DNA of 64,000 nucleotides. Source: Colletotrichum lupini. Its lineage: Eukaryota; Ascomycota; Sordariomycetes; Glomerellales; Glomerellaceae. The stretch spans positions 2,542,001 through 2,606,000 of the forward strand of contig NC_064680.1 of assembly GCF_023278565.1 (NCBI RefSeq), given 5' to 3'. Below the pieces are notes generated by a model. It did no database searches. It saw only the letters and a program-made list of their open reading frames with translations, and had not been told where the DNA came from. The position numbers and the translations under genes were made by a program. Of this stretch, positions 1 through 64,000 are shown piece after piece (position 1 is the stretch's first letter; each line of letters opens with the position of its first letter).

Positions 1-2332
1 TTGATTCGTAGCAATTGGAGAGGCTGTCTGCATCGCTGCCTTGTGAGAAAGCCTGTACGACCGAGTGTCATTCGTAACAACCACTGTCTCGTTGTCGACC
101 CGACCCAGTTCTGCGTCCAAAGGCGGCAACCCCTTTTCGGATTGCGGCCTTGAAGAATTAGGAGTGGTGGCGGGTGACGGAGAAGGCAAGGACTCGTCGC
201 ATGAAGACATCGAAGATCTGTGTGTCGGGCGTGCTGATGAGTCTCTCGAAGTCGACTCAGTAGACTCGGCAAACGGACGAGGCGGGGCTGTGAAAGGGGA
301 TGGCTCGTCGGTTGAGTACCTAGAGCTTGACGTTGAGTCGGGTGTCATGGTAGTGTCGCGCGCCGCTCTGGTAAAATAATTGGAGACAGGCGGCTTGGAT
401 GATCCCGGAGTCGACACTTTCTGGAATGCGGCTTTGGCTGCATCCTTGAAGCTTCTGATGGCTGCCCCGGGGGTAGCCGGATGCCTCTCACGCGATGCCG
501 ATCTTTCGGGAGGCAAAGGTATCTCTCTAGACATCATTCTAGACATGGGTGGTCCCTGAGACGTGGACCGGTCGAATGATTGCTGTCCCGGGCTGCCTGC
601 TGGCGGTGTGTAAGGAAGTCGGAATGTGAGCGTGAAATCTTCAGCCGAGGCTGATTGGTCTTTGTAGCCGCCGAGGCTAGAGAGCGATCCGTTACGTGGA
701 GGGAAGTTGGAGCCCATGGGGCTGCTCTCTGAAGAAGAGGAGTATGCTCGAGATTGGAGTGGGCGATTGGAGGCCGGAGGATAGTGAGATTTGGCAGAGA
801 CGCGAACTTCGTCTCTGTAGCCGTTCATGGATCTTTCTCTGCTTTGTTGACGAGACTGGTGAACGTAACTCTCTCTTCTTCGTCCTCGCTCTTGCTCAAC
901 CACAACCTCGCTAAGTCCGTTATGAATCTCCAACTCATCGTCGTTGGCGGGGACTTGCGATTGCTTCGTGCCATTCATCCATTGGTGAAAGTTGCTCACA
1001 TCAGGTACAGGCGGTGCTGTGGGCGAGACTAAAGGCTGAGACCAAGAAGAGGTGTTGATAGAAGCGGATCGTGGGGTCTTGGGTCCGTATGAGTCTTCGT
1101 CGTACTCGTCAGGTCGCTCTCCTTGCGGGTCGAATGAGAAAGAACGCGGCAACGCTGAAGGTGTCATTGCTGGCGGGGTCACCCTTACTTCAGGTCCAAA
1201 TGAGTGAGATCTCTGACCGGTCAGGAAAGAAGGCGGATTAGGTTTTCTGAAGGGAATGCCGGCGTCATTCTGTCTTTTCTGCTCCAGCTTCAAGCCGCCA
1301 ATGAAGCCTTGGTCATCGTTGTTGTGAGACTGATTATGGGTCTTGTGGCCTGTCAAAGCAGCTTTTAGCTGCATGGCTACCGAGTCTGACCGTTGTCTGG
1401 CATGCTGAGGACGGATTGAAGGTGGTGGCTCATAGAATGCCTGGGCGCTGGCTGACCGAAGATGCTCATTGACGAACACGGTTGGGCTAGAGATTGACCT
1501 CGATGCATTTGGAGGTCTTGGTGGGGAAGCTTTGGTGTTCGGTCCAGCTTTGCTGAGCTTAGCTGCCAACTTCTTCTTCACAGATTTGGCCTCCTTCTCG
1601 GCTTGCTTCTCGGCCTGTTCCTTTTCCTTCTTGCGCATCTTGGCTTCGATTTTCTTTTCCTTCTTCTTGTTCTGACCAAAAGATTCCCAGCTCGGTGAGT
1701 GGCAAATCGAGGAGGCGTCGTCGGCAGTCGGTTCGTCGACCATATCGACGTCGAGGAAGGTCACTGTCTTGTGCTTGTGCTCCACCGATTCCTTGCGCTC
1801 CGACCCGCGATCGATTTCAGACTTGACGTTCGAGGGCGGCGGAACGGATATGGAAAGAGAAGGCAAGGCTGTTGCTCGGCGGACTGCTTTCATAGCAGAA
1901 GGTGGTAGCTCCGGTTTCTGTGTGGGAAGTTGAGCTGATGACTCCCTCCGGCGAGACTGGAGAGGAGCTATAGGCTTCACAGGCGGAGCGGGATGAACTG
2001 TAGGAAAAGGTTTCAGTTTCGGAGGTGACTGGGCAGGTCGGCCATGATTAAGCTGTTGCTGAAGAACCTGCTGAAACGCCAGGTGAGAGGGATGGGTCGC
2101 CGCAGGCATGGACTGATGCCCCTGAAGACGCTCGAGCTACAAGTTGAAGCGTGTTAGTGGGTGGGAGCTAACATAGCCAAATTGGGTGTGGATGCGACGT
2201 GGTAGGAGGCGTCAGGTTAGGGTGGGATCGGCCTACCTTCCGAATGTGTTCCAGCTCCAACATCTTTTGAAGGCTGTCAGACCGGCCGCGTTGGGGTTTG
2301 GTCGACTCGCGTTGAGCCCCCGTTGCAGTCAT
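1..2332 (-). CDS. Ser/Pro-rich low-complexity protein, C-terminus beyond the window
   Basis: I do not recognise the family. The frame is open on the minus strand from an ATG at 2332-2330 through position 1, so the C-terminus is missing; 744 residues are visible. One intron (2137-2236, donor gtaggc, acceptor ttgtag) splits a short amphipathic stretch (MLELEHIRK then LERLQGHQ) that could be a coiled coil. After a Pro-rich region comes a strongly charged Lys/Glu block at about residues 186-226 (repeats such as KKEKKIEAK and EKQAEKEAK). The rest is Ser/Pro/Arg-rich with many SP and RS sites, consistent with a disordered, phosphorylated protein. No signal peptide or membrane segment is visible. 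The call as a real gene is firm because the frame stays open over 2.1 kb with protein-like composition; the function is unknown. Confidence 0.8.
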
Positions 2333-4448
2333 TATTGGGTATCTTGTCGTGCTTGTCTCGAGGCGTATTTGGAGGTGGATTATCGTAAGTGGAGCAGTGG
2401 CGTCGAAAGTGGGAGAGGATAGCCAGCTAGTTTGTGTGGCAGATGGTGAAGAGAAGATGAGGCGTTGCTAATGGAGGCGTTTCTGCGTTGTCATTTCTTC
2501 GTGATGCTGATATGGCGTTTGCTAATAGTGACAGACTAAAAGGTGATGCAATTAACAATTTGTCGAAGTGTAATTGCGGCCGAAAACCCCCAGGGCGTGG
2601 CGGTGAATTGACGTTGTAGAGACGTCGTCGCGCAATTTGAGGTGTGGCCCAAAAAAAAGACGGTGAAAGGTGGGCGCGTATCCGTAAAAGTCGAGACGGA
2701 AGAATCAACAGACGGTCGAATTGGGTATGGGAGAGGCTAAGGCCAACGAGAGAAAGTGCGACAAAGTAACGTTGTCGTCGTGAATCCAAGGAAAGTCGGA
2801 AATTTCGAATTGTCTAGCGAGGGGCAGTTACAGTTACGAAAAGGGAATTCTGGAGGAAAGAGCAGGGTAGGGTTGATATTTGGGAAGGAGCCGGGGTTCG
2901 CTGAGACTAAGAGGGGTTCTCGAATGCGGGATGCTGGTCCTGATACTGATGCTGGTAAGAGACGGGAAAAAGGAATACCTAGAAGGAACTGCAGATCGGG
3001 ATGAGCTGGATCCTAGTCATCGGAGGCACCTTATGCAGACTGCAGACCTGGAGCTTGTTTACAACACCGCAAGCACCTTGACCTATCTTAGAGGGCAAGG
3101 CCAACAAGATGGCAACGACACCACAGACGTTTAGCAACCACCTTGGACCATTGAGTGAAGTCAAATCATGGTCAGATTCTATCAGGTCTTGCCTGCACAA
3201 CAACTGGGAAGAGCCATGGCCATTGAGCGGGACACGGACAGGCGTAATGAGATGGCTACCATGGGGATGCCTTCTCAATGGGCAATTGGTGTGAGCGCGA
3301 GGTAGCCAACGCGCATATTAGCTAAGGTAAGCCGCTCTCATCCGACATCGTGCAGACTACACCAGGCGGCTTACCCCATAGAGGTCAGGGCAAAGCGAGA
3401 TGGGATGGTGATCAGCCCTTTACCGTCCCAGAGCACGTCTGAGTTGAGGTTCGGGGGCGAGAACAGGTGCAGCAGGGCAGAGGTCCCGGCACACATTCAG
3501 CTGGACAGTACTTAGAGAAGCTGCATGATGTAGGCAAAACACAGTACCCAAGAAAAAGATTAAGCAAGTAAGGTACCGAAGAGACATGATGCGCCAATAA
3601 CTTGGCAACGAGGTATCGGCAGGACCTGCTCAGCGCACATTGTTGCTTGAGGACGGGAACGGAACCTGTAGCAGGCACTTTAGCAGCAAGCAGCTAGAAC
3701 AATGTACCTTGCCGTGTCATGTCATGATGGTCATATTGCTTGTTACAAAGGAGAGCCATCGGGGTGTTGCATGTCATCTATCCGTTGGCGGGTGGTGTTA
3801 CACAGCGGAGCAGTGGTTGTGGCGGCGAGAGTAAGAGATTTATCCAATAGCGAGCCGGAGAAGGTGTCTTCGATTGCCCCTTCACCGCAGCAAGATGGTT
3901 GAATGGCTGGTAATCATGCCGCTTGCCATGCGAGGCCTTGTTGAGAGGTGGTGTTCGGGAGGGTTCCCTTTCCTCTACTCCGTAGACACATGGGAATTTT
4001 GAGTTGCGACACTCGATACGAGCTTTTGAGGTGCGTTGGACGGTTGGAGGAGCTCCAGCTGGACTGGGGACCGCTGCAGACGCCAGTGACGCCACCCCTT
4101 GGTATCCACTGTTAGCGAACACCGGCGATTTTATCCTGGCGATCAGCACCGGGACATGGCTAGCTTAACACCCACCGGCTATTTTGAGAAGGAGCAAGCG
4201 GGGGGCTCTGCTCTTCCCCCTGGCTGTTGAACTTCGTTTGCAGTAAGAAAGAAGCAAGCAGGAACGCTGGTGTTCATTGTTTCCCCCCACACATTACCTT
4301 AGTGATCACACAATCGTGTGAGCGTTTTCCCTCCGTGCCTTCCATTCCTGAGAAACAAGGCAGTCAGGGCATCCCCGGCCGTTGGCGTAGCGTCCTTTGT
4401 GGCTTCTGCCCGCAACCCACCTCGTCCCGCCGCCAAAAGCCTGACCTT
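2333..4448. other. Intergenic, no gene seen
   Basis: About 2.1 kb between the start of the Ser/Pro-rich gene and the inverted-repeat element. Open frames here are short, overlap on several frames and have no recognisable motifs. The part next to 2332 must hold that gene's promoter. Confidence 0.5.
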
Positions 4449-4457
4449 ATTCCCATT

Positions 4458-4483
4458 GTGAACACAGGTAAACTGACCTGTGG
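4458..4483 (+). repeat. Left terminal inverted repeat of the MITE
   Basis: 26 bp, reverse-complementary to 5115-5140 without mismatch. It contains a smaller palindrome (ACAGGT...ACCTGT). Confidence 0.92.
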
Positions 4484-5114
4484 CCCCCCCGGTTACCTGA
4501 CCTGACCAAGGAAAAGGGACGTGACCTGAGCGCTCTTTTGATTGGTCCGTGAAGACAGAGTGGGTCCAGCTGACCTAATTCTAAACTAATCTTAAACTAG
4601 TTCGGAACTAATTTAGAATTAATTTAGAATTAATTTTAAATTATAATTTAAATATAATAAAATATACTTATTCTAATATAAAAAATATTTTTATAAATAT
4701 ATTATACTTATTAAAGTACTTAATAATTAATTTAAATAGAAGAATTTAAGTTTTTAATTTTTAAAATTATATTTTAAATAGTTTTAAAGTTTATTTAGAA
4801 TTAGTTTAGAATTAGTTTAGAAATAATTCTAAATTAATTTCTTATTAGTTTTAATATTTAATAATAGTTTTATATTTTAATTTTAGTTTTTATAATATTA
4901 TTTTTCCTTAAAATACTAAGAAATATATATTTATAAATAATTTAATTAAAAATAAAGTTTTAATATTAAGAATTATCTATATTATACTAATTAAGTATAA
5001 AACTAATTTAGAATCGATTTTGAATCGATTCCGGATTACTTCTAGATCACCTACGGAGTGGCACGGGCCACACTCACGTGAAAATATGGGGTGGTCAGCT
5101 AACACCCCCCCCCC

Positions 5115-5140
5115 CCACAGGTCAGTTTACCTGTGTTCAC
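5115..5140 (-). repeat. Right terminal inverted repeat of the MITE
   Basis: 26 bp, perfect inverse of 4458-4483. It is preceded by a run of C residues and followed at once by the second ATTCCCATT. Confidence 0.92.
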
Positions 5141-5149
5141 ATTCCCATT

Positions 5150-6375
5150 CCCTCGCCTCACCTGAACTTGAAGCTGTGGATGACCATGTATGTGGACCCA
5201 ACTAGACCGACGACATCTTGGCGACTGTTCTGCCCGTTAAACTTCAATCACAGACCTTTTCGAACATCAGTCCCTCGTCCGACCTGTCTCTCGTCATCAA
5301 AGTTTATGATTTCTGCTATAGACCCAAGACCAGCTCGTCGGCACAAACCATCACGCACAATTCAGTGGTCACTGACGGCACAACTCGTATTTTGCACCAT
5401 CCCATCAACTGACGCCTGCATATTGTCCACTCATAAACACTCCCACACCACCACCACCACCACCGCTGACCCCGACCTGCATGCCTTGATCGATGGGCTC
5501 CCTGTCTTCCATTCTTGGCTCGCCTCAAAGCCCTCACATAGCGAATTCGTCCGAAAAGAAGGTGCCGGCACGCAAGCGAGAAACGAGCCAAAAGAGACAG
5601 AAATAGTTGAGGAGACGTTGTGGCATACGCCCACGCCAGAATGACACACAAGGCTAGCCTGCCCTCAACTGCCTGCGTCTACACTACCGTCCACGTTATC
5701 CACAGCCGGACGTGGTGGTCAAACAACAATTCAATCTTGTGGATTTCATAATCCTGGTCCCCCTCGTCGCGGCACCATCGCTCTCCACACGTCACCGTAC
5801 CGGGCAACCCCTGGCTCAATCGATCAAAATTGCTGTTCATCGGCGTCCCTGGAGCTAGTCCACTTCGGCAAGGGAGTCCGAGCCTCGCCTTATACCTCAA
5901 ACCAAAGCTACCCTCTTCTCACGACAAAGCGCAGAGCGCACAGGCTTTGATTATAAGCAAGGTCTAGGACCTTCTTGCTGAAGCCGAAAGGCACCCTACC
6001 AGCCCGTCTTTGGATCGACAATGGCTTGGCCGTCCGACCGCCCGATAGCCTGCAGAGCTGTTGCCCAGTAATTGCTGATCTTGGAATCACGTTTCTGAAT
6101 TGAGCGACCATACGCAACTTTTCCACGCAAATATGCAAGCGACTTGCAATAAGAAACCGCTTGTATCTTGATTAGCAGAGGCCCGCAGGCTGTGTCCTGT
6201 CTGGCGAACCTACTACCCTACTTATACAGTGACACCGCAAGTGCTCAAAGCATCCCAACACCATGGATGCGGTTACGCCTCGTAAACGCCAATGTCCAAA
6301 ATCGCTACCCAAATAAAACAACCCATGAAGAACATGCAGGTCTACAAAGCACATCGCGATGATAATCGAGCCTAC
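5150..6375. other. Intergenic, no gene seen
   Basis: About 1.2 kb 3' of the PAF-acetylhydrolase-like gene. It holds a short CAC microsatellite near 5446-5464. The open frames overlap each other and show no motif. Confidence 0.45.
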
Positions 6376-8256
6376 CTACGCTGCATTCCGGCTCGTCGTC
6401 CGCTCGTTCCGTTGCATTTGCTCCTCCACGGACTCAGGGTCCGGGCTCACGTGCATCCAAACCTCATTGCCCTTCTCCCAGCTGATCAGTCCCGAAGGCA
6501 TGCCCGATCCATCGCCTTTCCCCATCAAGACCCGATTCTTGTGCCGAAACCATCTCTTGATCCGCAGAGTTGCTTCGTTGTCCACCTTGAGGCGAACTGC
6601 GATCCATTGGTCGTCCGGTCGGTGATCGTGCGTCACCACAGCAAGTGGTTCTGTTGGTGGCTCTGTTGTTTTCAAAATTTCCTCGTCTACCCAGGTGTTG
6701 TACTTTGTCTGCTCCGGAGGTAGCGTGATTTTCAAAAACTCGAGCGACGGTGATACTGTCAGGTAGATGGCTCGCAGAGGATTCACCAACGTCTTCATGA
6801 ACAGATCTGTCCAAGTCGAGTACAGAACTGCAAAGTCTGTCTGGGAGAGATGGGTTGACCCCCGGATCGTCATCATCCAGGTGAGCGCGTTCTCGCCCCT
6901 GGCCTCGTTGCAGACGTCGACAAGTCTGTCAAAGTTTTCTTGCCAGTGCATAAAGGCTTCCGATCCGATCGACAACAACGGTTTCTTAACCCGGTGACTG
7001 GGGTTCTCTCCTGCGCGTGGCGTCGCCGGGCCCCAAGCGTCAAGAATGATGCCTTGACCAACCCAGCTAAGCGACTCGGTCCGCAAAGCTTCGACCGTCG
7101 TTGCTCCGCCAAACGAGTGACCCATTATCGTCACATTGTCGAGAAACATCCTATCTTGCCAGTCATCCCATACGATGCCTATAAGCCCTTTGGAGCTCGA
7201 CGCCACATTGCCCTTCTTTCTCAGGTTCATGGCTGCAACTTCGTGCCCGCGACCACTGTCGATATATCCAAGGATGCGGAACGCCTCCTCGATTTCCGTC
7301 ATTCTCATTTCAATCTGCGCAGCGCGTAGCTGCATATCAACGCCCTGTTCGTTGTTCGGTGCCGTGTCCTGCTCGTTATTCTTGGGGAAAAGATAGTCCA
7401 CGCAGTAGTGCTGCCCAGAGTCTTTTCCGTTCTTCTTGTTCTTGATCTTTTTGGCATTGACCGTCTCCAAGGAAGATTCGCTATCGGACACCTCCCGATG
7501 TTCCGGGAGGTTCACATAGGTCCTCGCACCGCTCCCATCCCTGTGCTCGATTGCCACAACAATGAAGCCGTAACTCGCCAACTCTCCACATATGGAGCTG
7601 TAGCTCATCCTCGAGCCGCCCAGGCCGTGGCTGAAGATGATGACTGGGAACTTTGGCTTCTTGCGCGAGCTCGACTCCTCGTTCCTCGCCGTCTGACCCG
7701 TCGGACCTTCGTCGCCCAGCATCTCTTCCGGCCAATGCTCTGCGAGCTTCGCGTTCCTCAGCGCGGGGAGTTTGGTGAACATGGAGGTGGCGGCGATGTA
7801 GGCCGTTACGGGCAGATGCGGGATGCTGAACTCCTTGGCGTAGCCCTTGCAGGTGAGGACCCGCGGACGCGGGAGCCATCCGACCCGTGAGAGCTTCGGC
7901 TTCTTGATACCGCCGGCCTTTTCCCCATTCTTCTTGCCGTGATGATAATGCTGCTGCTGGTCATGGTGATGATCGGGGGCGGCGTGGTCGTCCGTCTGGG
8001 TCTTTACGCTGCACGGGTAGTAGACGGCGAAGAGGACGGTATCGAGCCTCAACAGCGGGACGTTGTGGCGCCTGAGCTCCGAAAAGGTGCGCGGTTGACG
8101 GACCGGTGCTTCGATTTCGAGGAATCCCACGCCGTAGGGTCCCGTGTAATAGGGGAGGGAGTGCAGGAAACGTTCTCTGAGTGTTTTGGGCGGGTTCGTG
8201 TCGGATCGCCGTTTCCTGTCCTCGGTTGAGGCCTTCTTCTTGGTTTCTGAACCCAT
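6376..8256 (-). CDS. Platelet-activating-factor acetylhydrolase-like serine esterase
   Basis: A 626-residue alpha/beta-hydrolase of the PAF-acetylhydrolase (plasma/isoform II) family; known members cleave short or oxidised sn-2 acyl chains from phospholipids. The visible triad fits: nucleophile Ser near residue 381 in GHSFGG, Asp near 406 in ILDAWG, His near 469 in GSTHLSQ. The oxyanion-side motif FSHGLGGSR is also present. A His/Gln-rich stretch and a Lys/Ser-rich stretch interrupt the N-terminal half, as is common in fungal members. No signal peptide is obvious, so it is probably intracellular. I use the ATG at 8256; the same frame extends upstream only to non-ATG codons. No intron is needed. 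The natural substrate cannot be read from sequence. Confidence 0.88.
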   Translation of the reverse strand: MGSETKKKASTEDRKRRSDTNPPKTLRERFLHSLPYYTGPYGVGFLEIEAPVRQPRTFSELRRHNVPLLRLDTVLFAVYYPCSVKTQTDDHAAPDHHHDQQQHYHHGKKNGEKAGGIKKPKLSRVGWLPRPRVLTCKGYAKEFSIPHLPVTAYIAATSMFTKLPALRNAKLAEHWPEEMLGDEGPTGQTARNEESSSRKKPKFPVIIFSHGLGGSRMSYSSICGELASYGFIVVAIEHRDGSGARTYVNLPEHREVSDSESSLETVNAKKIKNKKNGKDSGQHYCVDYLFPKNNEQDTAPNNEQGVDMQLRAAQIEMRMTEIEEAFRILGYIDSGRGHEVAAMNLRKKGNVASSSKGLIGIVWDDWQDRMFLDNVTIMGHSFGGATTVEALRTESLSWVGQGIILDAWGPATPRAGENPSHRVKKPLLSIGSEAFMHWQENFDRLVDVCNEARGENALTWMMTIRGSTHLSQTDFAVLYSTWTDLFMKTLVNPLRAIYLTVSPSLEFLKITLPPEQTKYNTWVDEEILKTTEPPTEPLAVVTHDHRPDDQWIAVRLKVDNEATLRIKRWFRHKNRVLMGKGDGSGMPSGLISWEKGNEVWMHVSPDPESVEEQMQRNERTTSRNAA

Positions 8257-9697
8257 TGTCGGAGAGAGAGAGAGAAAGTCCTCAACCTGCCAGGATCGGG
8301 AAGGATGCTCAGCAGGTCTCAAAGAGGTGAGAGTTGAGTGAGGTGCAGGGGATATCCTATGCCCGTTGACGGGGAAGTCGAACGAGAGGACGTGGGTTGC
8401 TGTGGAATTTAGATGTCATGGCGGTACGGGTAAGCGTGGAGACACAGCTAGGAGGGAGGTCCCGGGTTTGAGGTAAGTAAGTAGGTGGGAGGGATCGGAA
8501 TTGGGGGCCAAGATGGGCTTTGCATTCCCAATGGCGCGTGTCTACAAAGTATGCAGGAACCCTAAAGGGAAAAATAATGAGACGGTAAAGGGGCCCAGGA
8601 CAAATCGCGCGCCGCACGCTTGACTTTTTCTGTTCGCTTGGTGGTCAAAGGGGGCTGTGAGATTAAAACGTGAAACCGAAGAGTCCGGAAAGGACGCCTG
8701 ACGTCATTGGGAGAAAACTGCCATTGACAATCAAAACCCCGGATTCTTTGAAAAGAATACGCGCGCACATCACTTGTGTGAACTTGGAGGAGCGGGCCAG
8801 GGGGCTGTCGTTATCGACAAGGGTTAAACTCCCAGAATCCAGTCTAGAATCACAGACACAGTCAAGTCCCAGTTGGCAATTGCATGGCATCCGTTTCCCA
8901 TCTCCATTGGGGTCTCCAATTGGAGATAATCGTATTCGCAACGTGGGTGCTTTGATTCCCGTTCGTAGGGCGACGTAGGTTTCACCCAGCGAGACATGTG
9001 TTTTTGATCCGTGTGCTGGGCATGCGCTTCTCAACTAACACACAGGAATGCCCAGAAAAAAGGGATTCAGCGTGAATAAAAAAAAAAGTCAATTTCGATT
9101 GGCTGTACTCTGTAGGGTTGAGACAATTGCTGGATGCCTCGGCGCTCGGGTATTGCATCCATCTGTCTCTCTCTACCACTCCACGTCCTCCCACATGCTT
9201 CTTTCTCGCTCGACGGCCTTAGGGCTACGGTGAGGCGCACCGCCCATCCGGCCATCGTCCGGACATCTCGAGCTCAATCCTTCGTCGCGACGCGAGCCCG
9301 GAGGGCATCGTCTGGCCTCTTTTTTTTTTGTTTTCCTCCTCTTCTTTCTTTCCTGGCCTCTCAAGTTCCTCTCCTCTCGGCACGCGACCTCGGCGAAATC
9401 TGTCATTGAAGCCGTGGATGAGTGATTCCAAATGGAAGTTTTAGGTAAAAGCTCGCGTGCCTGACGATCGTGGCTAGCCCTGATTCGCCTCTGATGGCGG
9501 CGCTAGAGTGCGCGATATCGGGTAGTTTCTTTCGGCGATGCAACCGGAGAAGGTGGGCCCAAAATGCGACGGCCTGCGGACTTATCGCCGTTACCGCCGG
9601 ATGGCCGGAAGTGATCCGCCGCCGCCGTCATGAGAGTGGACCCGATGACGCCAAGACTTATTCCTCTGCAAATGCTTAGATCCGGTCCGGCTACGAC
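8257..9697. other. Intergenic, no gene seen
   Basis: About 1.4 kb: the promoter side of the PAF-acetylhydrolase-like gene and the 3' side of the Zn2Cys6 gene. A CT-rich stretch lies at 9160-9370. No convincing coding signal. Confidence 0.45.
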
Positions 9698-12677
9698 TTA
9701 ATTTTGGTTGTTGGGAAACCGATTGTCTAGGAGATTGTCATATTGCCACAGCTCTGGCTGATAATCCATCGGTAGTCTCCAGTCGGCCATATCCATAAAT
9801 CCAGGGAAGAGCTGACCGTCATTGGGCGACGCTAATCCTGTTGACAAGTCCATGAATGGTGACGTTTGTTGTTGCTGCTGCTGGTCCGCCATGGAAAGAC
9901 TTGTCATGGAACCGAGGACATCGGGGGTGCTTCCGTTTATACTACCGCTACGGGCCGTTCCTGGTCCGGACATCTGGGGAGAGAAGACTCCCTGCATCGC
10001 ACCCGCGGAGCCGGGCATCATCGGCATACTCGGGGCCGGGAGTGGGACTTGCTGAACGGGAAGCATGTGTGGAGGCAAGGTCGGGGTGTTTGCCAGGACC
10101 GTAGCCGCAACATCGGCGATGACCTTGATGATTTGATACGAGATGACACTCTGGTGATACGGGTCGTACTTTTCAAAGAAGGAAATGACAGTGCGAATTA
10201 GGTCGAGATCACGGCGAGCTCGGGGGTTGTTTTTGTTCTGGAGAATATTGACGAACAAAATGTCAACGCTCCAAGCGATTTGATAGAGCAGGTAGCTAGA
10301 AAGCGAGTGTGAGCTGCGTCATTCCTTACATGGTTGAGATGAGGACACTTACGGCGTGTATGGGTGCTCGATCTGATGGTAGTTCAGCAGAGATATGGCA
10401 GCACGCGATGCGCTCACGCAAAGCGCCAGACTGGGGCCTATATCACCGGCTTCTACTCCCTCTTGATCCTCCAGCGTGGGTAGCCGGAAGGCCGCAGAAT
10501 GGATCGCGACAACGAGTTGGAAGTAGGTGAAGTGCAACGTCGTCAGACACACCAGCCTAGAGTAGTCGCCGTCAAGCAGGGCATCGACGTTGTCGGCGCG
10601 GATCATCGGAGGGATACTCTGACGCCATTCTGTCAGCTCGTTATCGAGACGGCGGATCTCGGCCTCAAGCTCGGCCGCAGGAAGGCCGCTGCGAGAATAC
10701 AACGTCGTGGAAATGCGCCCCTGGATCTGGGCAAGGCGGACCTGCTCGAGGAAGAAGTTGAGCGTCACGTCGTTGGGGTAGTAGTACATGCTGTACCCAT
10801 CGGAGGGGTGCTCTTCGGGGAGGTCCAGGAGGAAGTCATCGCTAATGAGGGCAGGCTTTCCGATCCGCAGCATAAGATCGTGGTCGATCACGTATGCGTG
10901 CCAGAAGAGACGACGGCGGTGGAGGTGTTCTGTAGGGATCAGCTGTTGAGGGCGCGCAAAATTCACGTCCGGCTCTGGCCGATGATAACCTGCCATCAAG
11001 AGAAGTTGGACCGTGAGACCCATGATGGTGAGCGCAATATGGTTCTCGGATGTGAAGCTGAAGTAAAGAACCTGCGTAAGGGGTCAGTTCTTGTAACCTT
11101 GGGGGGTACGAGCAGTGTAGGAGAACCAACTGTTGACAGTAATGCCCCAATCGCCAGAGGCGATGGTGTGCGCAAGATGATATTGGGTACCATTCCCAGC
11201 GCATTGTGGATGTATTTTTGATACTCTTCCCTATTCCGCATGCCATTCCTCTTGCGTAAGGTATGGGCAATAATAACGTTGACCGCCATGCGCCAACCTG
11301 GATCCGCCAGCGGCTGGCCCTGGAAGTAAGACTTGAGAGCTGCTCGTACCTCGTGCTCCTGGAACAGTCGTATGCCAGTGTTCATGGTCACGAAAAAATC
11401 TAGGTTGGATTGAATCAGTGACTGCACCGTTGTGATAGTGAGACCCACTTGAACCTGGGTAGACGGTCGAAATCGCTCGAACCACCTGGCTAAACTTACC
11501 GTTGACACATTCCATAATGACATGGTTTGGAGGTAGAGGATGGTTCGTGTCGGCAGGTTCAAGATACGGCTGAACATTGCCATACACGACCTTTGGTTGC
11601 ATAGCTTTCAAGGCATTGCTGAACCTCGAATCGCCAATGAGAAGCTCGATTTGACCCAGACCTTGCGGCGAGAGTAGGGAGCAAGCACCTGGCATATGAA
11701 CACTGTCAACAACCACGATCTGGGAGGACCAATGGCATGAGCAAGAAGAATCCATCATTACGTACCTGCTGCGATTATCGTACTTTCGTCGGGAGCCCCA
11801 ATGTAATACGGTCTTGCTCCGGTCGAGGCCGACGAAGTTGCTGATGGCGGCGATGGATAGTTGTCAGGGTTTCCGGAAGATGGGCTTGCACTACTAGCCT
11901 TACGCCTGGACAGGGGCGATGGGTTGTTTGACGACGTCGTCGCCAGGGGTGAGGCATTTGAGGCACTTGCCTTTGCCGCCTCACTGGCGGTCGGAACATA
12001 TTGCTGTGGAGGTGTTGGTCCCTGGTCTGGCTTCTGGAGCTCCTCCACCAGCCTCTCCATCTGAGCCAGTCTCGAAACTACATCTTCATAGAGTCTGTTG
12101 AAGGCAACACCATAGTGATAGTGTCAGCCATCCACGAGCCAGCAGAATAGATCGGAGATAAGGGTCACATCGGCCCTCGACAGCAACTAGTGAGTTGAGG
12201 GCCAGGATGAGGCAGCGAGTGATTCGCTGGGAAGGAGATGAGGAGGTTCACTCACGGTCTTTGGCGACGTCCCGACGACCGTCGTCCTTCGGGCCAGGCA
12301 CATTCCAAGCCATACCTAACGCAGTTTGAACAAATTGGCGTCTTGTGGTCACATCTAATCTGCAGTTGCAACGACGAGCCGTCCCGACGGTTAGCCCAAG
12401 ATGAACCCCACGCACTTAGTTGCTCGGTCTCGCTCTCTCTCTCTCATGAATGCTGGGGTTGAATTATTCGCGCCGATAGGCGTGAAGATCAACGGCATCC
12501 AGCATCCTTCCAAAGAGCGAGGGCGAACCAGCCCACCGGGACAGGAAATTGGACCCTTACCTTGCGGCGCCGGCATGGAGTGCAAGCCAACGGACGCGGT
12601 CTCGGAAGTGCGTCGGACCCGCGGTTGGCCGCTTGTCCGTCTGGCGGTGACTGATGGTCTTCGGGGCTCTGCTCCAT
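9698..12677 (-). CDS. Zn2Cys6 transcription factor with fungal-specific TF domain
   Basis: Seven exons on the minus strand join in frame to 774 residues: 12677-12561, 12359-12256, 12094-11766, 11688-11500, 11399-11131, 11071-10353 and 10295-9698. The first intron splits the binuclear zinc cluster; joined, it has Cys at 32, 35, 42, 49, 52 and 59 (spacing CX2CX6CX6CX2CX6C). A coiled-coil-like stretch follows (VVSRLAQMERLVEELQ), then a Ser/Pro-rich linker and a fungal_trans middle homology domain (marks include HRRRLFWHAYVIDHDL). The C-terminus is Gln/Met/Pro-rich, a plausible activation region. It is nuclear by family. The fourth exon start (11688) is the acceptor that keeps the frame; the intron 5 donor (GTTGGT) is weak. 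No target is evident from the neighbours. Confidence 0.88.
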
Positions 12678-15600
12678 AACTTTGATGCTTGGCGTCGAAA
12701 GGAGACGGACTGATACAAGTGCGGTAGGGTAGAGAAGAAAAATAGAATAATAGAGCTCCGTGTCCCGTATGGAGGGACAACCTTCTTTCAGTCTTCCTTG
12801 GATCAAACGTGGGAACCAAGAACGATGAACCGGATTGTTGGGACCAATTGACTCGTAGGAGGATGGGAGAAAATGCCAGCAGAGCGGTTTTTTCTTCTCT
12901 CCTGCGAGGGTCTCCGAGCGAGAATGGTGGTGCTCCGGTGCGTGTTTGGGCTTGAGCTCTCCTCTCAGGGGAGGGGGGAACAGGGAATGGTTAGGTAGGT
13001 TTGGGGGCTGGAATGGGTTGTGTCCGCGAACGTGGTGGGTTGAGGCTGCGGTTTGTGTGTGTGTGAGAAAGACGCATGTGCAAATGTGTCATGGATGTGC
13101 GGCGTGCCGCAGAGGCCCCCTCCCAAAGAGTCTTTCCTTCCAACTTGCCTGGCGTCTCTTTCTCTTTGTCGGCCCTGTGTGCCTGGCTTTTTCTTGCAGC
13201 TGTTTCCTACACCCTAACGTTACGCCCTCTTCTCTTCTCTTTCCCGCACCTGGGCAAGTAGCCCGCCCTCGGTACACGGGTGGTTCCTGCGCCTCTGGTC
13301 TTGATCCTCTTTTCTTTTGTCTGTTGGATCCTCTCACTCGCTTTTCTTTCCCCTCTATGCCGTCGTGTAAGTCTCGGAGCAGGTGTCGCAATGATGCAAA
13401 ATACGAGTATTGAGAGTGGGTAGTGTATGAGTGCGATGAGTGTCTGGTACCAGGCGGCTGGCGCGGAAATAATCGTAGTCCGTCGGAGTGCGCGGATTTC
13501 AAGGGGTGTCTCCGTGGTTATGTTATAATGAGTGATTGTCCGCCTGTGGCCGCGACGCATCCTGGTGCTTGTCTGGTGTTTTAGGGGCGAAGCTTAATCG
13601 CCCAACTCTAATCTCTGGCCCTTCTTCATTTTTGGGTCGTCCTTCCGCGGGTGGGGGATGTATTGGGATGCGTCACCGAAGATCGGACCGCGATTTTCAA
13701 CGAAATGATGCTTTCACCGGGGCTGGGCAGCAGTAATTATAATACGAAGCTGTGACTTTTAAAGGTATCTCTCTACAAAACTGCAACAGCCAATATATAA
13801 CCCTCTCTAGCCCTGCATCCATAGTCACGGTCCTGCGTCTGATCTTTCATCATCCCAGACTCTCCCAAATGACAATGGGCAAACCTTCACGTTGGAAAAT
13901 TCAAACAGCCGCGACTTTATCAATCTAGCCATCTCCACCATCAATCTCCTCCACGAGTCATGTTGCCTTTCCACTAACCGCCTAGCTTACAAATGGCTGT
14001 CACTTTGCGGACGAATACCGTAATCTCGTCACTGCATTACGCCGCCAGCAGTGAGCACGCCAGCAGCGCTCGAGTCCCAACGGTCACCGGCTTTGGCCGT
14101 GATACTGATCGGCACCGACTATCCCGAGTGAAGCACTACCATGGTGCCTCGATGTAAGATGCCTTTCGCCCGTAGGATTACTCATCTTGCCAGCACATTC
14201 TCAAGTCCAAATACCTTGCTACATAATTACTCCGACGCGCCGTCGTCCATGACTGCTACGTCCGCGCCAGTAGGTGTAATGTCAGTTGGTTATACAGCGG
14301 TGATCCATGCGGCACCGCCCTAGGCATATTACTCTCCGGGACATAGGGTACGGTTCCAGCAAAGACAAACTAATGAAATCTTGAGGCGGAACCCCCGTCA
14401 TCACCAAAATGAATCGGCGATCCAAAATTAAATTGATGAAAGCACAGCCTTTCAGTATGTATTTGGGGTATATGAAGAACCATCAACTGATCCTTATTAC
14501 GGAGAGTTGAACGGCAAACATGAAAAGACATACGCACAGATGTTCTCCAACAACGCCCTGCCGAGGCCCAAGGGCATCAAATCCCAAACGACAGCATAAC
14601 ATATAGTACTCTCCATCATCCGCGCAGAAAACTCCGACGGGAGTCTCAGGCAGCGTAATGAAGAGTCTCTACGAAGTGCGATTCTGCGGGGCGCACCAAT
14701 TGGGGCCAATTGCTTTACAACTTGATCTAAGAGAGTTTCGACTAGCCGTTCTATTACTTATCCCCTTATGCTTGTCTGTGACACTCTGTTCCACTTATCA
14801 GACTCTGAAAAGGCGCGGGCAAGCCGCATCGGAAGAGCCTGCCGATGAGCCCATTCTAAGCCAAGCGGTACAGAGCGGACAGACCTAGCCTTTTACGAAG
14901 AAAATCTCCTCAAATGCATCTCGACTAACATGTCCCTTTCTAGTATCCCGTATCTTTAGATTTAAATTTACGACCCGAGGGTCGAAAGCCGAACAGCACG
15001 TCCCAGCCTCATTTAGCGCGATTGGCGTCCGTTCTGAGGCAATGTAAGACAATAACCGTAAATCGGATCTAAGAAATCTGGAGTATTCTGTGCGTGGGCT
15101 TTGTGAGACTTTTAAGAAGCGCCAAAAATTACCAAATACAGTCCTAGTCCCCATTCTCCATTACCTACCCCACGCATTGTAGTGCTCTTTTCAAGTCTTG
15201 GCTCTGAGCTTCACAGCCTCATCTAAGGGAATTTCCATACTTCGTACTTTCTAAGTATTCCAAATGCAATCATCCAACAAATCAAAGCGTGATACATCCA
15301 ATGGTATTCTCAATATCTCACATGACTTTTGAGAGCGTCGAGTCAACTCTTCGTTCATACCAGAAACCCAACTTGACTTTGAATAAGTGGCCAAGTCCTA
15401 GGACGTTGATGCTACCTCGTTTTATCTAGTCTTCTGGCCTCACCGATAAATTTGACTTCTAGCCTCATCAAGGAAAATGCGGCAAGCTCCGAAGTTGTGC
15501 AGACGGTAGGGCAACAAAGATAAGGCTGCTTTTGGCTCTTGGCACTCGACAAGCCCCAACTATCAAGTCGCCTGGGCAGCAGCCGAGGAACAACTCCTCC

Positions 15601-18103
15601 AACTCCATGGCATCCTCGGAACGCCTTACTTACTCCACGAGCGCATCAGGCCGCTTGGTTTTTCTCCCTCACAGGCTTAATGTTGTAACAGGCGACTCTA
15701 TGGCAAACACCGCGGGATTTGGCTAGCTTGAACCGTCAAACATGAGAGTTCTCGGTTCCGACGGGACCTGTTGCGCGGGTCACAGGGGGCGCTTCGCGGC
15801 GGCCTATGCATCTCTCGGCCGGAGTCATCGGGTAGATCATGAGGAACTCGACAGCATCCAGACCCGAGAATTTTGCCACAATCACGAACGAAAAACCTCT
15901 GCAGTCATCGGCGCATGATCATGAGAAGGTTACCTGTCTCTGATACTTCACGATGACCGCGCCATCCGGCTCTTGAAAACAGCGTGATCCAGACTTCGGC
16001 GTCATTGACAATCATCTAGCGAGGAAGCCCCGGATTACTAGCCCGGGAGTCGGGGGGCGATTCCGACGAGTAAGCTTTCGGCAGCTTCGGCGAAGACGGC
16101 GGGATGCGCCGGAATTGAAGAGAAAGAGGCATTCACAGAAGATGAAGGGATCGAATGCCAATGCAGATTGATGACATTGCCACGATAGCGATACCAAAGG
16201 ATAGATCGGGATTGGAGATGGTTTGGTGGACCTGATTCTGAAAGCTCGCAGCTCCTCCATACATCCATGATCCGCCTGACCCATCATCCAGGCAACAGGA
16301 TGATGATTCGGATTTCCCCCACGGATCCCACAAATTAGACTCTTTGCCATTGATGGCTCGAGTCTAGAATTGCTGTCAAACCCGGCTCCAAAAGGTTCCT
16401 CGAGATTGACATGTACTTATGAAGATGAAGCAAGAAGCTTTATTGCGGTTGGTCATGTAAGTCCGGCCAAAATCCGTCGCCGTCAGCAAGACTTACCTTC
16501 AGGAAGAAAGCATGGAATTCAACCGAACAGGGCCTCGTTGTTTCTGAAAGAGTAAGAGTGGTCAGGTGAGTAGATCATTGAACACAAGACACATCATATG
16601 ACGTGTCTTACCCGACAACTTGTCGCCGGTGGTGGCCGCAAGACGTGTGTGTGCTAGACCCGGTATTCCTAGACGGACAGCTGAGGTAGGCATAAATACA
16701 TAAAAGGAAGCAGAGACTCTCAACGAGGTTCAAGGATAATCTGAGTGTTCTATCATCTTCTCATGTATGATATCGGGTTCGAGTTACTGACGGACTGGTT
16801 TGAGACATCTTCTTTATGAGTACGGAACATGGCTAATTCAAGAAACTTTCATTCCCACCTTATAATGCAACATTTACCACGGACAGTCCCATTTTGCCTC
16901 TATACATGGATAGAGCTGCTTAAGATGGACGCATACAAGCACCTGGTGCTGTTCGTCATACCTCACGATGTAGCGACTCTACTCGCGCCGAAAGGAAAGA
17001 TGCGTCCAACGAAAGTCTGCATGCAATTCATTTCAGATCATGCTTGCTGCTACCACATATTATTGTGAAAAGGTATTGTGAGTAAGGCAGACACTCAAAT
17101 TGACTTGGAATTCCAAAGCTGGGCAAGTATTATTGGACCGTAAGGGACCTCCACTAAGCTAGTCAATACCCGGCGCATTCCTACGATATTGTCTCATTGT
17201 ACTATTGCTCACAGCTGAGGGGTTGCCGAAACACGTTCCCTAAATCACCGTAGGTAACATGGTCATCTCAGTGAAGGCCTATACTATTTTCTCACCGGTA
17301 AATGTCAAAGTCATTGCATAGGCTATCAAACATGGCCTATCAAATTGACCCACTTCTCCATTTCGTCTGACCGGTCATGTGAGACAGAGCCTAGACTGAC
17401 GCCTCGATACCCAATCAAGAACCTGAATAGCTGAAATTCAGGTTGGAAAGACTGAAAATAGTGGCTTACCAACAGTACCAGCATAATGGCAACTTTGGTC
17501 CGCATCATGATGTATTACTTGACAAGTTGTCACCCGAATGTGAGAATAACTGTGTCTCAGCTCTCACAATATGGCAAAGTCTGACCAAGGTATAGTCACT
17601 TAATAGGTGCTAGACCAGTAATACGATCAAACAAGATGCATGCGTGTGGACAATCGTTCCCGTTGTACGCAATAGGCTATTGTCCTGTCATACAACGTTT
17701 CTGTGCCGCTTCAAGATTAAGAAAGGTATTGGTCTTCCCATCCATCAGGGCTTACTGTTGCATGCGTGCGTTTGATTTATACAACCAAACATGGGAAGCG
17801 GGCAAAGACAGACATCGTGAGATGTGGCTTACACCGCTACGATGTTGGCTGGAACGTTGTAGCTCATGCGTTGAAATGCGTAACTAAACCTAGTGAGCGA
17901 GGTCGTGACACAGTGAAACTTCCAACTGAGATCAGGATGACGTTGGAAGGGACAGAGTCTTTGCAGCAAATTCATAGTCAGCACGGTTGGAGTCTATAGG
18001 CTGGTTTTGTTACATAAAGAAGACCGCGACCGCTGTTTGCAAACCTCTTGGAGCAAGCTCAACAGCCACCACAAAGCCCTCATCCCAATCAAAGCCTCTC
18101 AAA
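12678..18103. other. Gene-poor intergenic stretch
   Basis: About 5.4 kb. The side near 12.7-13.5 kb is CT/GT-rich and is the likely promoter and leader of the Zn2Cys6 gene. From 13.6 to 18.1 kb I see only short open frames without motifs and no clear splice-joined frame. Composition is near host average, so it is not a RIP block. A small or poorly conserved gene could have been missed. Confidence 0.4.
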
Positions 18104-18664
18104 ATGCTTCTCGCCAATATTGTAGTTCTCCTGGCCGCAAACCTTGCCACTGGCGCTGCTGTCGCCGTAGGCACCTCGTCAGACGTAATCAACCTCGACG
18201 CTACGGACCTCCAGCGCCACGCCGCTTGTGCCGCAGCCGGCGTTGTCAACGGCCAGTGCGGCCGGTACTACCGCGGCACCGGCTGTAGCGACCAAATCGG
18301 AGCAATCGGGCCCGGCGTAAGTCTCATCTTTTTGAATCCCTCCTCCCTAGCCCTCGTACCACCTTCCAAACTCCCTCGTCACAACTTAACATAACGAAAG
18401 AAGCCCTGAAAGACACGAGACTGACTTGGACCTCGACTACCCCAACAGAGATGCAGCGGACAATGCTACTCCTCCTCCGACGCCATCGCCAGCCTTAGGG
18501 CCGTCGGCGACGGGACCTATGGGACTAATTGTCACCTGTACTATGACAGCAACTGCCAGAACCAGATTGGCGAGACTGGAAACGCTATTGTTGGTGGCGG
18601 GAAGTGTTACACGCCTCCGAGCGGGCAGACTGGGCACAGCTTCTTGTGCTGGTATAGGTGCTAG
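18104..18664 (+). CDS. Small secreted cysteine-rich protein with internal duplication
   Basis: Two exons (18104-18316 and 18449-18664; intron gtaagt...caacag) give 142 residues. The first ~20 residues are hydrophobic (MLLANIVVLLAANLATGAAV), a good signal peptide with cleavage near Ala/Val 20-23. The mature part has ten Cys and two matching blocks: QCGRYYRGTGCSDQIG near residues 51-66 and NCHLYYDSNCQNQIG near 98-112. The shared pattern is C-x2-YY-x3/4-C-x2-QIG, followed by a Gly-rich turn and another Cys. Ten cysteines allow five disulphides. I do not recognise the family. Size, secretion signal and Cys content fit an apoplastic effector or antimicrobial-type protein, but that is inference. 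It lies upstream of a secreted carboxylesterase on the same strand. Confidence 0.82.
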
Positions 18665-19416
18665 ACTGCTAATCGCAGTACGGTCGAACTGGGACCGAGC
18701 CAGAATGATGGCATCAGCAAACTGATTCAAATTACGCCTCGCAGCTGAATTATTGTAGTGGTTCAGTAGGTTACTGATAGGAAGCTTGCGATGAACAATG
18801 GAAATCTCTTGATGGTGAACTTGGACTGAAATGCCAGGAGGTTCAAGCATAGCCTTAACGATCATGCGACATAACCTTGTAGTAAGCTTATGTTGATTAC
18901 CCTAAAAGGAGAAAGCTAAGTACGTGACGAGGACTTTGCAATATTCGATAGATCTGAGTTCCGATAAATTGTGATGAGACCGCGAGATTGTCGACTTCTT
19001 TTGACGACTAAATGGGTCAAGAGACTATCGTTACACCTCATTATTTGCGACTCTGATGATAGTCAACTTCAAACATCGCAGACATCTCCTAGAGAAGAAA
19101 AGTCAGAGAGAAGATCAGACGTGATTATTTGATTCGCCCCTTATTTCACCTCAAGGCTAAGTGCTTATAGCCAAGTCTGAATTCGTCATATCACCCGCTA
19201 ACAGTTGCCCGGTTTTCCTCTCAAAGGATTGCTGACCACATGCGCGTCGCATTACTACCTTCTAGAATGAGATCAAGATCACCAAAGCCGGGCGAGGTGG
19301 GGCAACCAACACCAAGTGTAGATAAGAGCCTAGAAATGATTCATATCTTCTCGAGATCCAAATGCTTCGTTTCAGACGGATTGAAAGCTCTCGGTAGCAA
19401 TATCCCCAATCTCAAG
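18665..19416. other. Intergenic between secreted protein and carboxylesterase
   Basis: About 750 bp holding the promoter of the carboxylesterase. An in-frame ATG at 19240 exists upstream of the chosen start but adds a stretch with no signal-peptide character. No other feature is seen. Confidence 0.45.
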
Positions 19417-21057
19417 ATGAAGCTCGCCATCTTATCCCTCCTCGCCTCGGTCGCGAGCGTCCGCGCAGCAGCCAGCAACACCAACTCTTCACACTCCAAC
19501 AACCCTCTCACCGTGAGAACTTCAACCGGCACATTCACAGGAATAATCGACCCAGACGCCCCAAACACCCTCCAATGGCGCTCCATCCCCTTCGCCGAAC
19601 CCCCCGTCGCATCTCGCCGCTGGCTCCCTCCCGCAAAGCTCCGACCCAACAACACCACCAGGCCTCAATACGCCACAAAATTCCCGCCATCATGCCCTCA
19701 ATTCGTATCTTCCGTAGAATCCATGTGGAATCTGCCCCTCACAAAGGGGAACCTCATCTACAACGGCGCCCAAAACGACACCTCGGGCCTGGAGGGCGAA
19801 GCAACCTCCGAAGACTGCCTCTACCTCGCAATCTGGAAGCCCACAACCCCGCCGCCCACGAAAGCCGGCTTTCCCGTCCTCTTCTTCATGACGGGCGGCG
19901 GCTTCATCATGGGCGGCATCGACCTCCCCTGGCAAATCCCGACATCGTGGGTCGAGCGCTCCCAGTCGGCCATCATCGTGACGATCAACTACCGCGTCAA
20001 CATTTTTGGCTTCCCCAACGCGCGCGGGCTAGCCACGGAGGGCATATCACAGAATCTAGGCATACTGGACCAACGCGCAGCTTTGGAATGGGTACAGGAG
20101 AATATCGCGGCCTTTGGCGGCGACCCGGCCCGCATTATGCAGTGGGGCCGGTCCGCAGGGTCAGTCAGCGCGGATATCCACGCCTACGCGTACTACGACG
20201 ACCCGATCGCCCAGTCATATTACATGGAATCCGGCGTCGTGCAGTCCGGAATCGAAGCGGATCTGACCTTCTCTAATTTTACCTTCGTCGCGCAGAACGT
20301 AGGCTGCGGATCCCCCTGCGGCGCCGACTGCGAAGACGAGGACGGCACGGCGGAGCTGGACTGCATGCGCCGGGTGTCACCCACACAAATCAGCAACTTC
20401 ATCGGCCAATACACCGACCGGGGCGAAGCGCCAGCAATATTCTTCTCCCTGGTCCAGGACGAACGCATCATCTTCCGCGACTACGAAGCCCGCGCAGCAG
20501 AGGGCAAACTAGCCCGCCGTCCGGTCCTCATCTCCCTAACAGCCAACGAATTCTCCTCGCTGGTCCCCTGGCCGAAGGAGAACCTGACAGAAGGGCCCTG
20601 GCAGACGCTGGTCACGGAGGCCGACGTCGTGTGGGTGTGCGCGGCGTACGCCGCCACCGTCGCGCGGAACCAGCTGAGCACCACCGAGGCCCCTGTGTTC
20701 CGGTTCCAATATGCGGCCGAGTTCCCTAATTTGAATGTGTATGATTGGCTGGGCGCGTATCACAATAGCGAGACACCTTTAGTGTTTGGTACGTATGGGC
20801 TGTTGAATCATATTGCGCCGACGACAGAGTTCGAGGTTGAGGTGAGCCACGTGATGCAGGATCGCATCATGGCGTTTGCTGAGGATCCATATCATGGCCC
20901 GCAGAAGAAGTTCGGATGGGAACCACGGGTTGTGAGTGAGGCGACTGGGGGAGACGTCCTTCGGTTCGGAGCGGGTGGGAAAGTGGTGGAGCGGATTGAT
21001 GGCGTTGAGATGGATGGTGTGTGTACAGGGTTAGGCGAGTATAATCCATTCCCGTAG
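19417..21057 (+). CDS. Secreted type-B carboxylesterase/lipase family protein
   Basis: A single-exon protein of 546 residues from the ATG at 19417. That start is chosen because it opens directly into a signal peptide (MKLAILSLLASVASVRA), whereas the ATG at 19240 adds 59 unrelated residues. Family marks are SEDCLYLAIWKP, the oxyanion Gly run TGGGFIMGG, the nucleophile elbow GRSAGS, a candidate acid in LTANEFSS and a candidate His in GAYHNSETPL. Cys pairs around CGSPCGADC suggest disulphides. Several NxT/S sites fit secretion. The elbow has Arg where most relatives have Glu (GESAG). Known members hydrolyse carboxylic esters, including lipids and aromatic esters; the substrate cannot be assigned here. 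Confidence 0.9.
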   Translation: MKLAILSLLASVASVRAAASNTNSSHSNNPLTVRTSTGTFTGIIDPDAPNTLQWRSIPFAEPPVASRRWLPPAKLRPNNTTRPQYATKFPPSCPQFVSSVESMWNLPLTKGNLIYNGAQNDTSGLEGEATSEDCLYLAIWKPTTPPPTKAGFPVLFFMTGGGFIMGGIDLPWQIPTSWVERSQSAIIVTINYRVNIFGFPNARGLATEGISQNLGILDQRAALEWVQENIAAFGGDPARIMQWGRSAGSVSADIHAYAYYDDPIAQSYYMESGVVQSGIEADLTFSNFTFVAQNVGCGSPCGADCEDEDGTAELDCMRRVSPTQISNFIGQYTDRGEAPAIFFSLVQDERIIFRDYEARAAEGKLARRPVLISLTANEFSSLVPWPKENLTEGPWQTLVTEADVVWVCAAYAATVARNQLSTTEAPVFRFQYAAEFPNLNVYDWLGAYHNSETPLVFGTYGLLNHIAPTTEFEVEVSHVMQDRIMAFAEDPYHGPQKKFGWEPRVVSEATGGDVLRFGAGGKVVERIDGVEMDGVCTGLGEYNPFP

Positions 21058-21389
21058 ATGGTTGTGACGATAGAGAACTGGTATGATGCTATCAGCATCA
21101 GTTATTTCGCGTCAAGGATTTATGAATGATTACCATCCTCGGAGATGCGCTGCTCTGACTGATAATCCGCACCATGTGAAGACTTCGGCCTGACAGAAGT
21201 ATTGACAGGGTAAGTAATGAGCCCACGCCTGATGACAGGTGGACCATAGAGTGATTATTGCATTATTCGTGATTTACTTTATTATGACTATGTCTAGCTA
21301 GTAGATAAGACAAGATTTAGGGTATCAAGGATCGTGAAATCAACTTTTGGAGCTCAGGTAAGGCCCGGGGGCCCCATATGGAGTAGACA
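21058..21389. other. Short convergent intergenic region
   Basis: About 330 bp between the 3' ends of the carboxylesterase (+) and the MFS gene (-). It should contain both poly(A) signals. Nothing else is seen. Confidence 0.5.
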
Positions 21390-23354
21390 TTACTTTGCGA
21401 CCTGGCGCCTGGTACCAACATAACTGTTACGTCTGCTCGCAGAGGGAGTGCCTCTGGGAGTGCCGCGAGGCGTGACACGGTTCTCGCCAAAGAAGCGCGA
21501 ATTTTGGCTGTAAGAACGTCCGTACGCCGGACGATCAGGGCGCTCAGCACCAGAAGCGCCGGAGGCAACACTCGCGCGCCTCTCCGCACCTCCAACATGG
21601 CTGACGCGACGACCGCCCGCATCATCTCTGGCGCCGGCCAGCTTCTGAGCGAACGGCGAGCGTGCGCGCAAGGTAGGACCCTTCCAGTAGATGACATAGA
21701 CAGCGACGACGAGAATGAATGAGATGCAGAACAGGATCGTGCAAGCATACTCAAGATTCTTTCCGGTACCTGCGCCAATGTTGGTGAAGAAGGGCGTGGC
21801 AGGGACGGTAAGGACACCTGCAAGGAAGTCACGGGCCCAACCGTTACCTCCAGTTGCTGACGCGGAGTATGGTCCGTAGGCACAGATCATGTAGTCAATG
21901 GTGGCCATGTAGATGGCGTAGTTGGCGATGCCAACAATGGCTGCGAAGACCATAGAGCCGATCCAGTGGATGGGAGGTCCCTGAATAGTCCAGGCAAAGC
22001 CAATCAAGCCAATAGGCAAGCAAGGCGCGGTGTACAAAAGGAACCAAAGACGAGACTCGTACTGTGCTCTATCATCGTTCGGTTTGGCCGCACGTTCCTT
22101 GATGTTGCGCTTGATGGCAGGGATGAAGAGGAGCCATGCGAGAACATAGCCGATACCAATGGGAATGAAGGCCAACCCAACCTGAACGGTGGTGAAGTTC
22201 CACTGTCCATAGACGAGAACGAACGACTGGATGAACATGAAGATGAGTGCGTCAGAGAAACCGGAGAGAAGTGACAACACCAGAACGATAGGCTCGGTGA
22301 GGAACATCTTGAAGGGACGGATCCAGGTCGTGATGACCTCCTTGGCCGAGAAGCGGTCCTTGAAGGGGACGAGCTCGTCGGGACCCCAGATGTTGGGGTT
22401 GCCCTCCTTTCTGCGCCTCTTGGCGATGCGGTTCATCATGATAGTTGTGCGTGTCTCAGGAACGGTAAGGGCGTGGACGGCCTGGACCGCAACTCCAAAA
22501 ATGAGCTGGACCCAGATGGACCATCTAAGCACATACATTAGTTGTCATCAATCAATATCGTATTAGTCAAATGCCACATACCTCCAGTGCAAGTATTCCT
22601 CGGTGAAGCCACCCACGATGGGACCAAGAACGGATCCTCCGACTGAGGAGAAGACGACATATGCGACAGCGTACTGCTGCTTGTCGGACTCGAATAAATC
22701 GGCAATCATACCGAGTGTGACGGAGCCACCAGCGGACGACAAGCCGCCCAAGGCGCGACCAACCATGATGGTCGCAAAGTTGGGCGCCAGAGCCACGGGA
22801 ATCTGCCAAATATTGACGAGGAATAGCGAGAGCTGGAGAACCGGCCAGCGGCCAAATTCCTCTGACCACGGGGCCCAAAGTTCGCAGCCAAAGGCGTAAA
22901 GCACGAGGAAGATCATGGCACCGCAGCGACCGGCCTGGGCGCTGACGTTGAACTCCTCCGAGATGCCGCCGATGGCATTGGAGTAAAGCGAGGTGTTGAA
23001 GTTCATCGAGACCTGGACCCAGAAGATGACGGTGAGGATGTACCACTTTTTCCACTTAGGGAAGCAGAAGCCCAGCTCTTCGTAGCAGTCGTCCTCGGTA
23101 ATTTCGTACTTGTCATAGGTGCCTAGCTTCTCCAGCTTGGCGCCGTTACCGTTGCCATTGAGGGCGCCGTTGCCGTTCAGGTGCTCCGAGTGATTAATGG
23201 TTGGGTCGTGCTCTTTTGAAGCTGCTGTATCGCTAGCGCTGGTACCGTCACTGACGTTGCGCTCGTCGCGGGACTCGAGCTTCTCGTTGGCGACTTCGAG
23301 GTCAGCCTGGTTGATGACCTGAGGCGGTTCCTCAGCAAATCGTGTGCCAGCCAT
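21390..23354 (-). CDS. MFS transporter, DHA1 drug/polyamine:H+ antiporter type
   Basis: Two exons (23354-22582 and 22524-21390; intron 22581-22525, gtatgt...gcttag) encode 635 residues with about 12 membrane spans. The first ~85 residues are a hydrophilic Asn/Gly/Glu-rich tail. The loop between TM2 and TM3 carries the MFS-type motif (EFGRWPVLQLS) and the long central loop has the NIWGPDELVPF region seen in fungal DHA1 members. The C-terminal tail is basic and Arg/Gly/Ser-rich (RVTPRGTPRGTP), likely cytosolic and phosphorylated. Family members export drugs, polyamines or fungal metabolites across the plasma membrane by proton antiport. No neighbouring biosynthetic genes indicate a substrate. 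Confidence 0.9.
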
Positions 23355-26203
23355 GTTGAGCTGTTGTCATGCAGATGCAAGGTGCAGGACGGTCAACAGA
23401 AGGTCAGGGTATCGCTTCCTCCTGTTTTTCGGGAGGCCAGCCGACAACGAAGGAGGATAAGAGAGATGATTAGGCGTAAGGACAACCTCTATAGACCAAA
23501 AGTCTGGATGATTCGGGAGAACCAAGGGATCAGCCAAACCTGCCTGCTCGGGCAAGGCTTCGAGATATATCAATGGGGCGGTCAACTTCGGACGGAAGCC
23601 GAGGGACGCAGACCCTGCCGCCATGACCCAACGCGCCTGTTGCTGTCGACGTAGAGCCATGCCCAGTCGGCTTCCCAAACGTGCAGTCGCCCACCCGTGA
23701 CATCACCGTCCATTGTTGGTGGCGCGAAACAGGCAACCTCTAGCGCAGCACGTCCCACTTAAACCAGACGTAGCGTTGGAGGGGCGTGGGTGTGTGGGAT
23801 ACGGGGGCGGGCGAGTTGAAAGGAAGACAGAAGGGTACCGTAGCAGGGCAATGTAGTAAGCAAACTGAGCACCAAAGGTAGCGTCAACCGTTCGATGGGA
23901 GCCGTAGTCGCGAGCGGTCACAGGACAATTCTGGTGAAAAATCGGGGACGGGTGCGGATCGTTGACAATGTGGATTCGCCGGAGGGAGTCCGGAGGAGGG
24001 TCGAAATGTAGTGGTTTGCGAGGAGCCCACAAGGAACGAACGTAGCGTGCCAGTCTAGCCAATATGTGGAGTAATTGAGTTTGACGCTGCCCTTGGAAAC
24101 GTTTTCTTCTAGTGCGATTTTGATGGCTGAACTCGTCGACACCGTTCCTGTGCTGTCAAATTCCAGTCACGCTGCCCATCCGGACGCAGGTTTTGGTGAT
24201 GTGTGGAAGTTTGCGCTTCGGCTCCTACCTACCAGAGAAGCGTCAGAGGTGGGAGGTACGTACTTGAGGCTGGTGCCAAGTTGCGGTAGAGCGGCAGCAG
24301 ACTTGGCGAAGGGCGGCTTCCAAAGCTTGTTTGCCCGTGGAAAATACCTACCACACACGCACCGTTCCGTACTGACGAACGTACCTTGTCCTGCGCGGCT
24401 CTAGTGGCGTCGCAGTTCACGACGGGAGTGGCAGGCAGCCCTCAGCTGTACCTGGCAAAGTCAAGGAACACCATGATTGGCACACCAGAAGGAACAGAGA
24501 TCCGCAAGGATTTAGCGATGACGATCACGGTCGTAAACTTTTTTTTACTTCTCCCCGATTTCTTATTCCCATTTCCCGCTAACCTTGCCACGCTTAGCTG
24601 CTCTGGGAAGACTATCTCCATTTCTCTGTTTAAGCTCCCCAATGACACCAAAAGGCAGTCACCTTTCCGGGCTGCCAAACTGGGCAAAGCGGGATGCATA
24701 GCACCAACGGACATCATTTATGACGTCGTTGGGCCGGTGGGCCCGAACATCGCCCTCACAGAACTGGATGCAGTGTGCGGCGCCGTCTCCAGCCGTTCTG
24801 GGTCCAGTCTTTTCTCTCCAGCTTCTCTCCAGCCTTCGTTTCTTTCTCTCCATGGGATGCTCCCACGCACATGTCCATCCCATCTCCAGTTATCCAGCCA
24901 CTCCCCGCAACACCATCTGTTTGATGTCCGATTACCACTTCGAGGTAGGTAGCGATGAAGCAATAATGGCATTAGGCAAGAGAGGGATAAAACAGAGTTT
25001 TTGGATGAGCCATGCCAGCTTAAGCCCTTGCTTTGTTCGTATTTCAACGACATCGTATGCGCAGCCAAACTCTTACTCAGCCAGCTACCTAGTCAAAGTG
25101 AAAGCAAAGAGGATTAGACGATCAGCCACTCCCGCAGCCTCAACCGGCGCCTGGACGCTGCCAAGATTCGGATGCCTCCTGGCGGCCCGAAAGTTGATGA
25201 AACGCAGTCAACCGAAGCATTCCCAGCCCTCTATCAGCCAACCATTGAATCAACCCCTTTATTTCTCTCTATTGACCAAGGTTATTGCAGCCGCCGTTCA
25301 GGTTCATTGCATGTGGATGCCTCGTACGACATCGCCTCACGACTCACGTACGCCTGTAGTCAACGTTACCTTTCCCCTCCTCAATCTGCCGACCGCTCCA
25401 GTATCATATAGTTCAGTAACTCAGATCCAGATAATCCTGCAAGATTAGCCAATGAAGCATCCCGTCTCGTAGGTAGTATCCGTGAACTCTCCGGTTGAGC
25501 CCGGCTTTTTGGGTGAGGGATTATGTAACACATTTTTCCAACTTCACATCCTCCACCTTTCCCTCCATTTTCCTCCACCTCGCGATATATCTGGGTCTGG
25601 AGACTCCACGAGTCCACGTGAATGCAAAATACGATTCTCCCTTCCCAATCCCTTGCAGCGGCCAATCACGCGAGATTACCCACCGAAAGTCCCGTTGCTG
25701 GATGCATAGAGCCTGAACAGGTAACCCGTCGCGAAGGAGGAAAAACAATCTCGCCCGACCGCCGCAAAAAACAACCGCAAGTGTGCAATTGCGGTGAACA
25801 TTTCGATTTCTTAGTGTGGACTTCGAGACAAGAAGGTAGAGACTTGAGCGAAGAATCCTTTTGAAAGGCTTGCCCGCCCCGTCAGCCCTCCGGACTTACG
25901 GACCGGGTCGGCAGACTTTCGACGGACTGGTCACGAAGTGGATCGCCACCACGGTGTCCCCGTTTCGCCAAGCGAACGATTTTCAATGTTCCGGAGCTTG
26001 ACCTCCTTGGCCGACGGACGATCACCGATGCCAATACGATCCGTCCGGCACTGGCGACAGGGGTAAACACGATTCCATATCCGAATTTCAACCCCTACTT
26101 CGATTCATCTATTGGTCATCTGCCGCTACCTATCCTACATGGCGATAAGTCGAGCAAATGTGGTGTTTGTATTCTTCAAATCCTGGTTGCATGTTCCTCG
26201 GTT
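23355..26203. other. Intergenic, no gene seen
   Basis: About 2.85 kb upstream of the MFS gene, ending at the solo LTR. It contains CT-rich tracts typical of fungal promoters near 24.8 kb and 25.5-25.6 kb. Open frames overlap heavily and lack motifs; I see no gene. Confidence 0.45.
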
Positions 26204-26208
26204 GAAAC

Positions 26209-26411
26209 CGTCGAATTGGAAGTCCAATTCGACCTCGAGGCCGCGGGCCCGCACAGGGGCCACTCACAGACCATACTTACGATAATCGTGGCCTGCCCAA
26301 CCTGCGGTTGGAACCTCCATTTTCCACCTCACGCAGAAGATCATATAGTTCAACTAACCTCTTCGCCTACCCACTATTCAAACCAACTACCCTGGGATAG
26401 GGGTACCAACA
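26209..26411 (+). mobile_element. Solo LTR of the E2/E3 retrotransposon family
   Basis: 203 bp matching the 206-bp LTRs of the elements at 50291 and 60180 along its whole length (shared blocks GGAAGTCCAATTCGAC, GGTTAGAACCTCC/GGTTGGAACCTCC, terminal TACCAACA). GAAAC directly flanks both sides (26204-26208 and 26412-26416), a 5-bp target duplication. It keeps many C and G positions that are T or A in the 50-64 kb copies, so it escaped heavy RIP and is closer to the original sequence. Solo LTRs arise by LTR-LTR recombination that removes the interior. The first base is C rather than the expected T of TG...CA. Confidence 0.88.
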
Positions 26412-26586
26412 GAAACACAAAAATGATGATTGAATACTTGGGCATCTACCAACCAAAGCCTACTGCCTAAAGTCTACCAGGACTAACTGGCGGAAAGAAG
26501 CTACCTTAATCCATGGAAGCAACAATAAATGACAAGATCCCCCCGATGAAACTCTCTCTCAGTCCACCCAAGAAGCCAATGAGAGA

Positions 26587-27981
26587 TCAAACACCCTCCA
26601 TCTCTCGGATAAACCTCCAATGTTCCCTGGCACTCGAGATCGCATCTAGATGAACTCTCCCTTTCACCGCGGCACCATCAAAGACATCCCGCGCAAACGC
26701 GGCCAAATCTTCACCCGACCAGAACATTGGCTGGCGACGACAGAGACCCCAAATACGCAGCATCTCCACGTGGAGAAGCCTCATCCCGCCAATCATCCAC
26801 TCCGCCTCCTCGACCGTCATCCCGTTCACACTATAAGCACGGCCCGGCTTGATCCGGACGTAGGCGATGCGGGCGACGGGACTACAGACAATCTGGAACT
26901 GACTGACCCACGACCGCTCCAGACCCGGACCAGGGTCGATGGGCGCCGGGAGAAAGTTGAGAAATTGGAAGGTTAGAAAGGGCACCGGGACGCCCCATGG
27001 TACCGTCTCGTGCTGCTCTTCAAATCGGCGCAAGGATGGGTTACTCGCCCACAGGCTGTTGGCTCGCGCAGCGACGACTTGTCTTGTGATGGGACCGATG
27101 CTGCGCAGGCGGCGGTAGCGGTACATCGTGAGTTGCTGATAGAGGTCCCGGTGGAACATACCTAGCTCATAGCGGATGTTGAAAGGTTTACCAGTAACTG
27201 CGCTCCCCTTGTCGAACTCGGCGCGTAGATAGGCGAGCATTGAATCATCTCGCGGAGAGGGAAGGGCGATGTCGTGAGGCGGCTGTGTGAGCCACTTACC
27301 TTGCTCGATGTGCTGATCGACACCGGGAATGGGCATTGAATTAGCGTGTACGGACTCAGAGTTCACGTTGATTGAAAACCCATCCTCGCTTTGAATTTCT
27401 GCACCGAGCGCGTGAGTACTGCCTGGTCTGAAGCTTAGAGATGCCCAATACATACCGGAACGCGGCCTGATGGCCTCCATAACCCGCCAGGGGAAGTATA
27501 CCCAGTGAGAAGGATCAACATCTTGTTCCTCGTCTCCATTTCTGATTGACTGGTGCCTGATCATCACGCATGCGAGGAAGAGCTGAACCAAAGCCTCTTC
27601 ATCAGAGAGAAGTGAGTAGTCGAAGATGAGGAAGGAAAACTCGTCGCCCCAGTTGAGTGAAGACTCGTGGTCGGACATGTTGGACTCTTCGTCGTCTGCG
27701 ACACGCGGTATGATTCTCCAGAGATTGTGCCAACTGCCAGTTATTAGCCATATGGCTATGATTTTCAACAACTGGTGAAGCGCGATGCAGAGAAAGACCA
27801 CGTGGACTAGTGTCATCAATCCCATGGCAGTGATCTGAGTGGTATGTCGGTCGATGTCAGGAGTGAGTAACTTGGTTTTGATGCTTCTTGAGCAGGTGAT
27901 ATATATATACCAATACATTGCAACTGCTAATCTGCGGGAAACTTTTAGCTCGTCAGGTTTTCCGTGAAGCTCTATTCTCAT
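26587..27981 (-). CDS. Unrecognised protein with an N-terminal membrane segment
   Basis: An open frame of 464 codons on the minus strand with ATG at 27981. I do not recognise it. One strong hydrophobic segment lies at about residues 52-80 (MGLMTLVHVVFLCIALHQLL then KIIAIWL). A second in-frame Met at residue 52 would make this segment N-terminal, like a signal anchor, and may be the true start. The remainder is soluble, Trp/Arg-rich and acidic early on, with no catalytic motif that I can name. Length and composition favour a real gene; the first 51 residues are the uncertain part. Neighbours give no functional hint. Confidence 0.6.
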   Translation of the reverse strand: MRIELHGKPDELKVSRRLAVAMYWYIYITCSRSIKTKLLTPDIDRHTTQITAMGLMTLVHVVFLCIALHQLLKIIAIWLITGSWHNLWRIIPRVADDEESNMSDHESSLNWGDEFSFLIFDYSLLSDEEALVQLFLACVMIRHQSIRNGDEEQDVDPSHWVYFPWRVMEAIRPRSGMYWASLSFRPGSTHALGAEIQSEDGFSINVNSESVHANSMPIPGVDQHIEQGKWLTQPPHDIALPSPRDDSMLAYLRAEFDKGSAVTGKPFNIRYELGMFHRDLYQQLTMYRYRRLRSIGPITRQVVAARANSLWASNPSLRRFEEQHETVPWGVPVPFLTFQFLNFLPAPIDPGPGLERSWVSQFQIVCSPVARIAYVRIKPGRAYSVNGMTVEEAEWMIGGMRLLHVEMLRIWGLCRRQPMFWSGEDLAAFARDVFDGAAVKGRVHLDAISSAREHWRFIREMEGV

Positions 27982-28329
27982 GTCACGATGCGTTTGATTT
28001 GGGTCGTCGAGTACGGCTTGGAGGCGGCCCTATCTTTTACACATGAAACCTCTTTCGCTTTGGAGAGAAAGAGAAGGGAATGACCTAGTTTCATACCGAC
28101 GTGACGCATTTTACTTTAAAATAAGATGAGACACCATTGAGCTACTTTATACAGGTTACGGTCTATGTTTGGAGCCTGAAACGGGCCTTCTCCTCCAAGG
28201 TGAGTGCGAGGGGACTGGTAATGAGGCAAGCAGTAGTCGTCAATGAAGCGCGGTAAGGTAGCTTGGGCTCGATCATGTAAGCACATCAAAAAATCCAAAG
28301 CACCAAAAAGCAAAAGAGTTCACCCCCCC
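27982..28329. other. Intergenic, no gene seen
   Basis: About 350 bp upstream of the unrecognised membrane-segment protein; presumed promoter. Nothing specific seen. Confidence 0.4.
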
Positions 28330-28344
28330 GGTGCTGGACTGGGG

Positions 28345-28462
28345 GCTACATCTCTTGGTGCTCATACTGGGACTCGAACTCGGGTACTCGCTAAGCCTGT
28401 CGTCGAGTAGGCTGGTTGGCGTATAATCGTTGGACCATTAACCTCTCCACCACCCAGCCAGT
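28345..28462 (-). other. Degenerate tRNA-like (possible SINE) sequence
   Basis: On the minus strand this has a pol III B-box-like core (GAGTTCGAGTCCCAG), an A-box-like GGAGAGGTTAATGG about 65 bases upstream, and a pairable ACTCG...CGAGT arm between them, as in class II tRNAs. It ends in GAGCACCA. The acceptor and T stems do not pair properly, so it is unlikely to be a working tRNA. A tRNA-derived SINE head or a tRNA pseudogene are the alternatives. Confidence 0.35.
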
Positions 28463-29111
28463 TTGACCTGACCCCCCGACCTAGGGGGGCGCCTGCTGGC
28501 TGGTGACAGGAATGGACTTGGCGGAGTATATGAGGGCTTCTCGTGGCGTTTGCGGAAGGTGCGCCTCAGGCTTCCTGCCCTCCTGGTGACGGGAGGGAAG
28601 GAAGTGGAACCTCAACGTCTTGAGCATTGCCAGGGACGGGAGGTAGTGCGTCTCGCCCGTTTACCTTACCGAACCTGTCTTAGTTAGCGATCACGATACG
28701 CACCCAATAACATGGGGGAGCCTTCCACTGGGTTGCTCATGGATGTGGCAGGTTTGCCCTTGGAGTCGGACTAGGTACTATCGCTCAGCTTAAGATTTAA
28801 GTATGTCATGAAGAAAAAGCCAACACTCCCGGAACAAGGTTCCATTCTAGAAAGAAATTAATCGAGCTCTACCTTATTTCCTCTCGAAAAAACTCTCCCA
28901 TTCTGCTGCGTTGTAGTGCTCGTCAAAACCGAGCAGTATCCCAATCCTGAAACTATAGCGACCGTCTCGCTCAAGATTCACAAAGGTCCTATGTCTAACC
29001 GTCATCTCGAGTCTCATCTCATTCAATGACCTCTGCCTTCCTCTCTCCAAAACCAGTTCGCTAGGCTTTCGAAGCCCTTCACTAGCCTTATTGGCTTATC
29101 ATCCTGATGCA
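28463..29111. other. Intergenic, no gene seen
   Basis: About 650 bp between the tRNA-like sequence and the next open frame. No motif or coding signal is seen. Confidence 0.4.
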
Positions 29112-29648
29112 CTACCACAGCTCCTTCAAGATGGTCAATCGATCAACGGCGTTATTCGATTTCGACCAGTGGCGATTTCCCGACCAGCTTTGAAAGAATT
29201 CTTGAATGCTCGTAACGCCGCCTCTTGCCATCATTTGGTTAGCCCAGCGAAGCATAGTTGTGTAATGGAAGTATGCTAAGCTGAGTAAGTCTCCATCTCT
29301 CAGCCGGCATTTATTAGAATGAAGACGAGTTACGTTCGAGCCAACCTCATGTTTGATGACAAATCCTTCCTCGAGATCGAGAACATGCGGCAAACCTAGT
29401 TCGCTTGATGAAGCCCCATGGACGGGAAGAGACACCGCCCAGTCAAGCCGATGACCCTGAAAGTATTCGAATTCTAGGAGATAGGGGCTGCTGATCCACG
29501 CCTCAGTCATTGTCAGGTTCCAGGCGACATTTTGGAATGCGGGGTCTTCCAAATATTCCAGAACCCAGAATATCTGATTTTGGTCATTCTCGTAATCACT
29601 TCGTTCGTAATAGCCAACTTGTTCGCTGTAGATGTCAAAGAGTTCCAT
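29112..29648 (-). CDS. Unrecognised open reading frame (178 codons)
   Basis: ATG at 29648, stop at 29112, minus strand. The translation is acidic with aromatic clusters (QIFWVLEYLEDPAF, EFEYFQGHRLDW) and looks protein-like, without repeats or low complexity. I recognise no domain, signal peptide or membrane segment. It may be a small gene or the last exon of a longer one. A coding-like stretch in another frame lies upstream on the same strand (30047-30250), but I could not join the two convincingly. It could also be a relic. Confidence 0.4.
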   Translation of the reverse strand: MELFDIYSEQVGYYERSDYENDQNQIFWVLEYLEDPAFQNVAWNLTMTEAWISSPYLLEFEYFQGHRLDWAVSLPVHGASSSELGLPHVLDLEEGFVIKHEVGSNVTRLHSNKCRLRDGDLLSLAYFHYTTMLRWANQMMARGGVTSIQEFFQSWSGNRHWSKSNNAVDRLTILKELW

Positions 29649-30791
29649 TCAATTCACCCAAGGCTCCTTAGTCTCGGAGGGAGAACCGTGAAGCCAATCG
29701 TGATTGCTTTTGCTGCTATTTTCTCCAAGATCCAGGCCTAACTTTCAGGTTAGAAAATGAAACGCAGAGAACATCGTAGCCACTTGCCTGTCTGATACAG
29801 AGAGGATCGCATGAGGTGCCATAGCAGGTGATTCCACGACCGGGGACGAGACAAGGTGTTGAGAGGTAAGCTGTCAATGAGTGTACGACACAGGGAAGAA
29901 GCTCACAGAGGCCAACTGCTGTTAGGGTCTAGAAGATGAATGACTGAAATCTGCCCTTCCCTCGAGGTGTACTCTCAGCGTTCTAGATATACCTGAGATG
30001 CTCCTTTGTTGCTTGGTCCTCCTCTTAATGCCCCTTAGGCTATCCCTTAACCGGCGAGGCCTGACATAAGCGCTCTCCCTTTAAGAACTCCACGATGAAG
30101 TTGTCGTTTGTCACTTTGCCTGCGATAAGTGAATCGGTGTCTTCATCTTGCAAATCCCAGTAAAAGAACAAGAACGCATCCTCCCAATTGATCTTGTTGG
30201 CGTCCGTGTTGGCGATTTGGTGTGCTGCGATGGAAGGAAGAAAAGTCTTCGCAGGGTGGGGGGAATTAAATAGGCAAAGTAAAGGTATCGCCTGCCTGTG
30301 AATCCTTTTTGACCTCGATTAAAGATGTGGTACTGTGTGTGTGTGTGACAAAGAGGAAAGAGCGGGGTGAAAGGGACAAACAAAAGTCAGTTGTGGAAGC
30401 AACCCTGCCTAAAGTACTGTCTAGTACTAGATATCTTCAATGCTCGTCAAGAAAGATGTACATGAGGTAGATACCTTGGGTGGATACCTAAGACAGTCGA
30501 ATGTCATCTTTCCATTGCTCTTTCCTCCGTTTGACGTCAACTTCCTCACCACCCATGGAACTAAATTGCCCTAACTAAGGTAGGTACGCTCCTGCGTTAT
30601 TGCTCGCTTGCTACTATATCTAACATGATGATTCCTTTAACAGTACCTAGTAACTTAAGGCCACTTCTAGAAAGCCACACTATGAATGTGTGTATCCGTT
30701 TAACATGACAATCCCCTTGTCGACCACAACCAGCGAGATATTCGTTTGCAAAAGTAAGTAGGATGAGCCGCTGCATTGAGTTGAGGCTATG
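29649..30791. other. Intergenic apart from the possible exon
   Basis: About 1.1 kb. It contains a short GT microsatellite near 30335-30350 and the doubtful exon noted separately. Nothing else is seen. Confidence 0.4.
30047..30250 (-). other. Possible exon or gene relic
   Basis: After an acceptor-like sequence (ttccatcgcag) the minus strand reads a plausible peptide (for example KINWEDAFLFFYWDLQ, then SLIAGKVTNDNFIVEFLKG) to a stop near 30047. No start ATG or matching donor was found upstream, so it may be an isolated exon, a decayed gene or chance. Confidence 0.25.
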
Positions 30792-33297
30792 CTACCCTCC
30801 GCCAGAAGCAAGCTCAAGAAGATACTTGATGTTAGGAGTATCAAAGTTCATCAGGTTGTCGTCGATCTGTGATATTTGTTGTACATCAAGTCCCAAATCC
30901 AGCATCTGTTCACTTTCTAGTTCGAGGTCTGGAAAGCTCGGAGAATCCGAAGGCGCTGGTATTTTCGGACTTGGGATAGATAGACTTGATTCGCGGCACA
31001 TCTCCCCGTAATCAACCATCGACCAGAGGGATCTTTCCCATCCCGGATCTATGACTGATTTCAGCTGCGTGTCAAGGAGTGAATCGAAAAGATAAGCGTT
31101 CGCATGGAAAGTCAGCAGCCGATGGTGCTATACTAATGTTAGCCCATACATGGCTGAAATAGAGCAATTGAAAACTTACAATTTTGGACGCATGATCCCA
31201 AAACTTTGCCATTCCTTCAAGTATTGATATGCTGTCTTGGGTTGCACTCAGTAGTTCCAAGTAACGCTGGCTCTCGGTATCCTTCTCGGTATCCTTCTCG
31301 GTGTGCATGTGAAGCGAGAGAATGCTGCCAGCTAGGCACGCTGAATATGCGTAGAATGAAGCACCTAGATGGCACCCTACTGCTTCTGCATCGTGCAACA
31401 AATTGACCAGATCCCGAGCATGTTCATAGCTCTTCTGTGAGGCGAGGCGCATGAAACTTGATGGAACTTGACACTTGACTCTCCGAACTTGCTCTCGCAC
31501 AAGGAAAGGATGGTAGAGAAGGCAGTAGCAGACATGAAATACTGTACGTGCAAAGATGACATGGCCTATTGCGGGGTGATCTATGACACCATCATCAAGC
31601 CTGTAAGTATCGACAACATTCCTGATGGGATGTTGATCGACTTGGAGGCGGGACTCGACGAGGAGAAGGAGCGATGTGATTGATGCAAACTCCGATTTAG
31701 AGTCCCAAGGGGGAGTCTCATCGGTATTGCGGTCGTGAAGAAGCCTTCGTGTGCAGCGAGCGAGTACGGATGATGCCAAGATGGCAACTGGGAATCCACT
31801 CTCAACGCCAACATCGGTGCTCCAATCAAGAAGCCGACGGAGCGTCACATTCTGGCCCCATCCGCCAGAACGAAATGTCAGCTCGTCGCAAGGTAGTCGC
31901 ACATGGCAGTCCTCGTCCAAGATGGCGAAATGTCTGTGTTTGCCGAGAGAGACAAGTTTGTCGAGAAGGTAGATTGACCAGAAAGATCTCCGCCTTTCTT
32001 CCTGCTCCACCAGAGGAAGAGTTTCACTGGGCTCCTTCATCAGTTGGAGATCCTGAGCTATCCGAATCGCCATCCCAATCTTGAGCCACGCGGAGCTGGT
32101 TCGGCCGGCTGACAAAGGCGTTAGTACCAAGGAAGACCCAGTTGTCGAAATACTCACCGGTAAAGTCAATGATGGCCAGGATATTGGTGGCTTGGGCGAC
32201 CTCAAGGTGGCAAGAATCTTCCACCGTCATGTGATCGCCCAGAACGGATAACCATGCTTCTCTTGCATATGCTTCAATGGCATTGGATCTGTTGTCTCGA
32301 TAGTATTCGTGTTCCGAGAACCTCAAGGAAGATGCTAAGACAGCCAGAAGCACGCATTTCGAAAGCTGGCCATCCGCTAGTTTCTGCCGGAAGCTTCCCT
32401 CGTGAAAATAAGAGTATGGCTGGTTATGACACCATTGAAAGAAAGTGTCGACCAGCGACTGTGTTACCGAATCCGGCGGAAATGTACTGAATGTTCTGAA
32501 GCGTCATGTTAGCTTTTTTTTTCGGGAGTCCTTTGTGCTTAAGCTACCAAAGGCGCCGAAGAAGACTTACTGGGACTGCGAGCTCCCTGAACGCCAGGTA
32601 GACATGTTGGGTGATGATTGGTTGACCAAACCAGGAACGCCTAAAACATCTTCTTGTGCATTTGATTGGAGTTGAGGCTGCTCTTCCACAGTGTTGTGGT
32701 CTTCCATAGGCAGATTGGCCTCGTTGAAAGCGGCGGAACTGAGCTGTATTAGCACGACAATCCTAGGTTAAGTAATCTGACGATGGAGACATACCTGAAT
32801 TCTTGAGATTCGCGGTCGCTCAACTGAGCTAATTTGCTTTCAATCATAGAAATTCTCTGTAGAAGGTCCGTCTAGACAGGGTCACGTCGTCAGCCTGCTG
32901 ATCTTCTAGGGCCAAACACTTATAACAGTGATTACATCTTTAGTCAAGCCAAGAAGCAATGCAGTCGAGTTCCCAGAAAGGGAGGCCGAGACTGCCGAGT
33001 AGGGTTCGTATTGGCACCGCTGCATCACCCGTCGACAATTGATACATCTTGGCCGATCCCCGGAACATTTGATCTTCTTCTGCCTAAGACAAATGCCGAC
33101 ATATCAGCTTCTTTGCGACTTCCACGCGACTTGGCTTTTGATAGGGCCTCCGCCAAAGAAGGGATGAAGGGCTTGAAACTCTACCGGCAACTGGTACAGG
33201 CCTGGCGGATGCGTTTGATGCCTGCGGTGGCTGGTGGTGACCTCGACTCCGGACTTCTCTCTGGCCTCGTTGTGGATGATTCCGCGGGCTCCGCCAT
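30792..33297 (-). CDS. Zn2Cys6 transcription factor beside the acyl-CoA catabolic genes
   Basis: Seven exons join in frame to 699 residues: 33297-33185, 33083-32936, 32871-32795, 32738-32571, 32486-32158, 32108-31180 and 31127-30792. Intron 1 splits the zinc cluster; joined it reads Cys 34, 37, 44, 51, 54 and 61 (CX2CX6CX6CX2CX6C, with basic RQKKIK). A heptad-like segment (TDLLQRISMIESKLAQL) follows, then a fungal_trans domain including SYFHEGSF, AWLKIGMAIRIAQDLQL and EERRRSFWSIYLLDKL. The C-terminus is acidic and Ser/Pro-rich. A direct KDTEKDTE repeat lies within the domain. The gene sits 369 bp downstream of the lyase/hydratase fusion on the same strand, so it is a candidate pathway regulator; this is positional inference only. 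Confidence 0.87.
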
Positions 33298-33666
33298 GTT
33301 GATGTTGTCTACAGTTTTCGGGCAGGGCGAAATGATGTAATGAATATAATTGCTGAGGTCCCAGATGCGCTCATCCGCCCCAAAGTGAAATGACCGATGG
33401 GCATTGATACGGGGTAATGCTGAGCCGTAATGCGGGGTAACCGGGGTTTATGTATGTCTGCGTGGGGGCATTAACGGCCCGCAGCAGCGCAGTGGGTTCA
33501 CTTCCATCGCTTTCCCCATTCTTTTCATCCGGATGAGCCAACCTAGTTGTGGGTATTACAGCTGGTTTTAAGTTGCAGCTTGTTGTTGCGGTCGACATGT
33601 CACTGTCATTGTGTCTACTCAAAGCAATTGAACTAAGCATCTTAGTACTGTACTAGATATTTCATA
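33298..33666. promoter_or_regulatory. Intergenic region upstream of the second Zn2Cys6 gene
   Basis: 369 bp between the stop of the lyase/hydratase fusion and the ATG of the regulator. It must hold the terminator of the first and promoter of the second. No specific binding site could be assigned. Confidence 0.4.
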
Positions 33667-35643
33667 CTAGATCTTTGCCCGCGGAACCTGATTTAGGGAA
33701 TCCCAGTCGACCTTACGCTTCTGCTGGAATTCTGCTATCCCATGGACGGCATCAGAGCCAGGCTCCATCATGGTCTTGAAAAGCCTGGAAATCCCGTCCC
33801 GCTGCTCTGGCATTCCCGCGTGTCTCCAACTTAACTTGACTAATTCTTTCGACATGCTTGAACCCCCGGGCGACGAGTGTCGAAGTTGCGTGAGGAGGGT
33901 TTTCGTTATGATGTCCAGTTCCGAAGGCGTCTCAGCAACCATCGAGATGGCGCCAGCACACTTCAACTCGGAAGCTGTCAGAGACCGTGCTGTGAGCATG
34001 GCTTCCCTCGAGAGTCCAAATCCCCATTCCCTGATGACGTATCTCGAAATTACGGCAGGACACATGCCAAGTTTGGCCTCAGACAATGTGAAGCTTGCCG
34101 AGCTGATGGAAATCCTGATGTCGCAAGAAAATGCTAATCCAATGCCACCGCCGAAAGCCGGCCCTTGCATGCAGGCGACCGTGACCTTTGGAGAGTTGTC
34201 GATGAGCTCGAATAAGTCTGTCAATGCCTGGAACAGCTTCGAACTTGCGTCACCGCCCCGGCCGACTGCCTGTGCGGCCTGGCTCAGGTCCATCCCAGTG
34301 CAGAAAAATTTGCCATTTGCGCTAATAAGAACACGAGATATTGAGGCGTCGCTCTCAAATGACTTGAATGCCTGGATGATCTCGGATATCATCGGAAAAG
34401 TGAGGGTATTTCCGTTTCGAGGCTTATTGAGAACGATATTACCGTTCCCTCCAGCCCGCCGAACGACAACGTTGTCAGACTGTTCCAAGATTGACCACTC
34501 CAACGCCTCCTTTGGCCGATCGGTGATCTTCGATGATTTTTTTGATGAGATCTTCGATTTGCTGGCGAGAGCCGCTCCAGCCCGGCTGTCGTTGGGTTTC
34601 GCTAGGGCCTGGGAGATCCAAACCCCGATGTCAACTACTTGCTGGAGGTCTACACCGGTATCAACCCCAGCTTGCTGAAACAAATATACAACATCTTCCG
34701 TAGCCACATTACCCTTAGCACCTGGTGCAAAAGGGCAACCGCCTAGGCCGCCAACGCTGCTATCAAAGGTTCGTAGACCGCATTCGTACGCCGTCCACAC
34801 ATTGGCTAGAGCTTGCCCGTAGGTATCGTGGAAGTGGCCAGCTAATCTCTCGGTATGGATGTTCTGAGCCTTGAGATATTCAAGTAGCCGTCGAACGTCT
34901 GGTGGTGTTCCGACACCCAAAGTATCTCCAAGGCTGACTTCGTAGCAGCCCATATCGAGTAAGCTTCGCACAGCGCGGGAGACTGCAGGTAAAGGAGTAG
35001 GACCGTCGAAAGGGTCGGCAAAGATGCAAGAGACGTATCTGCCATAAGAGAAACGAAGTTAGATGACTGTATATAGAGGCTGAAACACCAACAAACATTC
35101 CAGGAAAGAAAAACGAACTCACCCCCTCACAAGCACCCCGGCTGCACTGGCCACCGAGGCCACCTGCTTGGCACGCTCCAAGCTCTCATCGACAGTGCAG
35201 TTGATGTTTGCTCGACTGAAGCCTTCTGTCGCACTGACGAAGACAGCCACTTCCCTAACACCATGTTCGAGGGCGATGCGTAAGCCTTTGGTGTTCGGAA
35301 CCAAAACTGGCATACGCAGTGTACCATTGGTTTGTTGCCACCTCTTCACAACAGGGGCGGAAAGTATTTTGCGGCAATCTGCAAGTTGCGGTATGGCCTT
35401 TGGTGAAACGACAGACGTGATTTCGACATTCTGGAGTCCTGCATCCTGTAATCTTTGGATGAGTTCCAGCTTCGTCGACGTATCCACCACCGTCTTGATA
35501 TTTTGAAGGCCGTCACGAGGCCCAACCTCGACGATTCTCACAGTCTTGGAGCCCGCCATATTGGATCGAGGTTTAGCAGTAGAAGAGAATGCCAAAGATC
35601 GCTGTAAGTGGCCTGCAGGAGCCCTTGTGTGCATCCATCCCAT
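33667..35643 (-). CDS. HMG-CoA lyase / enoyl-CoA hydratase fusion
   Basis: Two exons (35643-35123 and 35038-33667; intron gtgagt...tggcag) encode 630 residues. Residues ~34-310 are 3-hydroxy-3-methylglutaryl-CoA lyase: EVGPRDGLQN with Arg43/Asp44, metal-binding GHFHD (His242, His244) and the signature GGLGGCPFAPGAKGN with catalytic Cys275. A Ser/Lys linker (~325-345) leads to a crotonase-fold hydratase/isomerase (~360-600): FFCTGMDLS and oxyanion-hole MQGPAFGGGIGLAFSCD. HMG-CoA lyase makes acetoacetate and acetyl-CoA; a fused hydratase would supply its substrate from methylglutaconyl-CoA, consecutive steps of leucine or isoprenoid breakdown. The N-terminus is Arg/Ser-rich and could target mitochondria, while the C-terminal AKI is a weak PTS1-like end. 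The fused layout is seen directly; the coupled reaction is inference. Confidence 0.9.
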
Positions 35644-36120
35644 CCAAGAATGCTCCCGTCGGCTTTGCTCTCCAGGTCGGTCCCGGACCGGGTGGGCCCT
35701 GGTACGTTCCTAACAGCCACCTCGGCTGGAAATCTGGGGTACGCCGGGATTCCGGACCGCCCGGCTAAGGTTGGATAGGTACCTGACTTCCACCCCAAGT
35801 ACCCAATTGAATGACTCAAGATTGTCATCTTCCAATTGTTCTAATCCCCTCTCCTTAGGATCCACACCCTCGTGGTTAAGGTTCATGACCCCGAGCTTAC
35901 ACCTCATACCGTACCACGTGCATGGTCGCATTTGAACGGGCTTAGAACACGAGGATCGCAGTCCATTACATTTGAGCATGAGGGTGAAGGTCTAATCTGG
36001 TCAAAGTGATGCTGCTACCCGTAATGCTGGAGTAAGGGAGACTTTACCAAATTAAATGCGCAGATTGAGAGGACTCGGAAAATGGTTCATATAATTATAT
36101 AGAGCATAACCTAAATACGA
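35644..36120. promoter_or_regulatory. Intergenic between carboxylase 3' end and lyase fusion
   Basis: About 480 bp with the promoter of the lyase/hydratase fusion and the terminator of the broken carboxylase gene. No specific site assigned. Confidence 0.45.
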
Positions 36121-36575
36121 TCAAATTCTTGCTAGGAAACGATGTGATTCAGCACTCTTTTGGCCAGACAACCCCACAATCTCCAAGCACATTCCAAGAA
36201 CATCACGAGTGTCCCTCGGGTCAATGATACCATCATCGATAAGCATCGAGCTGGTTGCATAGCTCGTCGAATCTCTGTACGCATCCTCCCGTAACTGCGC
36301 TGCCTGGGCTTTGATCTGCTCTGGGGAGAGCTTGCTACCGCCATTTGACTTGGTTCTGATGGTTTCTACAACACCTGCAAGCTGATCTGGGCCCATGACA
36401 CTGCATCGCCCCGTCGGCCACGTGAAGAGGAATCTTGGGCGGTATGATCGGCCGCACATGGCGTAGTTGCCGGCTCCGTAAGATGCTCCAAGGATGATGC
36501 TAATATGAGGGACCGTTGAGCAGCTTACCGCGGACACAAGTTGTGCGCCTGCTTTGATGATTCCAGAATGCTCTG
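36121..36575 (-). pseudogene. Acyl-CoA carboxylase beta subunit (MCC-like), C-terminal block
   Basis: The 3' exon of a carboxyltransferase cut off by element E1. It starts at the E1 target duplication (36571-36575) and reads EHSGIIKAGAQLVSAV, then the conserved GASYGAGNYAMCGRSYRPRF and WPTGRCSVMGPDQ that form the biotin-carboxylase-subunit/CoA side of methylcrotonyl- and propionyl-type carboxylases. The frame stays open to the stop at 36121. It joins without a base gained or lost to the block at 49429-50290 once E1 and one CTCTG copy are removed. In place it lacks a promoter and start, so it should be non-functional. Confidence 0.92.
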
Positions 36576-36801
36576 TGTTAGATTACGAGGCAGAAAAGGG
36601 GCCCTATTAGGTAGTTAGGTAGGGGTGGTAGGTAGGCAGTCTGGGCCCGTGCAGACGGACCCTTCTACCTACCTATACCCACTAAGGGACCGCGGGCTCT
36701 GCCCACGATCTTCCCCTCCTATACATACGCAATAGACCTATACTGACCTATTAACCTAGTCGCAACCTAAAAGGTCTAACCTACTTATATATATACTAAT
36801 A
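36576..36801 (+). repeat. E1 left LTR
   Basis: 226 bp starting TGTTAGATTACGAGG. It matches 49203-49428 with mainly C/T and G/A differences. It is much less mutated than the interior. Confidence 0.9.
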
Positions 36802-39800
36802 TTAATTAGTAATTAAATTATATATATATTTCTACTATAAGTTAATAAGGATATAACTATAGAAAAAATAGCCTCGACCTACTTCGCTAGCTATTTTAAC
36901 TTATTAACTTAGTTTTATCTATTTAATTAATAATAAGCGGCCTAGTTTATACTACCTTAGCTCTCCTTTACTACCGCTAGTTAATAACTAATTAATTAGT
37001 TACGGGTTATTAAGAGCGCGCTTTATTATATATAATCTCTTTTACTAAGACTACTATTATAAAAAGATTAACTATTTTATTACTATTATTAACCTTATTT
37101 TTATTATTAATATTATTTCCACTAGCTTTATTATTATTACTAACTTCCCTCTAATTAAACTGCTTATAGAGGAATTTATTTTAAATATATTATAACTAAG
37201 CGCTACTTTAAATTAGTAATAAGTAAGAAGAGATTAATTATTAAAAAGTTAATTTAATAATTATTAGCGTACTAGTACTTAGTAATAGTAAGACTTTTAG
37301 AATTATAAGTATATTAATAACGAATTTCTTATTAATAGCGAAGTATTCTAAGATACTAAGGAAAGGAAAAGATCTTAATAATAGTAATAATAGGGATTTA
37401 TTTTATATTATTAATAAATCTACCTCTTTTTAACCTAACGGAAGCTCTAAAACTAAATTAGTAAAATAAAGTACGAGAAGTACTAAAAGGAATTACTAAT
37501 TAGTAACTAACGGAATCCTCTATTTATTACTAAAAGTATAGTTATAAAAGGCTTTTCTTCCCTTTTTATAACCTTTTACCGACCTTAGTAACCTTCTATT
37601 TATATACTTTATTAAAGGAGTAGAATTTTTTAGCTAGTAATAATAGCCCGCTTATTACTATTAAAACGATTATTATAACCGACTTATTACTCCTTCTACT
37701 TTAATTAACGTTATATTATAATTATAATATAACGATTATATTTTATAATAATCTTTTATTATATAACTTATTTCGTAAATATATTATAATAACTACTAGC
37801 CTTAGTAATAAGTAAGAAGGGTTTAATAATTAGTTAATATTACCTCCGGCCTACTTATACTCTTAAATTATAGAACTATACCTAATTCTAATTTACTAAT
37901 AGGACTACGTTAACCTAACTTAATAGGGCTTATTTAATATTATACCCGCCCTTATAAACGATAAAAAGCTTAATACTTTTATTCTCTATATAATAGGATA
38001 TTATTATCGAGACGGCTTAATAAGCGAGGAGCTATAAAAGGACTTTAAGACCGATTTTTAAAGCTAAGAAGTAAGAGACTTTTTAAAAATAAAAAGTGCA
38101 ATTCTTAAGAAGCTAAGAGACTTTTTTATAAATAACGGTATTAATCTAACGATTAAAGATCGTAATTAAATAATAAAAAAGATTACTAACGCCTTTAATA
38201 CTTAATATTTCCTTATTTAGACTTTTAAAAAGATTATAGCTTATTATAGTTATATTAAATATTTTAATATATTATATTACGATCCTTATTTCTTTTACTT
38301 ACTACTCCCGTAGCTAGTAAATACTAACGATCTTATTTAATAAGTTAAAGAAATAGTAAAGGAATCTATATAACCCTAACTTACTTAATCTTAGTAATTA
38401 AAATTCCGACCTTAGCCTTATTATTAATTAACTAACTTACTACTTTTTTTTAAAAAAAAAGAGGAAGAACTAAAGAATAAAGTTATTATTACTTAATAAT
38501 AAAATTTACCCCGTTAGATATTATACTTCGATATAGAAACTAAAGACGATATTATACCTAATACCCGCTAATTAATTAACTTTACTAAGCTTTATAATAA
38601 TAAAAATAAGTATAATAGTAAGAAGTACGATGTTTTTAATAAAAAGCTTTGGATCTTTAAAGTATTATATTAATAAGTAAGAATTAGTAAATAATACTAT
38701 TCCGGTACTTTCTTAAATATACTTAAGGGAAGGACGTTAACTTTTTATTTTAATTAACTTAGTAGTACCTCTAACTTACTTAGTTTTAATATAATATACT
38801 AAAGGACTTAAGAATACTTCGAGCTATTTATAAGCTATTAGAACTACTTTACTAAGCTCTATAATCTTTATTAGTATTTTATAATTTATAAGAACCTAAG
38901 TAAGTCGAATTAATAAATTCTATAAGTACTAATTAACTATATTATAATCCTTTACGAGGCGCTAGTTACTTAGGGATCTATTTTTAATATAAGTAACTAA
39001 CTCTTTTACTACGTAAGTAGTATACTAAAATATAGACTTATTATACTTAACCCGGTACCTATATTTACTAATATTTATTACTAACTTAGTATTTTAATTA
39101 ATATTATAAAGAGAGAGCGCGACCGTAATAAGTAGTAGTAGTATTTCTAAAATAGTATTTATAATAAAGAGGTCCCCGCTACTTATTAAACTAACTATAC
39201 TTATAGTAGCTCTAATAGAGAGACCTAATTTAATAAGCGGAATTAACGCGGCCGCAGTATTATTAATAAAAAGTATTTTATTTATTATAAAACCGGCTAT
39301 TAGTTAACTAAGTACTTAGAGGAAGAGTAACGTTAAGTATATAAGAAGTATAAAAATAGTAAGGAAAGAAATAAGAGATTTATACTAAGCTTATACTTAT
39401 AGTTCCTCGCCTTTTATAAGGGAACTGCCCCTACTAATAACGATAACGATAATAATAATATTATAATTTAATACTTTAATAGCCTCGATTTTAATTATAA
39501 AAATAATTATAAGGACGAAGTCTAGATTTTAATAATATACCTTATAACTACTACTAGCGGTAGAACCTTTATAAATATCCTCGCTACTTAGGTAATAGAA
39601 TATAGCCTTATTAATATTACCTCTATTAACGAGTTAACTAAGCTTACGGAACTAGCGACCTCTTTCTTATTAAATAGGAGGTATTTATTAGGGGACTTCT
39701 AAAGTATTATACTTAATACTAATACTATAGAATTCTTAACTACGGGTTACCCTTAACTCCTTGTATTATAATAGTAACGACCCGAAGTTACTTTTAATAC

Positions 39801-42447
39801 TTCTAAAGCTAGCGAAGTAGGTATTTAATTTAATAATAATAAACCCGTAAGGTTATTAAGATCTACGGTCGTTAGTACCCTATTTAATAATATTACTTTT
39901 TATATTTTACTAATTAATACTCCTTTTTTATACTACTTAAGGGATATAGATAAGCTAGGAATATACTTTAATAATATTAATAACTTACTAATTAAGGGAG
40001 ATATTATAGTACTTATTATTTATAAATAGGGATACCCTTAGCTTTTGCTCCTTAATAATAAGAAAGCTATTATTAATTATTTAATAGAGGGCGAATTATA
40101 CTACTTATATTAGCGCTTTAGCTACCCTTTAGTTCCTCGTTTCCTAAAGCTACTCTAGTAGTTTAGTAACGATATAGAGATTATAGCCCTTAAGAAGCTT
40201 ATAAAGATTTGTTAATAATACTAACTTAACGCTACTACCTCTAGCCGATTTAAATTTACCCTATAAGATAATTACGATTTTAATTATAAAGTTATAATTA
40301 ACGTAATATATTTAATAAATTATAAGGGTATTAATTAACTAGTACTTTACGTCGTTAATATTACTACTTCTTTTTAAGTAGTAAGGTTCTTTGCGGATAT
40401 AATTACGAAGTATATATAGGAGGCTCTTTAGTTATATTAAATCGACGTCTATTTTAGTTTATTAGATTAAATTATTATAAATACTAATGAGAACTTTAGC
40501 GCTATAGAGTTTAAATCTTTTACTAGATTTATATTTATTAAGGTTAAGGAAGTACCTATTAAAGCTTATAATAGTATTAGTAAGGCTAAGAAATATTACG
40601 TAATATTTAAAAGGGTATATAATATTATTTATAATAAGTGCTTATTAATAAGCGCAGAGGCTATACTTTAGGCTATAATTAAGGTAATTAATATTATAGT
40701 TAGTTTAAATAGCCTCGTTCTTATACTCCTCGTTTTTAGAGCTTTTTTACGCACTTCTAACGAATTTTTATTATTACTAAATATTACTTAATATATAGAG
40801 GTAGTTAAAAAAGTAATAAGGGAAGTCCGTAGACTTTATATTAATAAGTAAGTGAGCGAGGCGCTAGCTACTCGAAACGGACTAAATATCTCTTATATTA
40901 TTAATTTATTATTATAGTTAGATATTAAAGTTTAGCGAGAAGGTAAGGGATAGAAAGGCCTATTTAAGCTCGTTTTAATAAATAGTACTATTTATATAGT
41001 AAAATTACCTCATAGCTTAATAAGCTTTTAAGCTATTATAATTAAACCCTAATATTTAGAGAAGGTCGACCCCGAGTTATTAATTATAATAATAAAGTAT
41101 ATTAACTACTTATTAATCCCCGCGGTTAATTAATTAACTAATAATAATACTACTATAAACGAAGTCCTTAACGAGATTATTATTATAATTAACGACGACC
41201 CTTTATTATAAAATAAGAGGATTAAAAGAATATTAATATAGCGCGGCTATAGTAATACTTTTATAACTACGACCTACTTTATATTTAAAAAAGAAATAAA
41301 TCTTAAGCTAGTTACTAAGCTCCGTAATAAGGGTATTATTACTACCCTAGGAGTACTTTTTATAAAATTTATTAATAAGGAGCTTTTAGGACTAGTAAAG
41401 AGAGGGGTAATTAAATTTATTTAACTTAGCCCTAAATATAGGGATATAAGGATATTTAAATCTCGATTCGTTAACGAGATTAAAAACCTAGGACTTAACC
41501 TTATTAAAAAGTCTTATTTAATTATATAAGGGTATAATAATAAGGAGAAGAAAAAGATTTTTATATAATTACTAATAATTTAAAAAACTAGTTAACGTCT
41601 AATCCTTACCCTAGCCCCGACCTTAATTTAAAAAGGCTATGTTATTTAGCTATGAGATATTATTTAAGTATATATATAATTAAGCTAACCTCTTTATTAT
41701 AAGGTTTTTGCCCGATTACTAGCTCGGATCTGTTATTTATACCCTAAGGGTACTGTTTTATATATTATATAGTTATTATACGGTCTTATAAAATCTAGTA
41801 CTTATTAATAAGTAATATATAGTAAGTATTATTTAAAGATACTCTAAATAATAATATTTACGTTCGATTTATACTTATTAGTTTTAATAAGAGAAAGCGG
41901 ATTATTTAATATTATTAGTATATAAATTAACAATATTATTAAATTATTAAATAAGACTTTTAGTTACAAAGAAGAAACTAAGCTTAAGCGCGCTAAGCTA
42001 CTAACTAAACTAAAGTAATAACTATTAGCTAACGAGCTATTTATTTTTAATAACGGGATTATCTTATTAAAAAGTATTAATATAGTGCTTAGATAGAAGA
42101 ATTAAAAGAAGAAGCTTAAGTAAGTTAACCCCTTAGTATTAGATATTAAATAATAATTCGTTAAGTAGCGAGCTTAAGGTGCTTATATCGTATTAATTTA
42201 CTAACTAGAAGTAGCTTTTAATACGTCGTTTATTACTTAATACTAAGTAGATTTATTATTTACTAACTACGCTATATTAAACTATTATATTAAATAGTAA
42301 ATAAATTACTTAGACCGAGGGCTTATATTCGTACTATTAAATCTAATTATAGCTAAACTCTTTATTTTTATAAATAGGTTATTTATAAATAACGCTAATT
42401 ATATTTTATAGCTAGGTTATATTATTATCCTTACGAATAAAGAATAG

Positions 42448-42961
42448 TGTTACGAAGGTAACTTTGTTTACCTTATTATTCGCCTTATTATCAATATTAC
42501 GTAAGCAAACTATATACCATATTAATCTACGATTTCTGTAGATTATTATAGGTATTGATTATGTAAGCAATACTGCTTATATAAGCTTACGTGAGCAGTG
42601 GAAAGTACTGGAAGATAACTGAATAATCTGGAATTTACTCGAGGCGGAATTACGTACTACGATTACGCATTCACTTACGTATATGCTTATTAATTATATC
42701 ATAATTAATAAGCAATGGAATATTCTAGTAGGAGGTTTTTATGCCTATATGTAGGCGTGTATTTGCCTACCTAGACCTTTCGTTAAGCAAGCAACTTCTC
42801 ATATAGTAATTCAACTATATTACTCTCTTTATTACAAAAACCTCTTTTATATACGCTTATTTCCCCTATATTCATATATTCTTGCTTCTATATGAATATT
42901 CACTTTTCATATTCTATATAAGAATATCCCGCATTACCTCGTTAAAGCTATACGTGCTAGA
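42448..42961 (+). repeat. 5' LTR of the intact copia
   Basis: 514 bp beginning TGTTACGAAGG and ending about GTGCTAGA; read as identical to 47865-48378. Confidence 0.92.
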
Positions 42962-42975
42962 GGTTATGAGCCCAG
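42962..42975 (+). promoter_or_regulatory. Primer-binding site complementary to initiator tRNA-Met anticodon arm
   Basis: GGTTATGAGCCCAG directly after the LTR is the complement of the initiator-Met anticodon arm (CTGGGCTCATAACC). Drosophila copia is primed by a 5' half of initiator tRNA-Met at just this place, so the same half-tRNA priming is inferred. Confidence 0.8.
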
Positions 42976-43432
42976 TTATTATATAACTGAGGTTTTATTT
43001 ACTTAAGTGAATATTATTCACTTATCCGAGCTCTTCTATTTTTATTTACCTATATCATACCTATTATCATTTAGGTATATGCCTTTATCCGGTATATGCA
43101 TATTCATATATTGAGATATCTTACTCCGCCCAAAATCACTTTTTCGAATTCGAAAATTCGAAATCGACCTTTATATTTAATAAAGGATTTATATATATAA
43201 AAAGGCAGACGAAGTGTAAGTCCTTTTTATACTATATACTTACTTTTATTAAATATCTATTTATAAGAAAAAGAAGTCAAAATAGACTTTTTCTTATATA
43301 TATTTTTAGACTTAAAATAAGTCTATTTTCAAGCTTAAAAACAAGCTTGAATTCTAAGCTTAAAGTAAGCTTATTTATACTAGGAACAATACTAGTATAT
43401 ATTTATATTATATATATTCTAAAATATATATA

Positions 43433-46400
43433 ATGGCGGATATTATCAAGGCAATTACAGGCTGCCTTATGCCTGAAAATCAACGCCTAAAAGGTAGTCA
43501 AAATTGGACTACTTGGCTTTCTACTCTTCATATTTATCTTCGACTTTTGAAATTAAATACCTATTTCGAAGTTGAAAACGAATATGAAAATATTACTGAA
43601 GAGCAAAAAACCCAATCCTTATTATTAATAAGGCAAAATATTCAACCTGAGCCTCTTTCACTTATTTTTGATCAAATTGATCCAAAAGAGGCTCTTAATA
43701 CCCTTAAAGCATCCTATGAGGGTACAGGACCAGTTCTACGTCAACAATTATACCTCGAATTCCACGCTATTAGATTGGAGCATTTTAATAGCTTAAATGA
43801 GTTTATTAGCTCATTTAAAAGCTATATTTCCAAATTAAAAAGCGTAGGAGCTATTATTGAGGATATAGACCAAAAAACGGTCTTTATATCAGCCCTAACT
43901 AATATCTTTCCGATTTGGGCTGATCGTCAAAGGTCTAATTTAAGACTTAAAGAGCCCCCTACTTTAGAGGCTCTTATTACGGATATATTAGACGAAAATA
44001 GGAGAGAAATCGATACTCCTATGTCTAGTAATACTATTAAGAGTAATAAATACTCTCGAAATAAGTATAATAAGTCTAAGACTTATTATAAGCAAAATAC
44101 CAACCCAAATACCAACCCAAATAAGCCCTCAAATTACCCAAATAAGCCCTCAAATAAGCCCTCATATCAACCCAAACCAAACCAACCCCGAAACCAGCCC
44201 CGAAACCAACCAAACCAGCCCAATCTTTTTACGAAAAACCAACGCCCACATGGAGATTTGAACCCTCAGCCCTTACAATCAAGGAATTATATGGTTAGTG
44301 GTTCCGACCACTATACCATAGACCCACTTGATGAAAATTATCAACCTTTTCTCCCTCATATATTACCCAACTCGACTCCAAATGATAATTTGGGCCTTTC
44401 GGGAGAAAATACCAATAATTCGGCTAATATGGGCACAAATACAACTGAAAGGTGGTTGTATGATACGGGTTCAACAGTCCATATTACTAATAGTATGGAT
44501 TTATTCGAAAATTTCGATAATAGGGACAATTTACCCCCTATTCGAACCGGAGCTGGCCCAGTTTACCCACAGGGTATTGGGGACTTAATTTTACCTATCT
44601 ATTTACGGGGTAAAATTATACCTATAAGGTTAAAAAATACCTTATATATTCCAGAATTCCCACTTAATATCTTTTCAGGTATATTACACTACAAAAATGG
44701 TGGATATATTGAAAAGAATTATTTAGTGGATTCTGAGGGCAATGTATTTGCTTATTTGGATTTCAAAAGGCATGGATTTTTCCTTAATATTGCTTGGAAA
44801 AATCGAAGGCCTACTACAGGGTACCAACAAAACGATTTGGACCCTAAAAATCAGTATTTGGATCTAAAAAATATTTTAGAATCCATTCAAAATTCTCTTC
44901 ATAATATTACTATTAATAATAGTAATATAGAGAAAAATACTGATTATTTATCTGAAAATTCAGATAATCAGGCCTATTCAATCACCCAGGAATGGCACGA
45001 AAAATTAGGTCATCCTTCTTACCCTTATTTATTAAAAACTGCGAAAATAACTAAGGGAATTCCTTTAGACAAATTAAAGGAAAAAGACCTAAATTGCCCG
45101 AGCTGTACTACAGCTAAGTTAACTAGGCAACAGCCTAAAATTAACTATAATCGGGCATTATTTCCACTAGAAAGGGTCTGTATTGATACAGTTAAAATTA
45201 CCCCTACTACTATTAGTGGAAATAATTACGCTATTCCGTTTACGGATGATTTTACTGGTTTTCGAGATGTTGAATTCTCAAAAACCAAAGAGAATATAAT
45301 TAATATTCTCAAAAACAAACTGGAATTTTATTTTAACCAGTTTAATTCCTACCCTAAGTATATACGCTTAGATAATGGTACGGAATTCAATATAGGGGAA
45401 TTATTACCCTATATTAACGAAAAAGGCATTATTTTAGAGCCTTCCACGCCCTATACGCCCGAGCAAAATGGTATAGCCGAAAGGACTAATAGGGCCCTTA
45501 TCGAAAAGGCTAGAACTATTTTATTAGCAGAGAAATTACCCCTATATTTATGGGACGTAATTTTGAAAGAATTAACTAAATTAGTTAATTTTACCGCTAA
45601 TATACGCCTTGAAAAGACCCCTATGGAGGCTTTTCTCGATTATTTCTTCCCAAAAAGAAATAATAAGCCGGATTTATCTAATCTAAGAAAAATCGGCTCT
45701 AGGGTACTTATTTATTACCCTACTCAAAAGCGAGTCACTTCGAATAAAATGTATACCTATACTCAAAATGGTATATATTTAGGAAAAGAAGGTAATAATA
45801 TATATGTTATATATTGCCCTTCTAATCCTTTTCGATCTCGATTATTACGGACTTCGCATATTCGATTTATTCAAAATAATAGAATAGAGGGGGTAGAAAG
45901 CGTAAATCCTCCTTTATATTCTAAAATTTTTGATAAAATCGAAGATATTCAGGAAATACCTTCTAAAATAGAGGTATTAATTCCCAAATTATCTGAGGAA
46001 GAAAAATCTAAATATAAAGATTTTACTCAGAGTATTACCCTACCTCCAGAGCCTAATACACTAAAACAGGCTCTAAATAGCTCAGAAAAATCAGAATGGT
46101 TAAAAGCTATATATTCTGAGCTAGAGGTTATTATTAAAAAGGGTACTTTATTAGCTATAGACCCAAATAAGGTCTATAAAGCTAATAAAAATCCACTATC
46201 TACTAGATGGGTCTTTAAACGAAAAATCAATATTAATACTGGTAATATTGATAAATATAAGGCCCGATTAGTAGTTAGAGGCTTCGAACAACAGTATGGA
46301 GTCGATTATTTCCAAACTTTTGCTTCTGGAAGTAATCCTACTACCTATAGGGTACTTATAGCCCTATCTGCCCCTTTAAACTGGCATATACACCAAATTG

Positions 46401-47680
46401 ACGTTATTGGTGCCTTTTTAAATGGGGATTTATTAGAAGAGGTATATATAGACCCTTCTAATATACCTTTAACTGAATTTTTTGAAAAATACCCTAATTT
46501 AAATACTATAAATTGGGATAAATCAAAAAATCAGTTATTACAGCTTTTAAAAGCCTTATATGGGCTCAAACAAAGCCCTAGACAATGGCAACTAAAGCTG
46601 AAGTCTATTTTTAATAAAATAGGCTTTTTACCTCTAAAATCCGATGAGGCTACCTATTTCAACCAGGATTTCAAAAATCCTGCTTTTATTGTTACCCACG
46701 TCGATGATTTCCTTATATTTAATAAAAATATTAAATATATAGAGGAAATTAAGGGTAAAATATCGAAATATATCGATATTAAAGACCTAGGCGAAGCCTC
46801 GAATTTCCTAGGCGTCAAAATTACTAGAAATCGGTCTAATAAGACTATTTCTCTCTCTCAAAGTCATTATATTAAGGAAATTCTTAATAATAATGATTTT
46901 TCCAAAGCTAAAATCACTAATATACCTATAAATCCGGGTATATTAAATAGTGATTTAGGGAACGAAAAAGATGACTATTTACCTTCAAAAGAGCTATTAA
47001 AGACCTACCAGCACCTAGTAGGATCTTTAATGTACGCTATGGTTGTGACTAGGGCTGATTTAGCTTTTTCAGTCTCTTTCGTCTCCCAATACCTCCATAA
47101 GCCCACTATTTACCTACTTAAGGTAGTAAAAGGTATTTATAGATACCTTAGTGGCACTATTCACTATAATATTACCTATAATGGTAATATTGGGCCTGTA
47201 GAATTAGTAGGCTATACTGATTCTAACTGGGCCGGGTGTAAAAGTACTAGAAAATCAACTTCTGGGTACTTATTTACACTAAATGGAGGTCCGATTAGCT
47301 GGAAGTCTAAAAAACAGTCTACTATAGCACTTTCTACTACAGAGGCTGAATTTAATGGACTTCAGGAAGCTATTCGGGAAGCTATTTGGCTTCAGAATTT
47401 ATTATCGGAAATAGGTTATCAAGTTAAACCTATTACTATTAAAACCGATAATAATGGGGCATTATCTCTTGCTTATAATCCTGAATATCACCAAAGGACT
47501 AAGCATACTGCCCTATATTATTATTATACTCGACAGGAAGTAGAAAAAGGGAATATTAAAGTAGAATATCTCCCTTCTACTATAATGCCTGCCGATGGGT
47601 TAACAAAACCCTTACCTCGGGTTAAACATAAGGAATTCGTTAAGCTAATAGGCTTAAACGATCCTAATAACCCTATTTAA
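43433..47680 (+). CDS. Copia Gag-Pol polyprotein (1415 aa, intact)
   Basis: One uninterrupted frame in copia order. Gag-like residues ~1-200 (opening MADIIKAITG) lead into an Asn/Pro-rich linker (~220-270); no CCHC zinc knuckle is visible. Protease: WLYDTGSTVH near 341-349. Pre-integrase zinc finger: WHEKLGH near 520 with CPSC near 555. Integrase DD35E: DTVKI near 584, RLDNGTEF near 645, NGIAERTNR near 680. Reverse transcriptase: QIDVIGAFLNGDL near 990 and HVDDF near 1089 (HVDD for the usual YVDD). RNase H: YTDSNWAG near 1262, STTEAEF and KTDNNGA, then KHTALYYYY. All catalytic residues I can check are present, so it looks competent. An antisense tRNA-like/hairpin segment lies in frame at residues ~271-301. 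Confidence 0.95.
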   Translation: MADIIKAITGCLMPENQRLKGSQNWTTWLSTLHIYLRLLKLNTYFEVENEYENITEEQKTQSLLLIRQNIQPEPLSLIFDQIDPKEALNTLKASYEGTGPVLRQQLYLEFHAIRLEHFNSLNEFISSFKSYISKLKSVGAIIEDIDQKTVFISALTNIFPIWADRQRSNLRLKEPPTLEALITDILDENRREIDTPMSSNTIKSNKYSRNKYNKSKTYYKQNTNPNTNPNKPSNYPNKPSNKPSYQPKPNQPRNQPRNQPNQPNLFTKNQRPHGDLNPQPLQSRNYMVSGSDHYTIDPLDENYQPFLPHILPNSTPNDNLGLSGENTNNSANMGTNTTERWLYDTGSTVHITNSMDLFENFDNRDNLPPIRTGAGPVYPQGIGDLILPIYLRGKIIPIRLKNTLYIPEFPLNIFSGILHYKNGGYIEKNYLVDSEGNVFAYLDFKRHGFFLNIAWKNRRPTTGYQQNDLDPKNQYLDLKNILESIQNSLHNITINNSNIEKNTDYLSENSDNQAYSITQEWHEKLGHPSYPYLLKTAKITKGIPLDKLKEKDLNCPSCTTAKLTRQQPKINYNRALFPLERVCIDTVKITPTTISGNNYAIPFTDDFTGFRDVEFSKTKENIINILKNKLEFYFNQFNSYPKYIRLDNGTEFNIGELLPYINEKGIILEPSTPYTPEQNGIAERTNRALIEKARTILLAEKLPLYLWDVILKELTKLVNFTANIRLEKTPMEAFLDYFFPKRNNKPDLSNLRKIGSRVLIYYPTQKRVTSNKMYTYTQNGIYLGKEGNNIYVIYCPSNPFRSRLLRTSHIRFIQNNRIEGVESVNPPLYSKIFDKIEDIQEIPSKIEVLIPKLSEEEKSKYKDFTQSITLPPEPNTLKQALNSSEKSEWLKAIYSELEVIIKKGTLLAIDPNKVYKANKNPLSTRWVFKRKININTGNIDKYKARLVVRGFEQQYGVDYFQTFASGSNPTTYRVLIALSAPLNWHIHQIDVIGAFLNGDLLEEVYIDPSNIPLTEFFEKYPNLNTINWDKSKNQLLQLLKALYGLKQSPRQWQLKLKSIFNKIGFLPLKSDEATYFNQDFKNPAFIVTHVDDFLIFNKNIKYIEEIKGKISKYIDIKDLGEASNFLGVKITRNRSNKTISLSQSHYIKEILNNNDFSKAKITNIPINPGILNSDLGNEKDDYLPSKELLKTYQHLVGSLMYAMVVTRADLAFSVSFVSQYLHKPTIYLLKVVKGIYRYLSGTIHYNITYNGNIGPVELVGYTDSNWAGCKSTRKSTSGYLFTLNGGPISWKSKKQSTIALSTTEAEFNGLQEAIREAIWLQNLLSEIGYQVKPITIKTDNNGALSLAYNPEYHQRTKHTALYYYYTRQEVEKGNIKVEYLPSTIMPADGLTKPLPRVKHKEFVKLIGLNDPNNPI
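44243..44335 (-). other. tRNA-like / hairpin segment antisense inside copia Gag-Pol
   Basis: On the minus strand: an exact pol III A-box (TGGTATAGTGGT), then about 45 bases later a B-box (GGGTTCAAATC). Translated on the plus strand it gives GDLNPQPLQSRNYMVSGSD, the peptide style typical of frames crossing a reversed tRNA. The acceptor ends do not pair and one T-stem pair is broken, so it is a relic or only tRNA-like. Its 5' part also folds as a perfect TAGTGGT...ACCACTA hairpin. Confidence 0.45.
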
Positions 47681-47747
47681 CCTATATTATACCCCTAATA
47701 TAGGTATTTATTTTCCTTATATTTTTATGAATACTTTAAGGAAAATA

Positions 47748-47824
47748 CTCTAGGGTACCAAAAGATTGTTCTAGGGTACCAAAAAACTATTCTAGGGTAC
47801 TAGAAATCTACTCTAGGGTACTTG
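47748..47824 (+). repeat. Four ~21-bp tandem repeats in the copia 3' untranslated region
   Basis: Four copies of a unit with core CTAGGGTAC (first two CTAGGGTACCAAAA) spaced about 21-23 bp. They lie between the polyprotein stop (47680) and the 3' LTR. Confidence 0.8.
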
Positions 47825-47851
47825 GTTAGCTATTTCAACATAGCTAATAAG

Positions 47852-47864
47852 GCAAAAGAGGGAG
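47852..47864 (+). promoter_or_regulatory. Polypurine tract of the intact copia
   Basis: GCAAAAGAGGGAG ends directly at the 3' LTR, the standard position for plus-strand priming. Confidence 0.75.
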
Positions 47865-48378
47865 TGTTACGAAGGTAACTTTGTTTACCTTATTATTCGC
47901 CTTATTATCAATATTACGTAAGCAAACTATATACCATATTAATCTACGATTTCTGTAGATTATTATAGGTATTGATTATGTAAGCAATACTGCTTATATA
48001 AGCTTACGTGAGCAGTGGAAAGTACTGGAAGATAACTGAATAATCTGGAATTTACTCGAGGCGGAATTACGTACTACGATTACGCATTCACTTACGTATA
48101 TGCTTATTAATTATATCATAATTAATAAGCAATGGAATATTCTAGTAGGAGGTTTTTATGCCTATATGTAGGCGTGTATTTGCCTACCTAGACCTTTCGT
48201 TAAGCAAGCAACTTCTCATATAGTAATTCAACTATATTACTCTCTTTATTACAAAAACCTCTTTTATATACGCTTATTTCCCCTATATTCATATATTCTT
48301 GCTTCTATATGAATATTCACTTTTCATATTCTATATAAGAATATCCCGCATTACCTCGTTAAAGCTATACGTGCTAGA
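47865..48378 (+). repeat. 3' LTR of the intact copia
   Basis: 514 bp, same sequence as the 5' LTR, followed by the E1 interior (TAGACTAACGAG). Confidence 0.92.
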
Positions 48379-49202
48379 TAGACTAACGAGAGCTTTATAA
48401 TTAATAATAATATTATTTACTATAGCTCTACGAAGAGTAAAAGGATTACTTAGAGCGTATTAGTATTAGAGGTTTACGGAATAATTATAAGTATTAACGT
48501 TACTTATACTATTTTAATTACTTTAGACCTTATTACTAAATAACTTAATGTTCTAAAGATCCCTACTATAGTTTATATAGATTTATACTTACTATATAAA
48601 TACTTTATTAAGCTAAGTATTATAAAAGAAAAGCGCCTTATAATAAATATTATAGTACTTAGGTAATTATATAAACGCTACGAGCTCTATAAGATCCGTT
48701 AGATTAGTAATAACGATAACCTAGCTAACGGGTTTATAAAGAGTATATTAAATAAGTCCCTCGAACAATTCGTTAATAAAGGAATTATTATAGTTAAGAT
48801 AGAAAAATAGGTAATACGTAATTAAAATAGTAATATACTATAGGTAGTAAGTTATTTAGCGAACGTATATACCTCTCGGGCTTTAGCTTAGAAAGAAACG
48901 TACGTATTTAGGGCATAATTAAACTAATAAAAAGCTCTTTTTTAATTACGCTAAATTTAACGATTTCCGAGGAGTTTAGGTATATAGATTATATATATTA
49001 GAGGATTAAAAAGTAATTAAAAAGAGGGGATACTAAAATTTTTATATAAATAATTATAACAGAAGCTATACTAAAATTTTAGTATACGGCTTTAGGTATT
49101 TTTAAATAGAGAATTAACTATAGATTTTACTACTAGTTCTTATTAGCGGGGGACCTAGTCCCTATTCTAGCCTTTTTTATTATAAAAGTAAAAGATTGCT
49201 AA

Positions 49203-49428
49203 TATTAGATTACGAGGTAAAAAAGGGGCCCTATTAGGTAGTTAGGTAGGGGTAGTAGGTAGGCAGTCTGGGCCCGTGCAGACGGACCCTTCTACCTACC
49301 TATACCTACTGAGGGACCGCGGGCTCTGCCCACGATCTTCCCCTCCTATACACACGCAATAGACCTATACTGACCTATTGACCTAGTCGCAACCCAAAAG
49401 GTCTGACCTGCCTATGTGTATACTAACA
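49203..49428 (+). repeat. E1 right LTR
   Basis: 226 bp ending TATACTAACA, immediately followed by CTCTG. It begins TATTAG where the left LTR has TGTTAG, a RIP-type G-to-A change. Confidence 0.9.
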
Positions 49429-50290
49429 CTCTGCTTTAGTACCTACCATGAAGCCAGTGACATTGTGGAGGAAAATGATTGGCGTATTTCTAAAGCTGGG
49501 TCAGCTAGAACGAGGAAAAGCTCTGAGCTTAAGAGACTTACTCCTGGTTGCAAAGCCGAATAAACTGCGCGGCTTTGAGGGCCTCGTGTGGATGGATCAC
49601 AGGAGTCTGGTTCGCCACAATGCCAGCACGAAACCCTTCATTGTATATGTATCAGTGAACCTTGTTTGTGAAAGGTGATTGGGTGATGAACAGCTCCTTA
49701 CCGAGGATGTCCGCCCAAGCCGTCAGCATATTCGTTCCGTAGCTCGGCTTGAAGATAGCCATTCTGGAGTCATCAACAAGTCGGAGCAACACCTCGCGCA
49801 TGTCGAATGGTTTACGAATGTCGGTGTTCACCAGATAGAGGAGATCATCGATAGAATACCGAGGAGGTACAGGGTCTGACGTATTGGGGAGTAGGCGACT
49901 GGGCTCCGGGGTGCGAAGTGTTGCAACCCATTCGCGAGCTTTTTGAATAGCATCAAACCTGTCATAATGGTGTCAGTTAGATGAAGACCTAAGCAAGATC
50001 GAGAGTTCCATACTCGTCCATCGCGATCTGATCAGCCAGTCCGGTTGTTGATGCATGAATCTTGGCCCCGCCCAGCTCTTCGGCAGTGACCACCTCGGAA
50101 GTGGCCATCTTCACTAGTGGAGGTCCTCCCAGAAACACTTGAGCCTGATTCTCCACGAAAATGGTGTAATCAGAAAGCGCAGGATGATAGGCGCCTCCAG
50201 CAGTTGAGGAGCCAAAGACAATGGCACACGAAGGTTTGCCTTGCTGAGATCGTATCGCTAGATCACAAAAGAGTTGGCTACCTTTATAGA
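49429..50290 (-). pseudogene. Acyl-CoA carboxylase beta subunit (MCC-like), middle block
   Basis: Four exon pieces between E1 and E2: 50285-50014, 49958-49702, 49635-49542 and 49489-49429, all in frame without stops. They read KGSQLFCDLAIRSQQGKPSC, then FGSSTAGGAYHPALSDYT, FLGGPPLVKMATSEVV and, at the end, IIFLHNVTGFMVGTKAE, classic carboxyltransferase motifs including the acyl-CoA oxyanion Gly-Gly. The upper edge is TCTAT (50286-50290 on the minus strand), one copy of the target duplication whose partner TCCAT is at 60175-60179. The lower edge is the CTCTG duplication of E1. The exact substrate (methylcrotonyl-CoA or another branched enoyl-CoA) cannot be fixed from this. Confidence 0.92.
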
Positions 50291-50496
50291 TGTCGGATTG
50301 GAAGTCCAATTCGACCGCGGCATACAGCCGACTGCGCAGGGGCCAATTAGGGGCCCTATTTACGATTATCGTAGCCAGCCTAACTTACGGTTAGAACCTC
50401 CTTTTTTATACTTACTACGTAGATATTTATATAGTTTAATTAATCTCTTTATTAACTACGGTTCGAACTAACTACCCTATAATAAAGATACTAATA
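50291..50496 (+). repeat. E2 left LTR
   Basis: 206 bp, the least mutated end of E2; its first ~80 bp retain many CA sites. Confidence 0.9.
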
Positions 50497-53400
50497 CTAA
50501 TTAGTAATTAAACTCTATTATTATAAATCGGTAAGGTATCTCGTTACGTAAAAAAGACGACCTTTTAATACTATATAGGATAAGAGATTCGTACTAATTA
50601 ACCTTATAGAAATAAATAAAAAAAGAGGCAATTCTCGAATACTATACAGAATTAAGTAATTATAGCCTTTTATTACTTACGAGAGGTCGATATTTATTAT
50701 ATTAAACTATGTTAATTAACGGAACTACTTAAGTAACTAGCCTTTTACTATCGCCCCGAGTAGCTTTTTTATTAAACGATTTTTCTATAGCCGGCCTATA
50801 ATTAAAAATTAACTAGTTAAATTAATAAAAGTATAGTATAAAAGAGCACTACGCGATTAAAAAAGGGGATTTTTAAACGTAAATATTCTTATTTAATAAT
50901 AAAAGTGACCCTATAGGAGTTATTAAACTAAGAGATTTATAGTATATAGGAAAGTTTATTATTATAAGGATCTTATAGGTACGACCTTAAGCCCGCGATC
51001 TAAACGACCTTTTTATAGTTCCCTTAACTACCCCCCGGGTATTATTTAAGAATATAATATAAGGGACGGTTTAACGAGGGAGGAGGGGATTTAGAGGTCC
51101 TAACGGTATCGAGCTAAGAGTATTACGGATCTTAGAAATTAACTAAAGAAGCTATTTAGAGATTATAAAAAGTACGAGGCTTAGGAGGCTAAAAGTATAT
51201 AGGATAGCGGAAATTAGTAACTAGTAAAGATCCTAAGACTAATTATTATATCTTCTTATAGTAATATAAACGTCTACTACTATTATTATTAAAAAGAACT
51301 ATTAAAACCTACCCTTTTTTACTAAACGAAAAGGAGGATCTTAATAAGTACGATAGCTAGCGATTTAGAAAAGTAATAATAATTACTAAAAATAATAAAA
51401 ACGAGAGTAGTAACGAGACGGCGAGAGGAAGCGGGAATCTCTTAGACCTTAATAAATTCGTTAAGTAGTAAAAGTACGGATTTACTACGACCCGCGCGTA
51501 GATTAAATATATCCTTATTAAGATTAAATACGCTAATAATTACTAATATAGGTATAAGCTAGAGTACGACCCTTAGCAAGTTAGAGTAAAGAAAAAGAGA
51601 ACGAAACCCGATCTTAAATAAAATCCTAATTCTTTATAAGTAAGTAAATATTAACCTAGACTATTAGGGGACGTGGATATATAGAATTGCGAATTAGCCT
51701 AACGGTGAGTAAATTAACGCGGTATTAATCTATTTAACTAAGGTTTATAAAAAAAAAGGGCTATAGGGGTAACCCCTATTTTATAAAATTATAAATAACC
51801 TTAACTACTAACTAAATAAATAGTTCGTAAGCGCAAGCCTAGGAATTATAAAAGTAGTTAATAGATTCCTTTATGGGCGAGGGGTATTACTAGCGCAATT
51901 ATAATCGCGAGAGCTATATAAAATACTAATAGCGATAATTATAAAGGAGGAATTCGTACTATAGAACTAGGTATAGGTTAATAGAGCGTATAATTACTTT
52001 AACGAATTTAGAAAAAGGGTAAACGACTTAGATTTCCTCCCTATAATTACTAACGGAAATCTATTATCGCAAAAGGATATACCGGGATAAAATATAGTAC
52101 TAGAAGTACGATAATTAATAATTCTACTTATTTCGATTTATAACTTATTACTACTATTAATACGAAATTCGGCGCTAATTAGCTAATAAGAAAGAAGGTA
52201 GACGACCCGAAGTTATTAATAGTACGTAGCGACGCAGGGTTTATATATAAATATTAAAAATCTAGTAGTAAATACGAGGTAATTTATAGACCTTAAAAAG
52301 ATCTTCCTAAAAGAGAAATTGTACTCTGGGGGGAAATATAAGGTCTTATAAGAAACCTTAACGATATTTTACGATTATTATAAAAAAGTTAGAATTAGGG
52401 AACACTAGTACTATTCGGTAATTAATATCGTACTTATAAATAAAGCCTCTAATTATTATTATAAAGCGGTGCGTAATCTCGATTAAAACGACTTTTTTAG
52501 TATAATTAACGTAATCCGAAGCCGCTTTAAGACTTATAATAAGAACCTAGAGCTCCTATTTAAGCTACGAGCGATTTTTTTTATATCTATAACTAGGATA
52601 ATAGAGGGTAAATTGCGAATAAAGATCCTTAAAAAGCTTATTAATCGAATCGATAAGCTAGCAAAAACCTAGCTAAATAAGGGGATAAACGAGCGGAAAG
52701 TCGGATATTTTTATACTATAGTTTAGCGTATACTAGAGGTAAAGATTACCTTATACTAGGTACTTAAAGACTACGAAACGCTCTACTCGAGGCTAAGATC
52801 TAGTTTTAATATTAAGGCGAGAATACTATACTAAACCTACCTCTAGGTATACGACGGCCCTTATTAATAATATTAAGTTAATCGAACGTATAATAAAAAA
52901 AAAAAGAGGCTAGATACGGTAATCGCTAGTAAGGAGGCCTAGATTTATTAAATAAGTAGAGATTTAACTTACGGGTAAGGTAATAAAAGAAGTAATACTA
53001 TATTTATAAAAAGGATAAATATTAGTTAAATAATTACTCTAAAAAAGAGTATACTAAATCGTACGAATAGTATAGAAAGTCGAGGGTAGTAAATAATAGA
53101 ACTAGCCCTCGTTAGTTTACCTAATTCCTCGTTATATATAAAAGTAGATCCGGGGGTACGGAACCTAGCGATAGTAGCTAAAATAGCGGCCTAAAGTATA
53201 TACCCCCTATAGGAGATTCGGAAAATAAAGAAGATCTTACCCCTTATACTAACGAATTAGATTATAACGAAATTAATAATATTAATTACTCTTTTTTTAC
53301 CCCGTTAGCCTCTAGAGGATATATAAGGCTAAACGAATAGAGGGTAGTAAAAGCTCTTAATAAGTAGGCTTTTATTTATAAATAGTAAGAGAAGGTCCTT

Positions 53401-56400
53401 TAAATAACGGATATAGAGATAGTTAAAAAGGCGAATCTAATAGGGCCGAAGCCTATTCTCTTAACGATTAAGGAGAAAATACTATCTTTTTTAATATTTA
53501 AAAAAAAGAATATAATACTAAGTAAATCTAAGGGTAACTAGAGGGGTCCTTTTTATATTACTTAGATCCCTCGAATACTAAGCTCGTATAAGTATTCTAT
53601 ACGAGCGAAAAGTACGGCCTAGATAATTTCTATAGGATTATCCTAAATACTAAGGTATTATAATAGTTAATTAGAAAAAAAGGGTAATTCTAAGTACTAT
53701 AAAAGATCGTATTAATAATACTTAATACGTCGACGGTAAGTATTACGAGGATTAGTTTCGGTCTAGGTAAGGAAATCGTCGCCCTAGGTATAATAAAAGT
53801 AAAGACGCACTTCGGAACGATAACTTTCTATATTTTGCCTATTAATACCCTATTTCTCTTATATTTAAAAGATATAGATCGACTAGGTATTATATTTAAT
53901 AATACGAAGAATAAAATCTTTAATAATAAGTACTTCGAGATAGTTAAACGACAATAAGGGTATACGTTTATAAAGCTTATTAACGATACGAAGTTAATTA
54001 ATTATTTAATAAAAAGTAAGCTTAGAAGACTATATTAGAGATTCGGGTACCTATCGGTTACGAAGCTATATAACCTCTTAAAATAATTAAGTAATAATAA
54101 TATCGAAATAGGGGCGCTAGAGTAGTTAATAAAAGTATATTATTAATACTAAATAAATGCGCAGAGCCTACGTAAATTTAAGTTTAAATTGCGTAATAAG
54201 CTTAATTTTAACTAGGAAATCGTTATCGATATTTTCTATTTAAATAGTTAGTTAGTATTATATATAATCGACGTAGCTATATCTTTTTAAGTAGGGTAAT
54301 TCCTCTAGGATTTATAAATAAAGATAGTATAAGTAGCCCTACGAAAAAGCTAGATCGATATATACTAGGGACCGCTAGACGGTATTAGAACCGATACTAA
54401 TACTAGCTTTAAATCGGTAGAATTTAAGGATAATACGACGGCCTACGGTATATAGCTAAAAGTCGTACCTATTAAAGCGTACTATAGTATTAGAAAGGTA
54501 AAAAGGGCATACTAATAGTTAAAAAGGGCGTTTAGAATTATTAAAAAGGAAAATCCGGATTTTATTAACGACGAATGCCTCTAAATAGTACTTAAATACT
54601 ATAACGATACTATAGGGCCTAACGGACTTATACTAACGCTATTAGTATTTAGAGTATATCTAAGAACGACCTTAGCCTCGCTATTATTACTAAGTATAAG
54701 CTAACGAGCCTAAGTAATTAAAAAAGTAATACGGGCACTGCGTAAAGTAAGTATAAAAAAGTAAGTTAATAAGGTAATTACTACGCGCAATGGGCCCGAT
54801 ATAGGGGATAATCTAGATATATTACTAAATTTAGATATATAAATATAGCGCGAAATTACTTAATAATAGACTGGGCTATATAAGTTAATTTCCGTTAACG
54901 AGCGCTTTTATATAGTTACGAGAGATCGTAACTAGCTACTCGAAGTATTAATTATAGTAGTTAGACCGTACTATATAGATCCTAACGAGGTAATTTCTAA
55001 CTTATAAAGAGAAGAAGAGCTAGGGGAAACTATATAACCCGTAGTAAAGATATAGGAAATTATCCTTAACGAAATCGTCGTAGTAGTACTAATAGACGAC
55101 GAGGAAGAGGAAATTGCTAAAAGGGTATTAATATTACTAATAAGACGTTGCAAAAGACTATAACGGTAAGCCCTAACGCGGTAATTTATTATTAATAACA
55201 AGGTAATTAATACTTTTTATATAGTAAAAGAGAAAGCCGATTTCGAGCTAATAGTTAAACTACGTAAAGAAAGTATAATTATAATTACTAAAAAGCTATA
55301 TAAGAGATTAGATCTTATCGAAATAGATACTCTTTACGATCGAGGGGTTTATTAATTTATCCTATATAACCTAAAAAAATATATAAACCTCTATATATTT
55401 AAATTATAAATAGTTCGTAAGATTAAAGGGAAAAGAACACCCTAGCCGTACGAGAAGTCTAGATACGTAATTTAGGGGTACGGTAACGTTAAAAAAGCGA
55501 CGCTACTTATATAATCGCCTACTATATAGCACTATAACTAACGATTAATAATAATAATAATAGCATCGCTATGGAAGAAGGGATATAAGAATTAGAGCCG
55601 TAATATTACCTAAGCTTATACTTAATCGGCTATAGGGCTCATAAGGAAAATCCTAGCCTATTTACCGAAGAAAATAGCTAGTAAGTACTTAGAAAGTACG
55701 ATTATTAAAGTACTTAAGCTATTATATAGGCTCGTAAAATTGGGTACCTATTAGTAGGCTATTTACTACGATTTTTATATTAATTAACTATTAATAATTA
55801 CTTTTATATACGACCTATACTTACTAATCGCGGAGTACGAAGGCGACTAATTTAAAATCATTAGAATATAGACCGACGATATATTAAGCCTATTTAATAT
55901 TAACTTTATAAAAAAAGAAAATAAAGAGCTTTAAAAAGCGGGCTTCGTAATAAAGCTAAAAGAGGTCTTTATAATAAATACCCCCTTAGTATTTAATAGC
56001 GGGATTCTTATAATCGAAAAGGAAAACGTCGTTTTTTAATAAAACGGGTAGGGCGAGACGATTAACCTCGTTAATTTAAACATAACCGATATTAAAAAGT
56101 AATATAAAGCTAAGCTCGCGCGAGGGGTATATATTATAAGTATTTATTAGCCTAAGATAACTTTTAACTACGCTAAGGTAGTATAGGCTATAGATCTAAT
56201 TAAATAAAACGTCAAAGTACTTAATAAGCGGCTTAAGTAGTAGTAGATAAATCTTAATTAAGGTCTTGTTTATTACTTAATCAACCTTATAATTAATAAG
56301 CTCTACGTCTTTATTAATAAGTTATTTATAAATAATAACGACCTTACTTTATAATTAGGGTATATTATTATCTTAGCTAACGAGAGTATAAATAAGAGCG

Positions 56401-56935
56401 AATTTACTATATACGGTAATATAATCTATTACTCGTTAACTAAAAATAAGCGGGTAACGAGAAGTATACTAATATCGGAGGTTTATAATATAGTTAACGG
56501 CGTTAACCTCTCTTATATAATTTTAATAACGTTAAAAAAGATTACCGATCGAATTAGCCTTTTACTTATTCTAATAGTTATTTATACTAATTCTTACTTA
56601 CTATATAAATACCTTATTAAATTAGGAACGACGAAGGAAAAAAGGCTTATAATCGATATTATAGCCCTTAAGTAATTATATAAAAGGTGCGAGATACTTA
56701 AGATCCGTTAGATTAATAGTAAAGATAACTTCGTAAACGCTTTTATAAAAGTAGTACTAAATAAGGGATTAGAGTAATTCGTAAGTAGTAAAAAAGTTAC
56801 TATATAAATAAAAGGATAGGTTATATAAAAAGAGTAAAGAAAAGGGGGAAAAGGAGACGACTTAGTAAATGGGCCCGAGGTCGAATTATATTTCTAACCG
56901 TAGTAATTAAATTAATAAAAAAAAGAGAAAGTTAG

Positions 56936-57141
56936 TATTAGATTAGAAGTCTAATTTGACCACGGTATATAGCTAACTATATAGGGGCTAATTAGGGGCC
57001 CTATTTATAATTATTATAGCTAGCCTAACTTATAATTAGAACCTCTTTTTTTATACTTATTACGTAGATATTTATATAGTTTAATTGATCTCTTTGTTAA
57101 CTACGGTTCGAACTAACTACCCTATAATAGGGATACTAATA
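56936..57141 (+). repeat. E2 right LTR
   Basis: 206 bp, heavily RIP-altered; its reverse complement is nearly identical to 60180-60385. Confidence 0.9.
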
Positions 57142-57209
57142 TGTAGTAAGTAGTGTGTAGTATTTTGCAAGTCTGAAGCGAAATGAAACAACGGTAAAAG
57201 AAGCTAATT

Positions 57210-59152
57210 CTATAACTTTGCCTTCCTTGCTGACTTGTTAAGCAGCGCGTCTCCCAAATCTCGTATGAGATGCTTCTGATACTTTCCACTCCCAGTCTTA
57301 GGCAGACTAGTTCCAACATCAGGGTGACCAATCCAAAACACATGCTCAGGGGCCTTGTGCCGTCCCAACTTCTCCGTAACCCAATCCTTGACTTCCGAAT
57401 CAGTCAGCTTCACAGTGCCGTTCGCCGTCTGCAGAAAGCTCGCGACCACCTCGCCATATCTTTTGTCCTGGAGGCCAACGACACAAGCCTCTGAAATAGC
57501 GGGGTGGCTGAGCAATCGATCCTCGATCTCAGTCGGAGAGATGTTCTCGCCACCTGCCAGATATTTAGTTGAAGTCTTCGGAACTCAAATTTGAAACTTA
57601 CCACGAATAATCAAGTCCTTGATGCGTCCTGTGATGTGAGCATAGCCATCAGCGTCGATCAAGCCCTCGTCGCCTGTGTGCATCCAAACCACTCCATTGT
57701 CGTCGACCTTCATCACTTCTTTCGTCTTTTCTTGATCTTTCCAGTAACCCTTCTGCAATGCGAAACCACTGGTGCATAGTTCTCCTCGAGTTCCATGTGG
57801 CACAATGGCTCCTTGAGCATCTACCACTTTGGCCGCAGTATGTGGAAGGGCCTTGCCCACGGACGCATTTCTCTTCTCATGAGCATCCTCAAGGGACGTG
57901 ATAAATGTAACTGGGCTGGTCTCTGTCATCCCATAAGCGATCAGAATGCCCTCAACGTGCATCCTTTCGCGAATAGCGGTCATCAAAGCGGCTGGCACAG
58001 GAGAGCCTGCGATGAGACCTGTCCGCAGGGTGCTGATTGGAGAGCCTGACTGCTGGAGCGCCTCCAACTCGGCAAGAAACATGCTTGAAACTCCAAGAAG
58101 GGCCGTCGCCTTCTCGTTCAACACAGCGGATAGTGTTGCCTCTGCATTGAAATTATCAGAGGCAAACACGATGGAACTGCCGTGGCAGAATGAAGCAAGG
58201 AACCCCATGATGAGCCCGAAGCAGTGGAACAGAGGTGGGGGGCAGCACACAACGTCTGCCTCGGTCAGTCGCATGGCGTCCCCCACAAATTGAGCATCAT
58301 TCACCAAGTTGCTAGACAGTTCATCAGCTTGGTATTTCTCACTCAGGGCTTGGCGCGGTATCTTACATATGAGTTAGAGTAGCGGCCTTCGGGCGACCCG
58401 TGGTTCCTAGAGGATGTTGAGCACGGGATGGAATCTAGATGGTAGCTAAACTCACCGGAAGTAAACTGGAGGTTCAGTACATCCGAAGGGCGAACCTTGC
58501 GTGCTGCTCGTCTCAAGACGGAGTCGTTCATGAAAATTGACTGTCCGCGGTTGAAGAAGAAACTGTAAGATTCAAGCATGCTACCCTGAGGAGCTTGTTC
58601 GAACTTTTGCAGGTAGACAATTTGTTTGAGCGGAGACTGTCCTTTGTCAAGACTCAAGAGACTTTCTAGGTGCGGCGACAGCGACTTTGTCCCTATTTGA
58701 GGCGACATCAAAAGGAGTTTGCAGCCTTTGGCATTGTGAAGAATTAGTAGAGGAACCAGTATTGAGATAATCACCATGGTTTGCTTACCACTGGCTAACA
58801 CGGCATTTTTCAACTCGTCGGGCGAGTACGTATTGTTGAAAACTACGTAGGGGCATCCAATGCGAGCAGCCCCAAGAAAAAGCTCAATATACTGATAGCA
58901 ATTCCCCGCAATGATTCCCACACGGTCTCCGTGATGGAGTCCAACCTCAAGGATTGCTTTGGCTATAACTTTGCTGCGGTCTGCGAGCTCCCGATAAGTG
59001 AGCCGTGTAGACTGCCACGGGACAATGACGGCAGGGCGGTCCCCATACTTTTTCGACTGTTCTTCAATGATTGAACCAAGCGGCTTAAGGATAAGAGGCG
59101 GCGAAGCAGGCCCCTGAACCAGAGAGAGCGATGCATCCACCGAAGGCGTCAT
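57210..59152 (-). CDS. Acyl-CoA ligase (AMP-binding family), predicted peroxisomal
   Basis: Five exons (59152-58789, 58725-58456, 58406-58367, 58311-57602, 57553-57210) give 575 residues. Adenylation motifs are complete: FTSGTTGRPKAATLTH near 209-224, YGMTETSPV near 351, HTGDEG near 436 with ITGRIKDLIIRGGENISP, and the catalytic Lys552 in TGSGKYQK. The protein ends in AKL, a canonical PTS1, so it should act in peroxisomes. It would activate a free acid to its CoA ester for breakdown. The start is the first ATG of the frame; upstream codons are non-ATG. The gene is intact. It lies head-to-head (324 bp) with the N-terminal block of the broken carboxylase, and both sit in the segment flipped between E2 and E3. 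Confidence 0.92.
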
Positions 59153-59476
59153 GATTGCGGAAGGTGAGGTAAGGTACTTGACGATGAGAACGATGGGCAG
59201 AAAAGACAATCAGTAATATGAGCCAGATGCGAGATTTCGTCTATGAAAACTAATCTACATACCATAAGTCATAAATACTGTTCCCCGGATGTCTGATAGC
59301 CGACATCGAGGTGGGCCAACCGGGGCCCGAGGGGCACGCGGGGATCGGTCCGGCAGAGCGCCAATGCCCTGACCCATACTCAGAAACCCAGTACTTCTAC
59401 CGAGTCACACGCGACCAAGACGCAACTGACTCTGCTCGATACCCACAGCTTTACTTCTTCCCTCAATTTGATCAAC
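59153..59476. promoter_or_regulatory. Bidirectional promoter of the ligase and the carboxylase
   Basis: 324 bp between two divergent start codons (59152 minus, 59477 plus). It contains the GC-rich motifs CCGGGGCCCG (near 59320) and CGGGGATCGGTCCGGC (near 59340), the latter with CGG/CCG triplets of the type bound by Zn2Cys6 factors. Binding by the nearby regulator is only a suggestion. Confidence 0.55.
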
Positions 59477-60179
59477 ATGATTGAGCAGCTTTTTCCCGTC
59501 GAGAAGTCAACCGTTGACCTCACTGCATCCAACTTCCAAGCGAATCGTCAAGCATGGGAGCCGGTTTTGCAAGAATTTGACAGTTATCTGAAAGATGTGT
59601 CCTCGGAAGGGGATGAGGCTTCCACATTGAGACACCAAACGAGACACCAACTGCTGCGTAGGTCGCTTTTCGGTAATTAACATATTGAGACATTTGAGCT
59701 GACTAGCACGGTCCAATGAAGCACGAGACAGGATTGCGTTGCTGCTCGATGCAGACTCGCCGTTTCTTGAGTTAGGATGCTTCGCGGGGTTCAGGGTCTC
59801 CGGGTCTAACTCCTGCGCAAATATCATTGCAGGTATCGGCCTTGTTAGGTGAGTTCACTTGGGAGCACTGGTTATCAATCCATTTCTAACAGAGAACGAG
59901 TCAACGGCCATGCCTTCTTATGTCGCATATCCCAACGCAGAGTGGAGGAGCTTGGAATGAAATGACAGGTGAGAGCTTATTCTCCATTTCTCTCGAGGCC
60001 AGACTCCTAACATAAGGGCAGTCCTCAAGGTCAACCGTATACTTGAAATAGGATTCGAGAACGATCTGCCTCTAATCTCACTGGTTCAGTCGGTAGGATT
60101 GCCATCACCAAGCGGAATAAAAATATTCTGACTATCAAAGGCTGGTGTCTTCTTACCTCAACAGTTTCGAGTCTTCCAT
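59477..60179 (+). pseudogene. Acyl-CoA carboxylase beta subunit (MCC-like), N-terminal block
   Basis: Five exon pieces on the plus strand: 59477-59657, 59707-59848, 59895-59968, 60022-60092 and 60141-60179. They read RDRIALLLDADSPFLELG, then CFAGFRVSG, IPTQSGGAWNEMT, NDLPLISLVQS and GVFLPQQFRVFH, the start of a carboxyltransferase. The block stops at the TCCAT duplication next to E3. Its continuation (KGSQLF...) is at 50285 on the opposite strand, 9.9 kb away. All exons of the three blocks sum to 547 codons with every splice phase matching. Here the truncated message would read into E3, so no full enzyme can be made. Confidence 0.92.
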
Positions 60180-60385
60180 TGTTAGTATCCCTATTATAGG
60201 GTAGTTAGTTCGAACCGTAGTTAACAAAGAGATCAATTAAACTATATAAATATCTACGTAATAAGTATAAAAAAAGAGGTTCTAATTATAAGTTAGGCTA
60301 GCTATAATAATTATAAATAGGGCCCCTAATTAGCCCCTATATAGTTAGCTATATACCGTGGTCAAATTAGACTTCTAATCTAATA
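60180..60385 (-). repeat. E3 LTR (right LTR in element orientation)
   Basis: 206 bp, reverse complement of 56936-57141 except for the terminal bases (TGTTAG here, TATTAG there). Confidence 0.9.
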
Positions 60386-63300
60386 CTAACTTTCTCTTTT
60401 TTTTATTAATTTAATTACTACGGTTAGAAATATAATTCGACCTCGGGCCCATTTACTAAGTCGTCTCCTTTTCCCCCTTTTCTTTACTCTTTTTATATAA
60501 CCTATCCTTTTATTTATATAGTAACTTTTTTACTACTTACGAATTACTCTAATCCCTTATTTAGTACTACTTTTATAAAAGCGTTTACGAAGTTATCTTT
60601 ACTATTAATCTAACGGATCTTAAGTATCTCGCACCTTTTATATAATTACTTAAGGGCTATAATATCGATTATAAGCCTTTTTTCCTTCGTCGTTCCTAAT
60701 TTAATAAGGTATTTATATAGTAAGTAAGAATTAGTATAAATAACTATTAGAATAAGTAAAAGGCTAATTCGATCGGTAATCTTTTTTAACGTTATTAAAA
60801 TTATATAAGAGAGGTTAACGCCGTTAACTATATTATAAACCTCCGATATTAGTATACTTCTCGTTACCCGCTTATTTTTAGTTAACGAGTAATAGATTAT
60901 ATTACCGTATATAGTAAATTCGCTCTTATTTATACTCTCGTTAGCTAAGATAATAATATACCCTAATTATAAAGTAAGGTCGTTATTATTTATAAATAAC
61001 TTATTAATAAAGACGTAGAGCTTATTAATTATAAGGTTGATTAAGTAATAAACAAGACCTTAATTAAGATTTATCTACTACTACTTAAGCCGCTTATTAA
61101 GTACTTTGACGTTTTATTTAATTAGATCTATAGCCTATACTACCTTAGCGTAGTTAAAAGTTATCTTAGGCTAATAAATACTTATAATATATACCCCTCG
61201 CGCGAGCTTAGCTTTATACTACTTTTTAATATCGGTTATGTTTAGATTAACGAGGTTAATCGTCTCGCCCTACCCGTTTTATTAAAAAACGACGTTTTCC
61301 TTTTCGATTATAAGAATCCCGCTATTAAATACTAAGGGGGTATTTATTATAAAGACCTCTTTTAGCTTTATTACGAAGCCCGCTTTTTAAAGCTCTTTAT
61401 TTTCTTTTTTTATAAAGTTAATATTAAATAGGCTTAATATATCGTCGGTCTATATTCTAATGATTTTAAATTAGTCGCCTTCGTACTCCGCGATTAGTAA
61501 GTATAGGTCGTATATAAAAGTAATTATTAATAGTTAATTAATATAAAAATCGTAGTAAATAGCCTACTAATAGGTACCCAATTTTACGAGCCTATATAAT
61601 AGCTTAAGTACTTTAATAATCGTACTTTCTAAGTACTTACTAGCTATTTTCTTCGGTAAATAGGCTAGGATTTTCCTTATGAGCCCTATAGCCGATTAAG
61701 TATAAGCTTAGGTAATATTACGGCTCTAATTCTTATATCCCTTCTTCCATAGCGATGCTATTATTATTATTATTAATCGTTAGTTATAGTGCTATATAGT
61801 AGGCGATTATATAAGTAGCGTCGCTTTTTTAACGTTACCGTACCCCTAAATTACGTATCTAGACTTCTCGTACGGCTAGGGTGTTCTTTTCCCTTTAATC
61901 TTACGAACTATTTATAATTTAAATATATAGAGGTTTATATATTTTTTTAGGTTATATAGGATAAATTAATAAACCCCTCGATCGTAAAGAGTATCTATTT
62001 CGATAAGATCTAATCTCTTATATAGCTTTTTAGTAATTATAATTATACCTTCTTTACGTAGTTTAACTATTAGCTCGAAATCGGCTTTCTCTTTTACTAT
62101 ATAAAAAGTATTAATTACCTTGTTATTAATAATAAATTACCGCGTTAGGGCTTACCGTTATAGTCTTTTGCAACGTCTTATTAGTAATATTAATACCCTT
62201 TTAGCAATTTCCTCTTCCTCGTCGTCTATTAGTACTACTACGACGATTTCGTTAAGGATAATTTCCTATATCTTTACTACGGGTTATATAGTTTCCCCTA
62301 GCTCTTCTTCTCTTTATAAGTTAGAAATTACCTCGTTAGGATCTATATAGTACGGTCTAACTACTATAATTAATACTTCGAGTAGCTAGTTACGATCTCT
62401 CGTAACTATATAAAAGCGCTCGTTAACGGAAATTAACTTATATAGCCCAGCCTACTATTAAGTAATTTCGCGCTATATTTATATATCTAAATTTAGTAAT
62501 ATATCTAGATTATCCCCTATATCGGGCCCATTGCGCGTAGTAATTACCTTATTAACTTACTTTTTTATACTTACTTTACGCAGTGCCCGTATTACTTTTT
62601 TAATTACTTAGGCTCGTTAGCTTATACTTAGTAATAATAGCGAGGCTAAGGTCGTTCTTAGATATACTCTAAATACTAATAGCGTTAGTATAAGTCCGTT
62701 AGGCCCTATAGTATCGTTATAGTATTTAAGTACTATTTAGAGGCATTCGTCGTTAATAAAATCCGGATTTTCCTTTTTAATAATTCTAAACGCCCTTTTT
62801 AACTATTAGTATGCCCTTTTTACCTTTCTAATACTATAATACGCTTTAATAGGTACGACTTTTAGCTATATACCGTAGGCCGTCGTATTATCCTTAAATT
62901 CTACCGATTTAAAGCTAGTATTAGTATCGGTTCTAATACCGTCTAGCGGTCCCTAGTATATATCGATCTAGCTTTTTCGTAGGGCTACTTATACTATCTT
63001 TATTTATAAATCCTAGAGGAATTACCCTACTTAAAAAGATATAGCTACGTCGATTATATATAATACTAACTAACTATTTAAATAGAAAATATCGATAACG
63101 ATTTCCTAGTTAAAATTAAGCTTATTACGCAATTTAAACTTAAATTTACGTAGGCTCTGCGCATTTATTTAGTATTAATAATATACTTTTATTAACTACT
63201 CTAGCGCCCCTATTTCGATATTATTATTACTTAATTATTTTAAGAGGTTATATAGCTTCGTAACCGATAGGTACCCGAATCTCTAATATAGTCTTCTAAG

Positions 63301-64000
63301 CTTACTTTTTATTAAATAATTAATTAACTTCGTATCGTTAATAAGCTTTATAAACGTATACCCTTATTGTCGTTTAACTATCTCGAAGTACTTATTATTA
63401 AAGATTTTATTCTTCGTATTATTAAATATAATACCTAGTCGATCTATATCTTTTAAATATAAGAGAAATAGGGTATTAATAGGCAAAATATAGAAAGTTA
63501 TCGTTCCGAAGTGCGTCTTTACTTTTATTATACCTAGGGCGACGATTTCCTTACCTAGACCGAAACTAATCCTCGTAATACTTACCGTCGACGTATTAAG
63601 CGTTACTAATACGATCTTTTATAGCGCTTAGAATTACCCTTTTTTTCTAGTTAACTATTACGATACTTTAATATCTAGGATAATCCTATAGAAATTATCT
63701 AGGCTATACTTTTCGCTCGTATAGAATACTTATACGAGCTTAGTATTTAAGGGATCTAAGTAGTATAAAAAGGACCCCTCTAGTTACCCTTAGATTTACT
63801 TAGTATTATATTCCTTTTTTTTAAATATTAAGAGAGATAGTATTTTCTCCTTAATCGTTAAGAGAATAGGCTTTAGCCCTATTAGATTCGCCCTTTTAAC
63901 TACCTCTATATCTATTATTTAAAGAACCTTCCCTTACTATTTATAAATAAAAGCTTACTTATTAAGAGCTTTTACTACCCTTTATTCGTTTAGCTTCATA
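60180..64000 (-). mobile_element. E3: inverted copy of E2, running out of the window
   Basis: Reverse-oriented copy of the E2 family; 3,821 bp are visible and correspond in order and spacing to the 3' half of E2 (for example an identical 76-codon chance frame lies 1,940 bp inside both). The stretches I compared in the inner ~1.5 kb (60180 to about 61760) are identical to E2 including RIP changes, apart from the terminal bases; scattered G/A and C/T differences appear further out (near 62050, 62450, 63600 and 63970). It contains the same degenerate copia pol text and no intact frame. The left edge abuts TCCAT of the broken carboxylase. Confidence 0.9.

What the first reader, a model, noticed from the sequence alone, without database searches (positions are those of the whole stretch)
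36121..60179. A carboxylase gene broken in three blocks on two strands that still joins in perfect frame
Ten exon pieces at 59477-60179 (+), 50285-49429 (-) and 36570-36121 (-) add to 1641 bases, 547 codons including the stop, with every splice phase matching and no stop or frameshift. Both insertion points are defined to the base by target duplications (CTCTG for E1, TCCAT/TCTAT for the second). So the gene was destroyed by transposons recently enough that no coding decay is visible, although the transposons beside it are RIP-saturated.
Basis: partly seen in the sequence, partly recalled or inferred. Interest (0 to 1): 0.9.

Follow-up and report, generated by a model that had tools for sequence, protein, structure and literature searches.

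The report
Carboxylase gene split by transposons, part inverted
In a plant-pathogenic Colletotrichum fungus, a metabolic gene was cut twice by jumping elements, and its first third was then turned around by recombination between two facing copies of one element: a known kind of accident, here unusually easy to read.

Summary
The three blocks (59477-60179 +, 50285-49429 -, 36570-36121 -) tile an intact C. acutatum acyl-CoA carboxylase beta subunit exactly: residues 1-167, 168-395, 396-544 (pieces compared apart, never joined). Corrections: the better exon-3 acceptor gives 1635 nt, not 1641; and two of four window-only residue changes sit 12 and 24 bp from an LTR end, so there is slight decay. 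Blocks 1 and 2 are separated by two inverted copies of one LTR element, L (50291-57141) and R (60180-67215). Their 5-bp target duplications match crosswise (TCCAT/TCTAT, CTGCA/CTACA), not within either element. So 57142-60179 was inverted by recombination between two originally separate elements. The arm halves facing the segment differ at 7 of 3421 sites, the outer halves at 394 of 3429, 389 of them transitions: the arms were homogenised after RIP. The neighbouring ligase, HMG-CoA lyase/hydratase and carboxylase alpha genes look intact. Host: Colletotrichum, most likely C. lupini (inferred). The kind of event is known. Mis-orientation in the assembly is the main rival.

The parts
33667..35643 (-). 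Fused HMG-CoA lyase + enoyl-CoA hydratase gene next to block 3; apparently intact, ends in AKI
   Evidence: Pfam HMGL-like and ECH_1; its 434-aa exon is 94% identical to a C. nymphaeae protein; translation
36121..36570 (-). Block 3 of the carboxylase beta gene, to the stop codon
   Evidence: Carboxyl_trans 350-477/493; residues 396-544 of C. acutatum P0122
36571..36575 (-). Target duplication CAGAG of E1, 3' copy
36576..49428 (-). E1: LTR element between blocks 2 and 3, RIP-mutated interior, LTRs 94% identical
42446..48378 (+). Copia element nested in E1 (ends approximate): 516-nt LTR repeats 100% identical, one 1415-codon open frame, not RIP-saturated
49429..50285 (-). Block 2 of the carboxylase beta gene, four exons; its last 5 bases are the CAGAG duplication
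50286..50290 (-). Target duplication TCTAT, outer end of L; pairs with TCCAT at 60175-60179
50291..57141 (-). L: left inverted LTR element; inner half 53721-57141 almost identical to R, outer half 11.5% different
57142..57146 (-). Target duplication CTACA, inner end of L; pairs with CTGCA beyond R (window coordinates 67216-67220, outside the window)
57142..60179 (.). Inverted segment: acyl-CoA ligase, divergent intergenic stretch and block 1
   Evidence: crossed target duplications and block order
57210..59152 (-). Acyl-CoA ligase gene (introns not modelled), ends in AKL, stop about 65 bp from the insertion point at 57142
   Evidence: Pfam AMP-binding and AMP-binding_C; translation
59153..59476 (.). 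Divergent intergenic stretch between ligase and carboxylase starts, not RIP-mutated
59477..60179 (+). Block 1 of the carboxylase beta gene, five exons; its last 5 bases are the TCCAT duplication
60180..64000 (+). R: right inverted LTR element, runs past the window end to window coordinate 67215; carboxylase alpha lies beyond it at 67.8-70.4 kb

Best explanation
An acyl-CoA carboxylase beta gene in a conserved catabolic cluster was broken in stages. (1) E1 inserted at the block 2/3 junction (CAGAG). Element A inserted at the block 1/2 junction (TCCAT). A second copy of A's family, B, inserted in opposite orientation (CTGCA) about 65 bp behind the ligase stop codon. The order among these three is unknown. 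(2) All three were heavily RIP-mutated, with slight spill-over into target duplications and probably two codons. (3) Recombination between A and B, facing each other across 3.04 kb, inverted 57142-60179 and left the inner 3.4 kb of both arms nearly identical. (4) A young copia inserted into E1, before or after step 3. Shown: tiling, duplications and their crossing, RIP signature, homogenised tract. Inferred: that one recombination process made both the inversion and the homogenisation, and that the gene has lost its function.
For: Pieces tile P0122 1-167/168-395/396-544. Crossed duplication pairs agree at 4 of 5 and 4 of 5 bases, both mismatches C/T or G/A in CpA/TpG context; uncrossed pairs agree at 0 of 5 and 0 of 5 (sequences, counted by hand). 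A third copy, T, has a normal GTAAT/GTAAT and is not homogenised (about 86% to either arm). Inner arm halves: 7 differences in 3421 sites; outer: 394 in 3429, 389 of them transitions; longest stretch with at most 7 differences 3421, against a maximum of 459 in 2000 shuffles of the same differences. RIP saturation does not explain the identity: the inner halves keep slightly more CpA+TpG (10.2 and 10.5 per kb) than the outer (6.2 and 8.0). In a search with the first 319 bases, L and R are 100% and the next copy 94% (40 of 1384 candidates scored).
Against: Orientation rests on one assembly; no reads were available. The CTGCA/CTACA match alone (4 of 5) would arise by chance at about 1.6% (my arithmetic). 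No fungal relative's DNA was available to show the uninverted order. A predicted C. aenigma protein fuses beta and alpha (P0126), so gene order may vary in the genus and the simple uninverted order may not be ancestral. C/T differences between L and R are not mainly in CpA context (next base in L: T 93, A 51, G 50, C 23), which fits exhausted CpA sites but is not a clean RIP signature in itself.
Confidence: 0.83

Rival explanations
1. Assembly mis-orientation: the insertions are real but the 3-kb segment was placed backwards between near-identical arms, so the gene is simply split on one strand.
For: Arms of 3.4 kb at 99.8% identity around 3.04 kb can be flipped in an assembly, and the crossed duplications would then look the same.
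Against: 12 contigs, the five whose length I saw apart from two small ones being 4.1-8.2 Mb, suggest long reads; the outer halves differ by 11.5%, so reads of about 10 kb would fix the orientation. The homogenised tract shows that the arms have exchanged sequence in any case.
Confidence: 0.12
2. Living switch: the segment still flips in growing mycelium and both orientations coexist.
For: Near-perfect inverted arms with few later mutations.
Against: No read or population data. The beta gene stays broken in either orientation, because an element remains between blocks 1 and 2.
Confidence: 0.15
3. The blocks are separately transcribed and joined by trans-splicing into a working protein.
For: Open phases in all blocks and no overall acceleration of protein change.
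Against: Both breaks lie inside exons and are marked by target duplications, and I see no splice sites at the junctions (sequences); recent breakage explains the open frames.
Confidence: 0.01
4. The two arms arose by a local inverted duplication of one element, not by two insertions.
For: Inner halves are nearly identical.
Against: Both are full elements with their own 3' LTRs, outer halves 11.5% apart, and two distinct target duplications.
Confidence: 0.03

Closest known systems
Inversion by ectopic recombination between inverted transposon copies (known in many organisms; recalled)
   Same: Breakpoints inside two facing copies of one family; exchanged target duplications
   Different: Small (3 kb), part of a gene already split, between RIP-mutated copies, with a measurable tract homogenised after RIP
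Structural variants in Cladosporium fulvum (PMC10823647, passages seen)
   Same: Inversions in a strongly RIP-mutated fungal plant pathogen; one of its two large inversions has breakpoints in repeat-rich regions, the other at an identical 7.2-kb duplicated segment
   Different: 654 kb and 1.2 Mb; the 1.2-Mb one disrupts no coding sequence, the other lies within 500 bp of genes; the term gene conversion occurs 0 times in that text
Copia-driven genome growth in asexual Colletotrichum lupini (PMC11645255, passages seen)
   Same: Very likely the same species; Copia said to have the highest impact on genome-size variation; presumably clonal lineages
   Different: The words RIP and inversion occur 0 times in that main text; the locus is not in the passages I saw
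Mitochondrial methylcrotonyl-CoA carboxylase beta subunit
   Same: Same Pfam family; all three blocks align with MCC beta chains
   Different: A paralog on contig C4 is probably the mitochondrial one (58% identical to block 3 over 71 residues; inferred). The broken gene ends in ARI, as 63 of the 120 listed relatives do; 112 of 120 end in ARI, ARM or ARL, resembling a peroxisomal signal (recalled)

Membership tests
Acyl-CoA carboxylase beta (carboxyltransferase) gene | Carboxyl_trans domain over the whole length, in order | tested here: met
   Blocks match profile 10-106, 126-348, 350-477 of 493 and tile P0122
Acyl-CoA carboxylase beta (carboxyltransferase) gene | Methylcrotonyl-CoA as substrate | not testable with these tools
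   Sequence only; geranyl-, propionyl- and methylcrotonyl-CoA carboxylase chains all match
LTR-element insertion | Paired LTRs and a short target duplication at both ends | tested here: met
   E1 CAGAG/CAGAG; T GTAAT/GTAAT; L and R have paired LTRs, duplications crossed
RIP-mutated repeat | CpA/TpG depletion | tested here: met
   4.8-10.5 CpA+TpG per kb in element interiors, 135-167 in coding stretches
RIP-mutated repeat | Transition-only divergence, biased to CpA | tested here: inconclusive
   389 of 394 outer differences are transitions, but only 51 of 218 C/T differences have A next in L, as expected if CpA is exhausted
Inversion by recombination between inverted elements | Target duplications exchanged between the two elements | tested here: met
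   TCCAT/TCTAT and CTGCA/CTACA crosswise, 0 of 5 within each element (sequences)
Inversion by recombination between inverted elements | Uninverted order in a relative | not testable with these tools
   No relatives of this genome are held
Inversion by recombination between inverted elements | Orientation confirmed by spanning reads | not tested
   No reads available

The most novel reading that the evidence does not exclude
The 3-kb segment with the acyl-CoA ligase, the divergent promoter stretch and the first third of the carboxylase is a natural flip segment: its 3.4-kb arms keep recombining in mitotic growth, so RIP-dead transposons are kept identical and both orientations coexist in a clonal fungus.
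Probability: 0.15. Interest if true: 0.65.

Novelty: new member of a known kind. Interest (0 to 1): 0.45.

Why it matters
RIP gives each repeat copy its own scatter of transitions. Here those scars act as a barcode that shows, nearly to the base, where two elements later exchanged sequence and how a gene fragment was turned over. It suggests that recombination between dead transposons can still reshape gene clusters in a presumably asexual fungus, and it offers a simple genome-wide test: look for facing element pairs whose inner halves are identical and whose outer halves are RIP-diverged.

Tried and rejected
Frameshift in exon 3: with the acceptor before 59893 the frame broke; acceptors giving 59895 or 59901 keep it open. 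Stop in block 2's first exon: an artefact of reading past the donor; the GTATGG donor at 50013 gives an open frame. Intact duplicate elsewhere: block 2 as DNA finds one place, itself; block 1 finds its own four exon places and C4, block 3 itself and C4, at E up to 0.001, all first-look candidates scored. LTR dating was dropped because RIP inflates LTR divergence (E1 LTRs: 13 transitions and 4 gap columns over 224 nt). Which of the 120 relatives has S at block 2 position 3 was sought with a pattern and not found. Papers: 2 hits; 2; 5; 3; 0; 17, 10 listed; 22, 12 listed; from titles and abstract starts none described this case. I make no claim of absence from print beyond these.

Full report
Where it is. 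The window is G000:C7:2542001-2606000 of a 63,443,975-base genome in 12 contigs. The best matches of the neighbouring HMG-CoA lyase/enoyl-CoA hydratase exon are Colletotrichum nymphaeae (94%), C. fioriniae and C. acutatum (92%) (8000 candidates scored, best 120 listed). Contig C11 has 523,226 bases and C12 36,554. A paper on C. lupini gives genome sizes up to 63.4 Mb and 0.52 Mb for accessory chromosome 11 (PMC11645255, passages only). The host is therefore most likely C. lupini; this is inference.

The gene. The three blocks give open, correctly spliced frames of 507, 684 and 450 nt. Against the intact C. acutatum protein P0122 (544 aa), block 1 covers residues 1-167, block 2 168-395 and block 3 396-544, with 160 of 167, 223 of 228 and 148 of 149 identities. 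The pieces were compared separately and not joined.

Decay. Against the three closest sisters (P0121, P0122, P0123) four residues are private to the window: block 2 positions 3 (S for G), 7 (C for R) and 158 (A for S), and block 3 position 85 (Q for E). P0121 and P0123 are partial models, so part of block 1 can be compared with P0122 only and differences there cannot be assigned to a branch. Among the 120 listed relatives, position 3 is G in 115 of 119 aligned, A in 3, S in 1; position 7 is R in 90 of 119, H in 19, Y in 9, K in 1, C in none. Those two codons begin 12 and 24 bp from the end of L's LTR. The simplest base changes are G to A and C to T; sister DNA was not seen, so spill-over of RIP is inference. 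That 2 of 4 private changes fall in the first 7 of about 546 codons of which block 2 starts the count has a chance of roughly 1 in 1000 (my arithmetic, after the fact). Sister branches carry similar numbers of private changes (at least 6 in P0122, 2 in P0121, 4 in P0123, counted by hand), so the broken gene is not changing fast overall.

The inserts. E1 (36576-49428) has 224-nt LTRs that differ by 13 transitions and 4 gap columns, CAGAG on both sides and a RIP-mutated interior. It carries a nested copia with repeats of 516 nt that are 100% identical and a 1415-codon open frame with gag, integrase and reverse-transcriptase matches, three of six below Pfam's own cut-off. In a genome search with this LTR all 40 scored matches, the window's two included, are 100% (rounded) over 514-516 of 516 bases; 40 of 296 candidates were scored, and an element counts twice. 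The copia is AT-rich but not RIP-saturated. So it probably spread after RIP last acted strongly. RIP is reported in other Colletotrichum regarded as asexual (PMC6180176, passages), so I do not claim that RIP is lost here.

The inversion. L (50291-57141, minus) and R (60180-67215, plus; the part beyond 64000 fetched) are facing copies of one family. In its own sense L has CTACA before and TCTAT after; R has TCCAT before and CTGCA after. Within an element 0 of 5 bases agree in both cases; crosswise 4 of 5 agree in both cases, and both mismatches are C/T or G/A in CpA/TpG context. The copy T, 23.7 kb to the right of R, has GTAAT on both sides, the normal state. The gene supports the crossing independently: TCCAT is the end of block 1, and TCTAT stands directly before block 2.

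Homogenisation. L and R differ at 7 of 3421 sites in the halves facing the segment, all transitions, and at 394 of 3429 in the outer halves, 389 of them transitions. Against T both arms differ by 12.8-12.9% inside and 14.0-14.1% outside. The longest stretch with at most 7 differences is 3421 sites; the maximum in 2000 shuffles of the same differences was 459, a control that treats sites as independent. The tract reaches the second base of the element. In a search with the first 319 bases L and R are identical and the next copy is 94% (40 of 1384 candidates scored). Saturation by RIP is not the cause: the inner halves keep more CpA+TpG (10.2 and 10.5 per kb) than the outer (6.2 and 8.0). A transfer of sequence between the arms after RIP is the natural cause. 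C/T differences between L and R are not mainly before A (51 of 218 in L), which fits exhausted CpA sites. At 0.2% divergence since then, about 0.1% per copy, 1-2 neutral substitutions are expected in 1635 nt (my arithmetic), so intact frames are no surprise.

The cluster. Besides the blocks there are the HMG-CoA lyase-enoyl-CoA hydratase fusion (33667-35643), an acyl-CoA ligase (57210-59152) and, just outside the window, carboxylase alpha with biotin carboxylase and biotinyl domains (67.8-70.4 kb). 'Intact' rests on open frames and Pfam coverage; only the fusion's exon was compared with sisters. Relatives of the fusion and of beta carry locus tags one or two apart in at least five genomes, for example E0L32_000895/000896 and VTN00DRAFT_3213/3215 (names). 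The fusion ends in AKI, the ligase in AKL, beta in ARI, which resemble peroxisomal signals (recalled). The likely role is breakdown of a branched acyl compound (inference); the substrate is unknown. With beta broken the pathway is probably dead unless the C4 paralog substitutes; not tested. Some Colletotrichum relatives of the hydratase carry the name AFT6-1; that is a name given by the source and no evidence of a toxin pathway.

Verdict. Against this stand the lack of spanning reads and of a relative's DNA, and the fused beta-alpha model of C. aenigma (P0126), which hints that gene order varies in the genus. The kind of event is known; its legibility is what makes it worth keeping.

Noticed in passing
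window 42446-48378: Young copia nested in E1; all 40 scored genome matches of its LTR are 100% identical (rounded; 40 of 296 candidates scored), suggesting a recent burst after RIP last acted strongly.
   Followed up: partly
window 33667-35643: HMG-CoA lyase and enoyl-CoA hydratase fused in one gene, found in many ascomycetes, ending in AKI.
   Followed up: partly
window coordinates 67.8-70.4 kb (L002/L003, outside the window): Intact-looking carboxylase alpha gene with biotin carboxylase and biotinyl domains directly beyond element R.
   Followed up: partly
window coordinates 90885-98296 (L005/L006, outside the window): Third copy (T) of the L/R family with normal GTAAT duplications, used as control.
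   Followed up: yes
window 50286-50496: L's 3' LTR, next to block 2, is less RIP-mutated than L's interior (GC 0.389 against 0.29-0.30; 42.7 against 6-10 CpA+TpG per kb).
   Followed up: no
window coordinates 89.1-90.9 kb (L005, outside the window): Open frames that look like a cytochrome P450 gene (heme motif recalled, no search made), close to the left end of element T.
   Followed up: no
window 6376-8322, 19240-21057, 31072-32205: PAF-acetylhydrolase-like, carboxylesterase and fungal transcription-factor genes left of the cluster.
   Followed up: no
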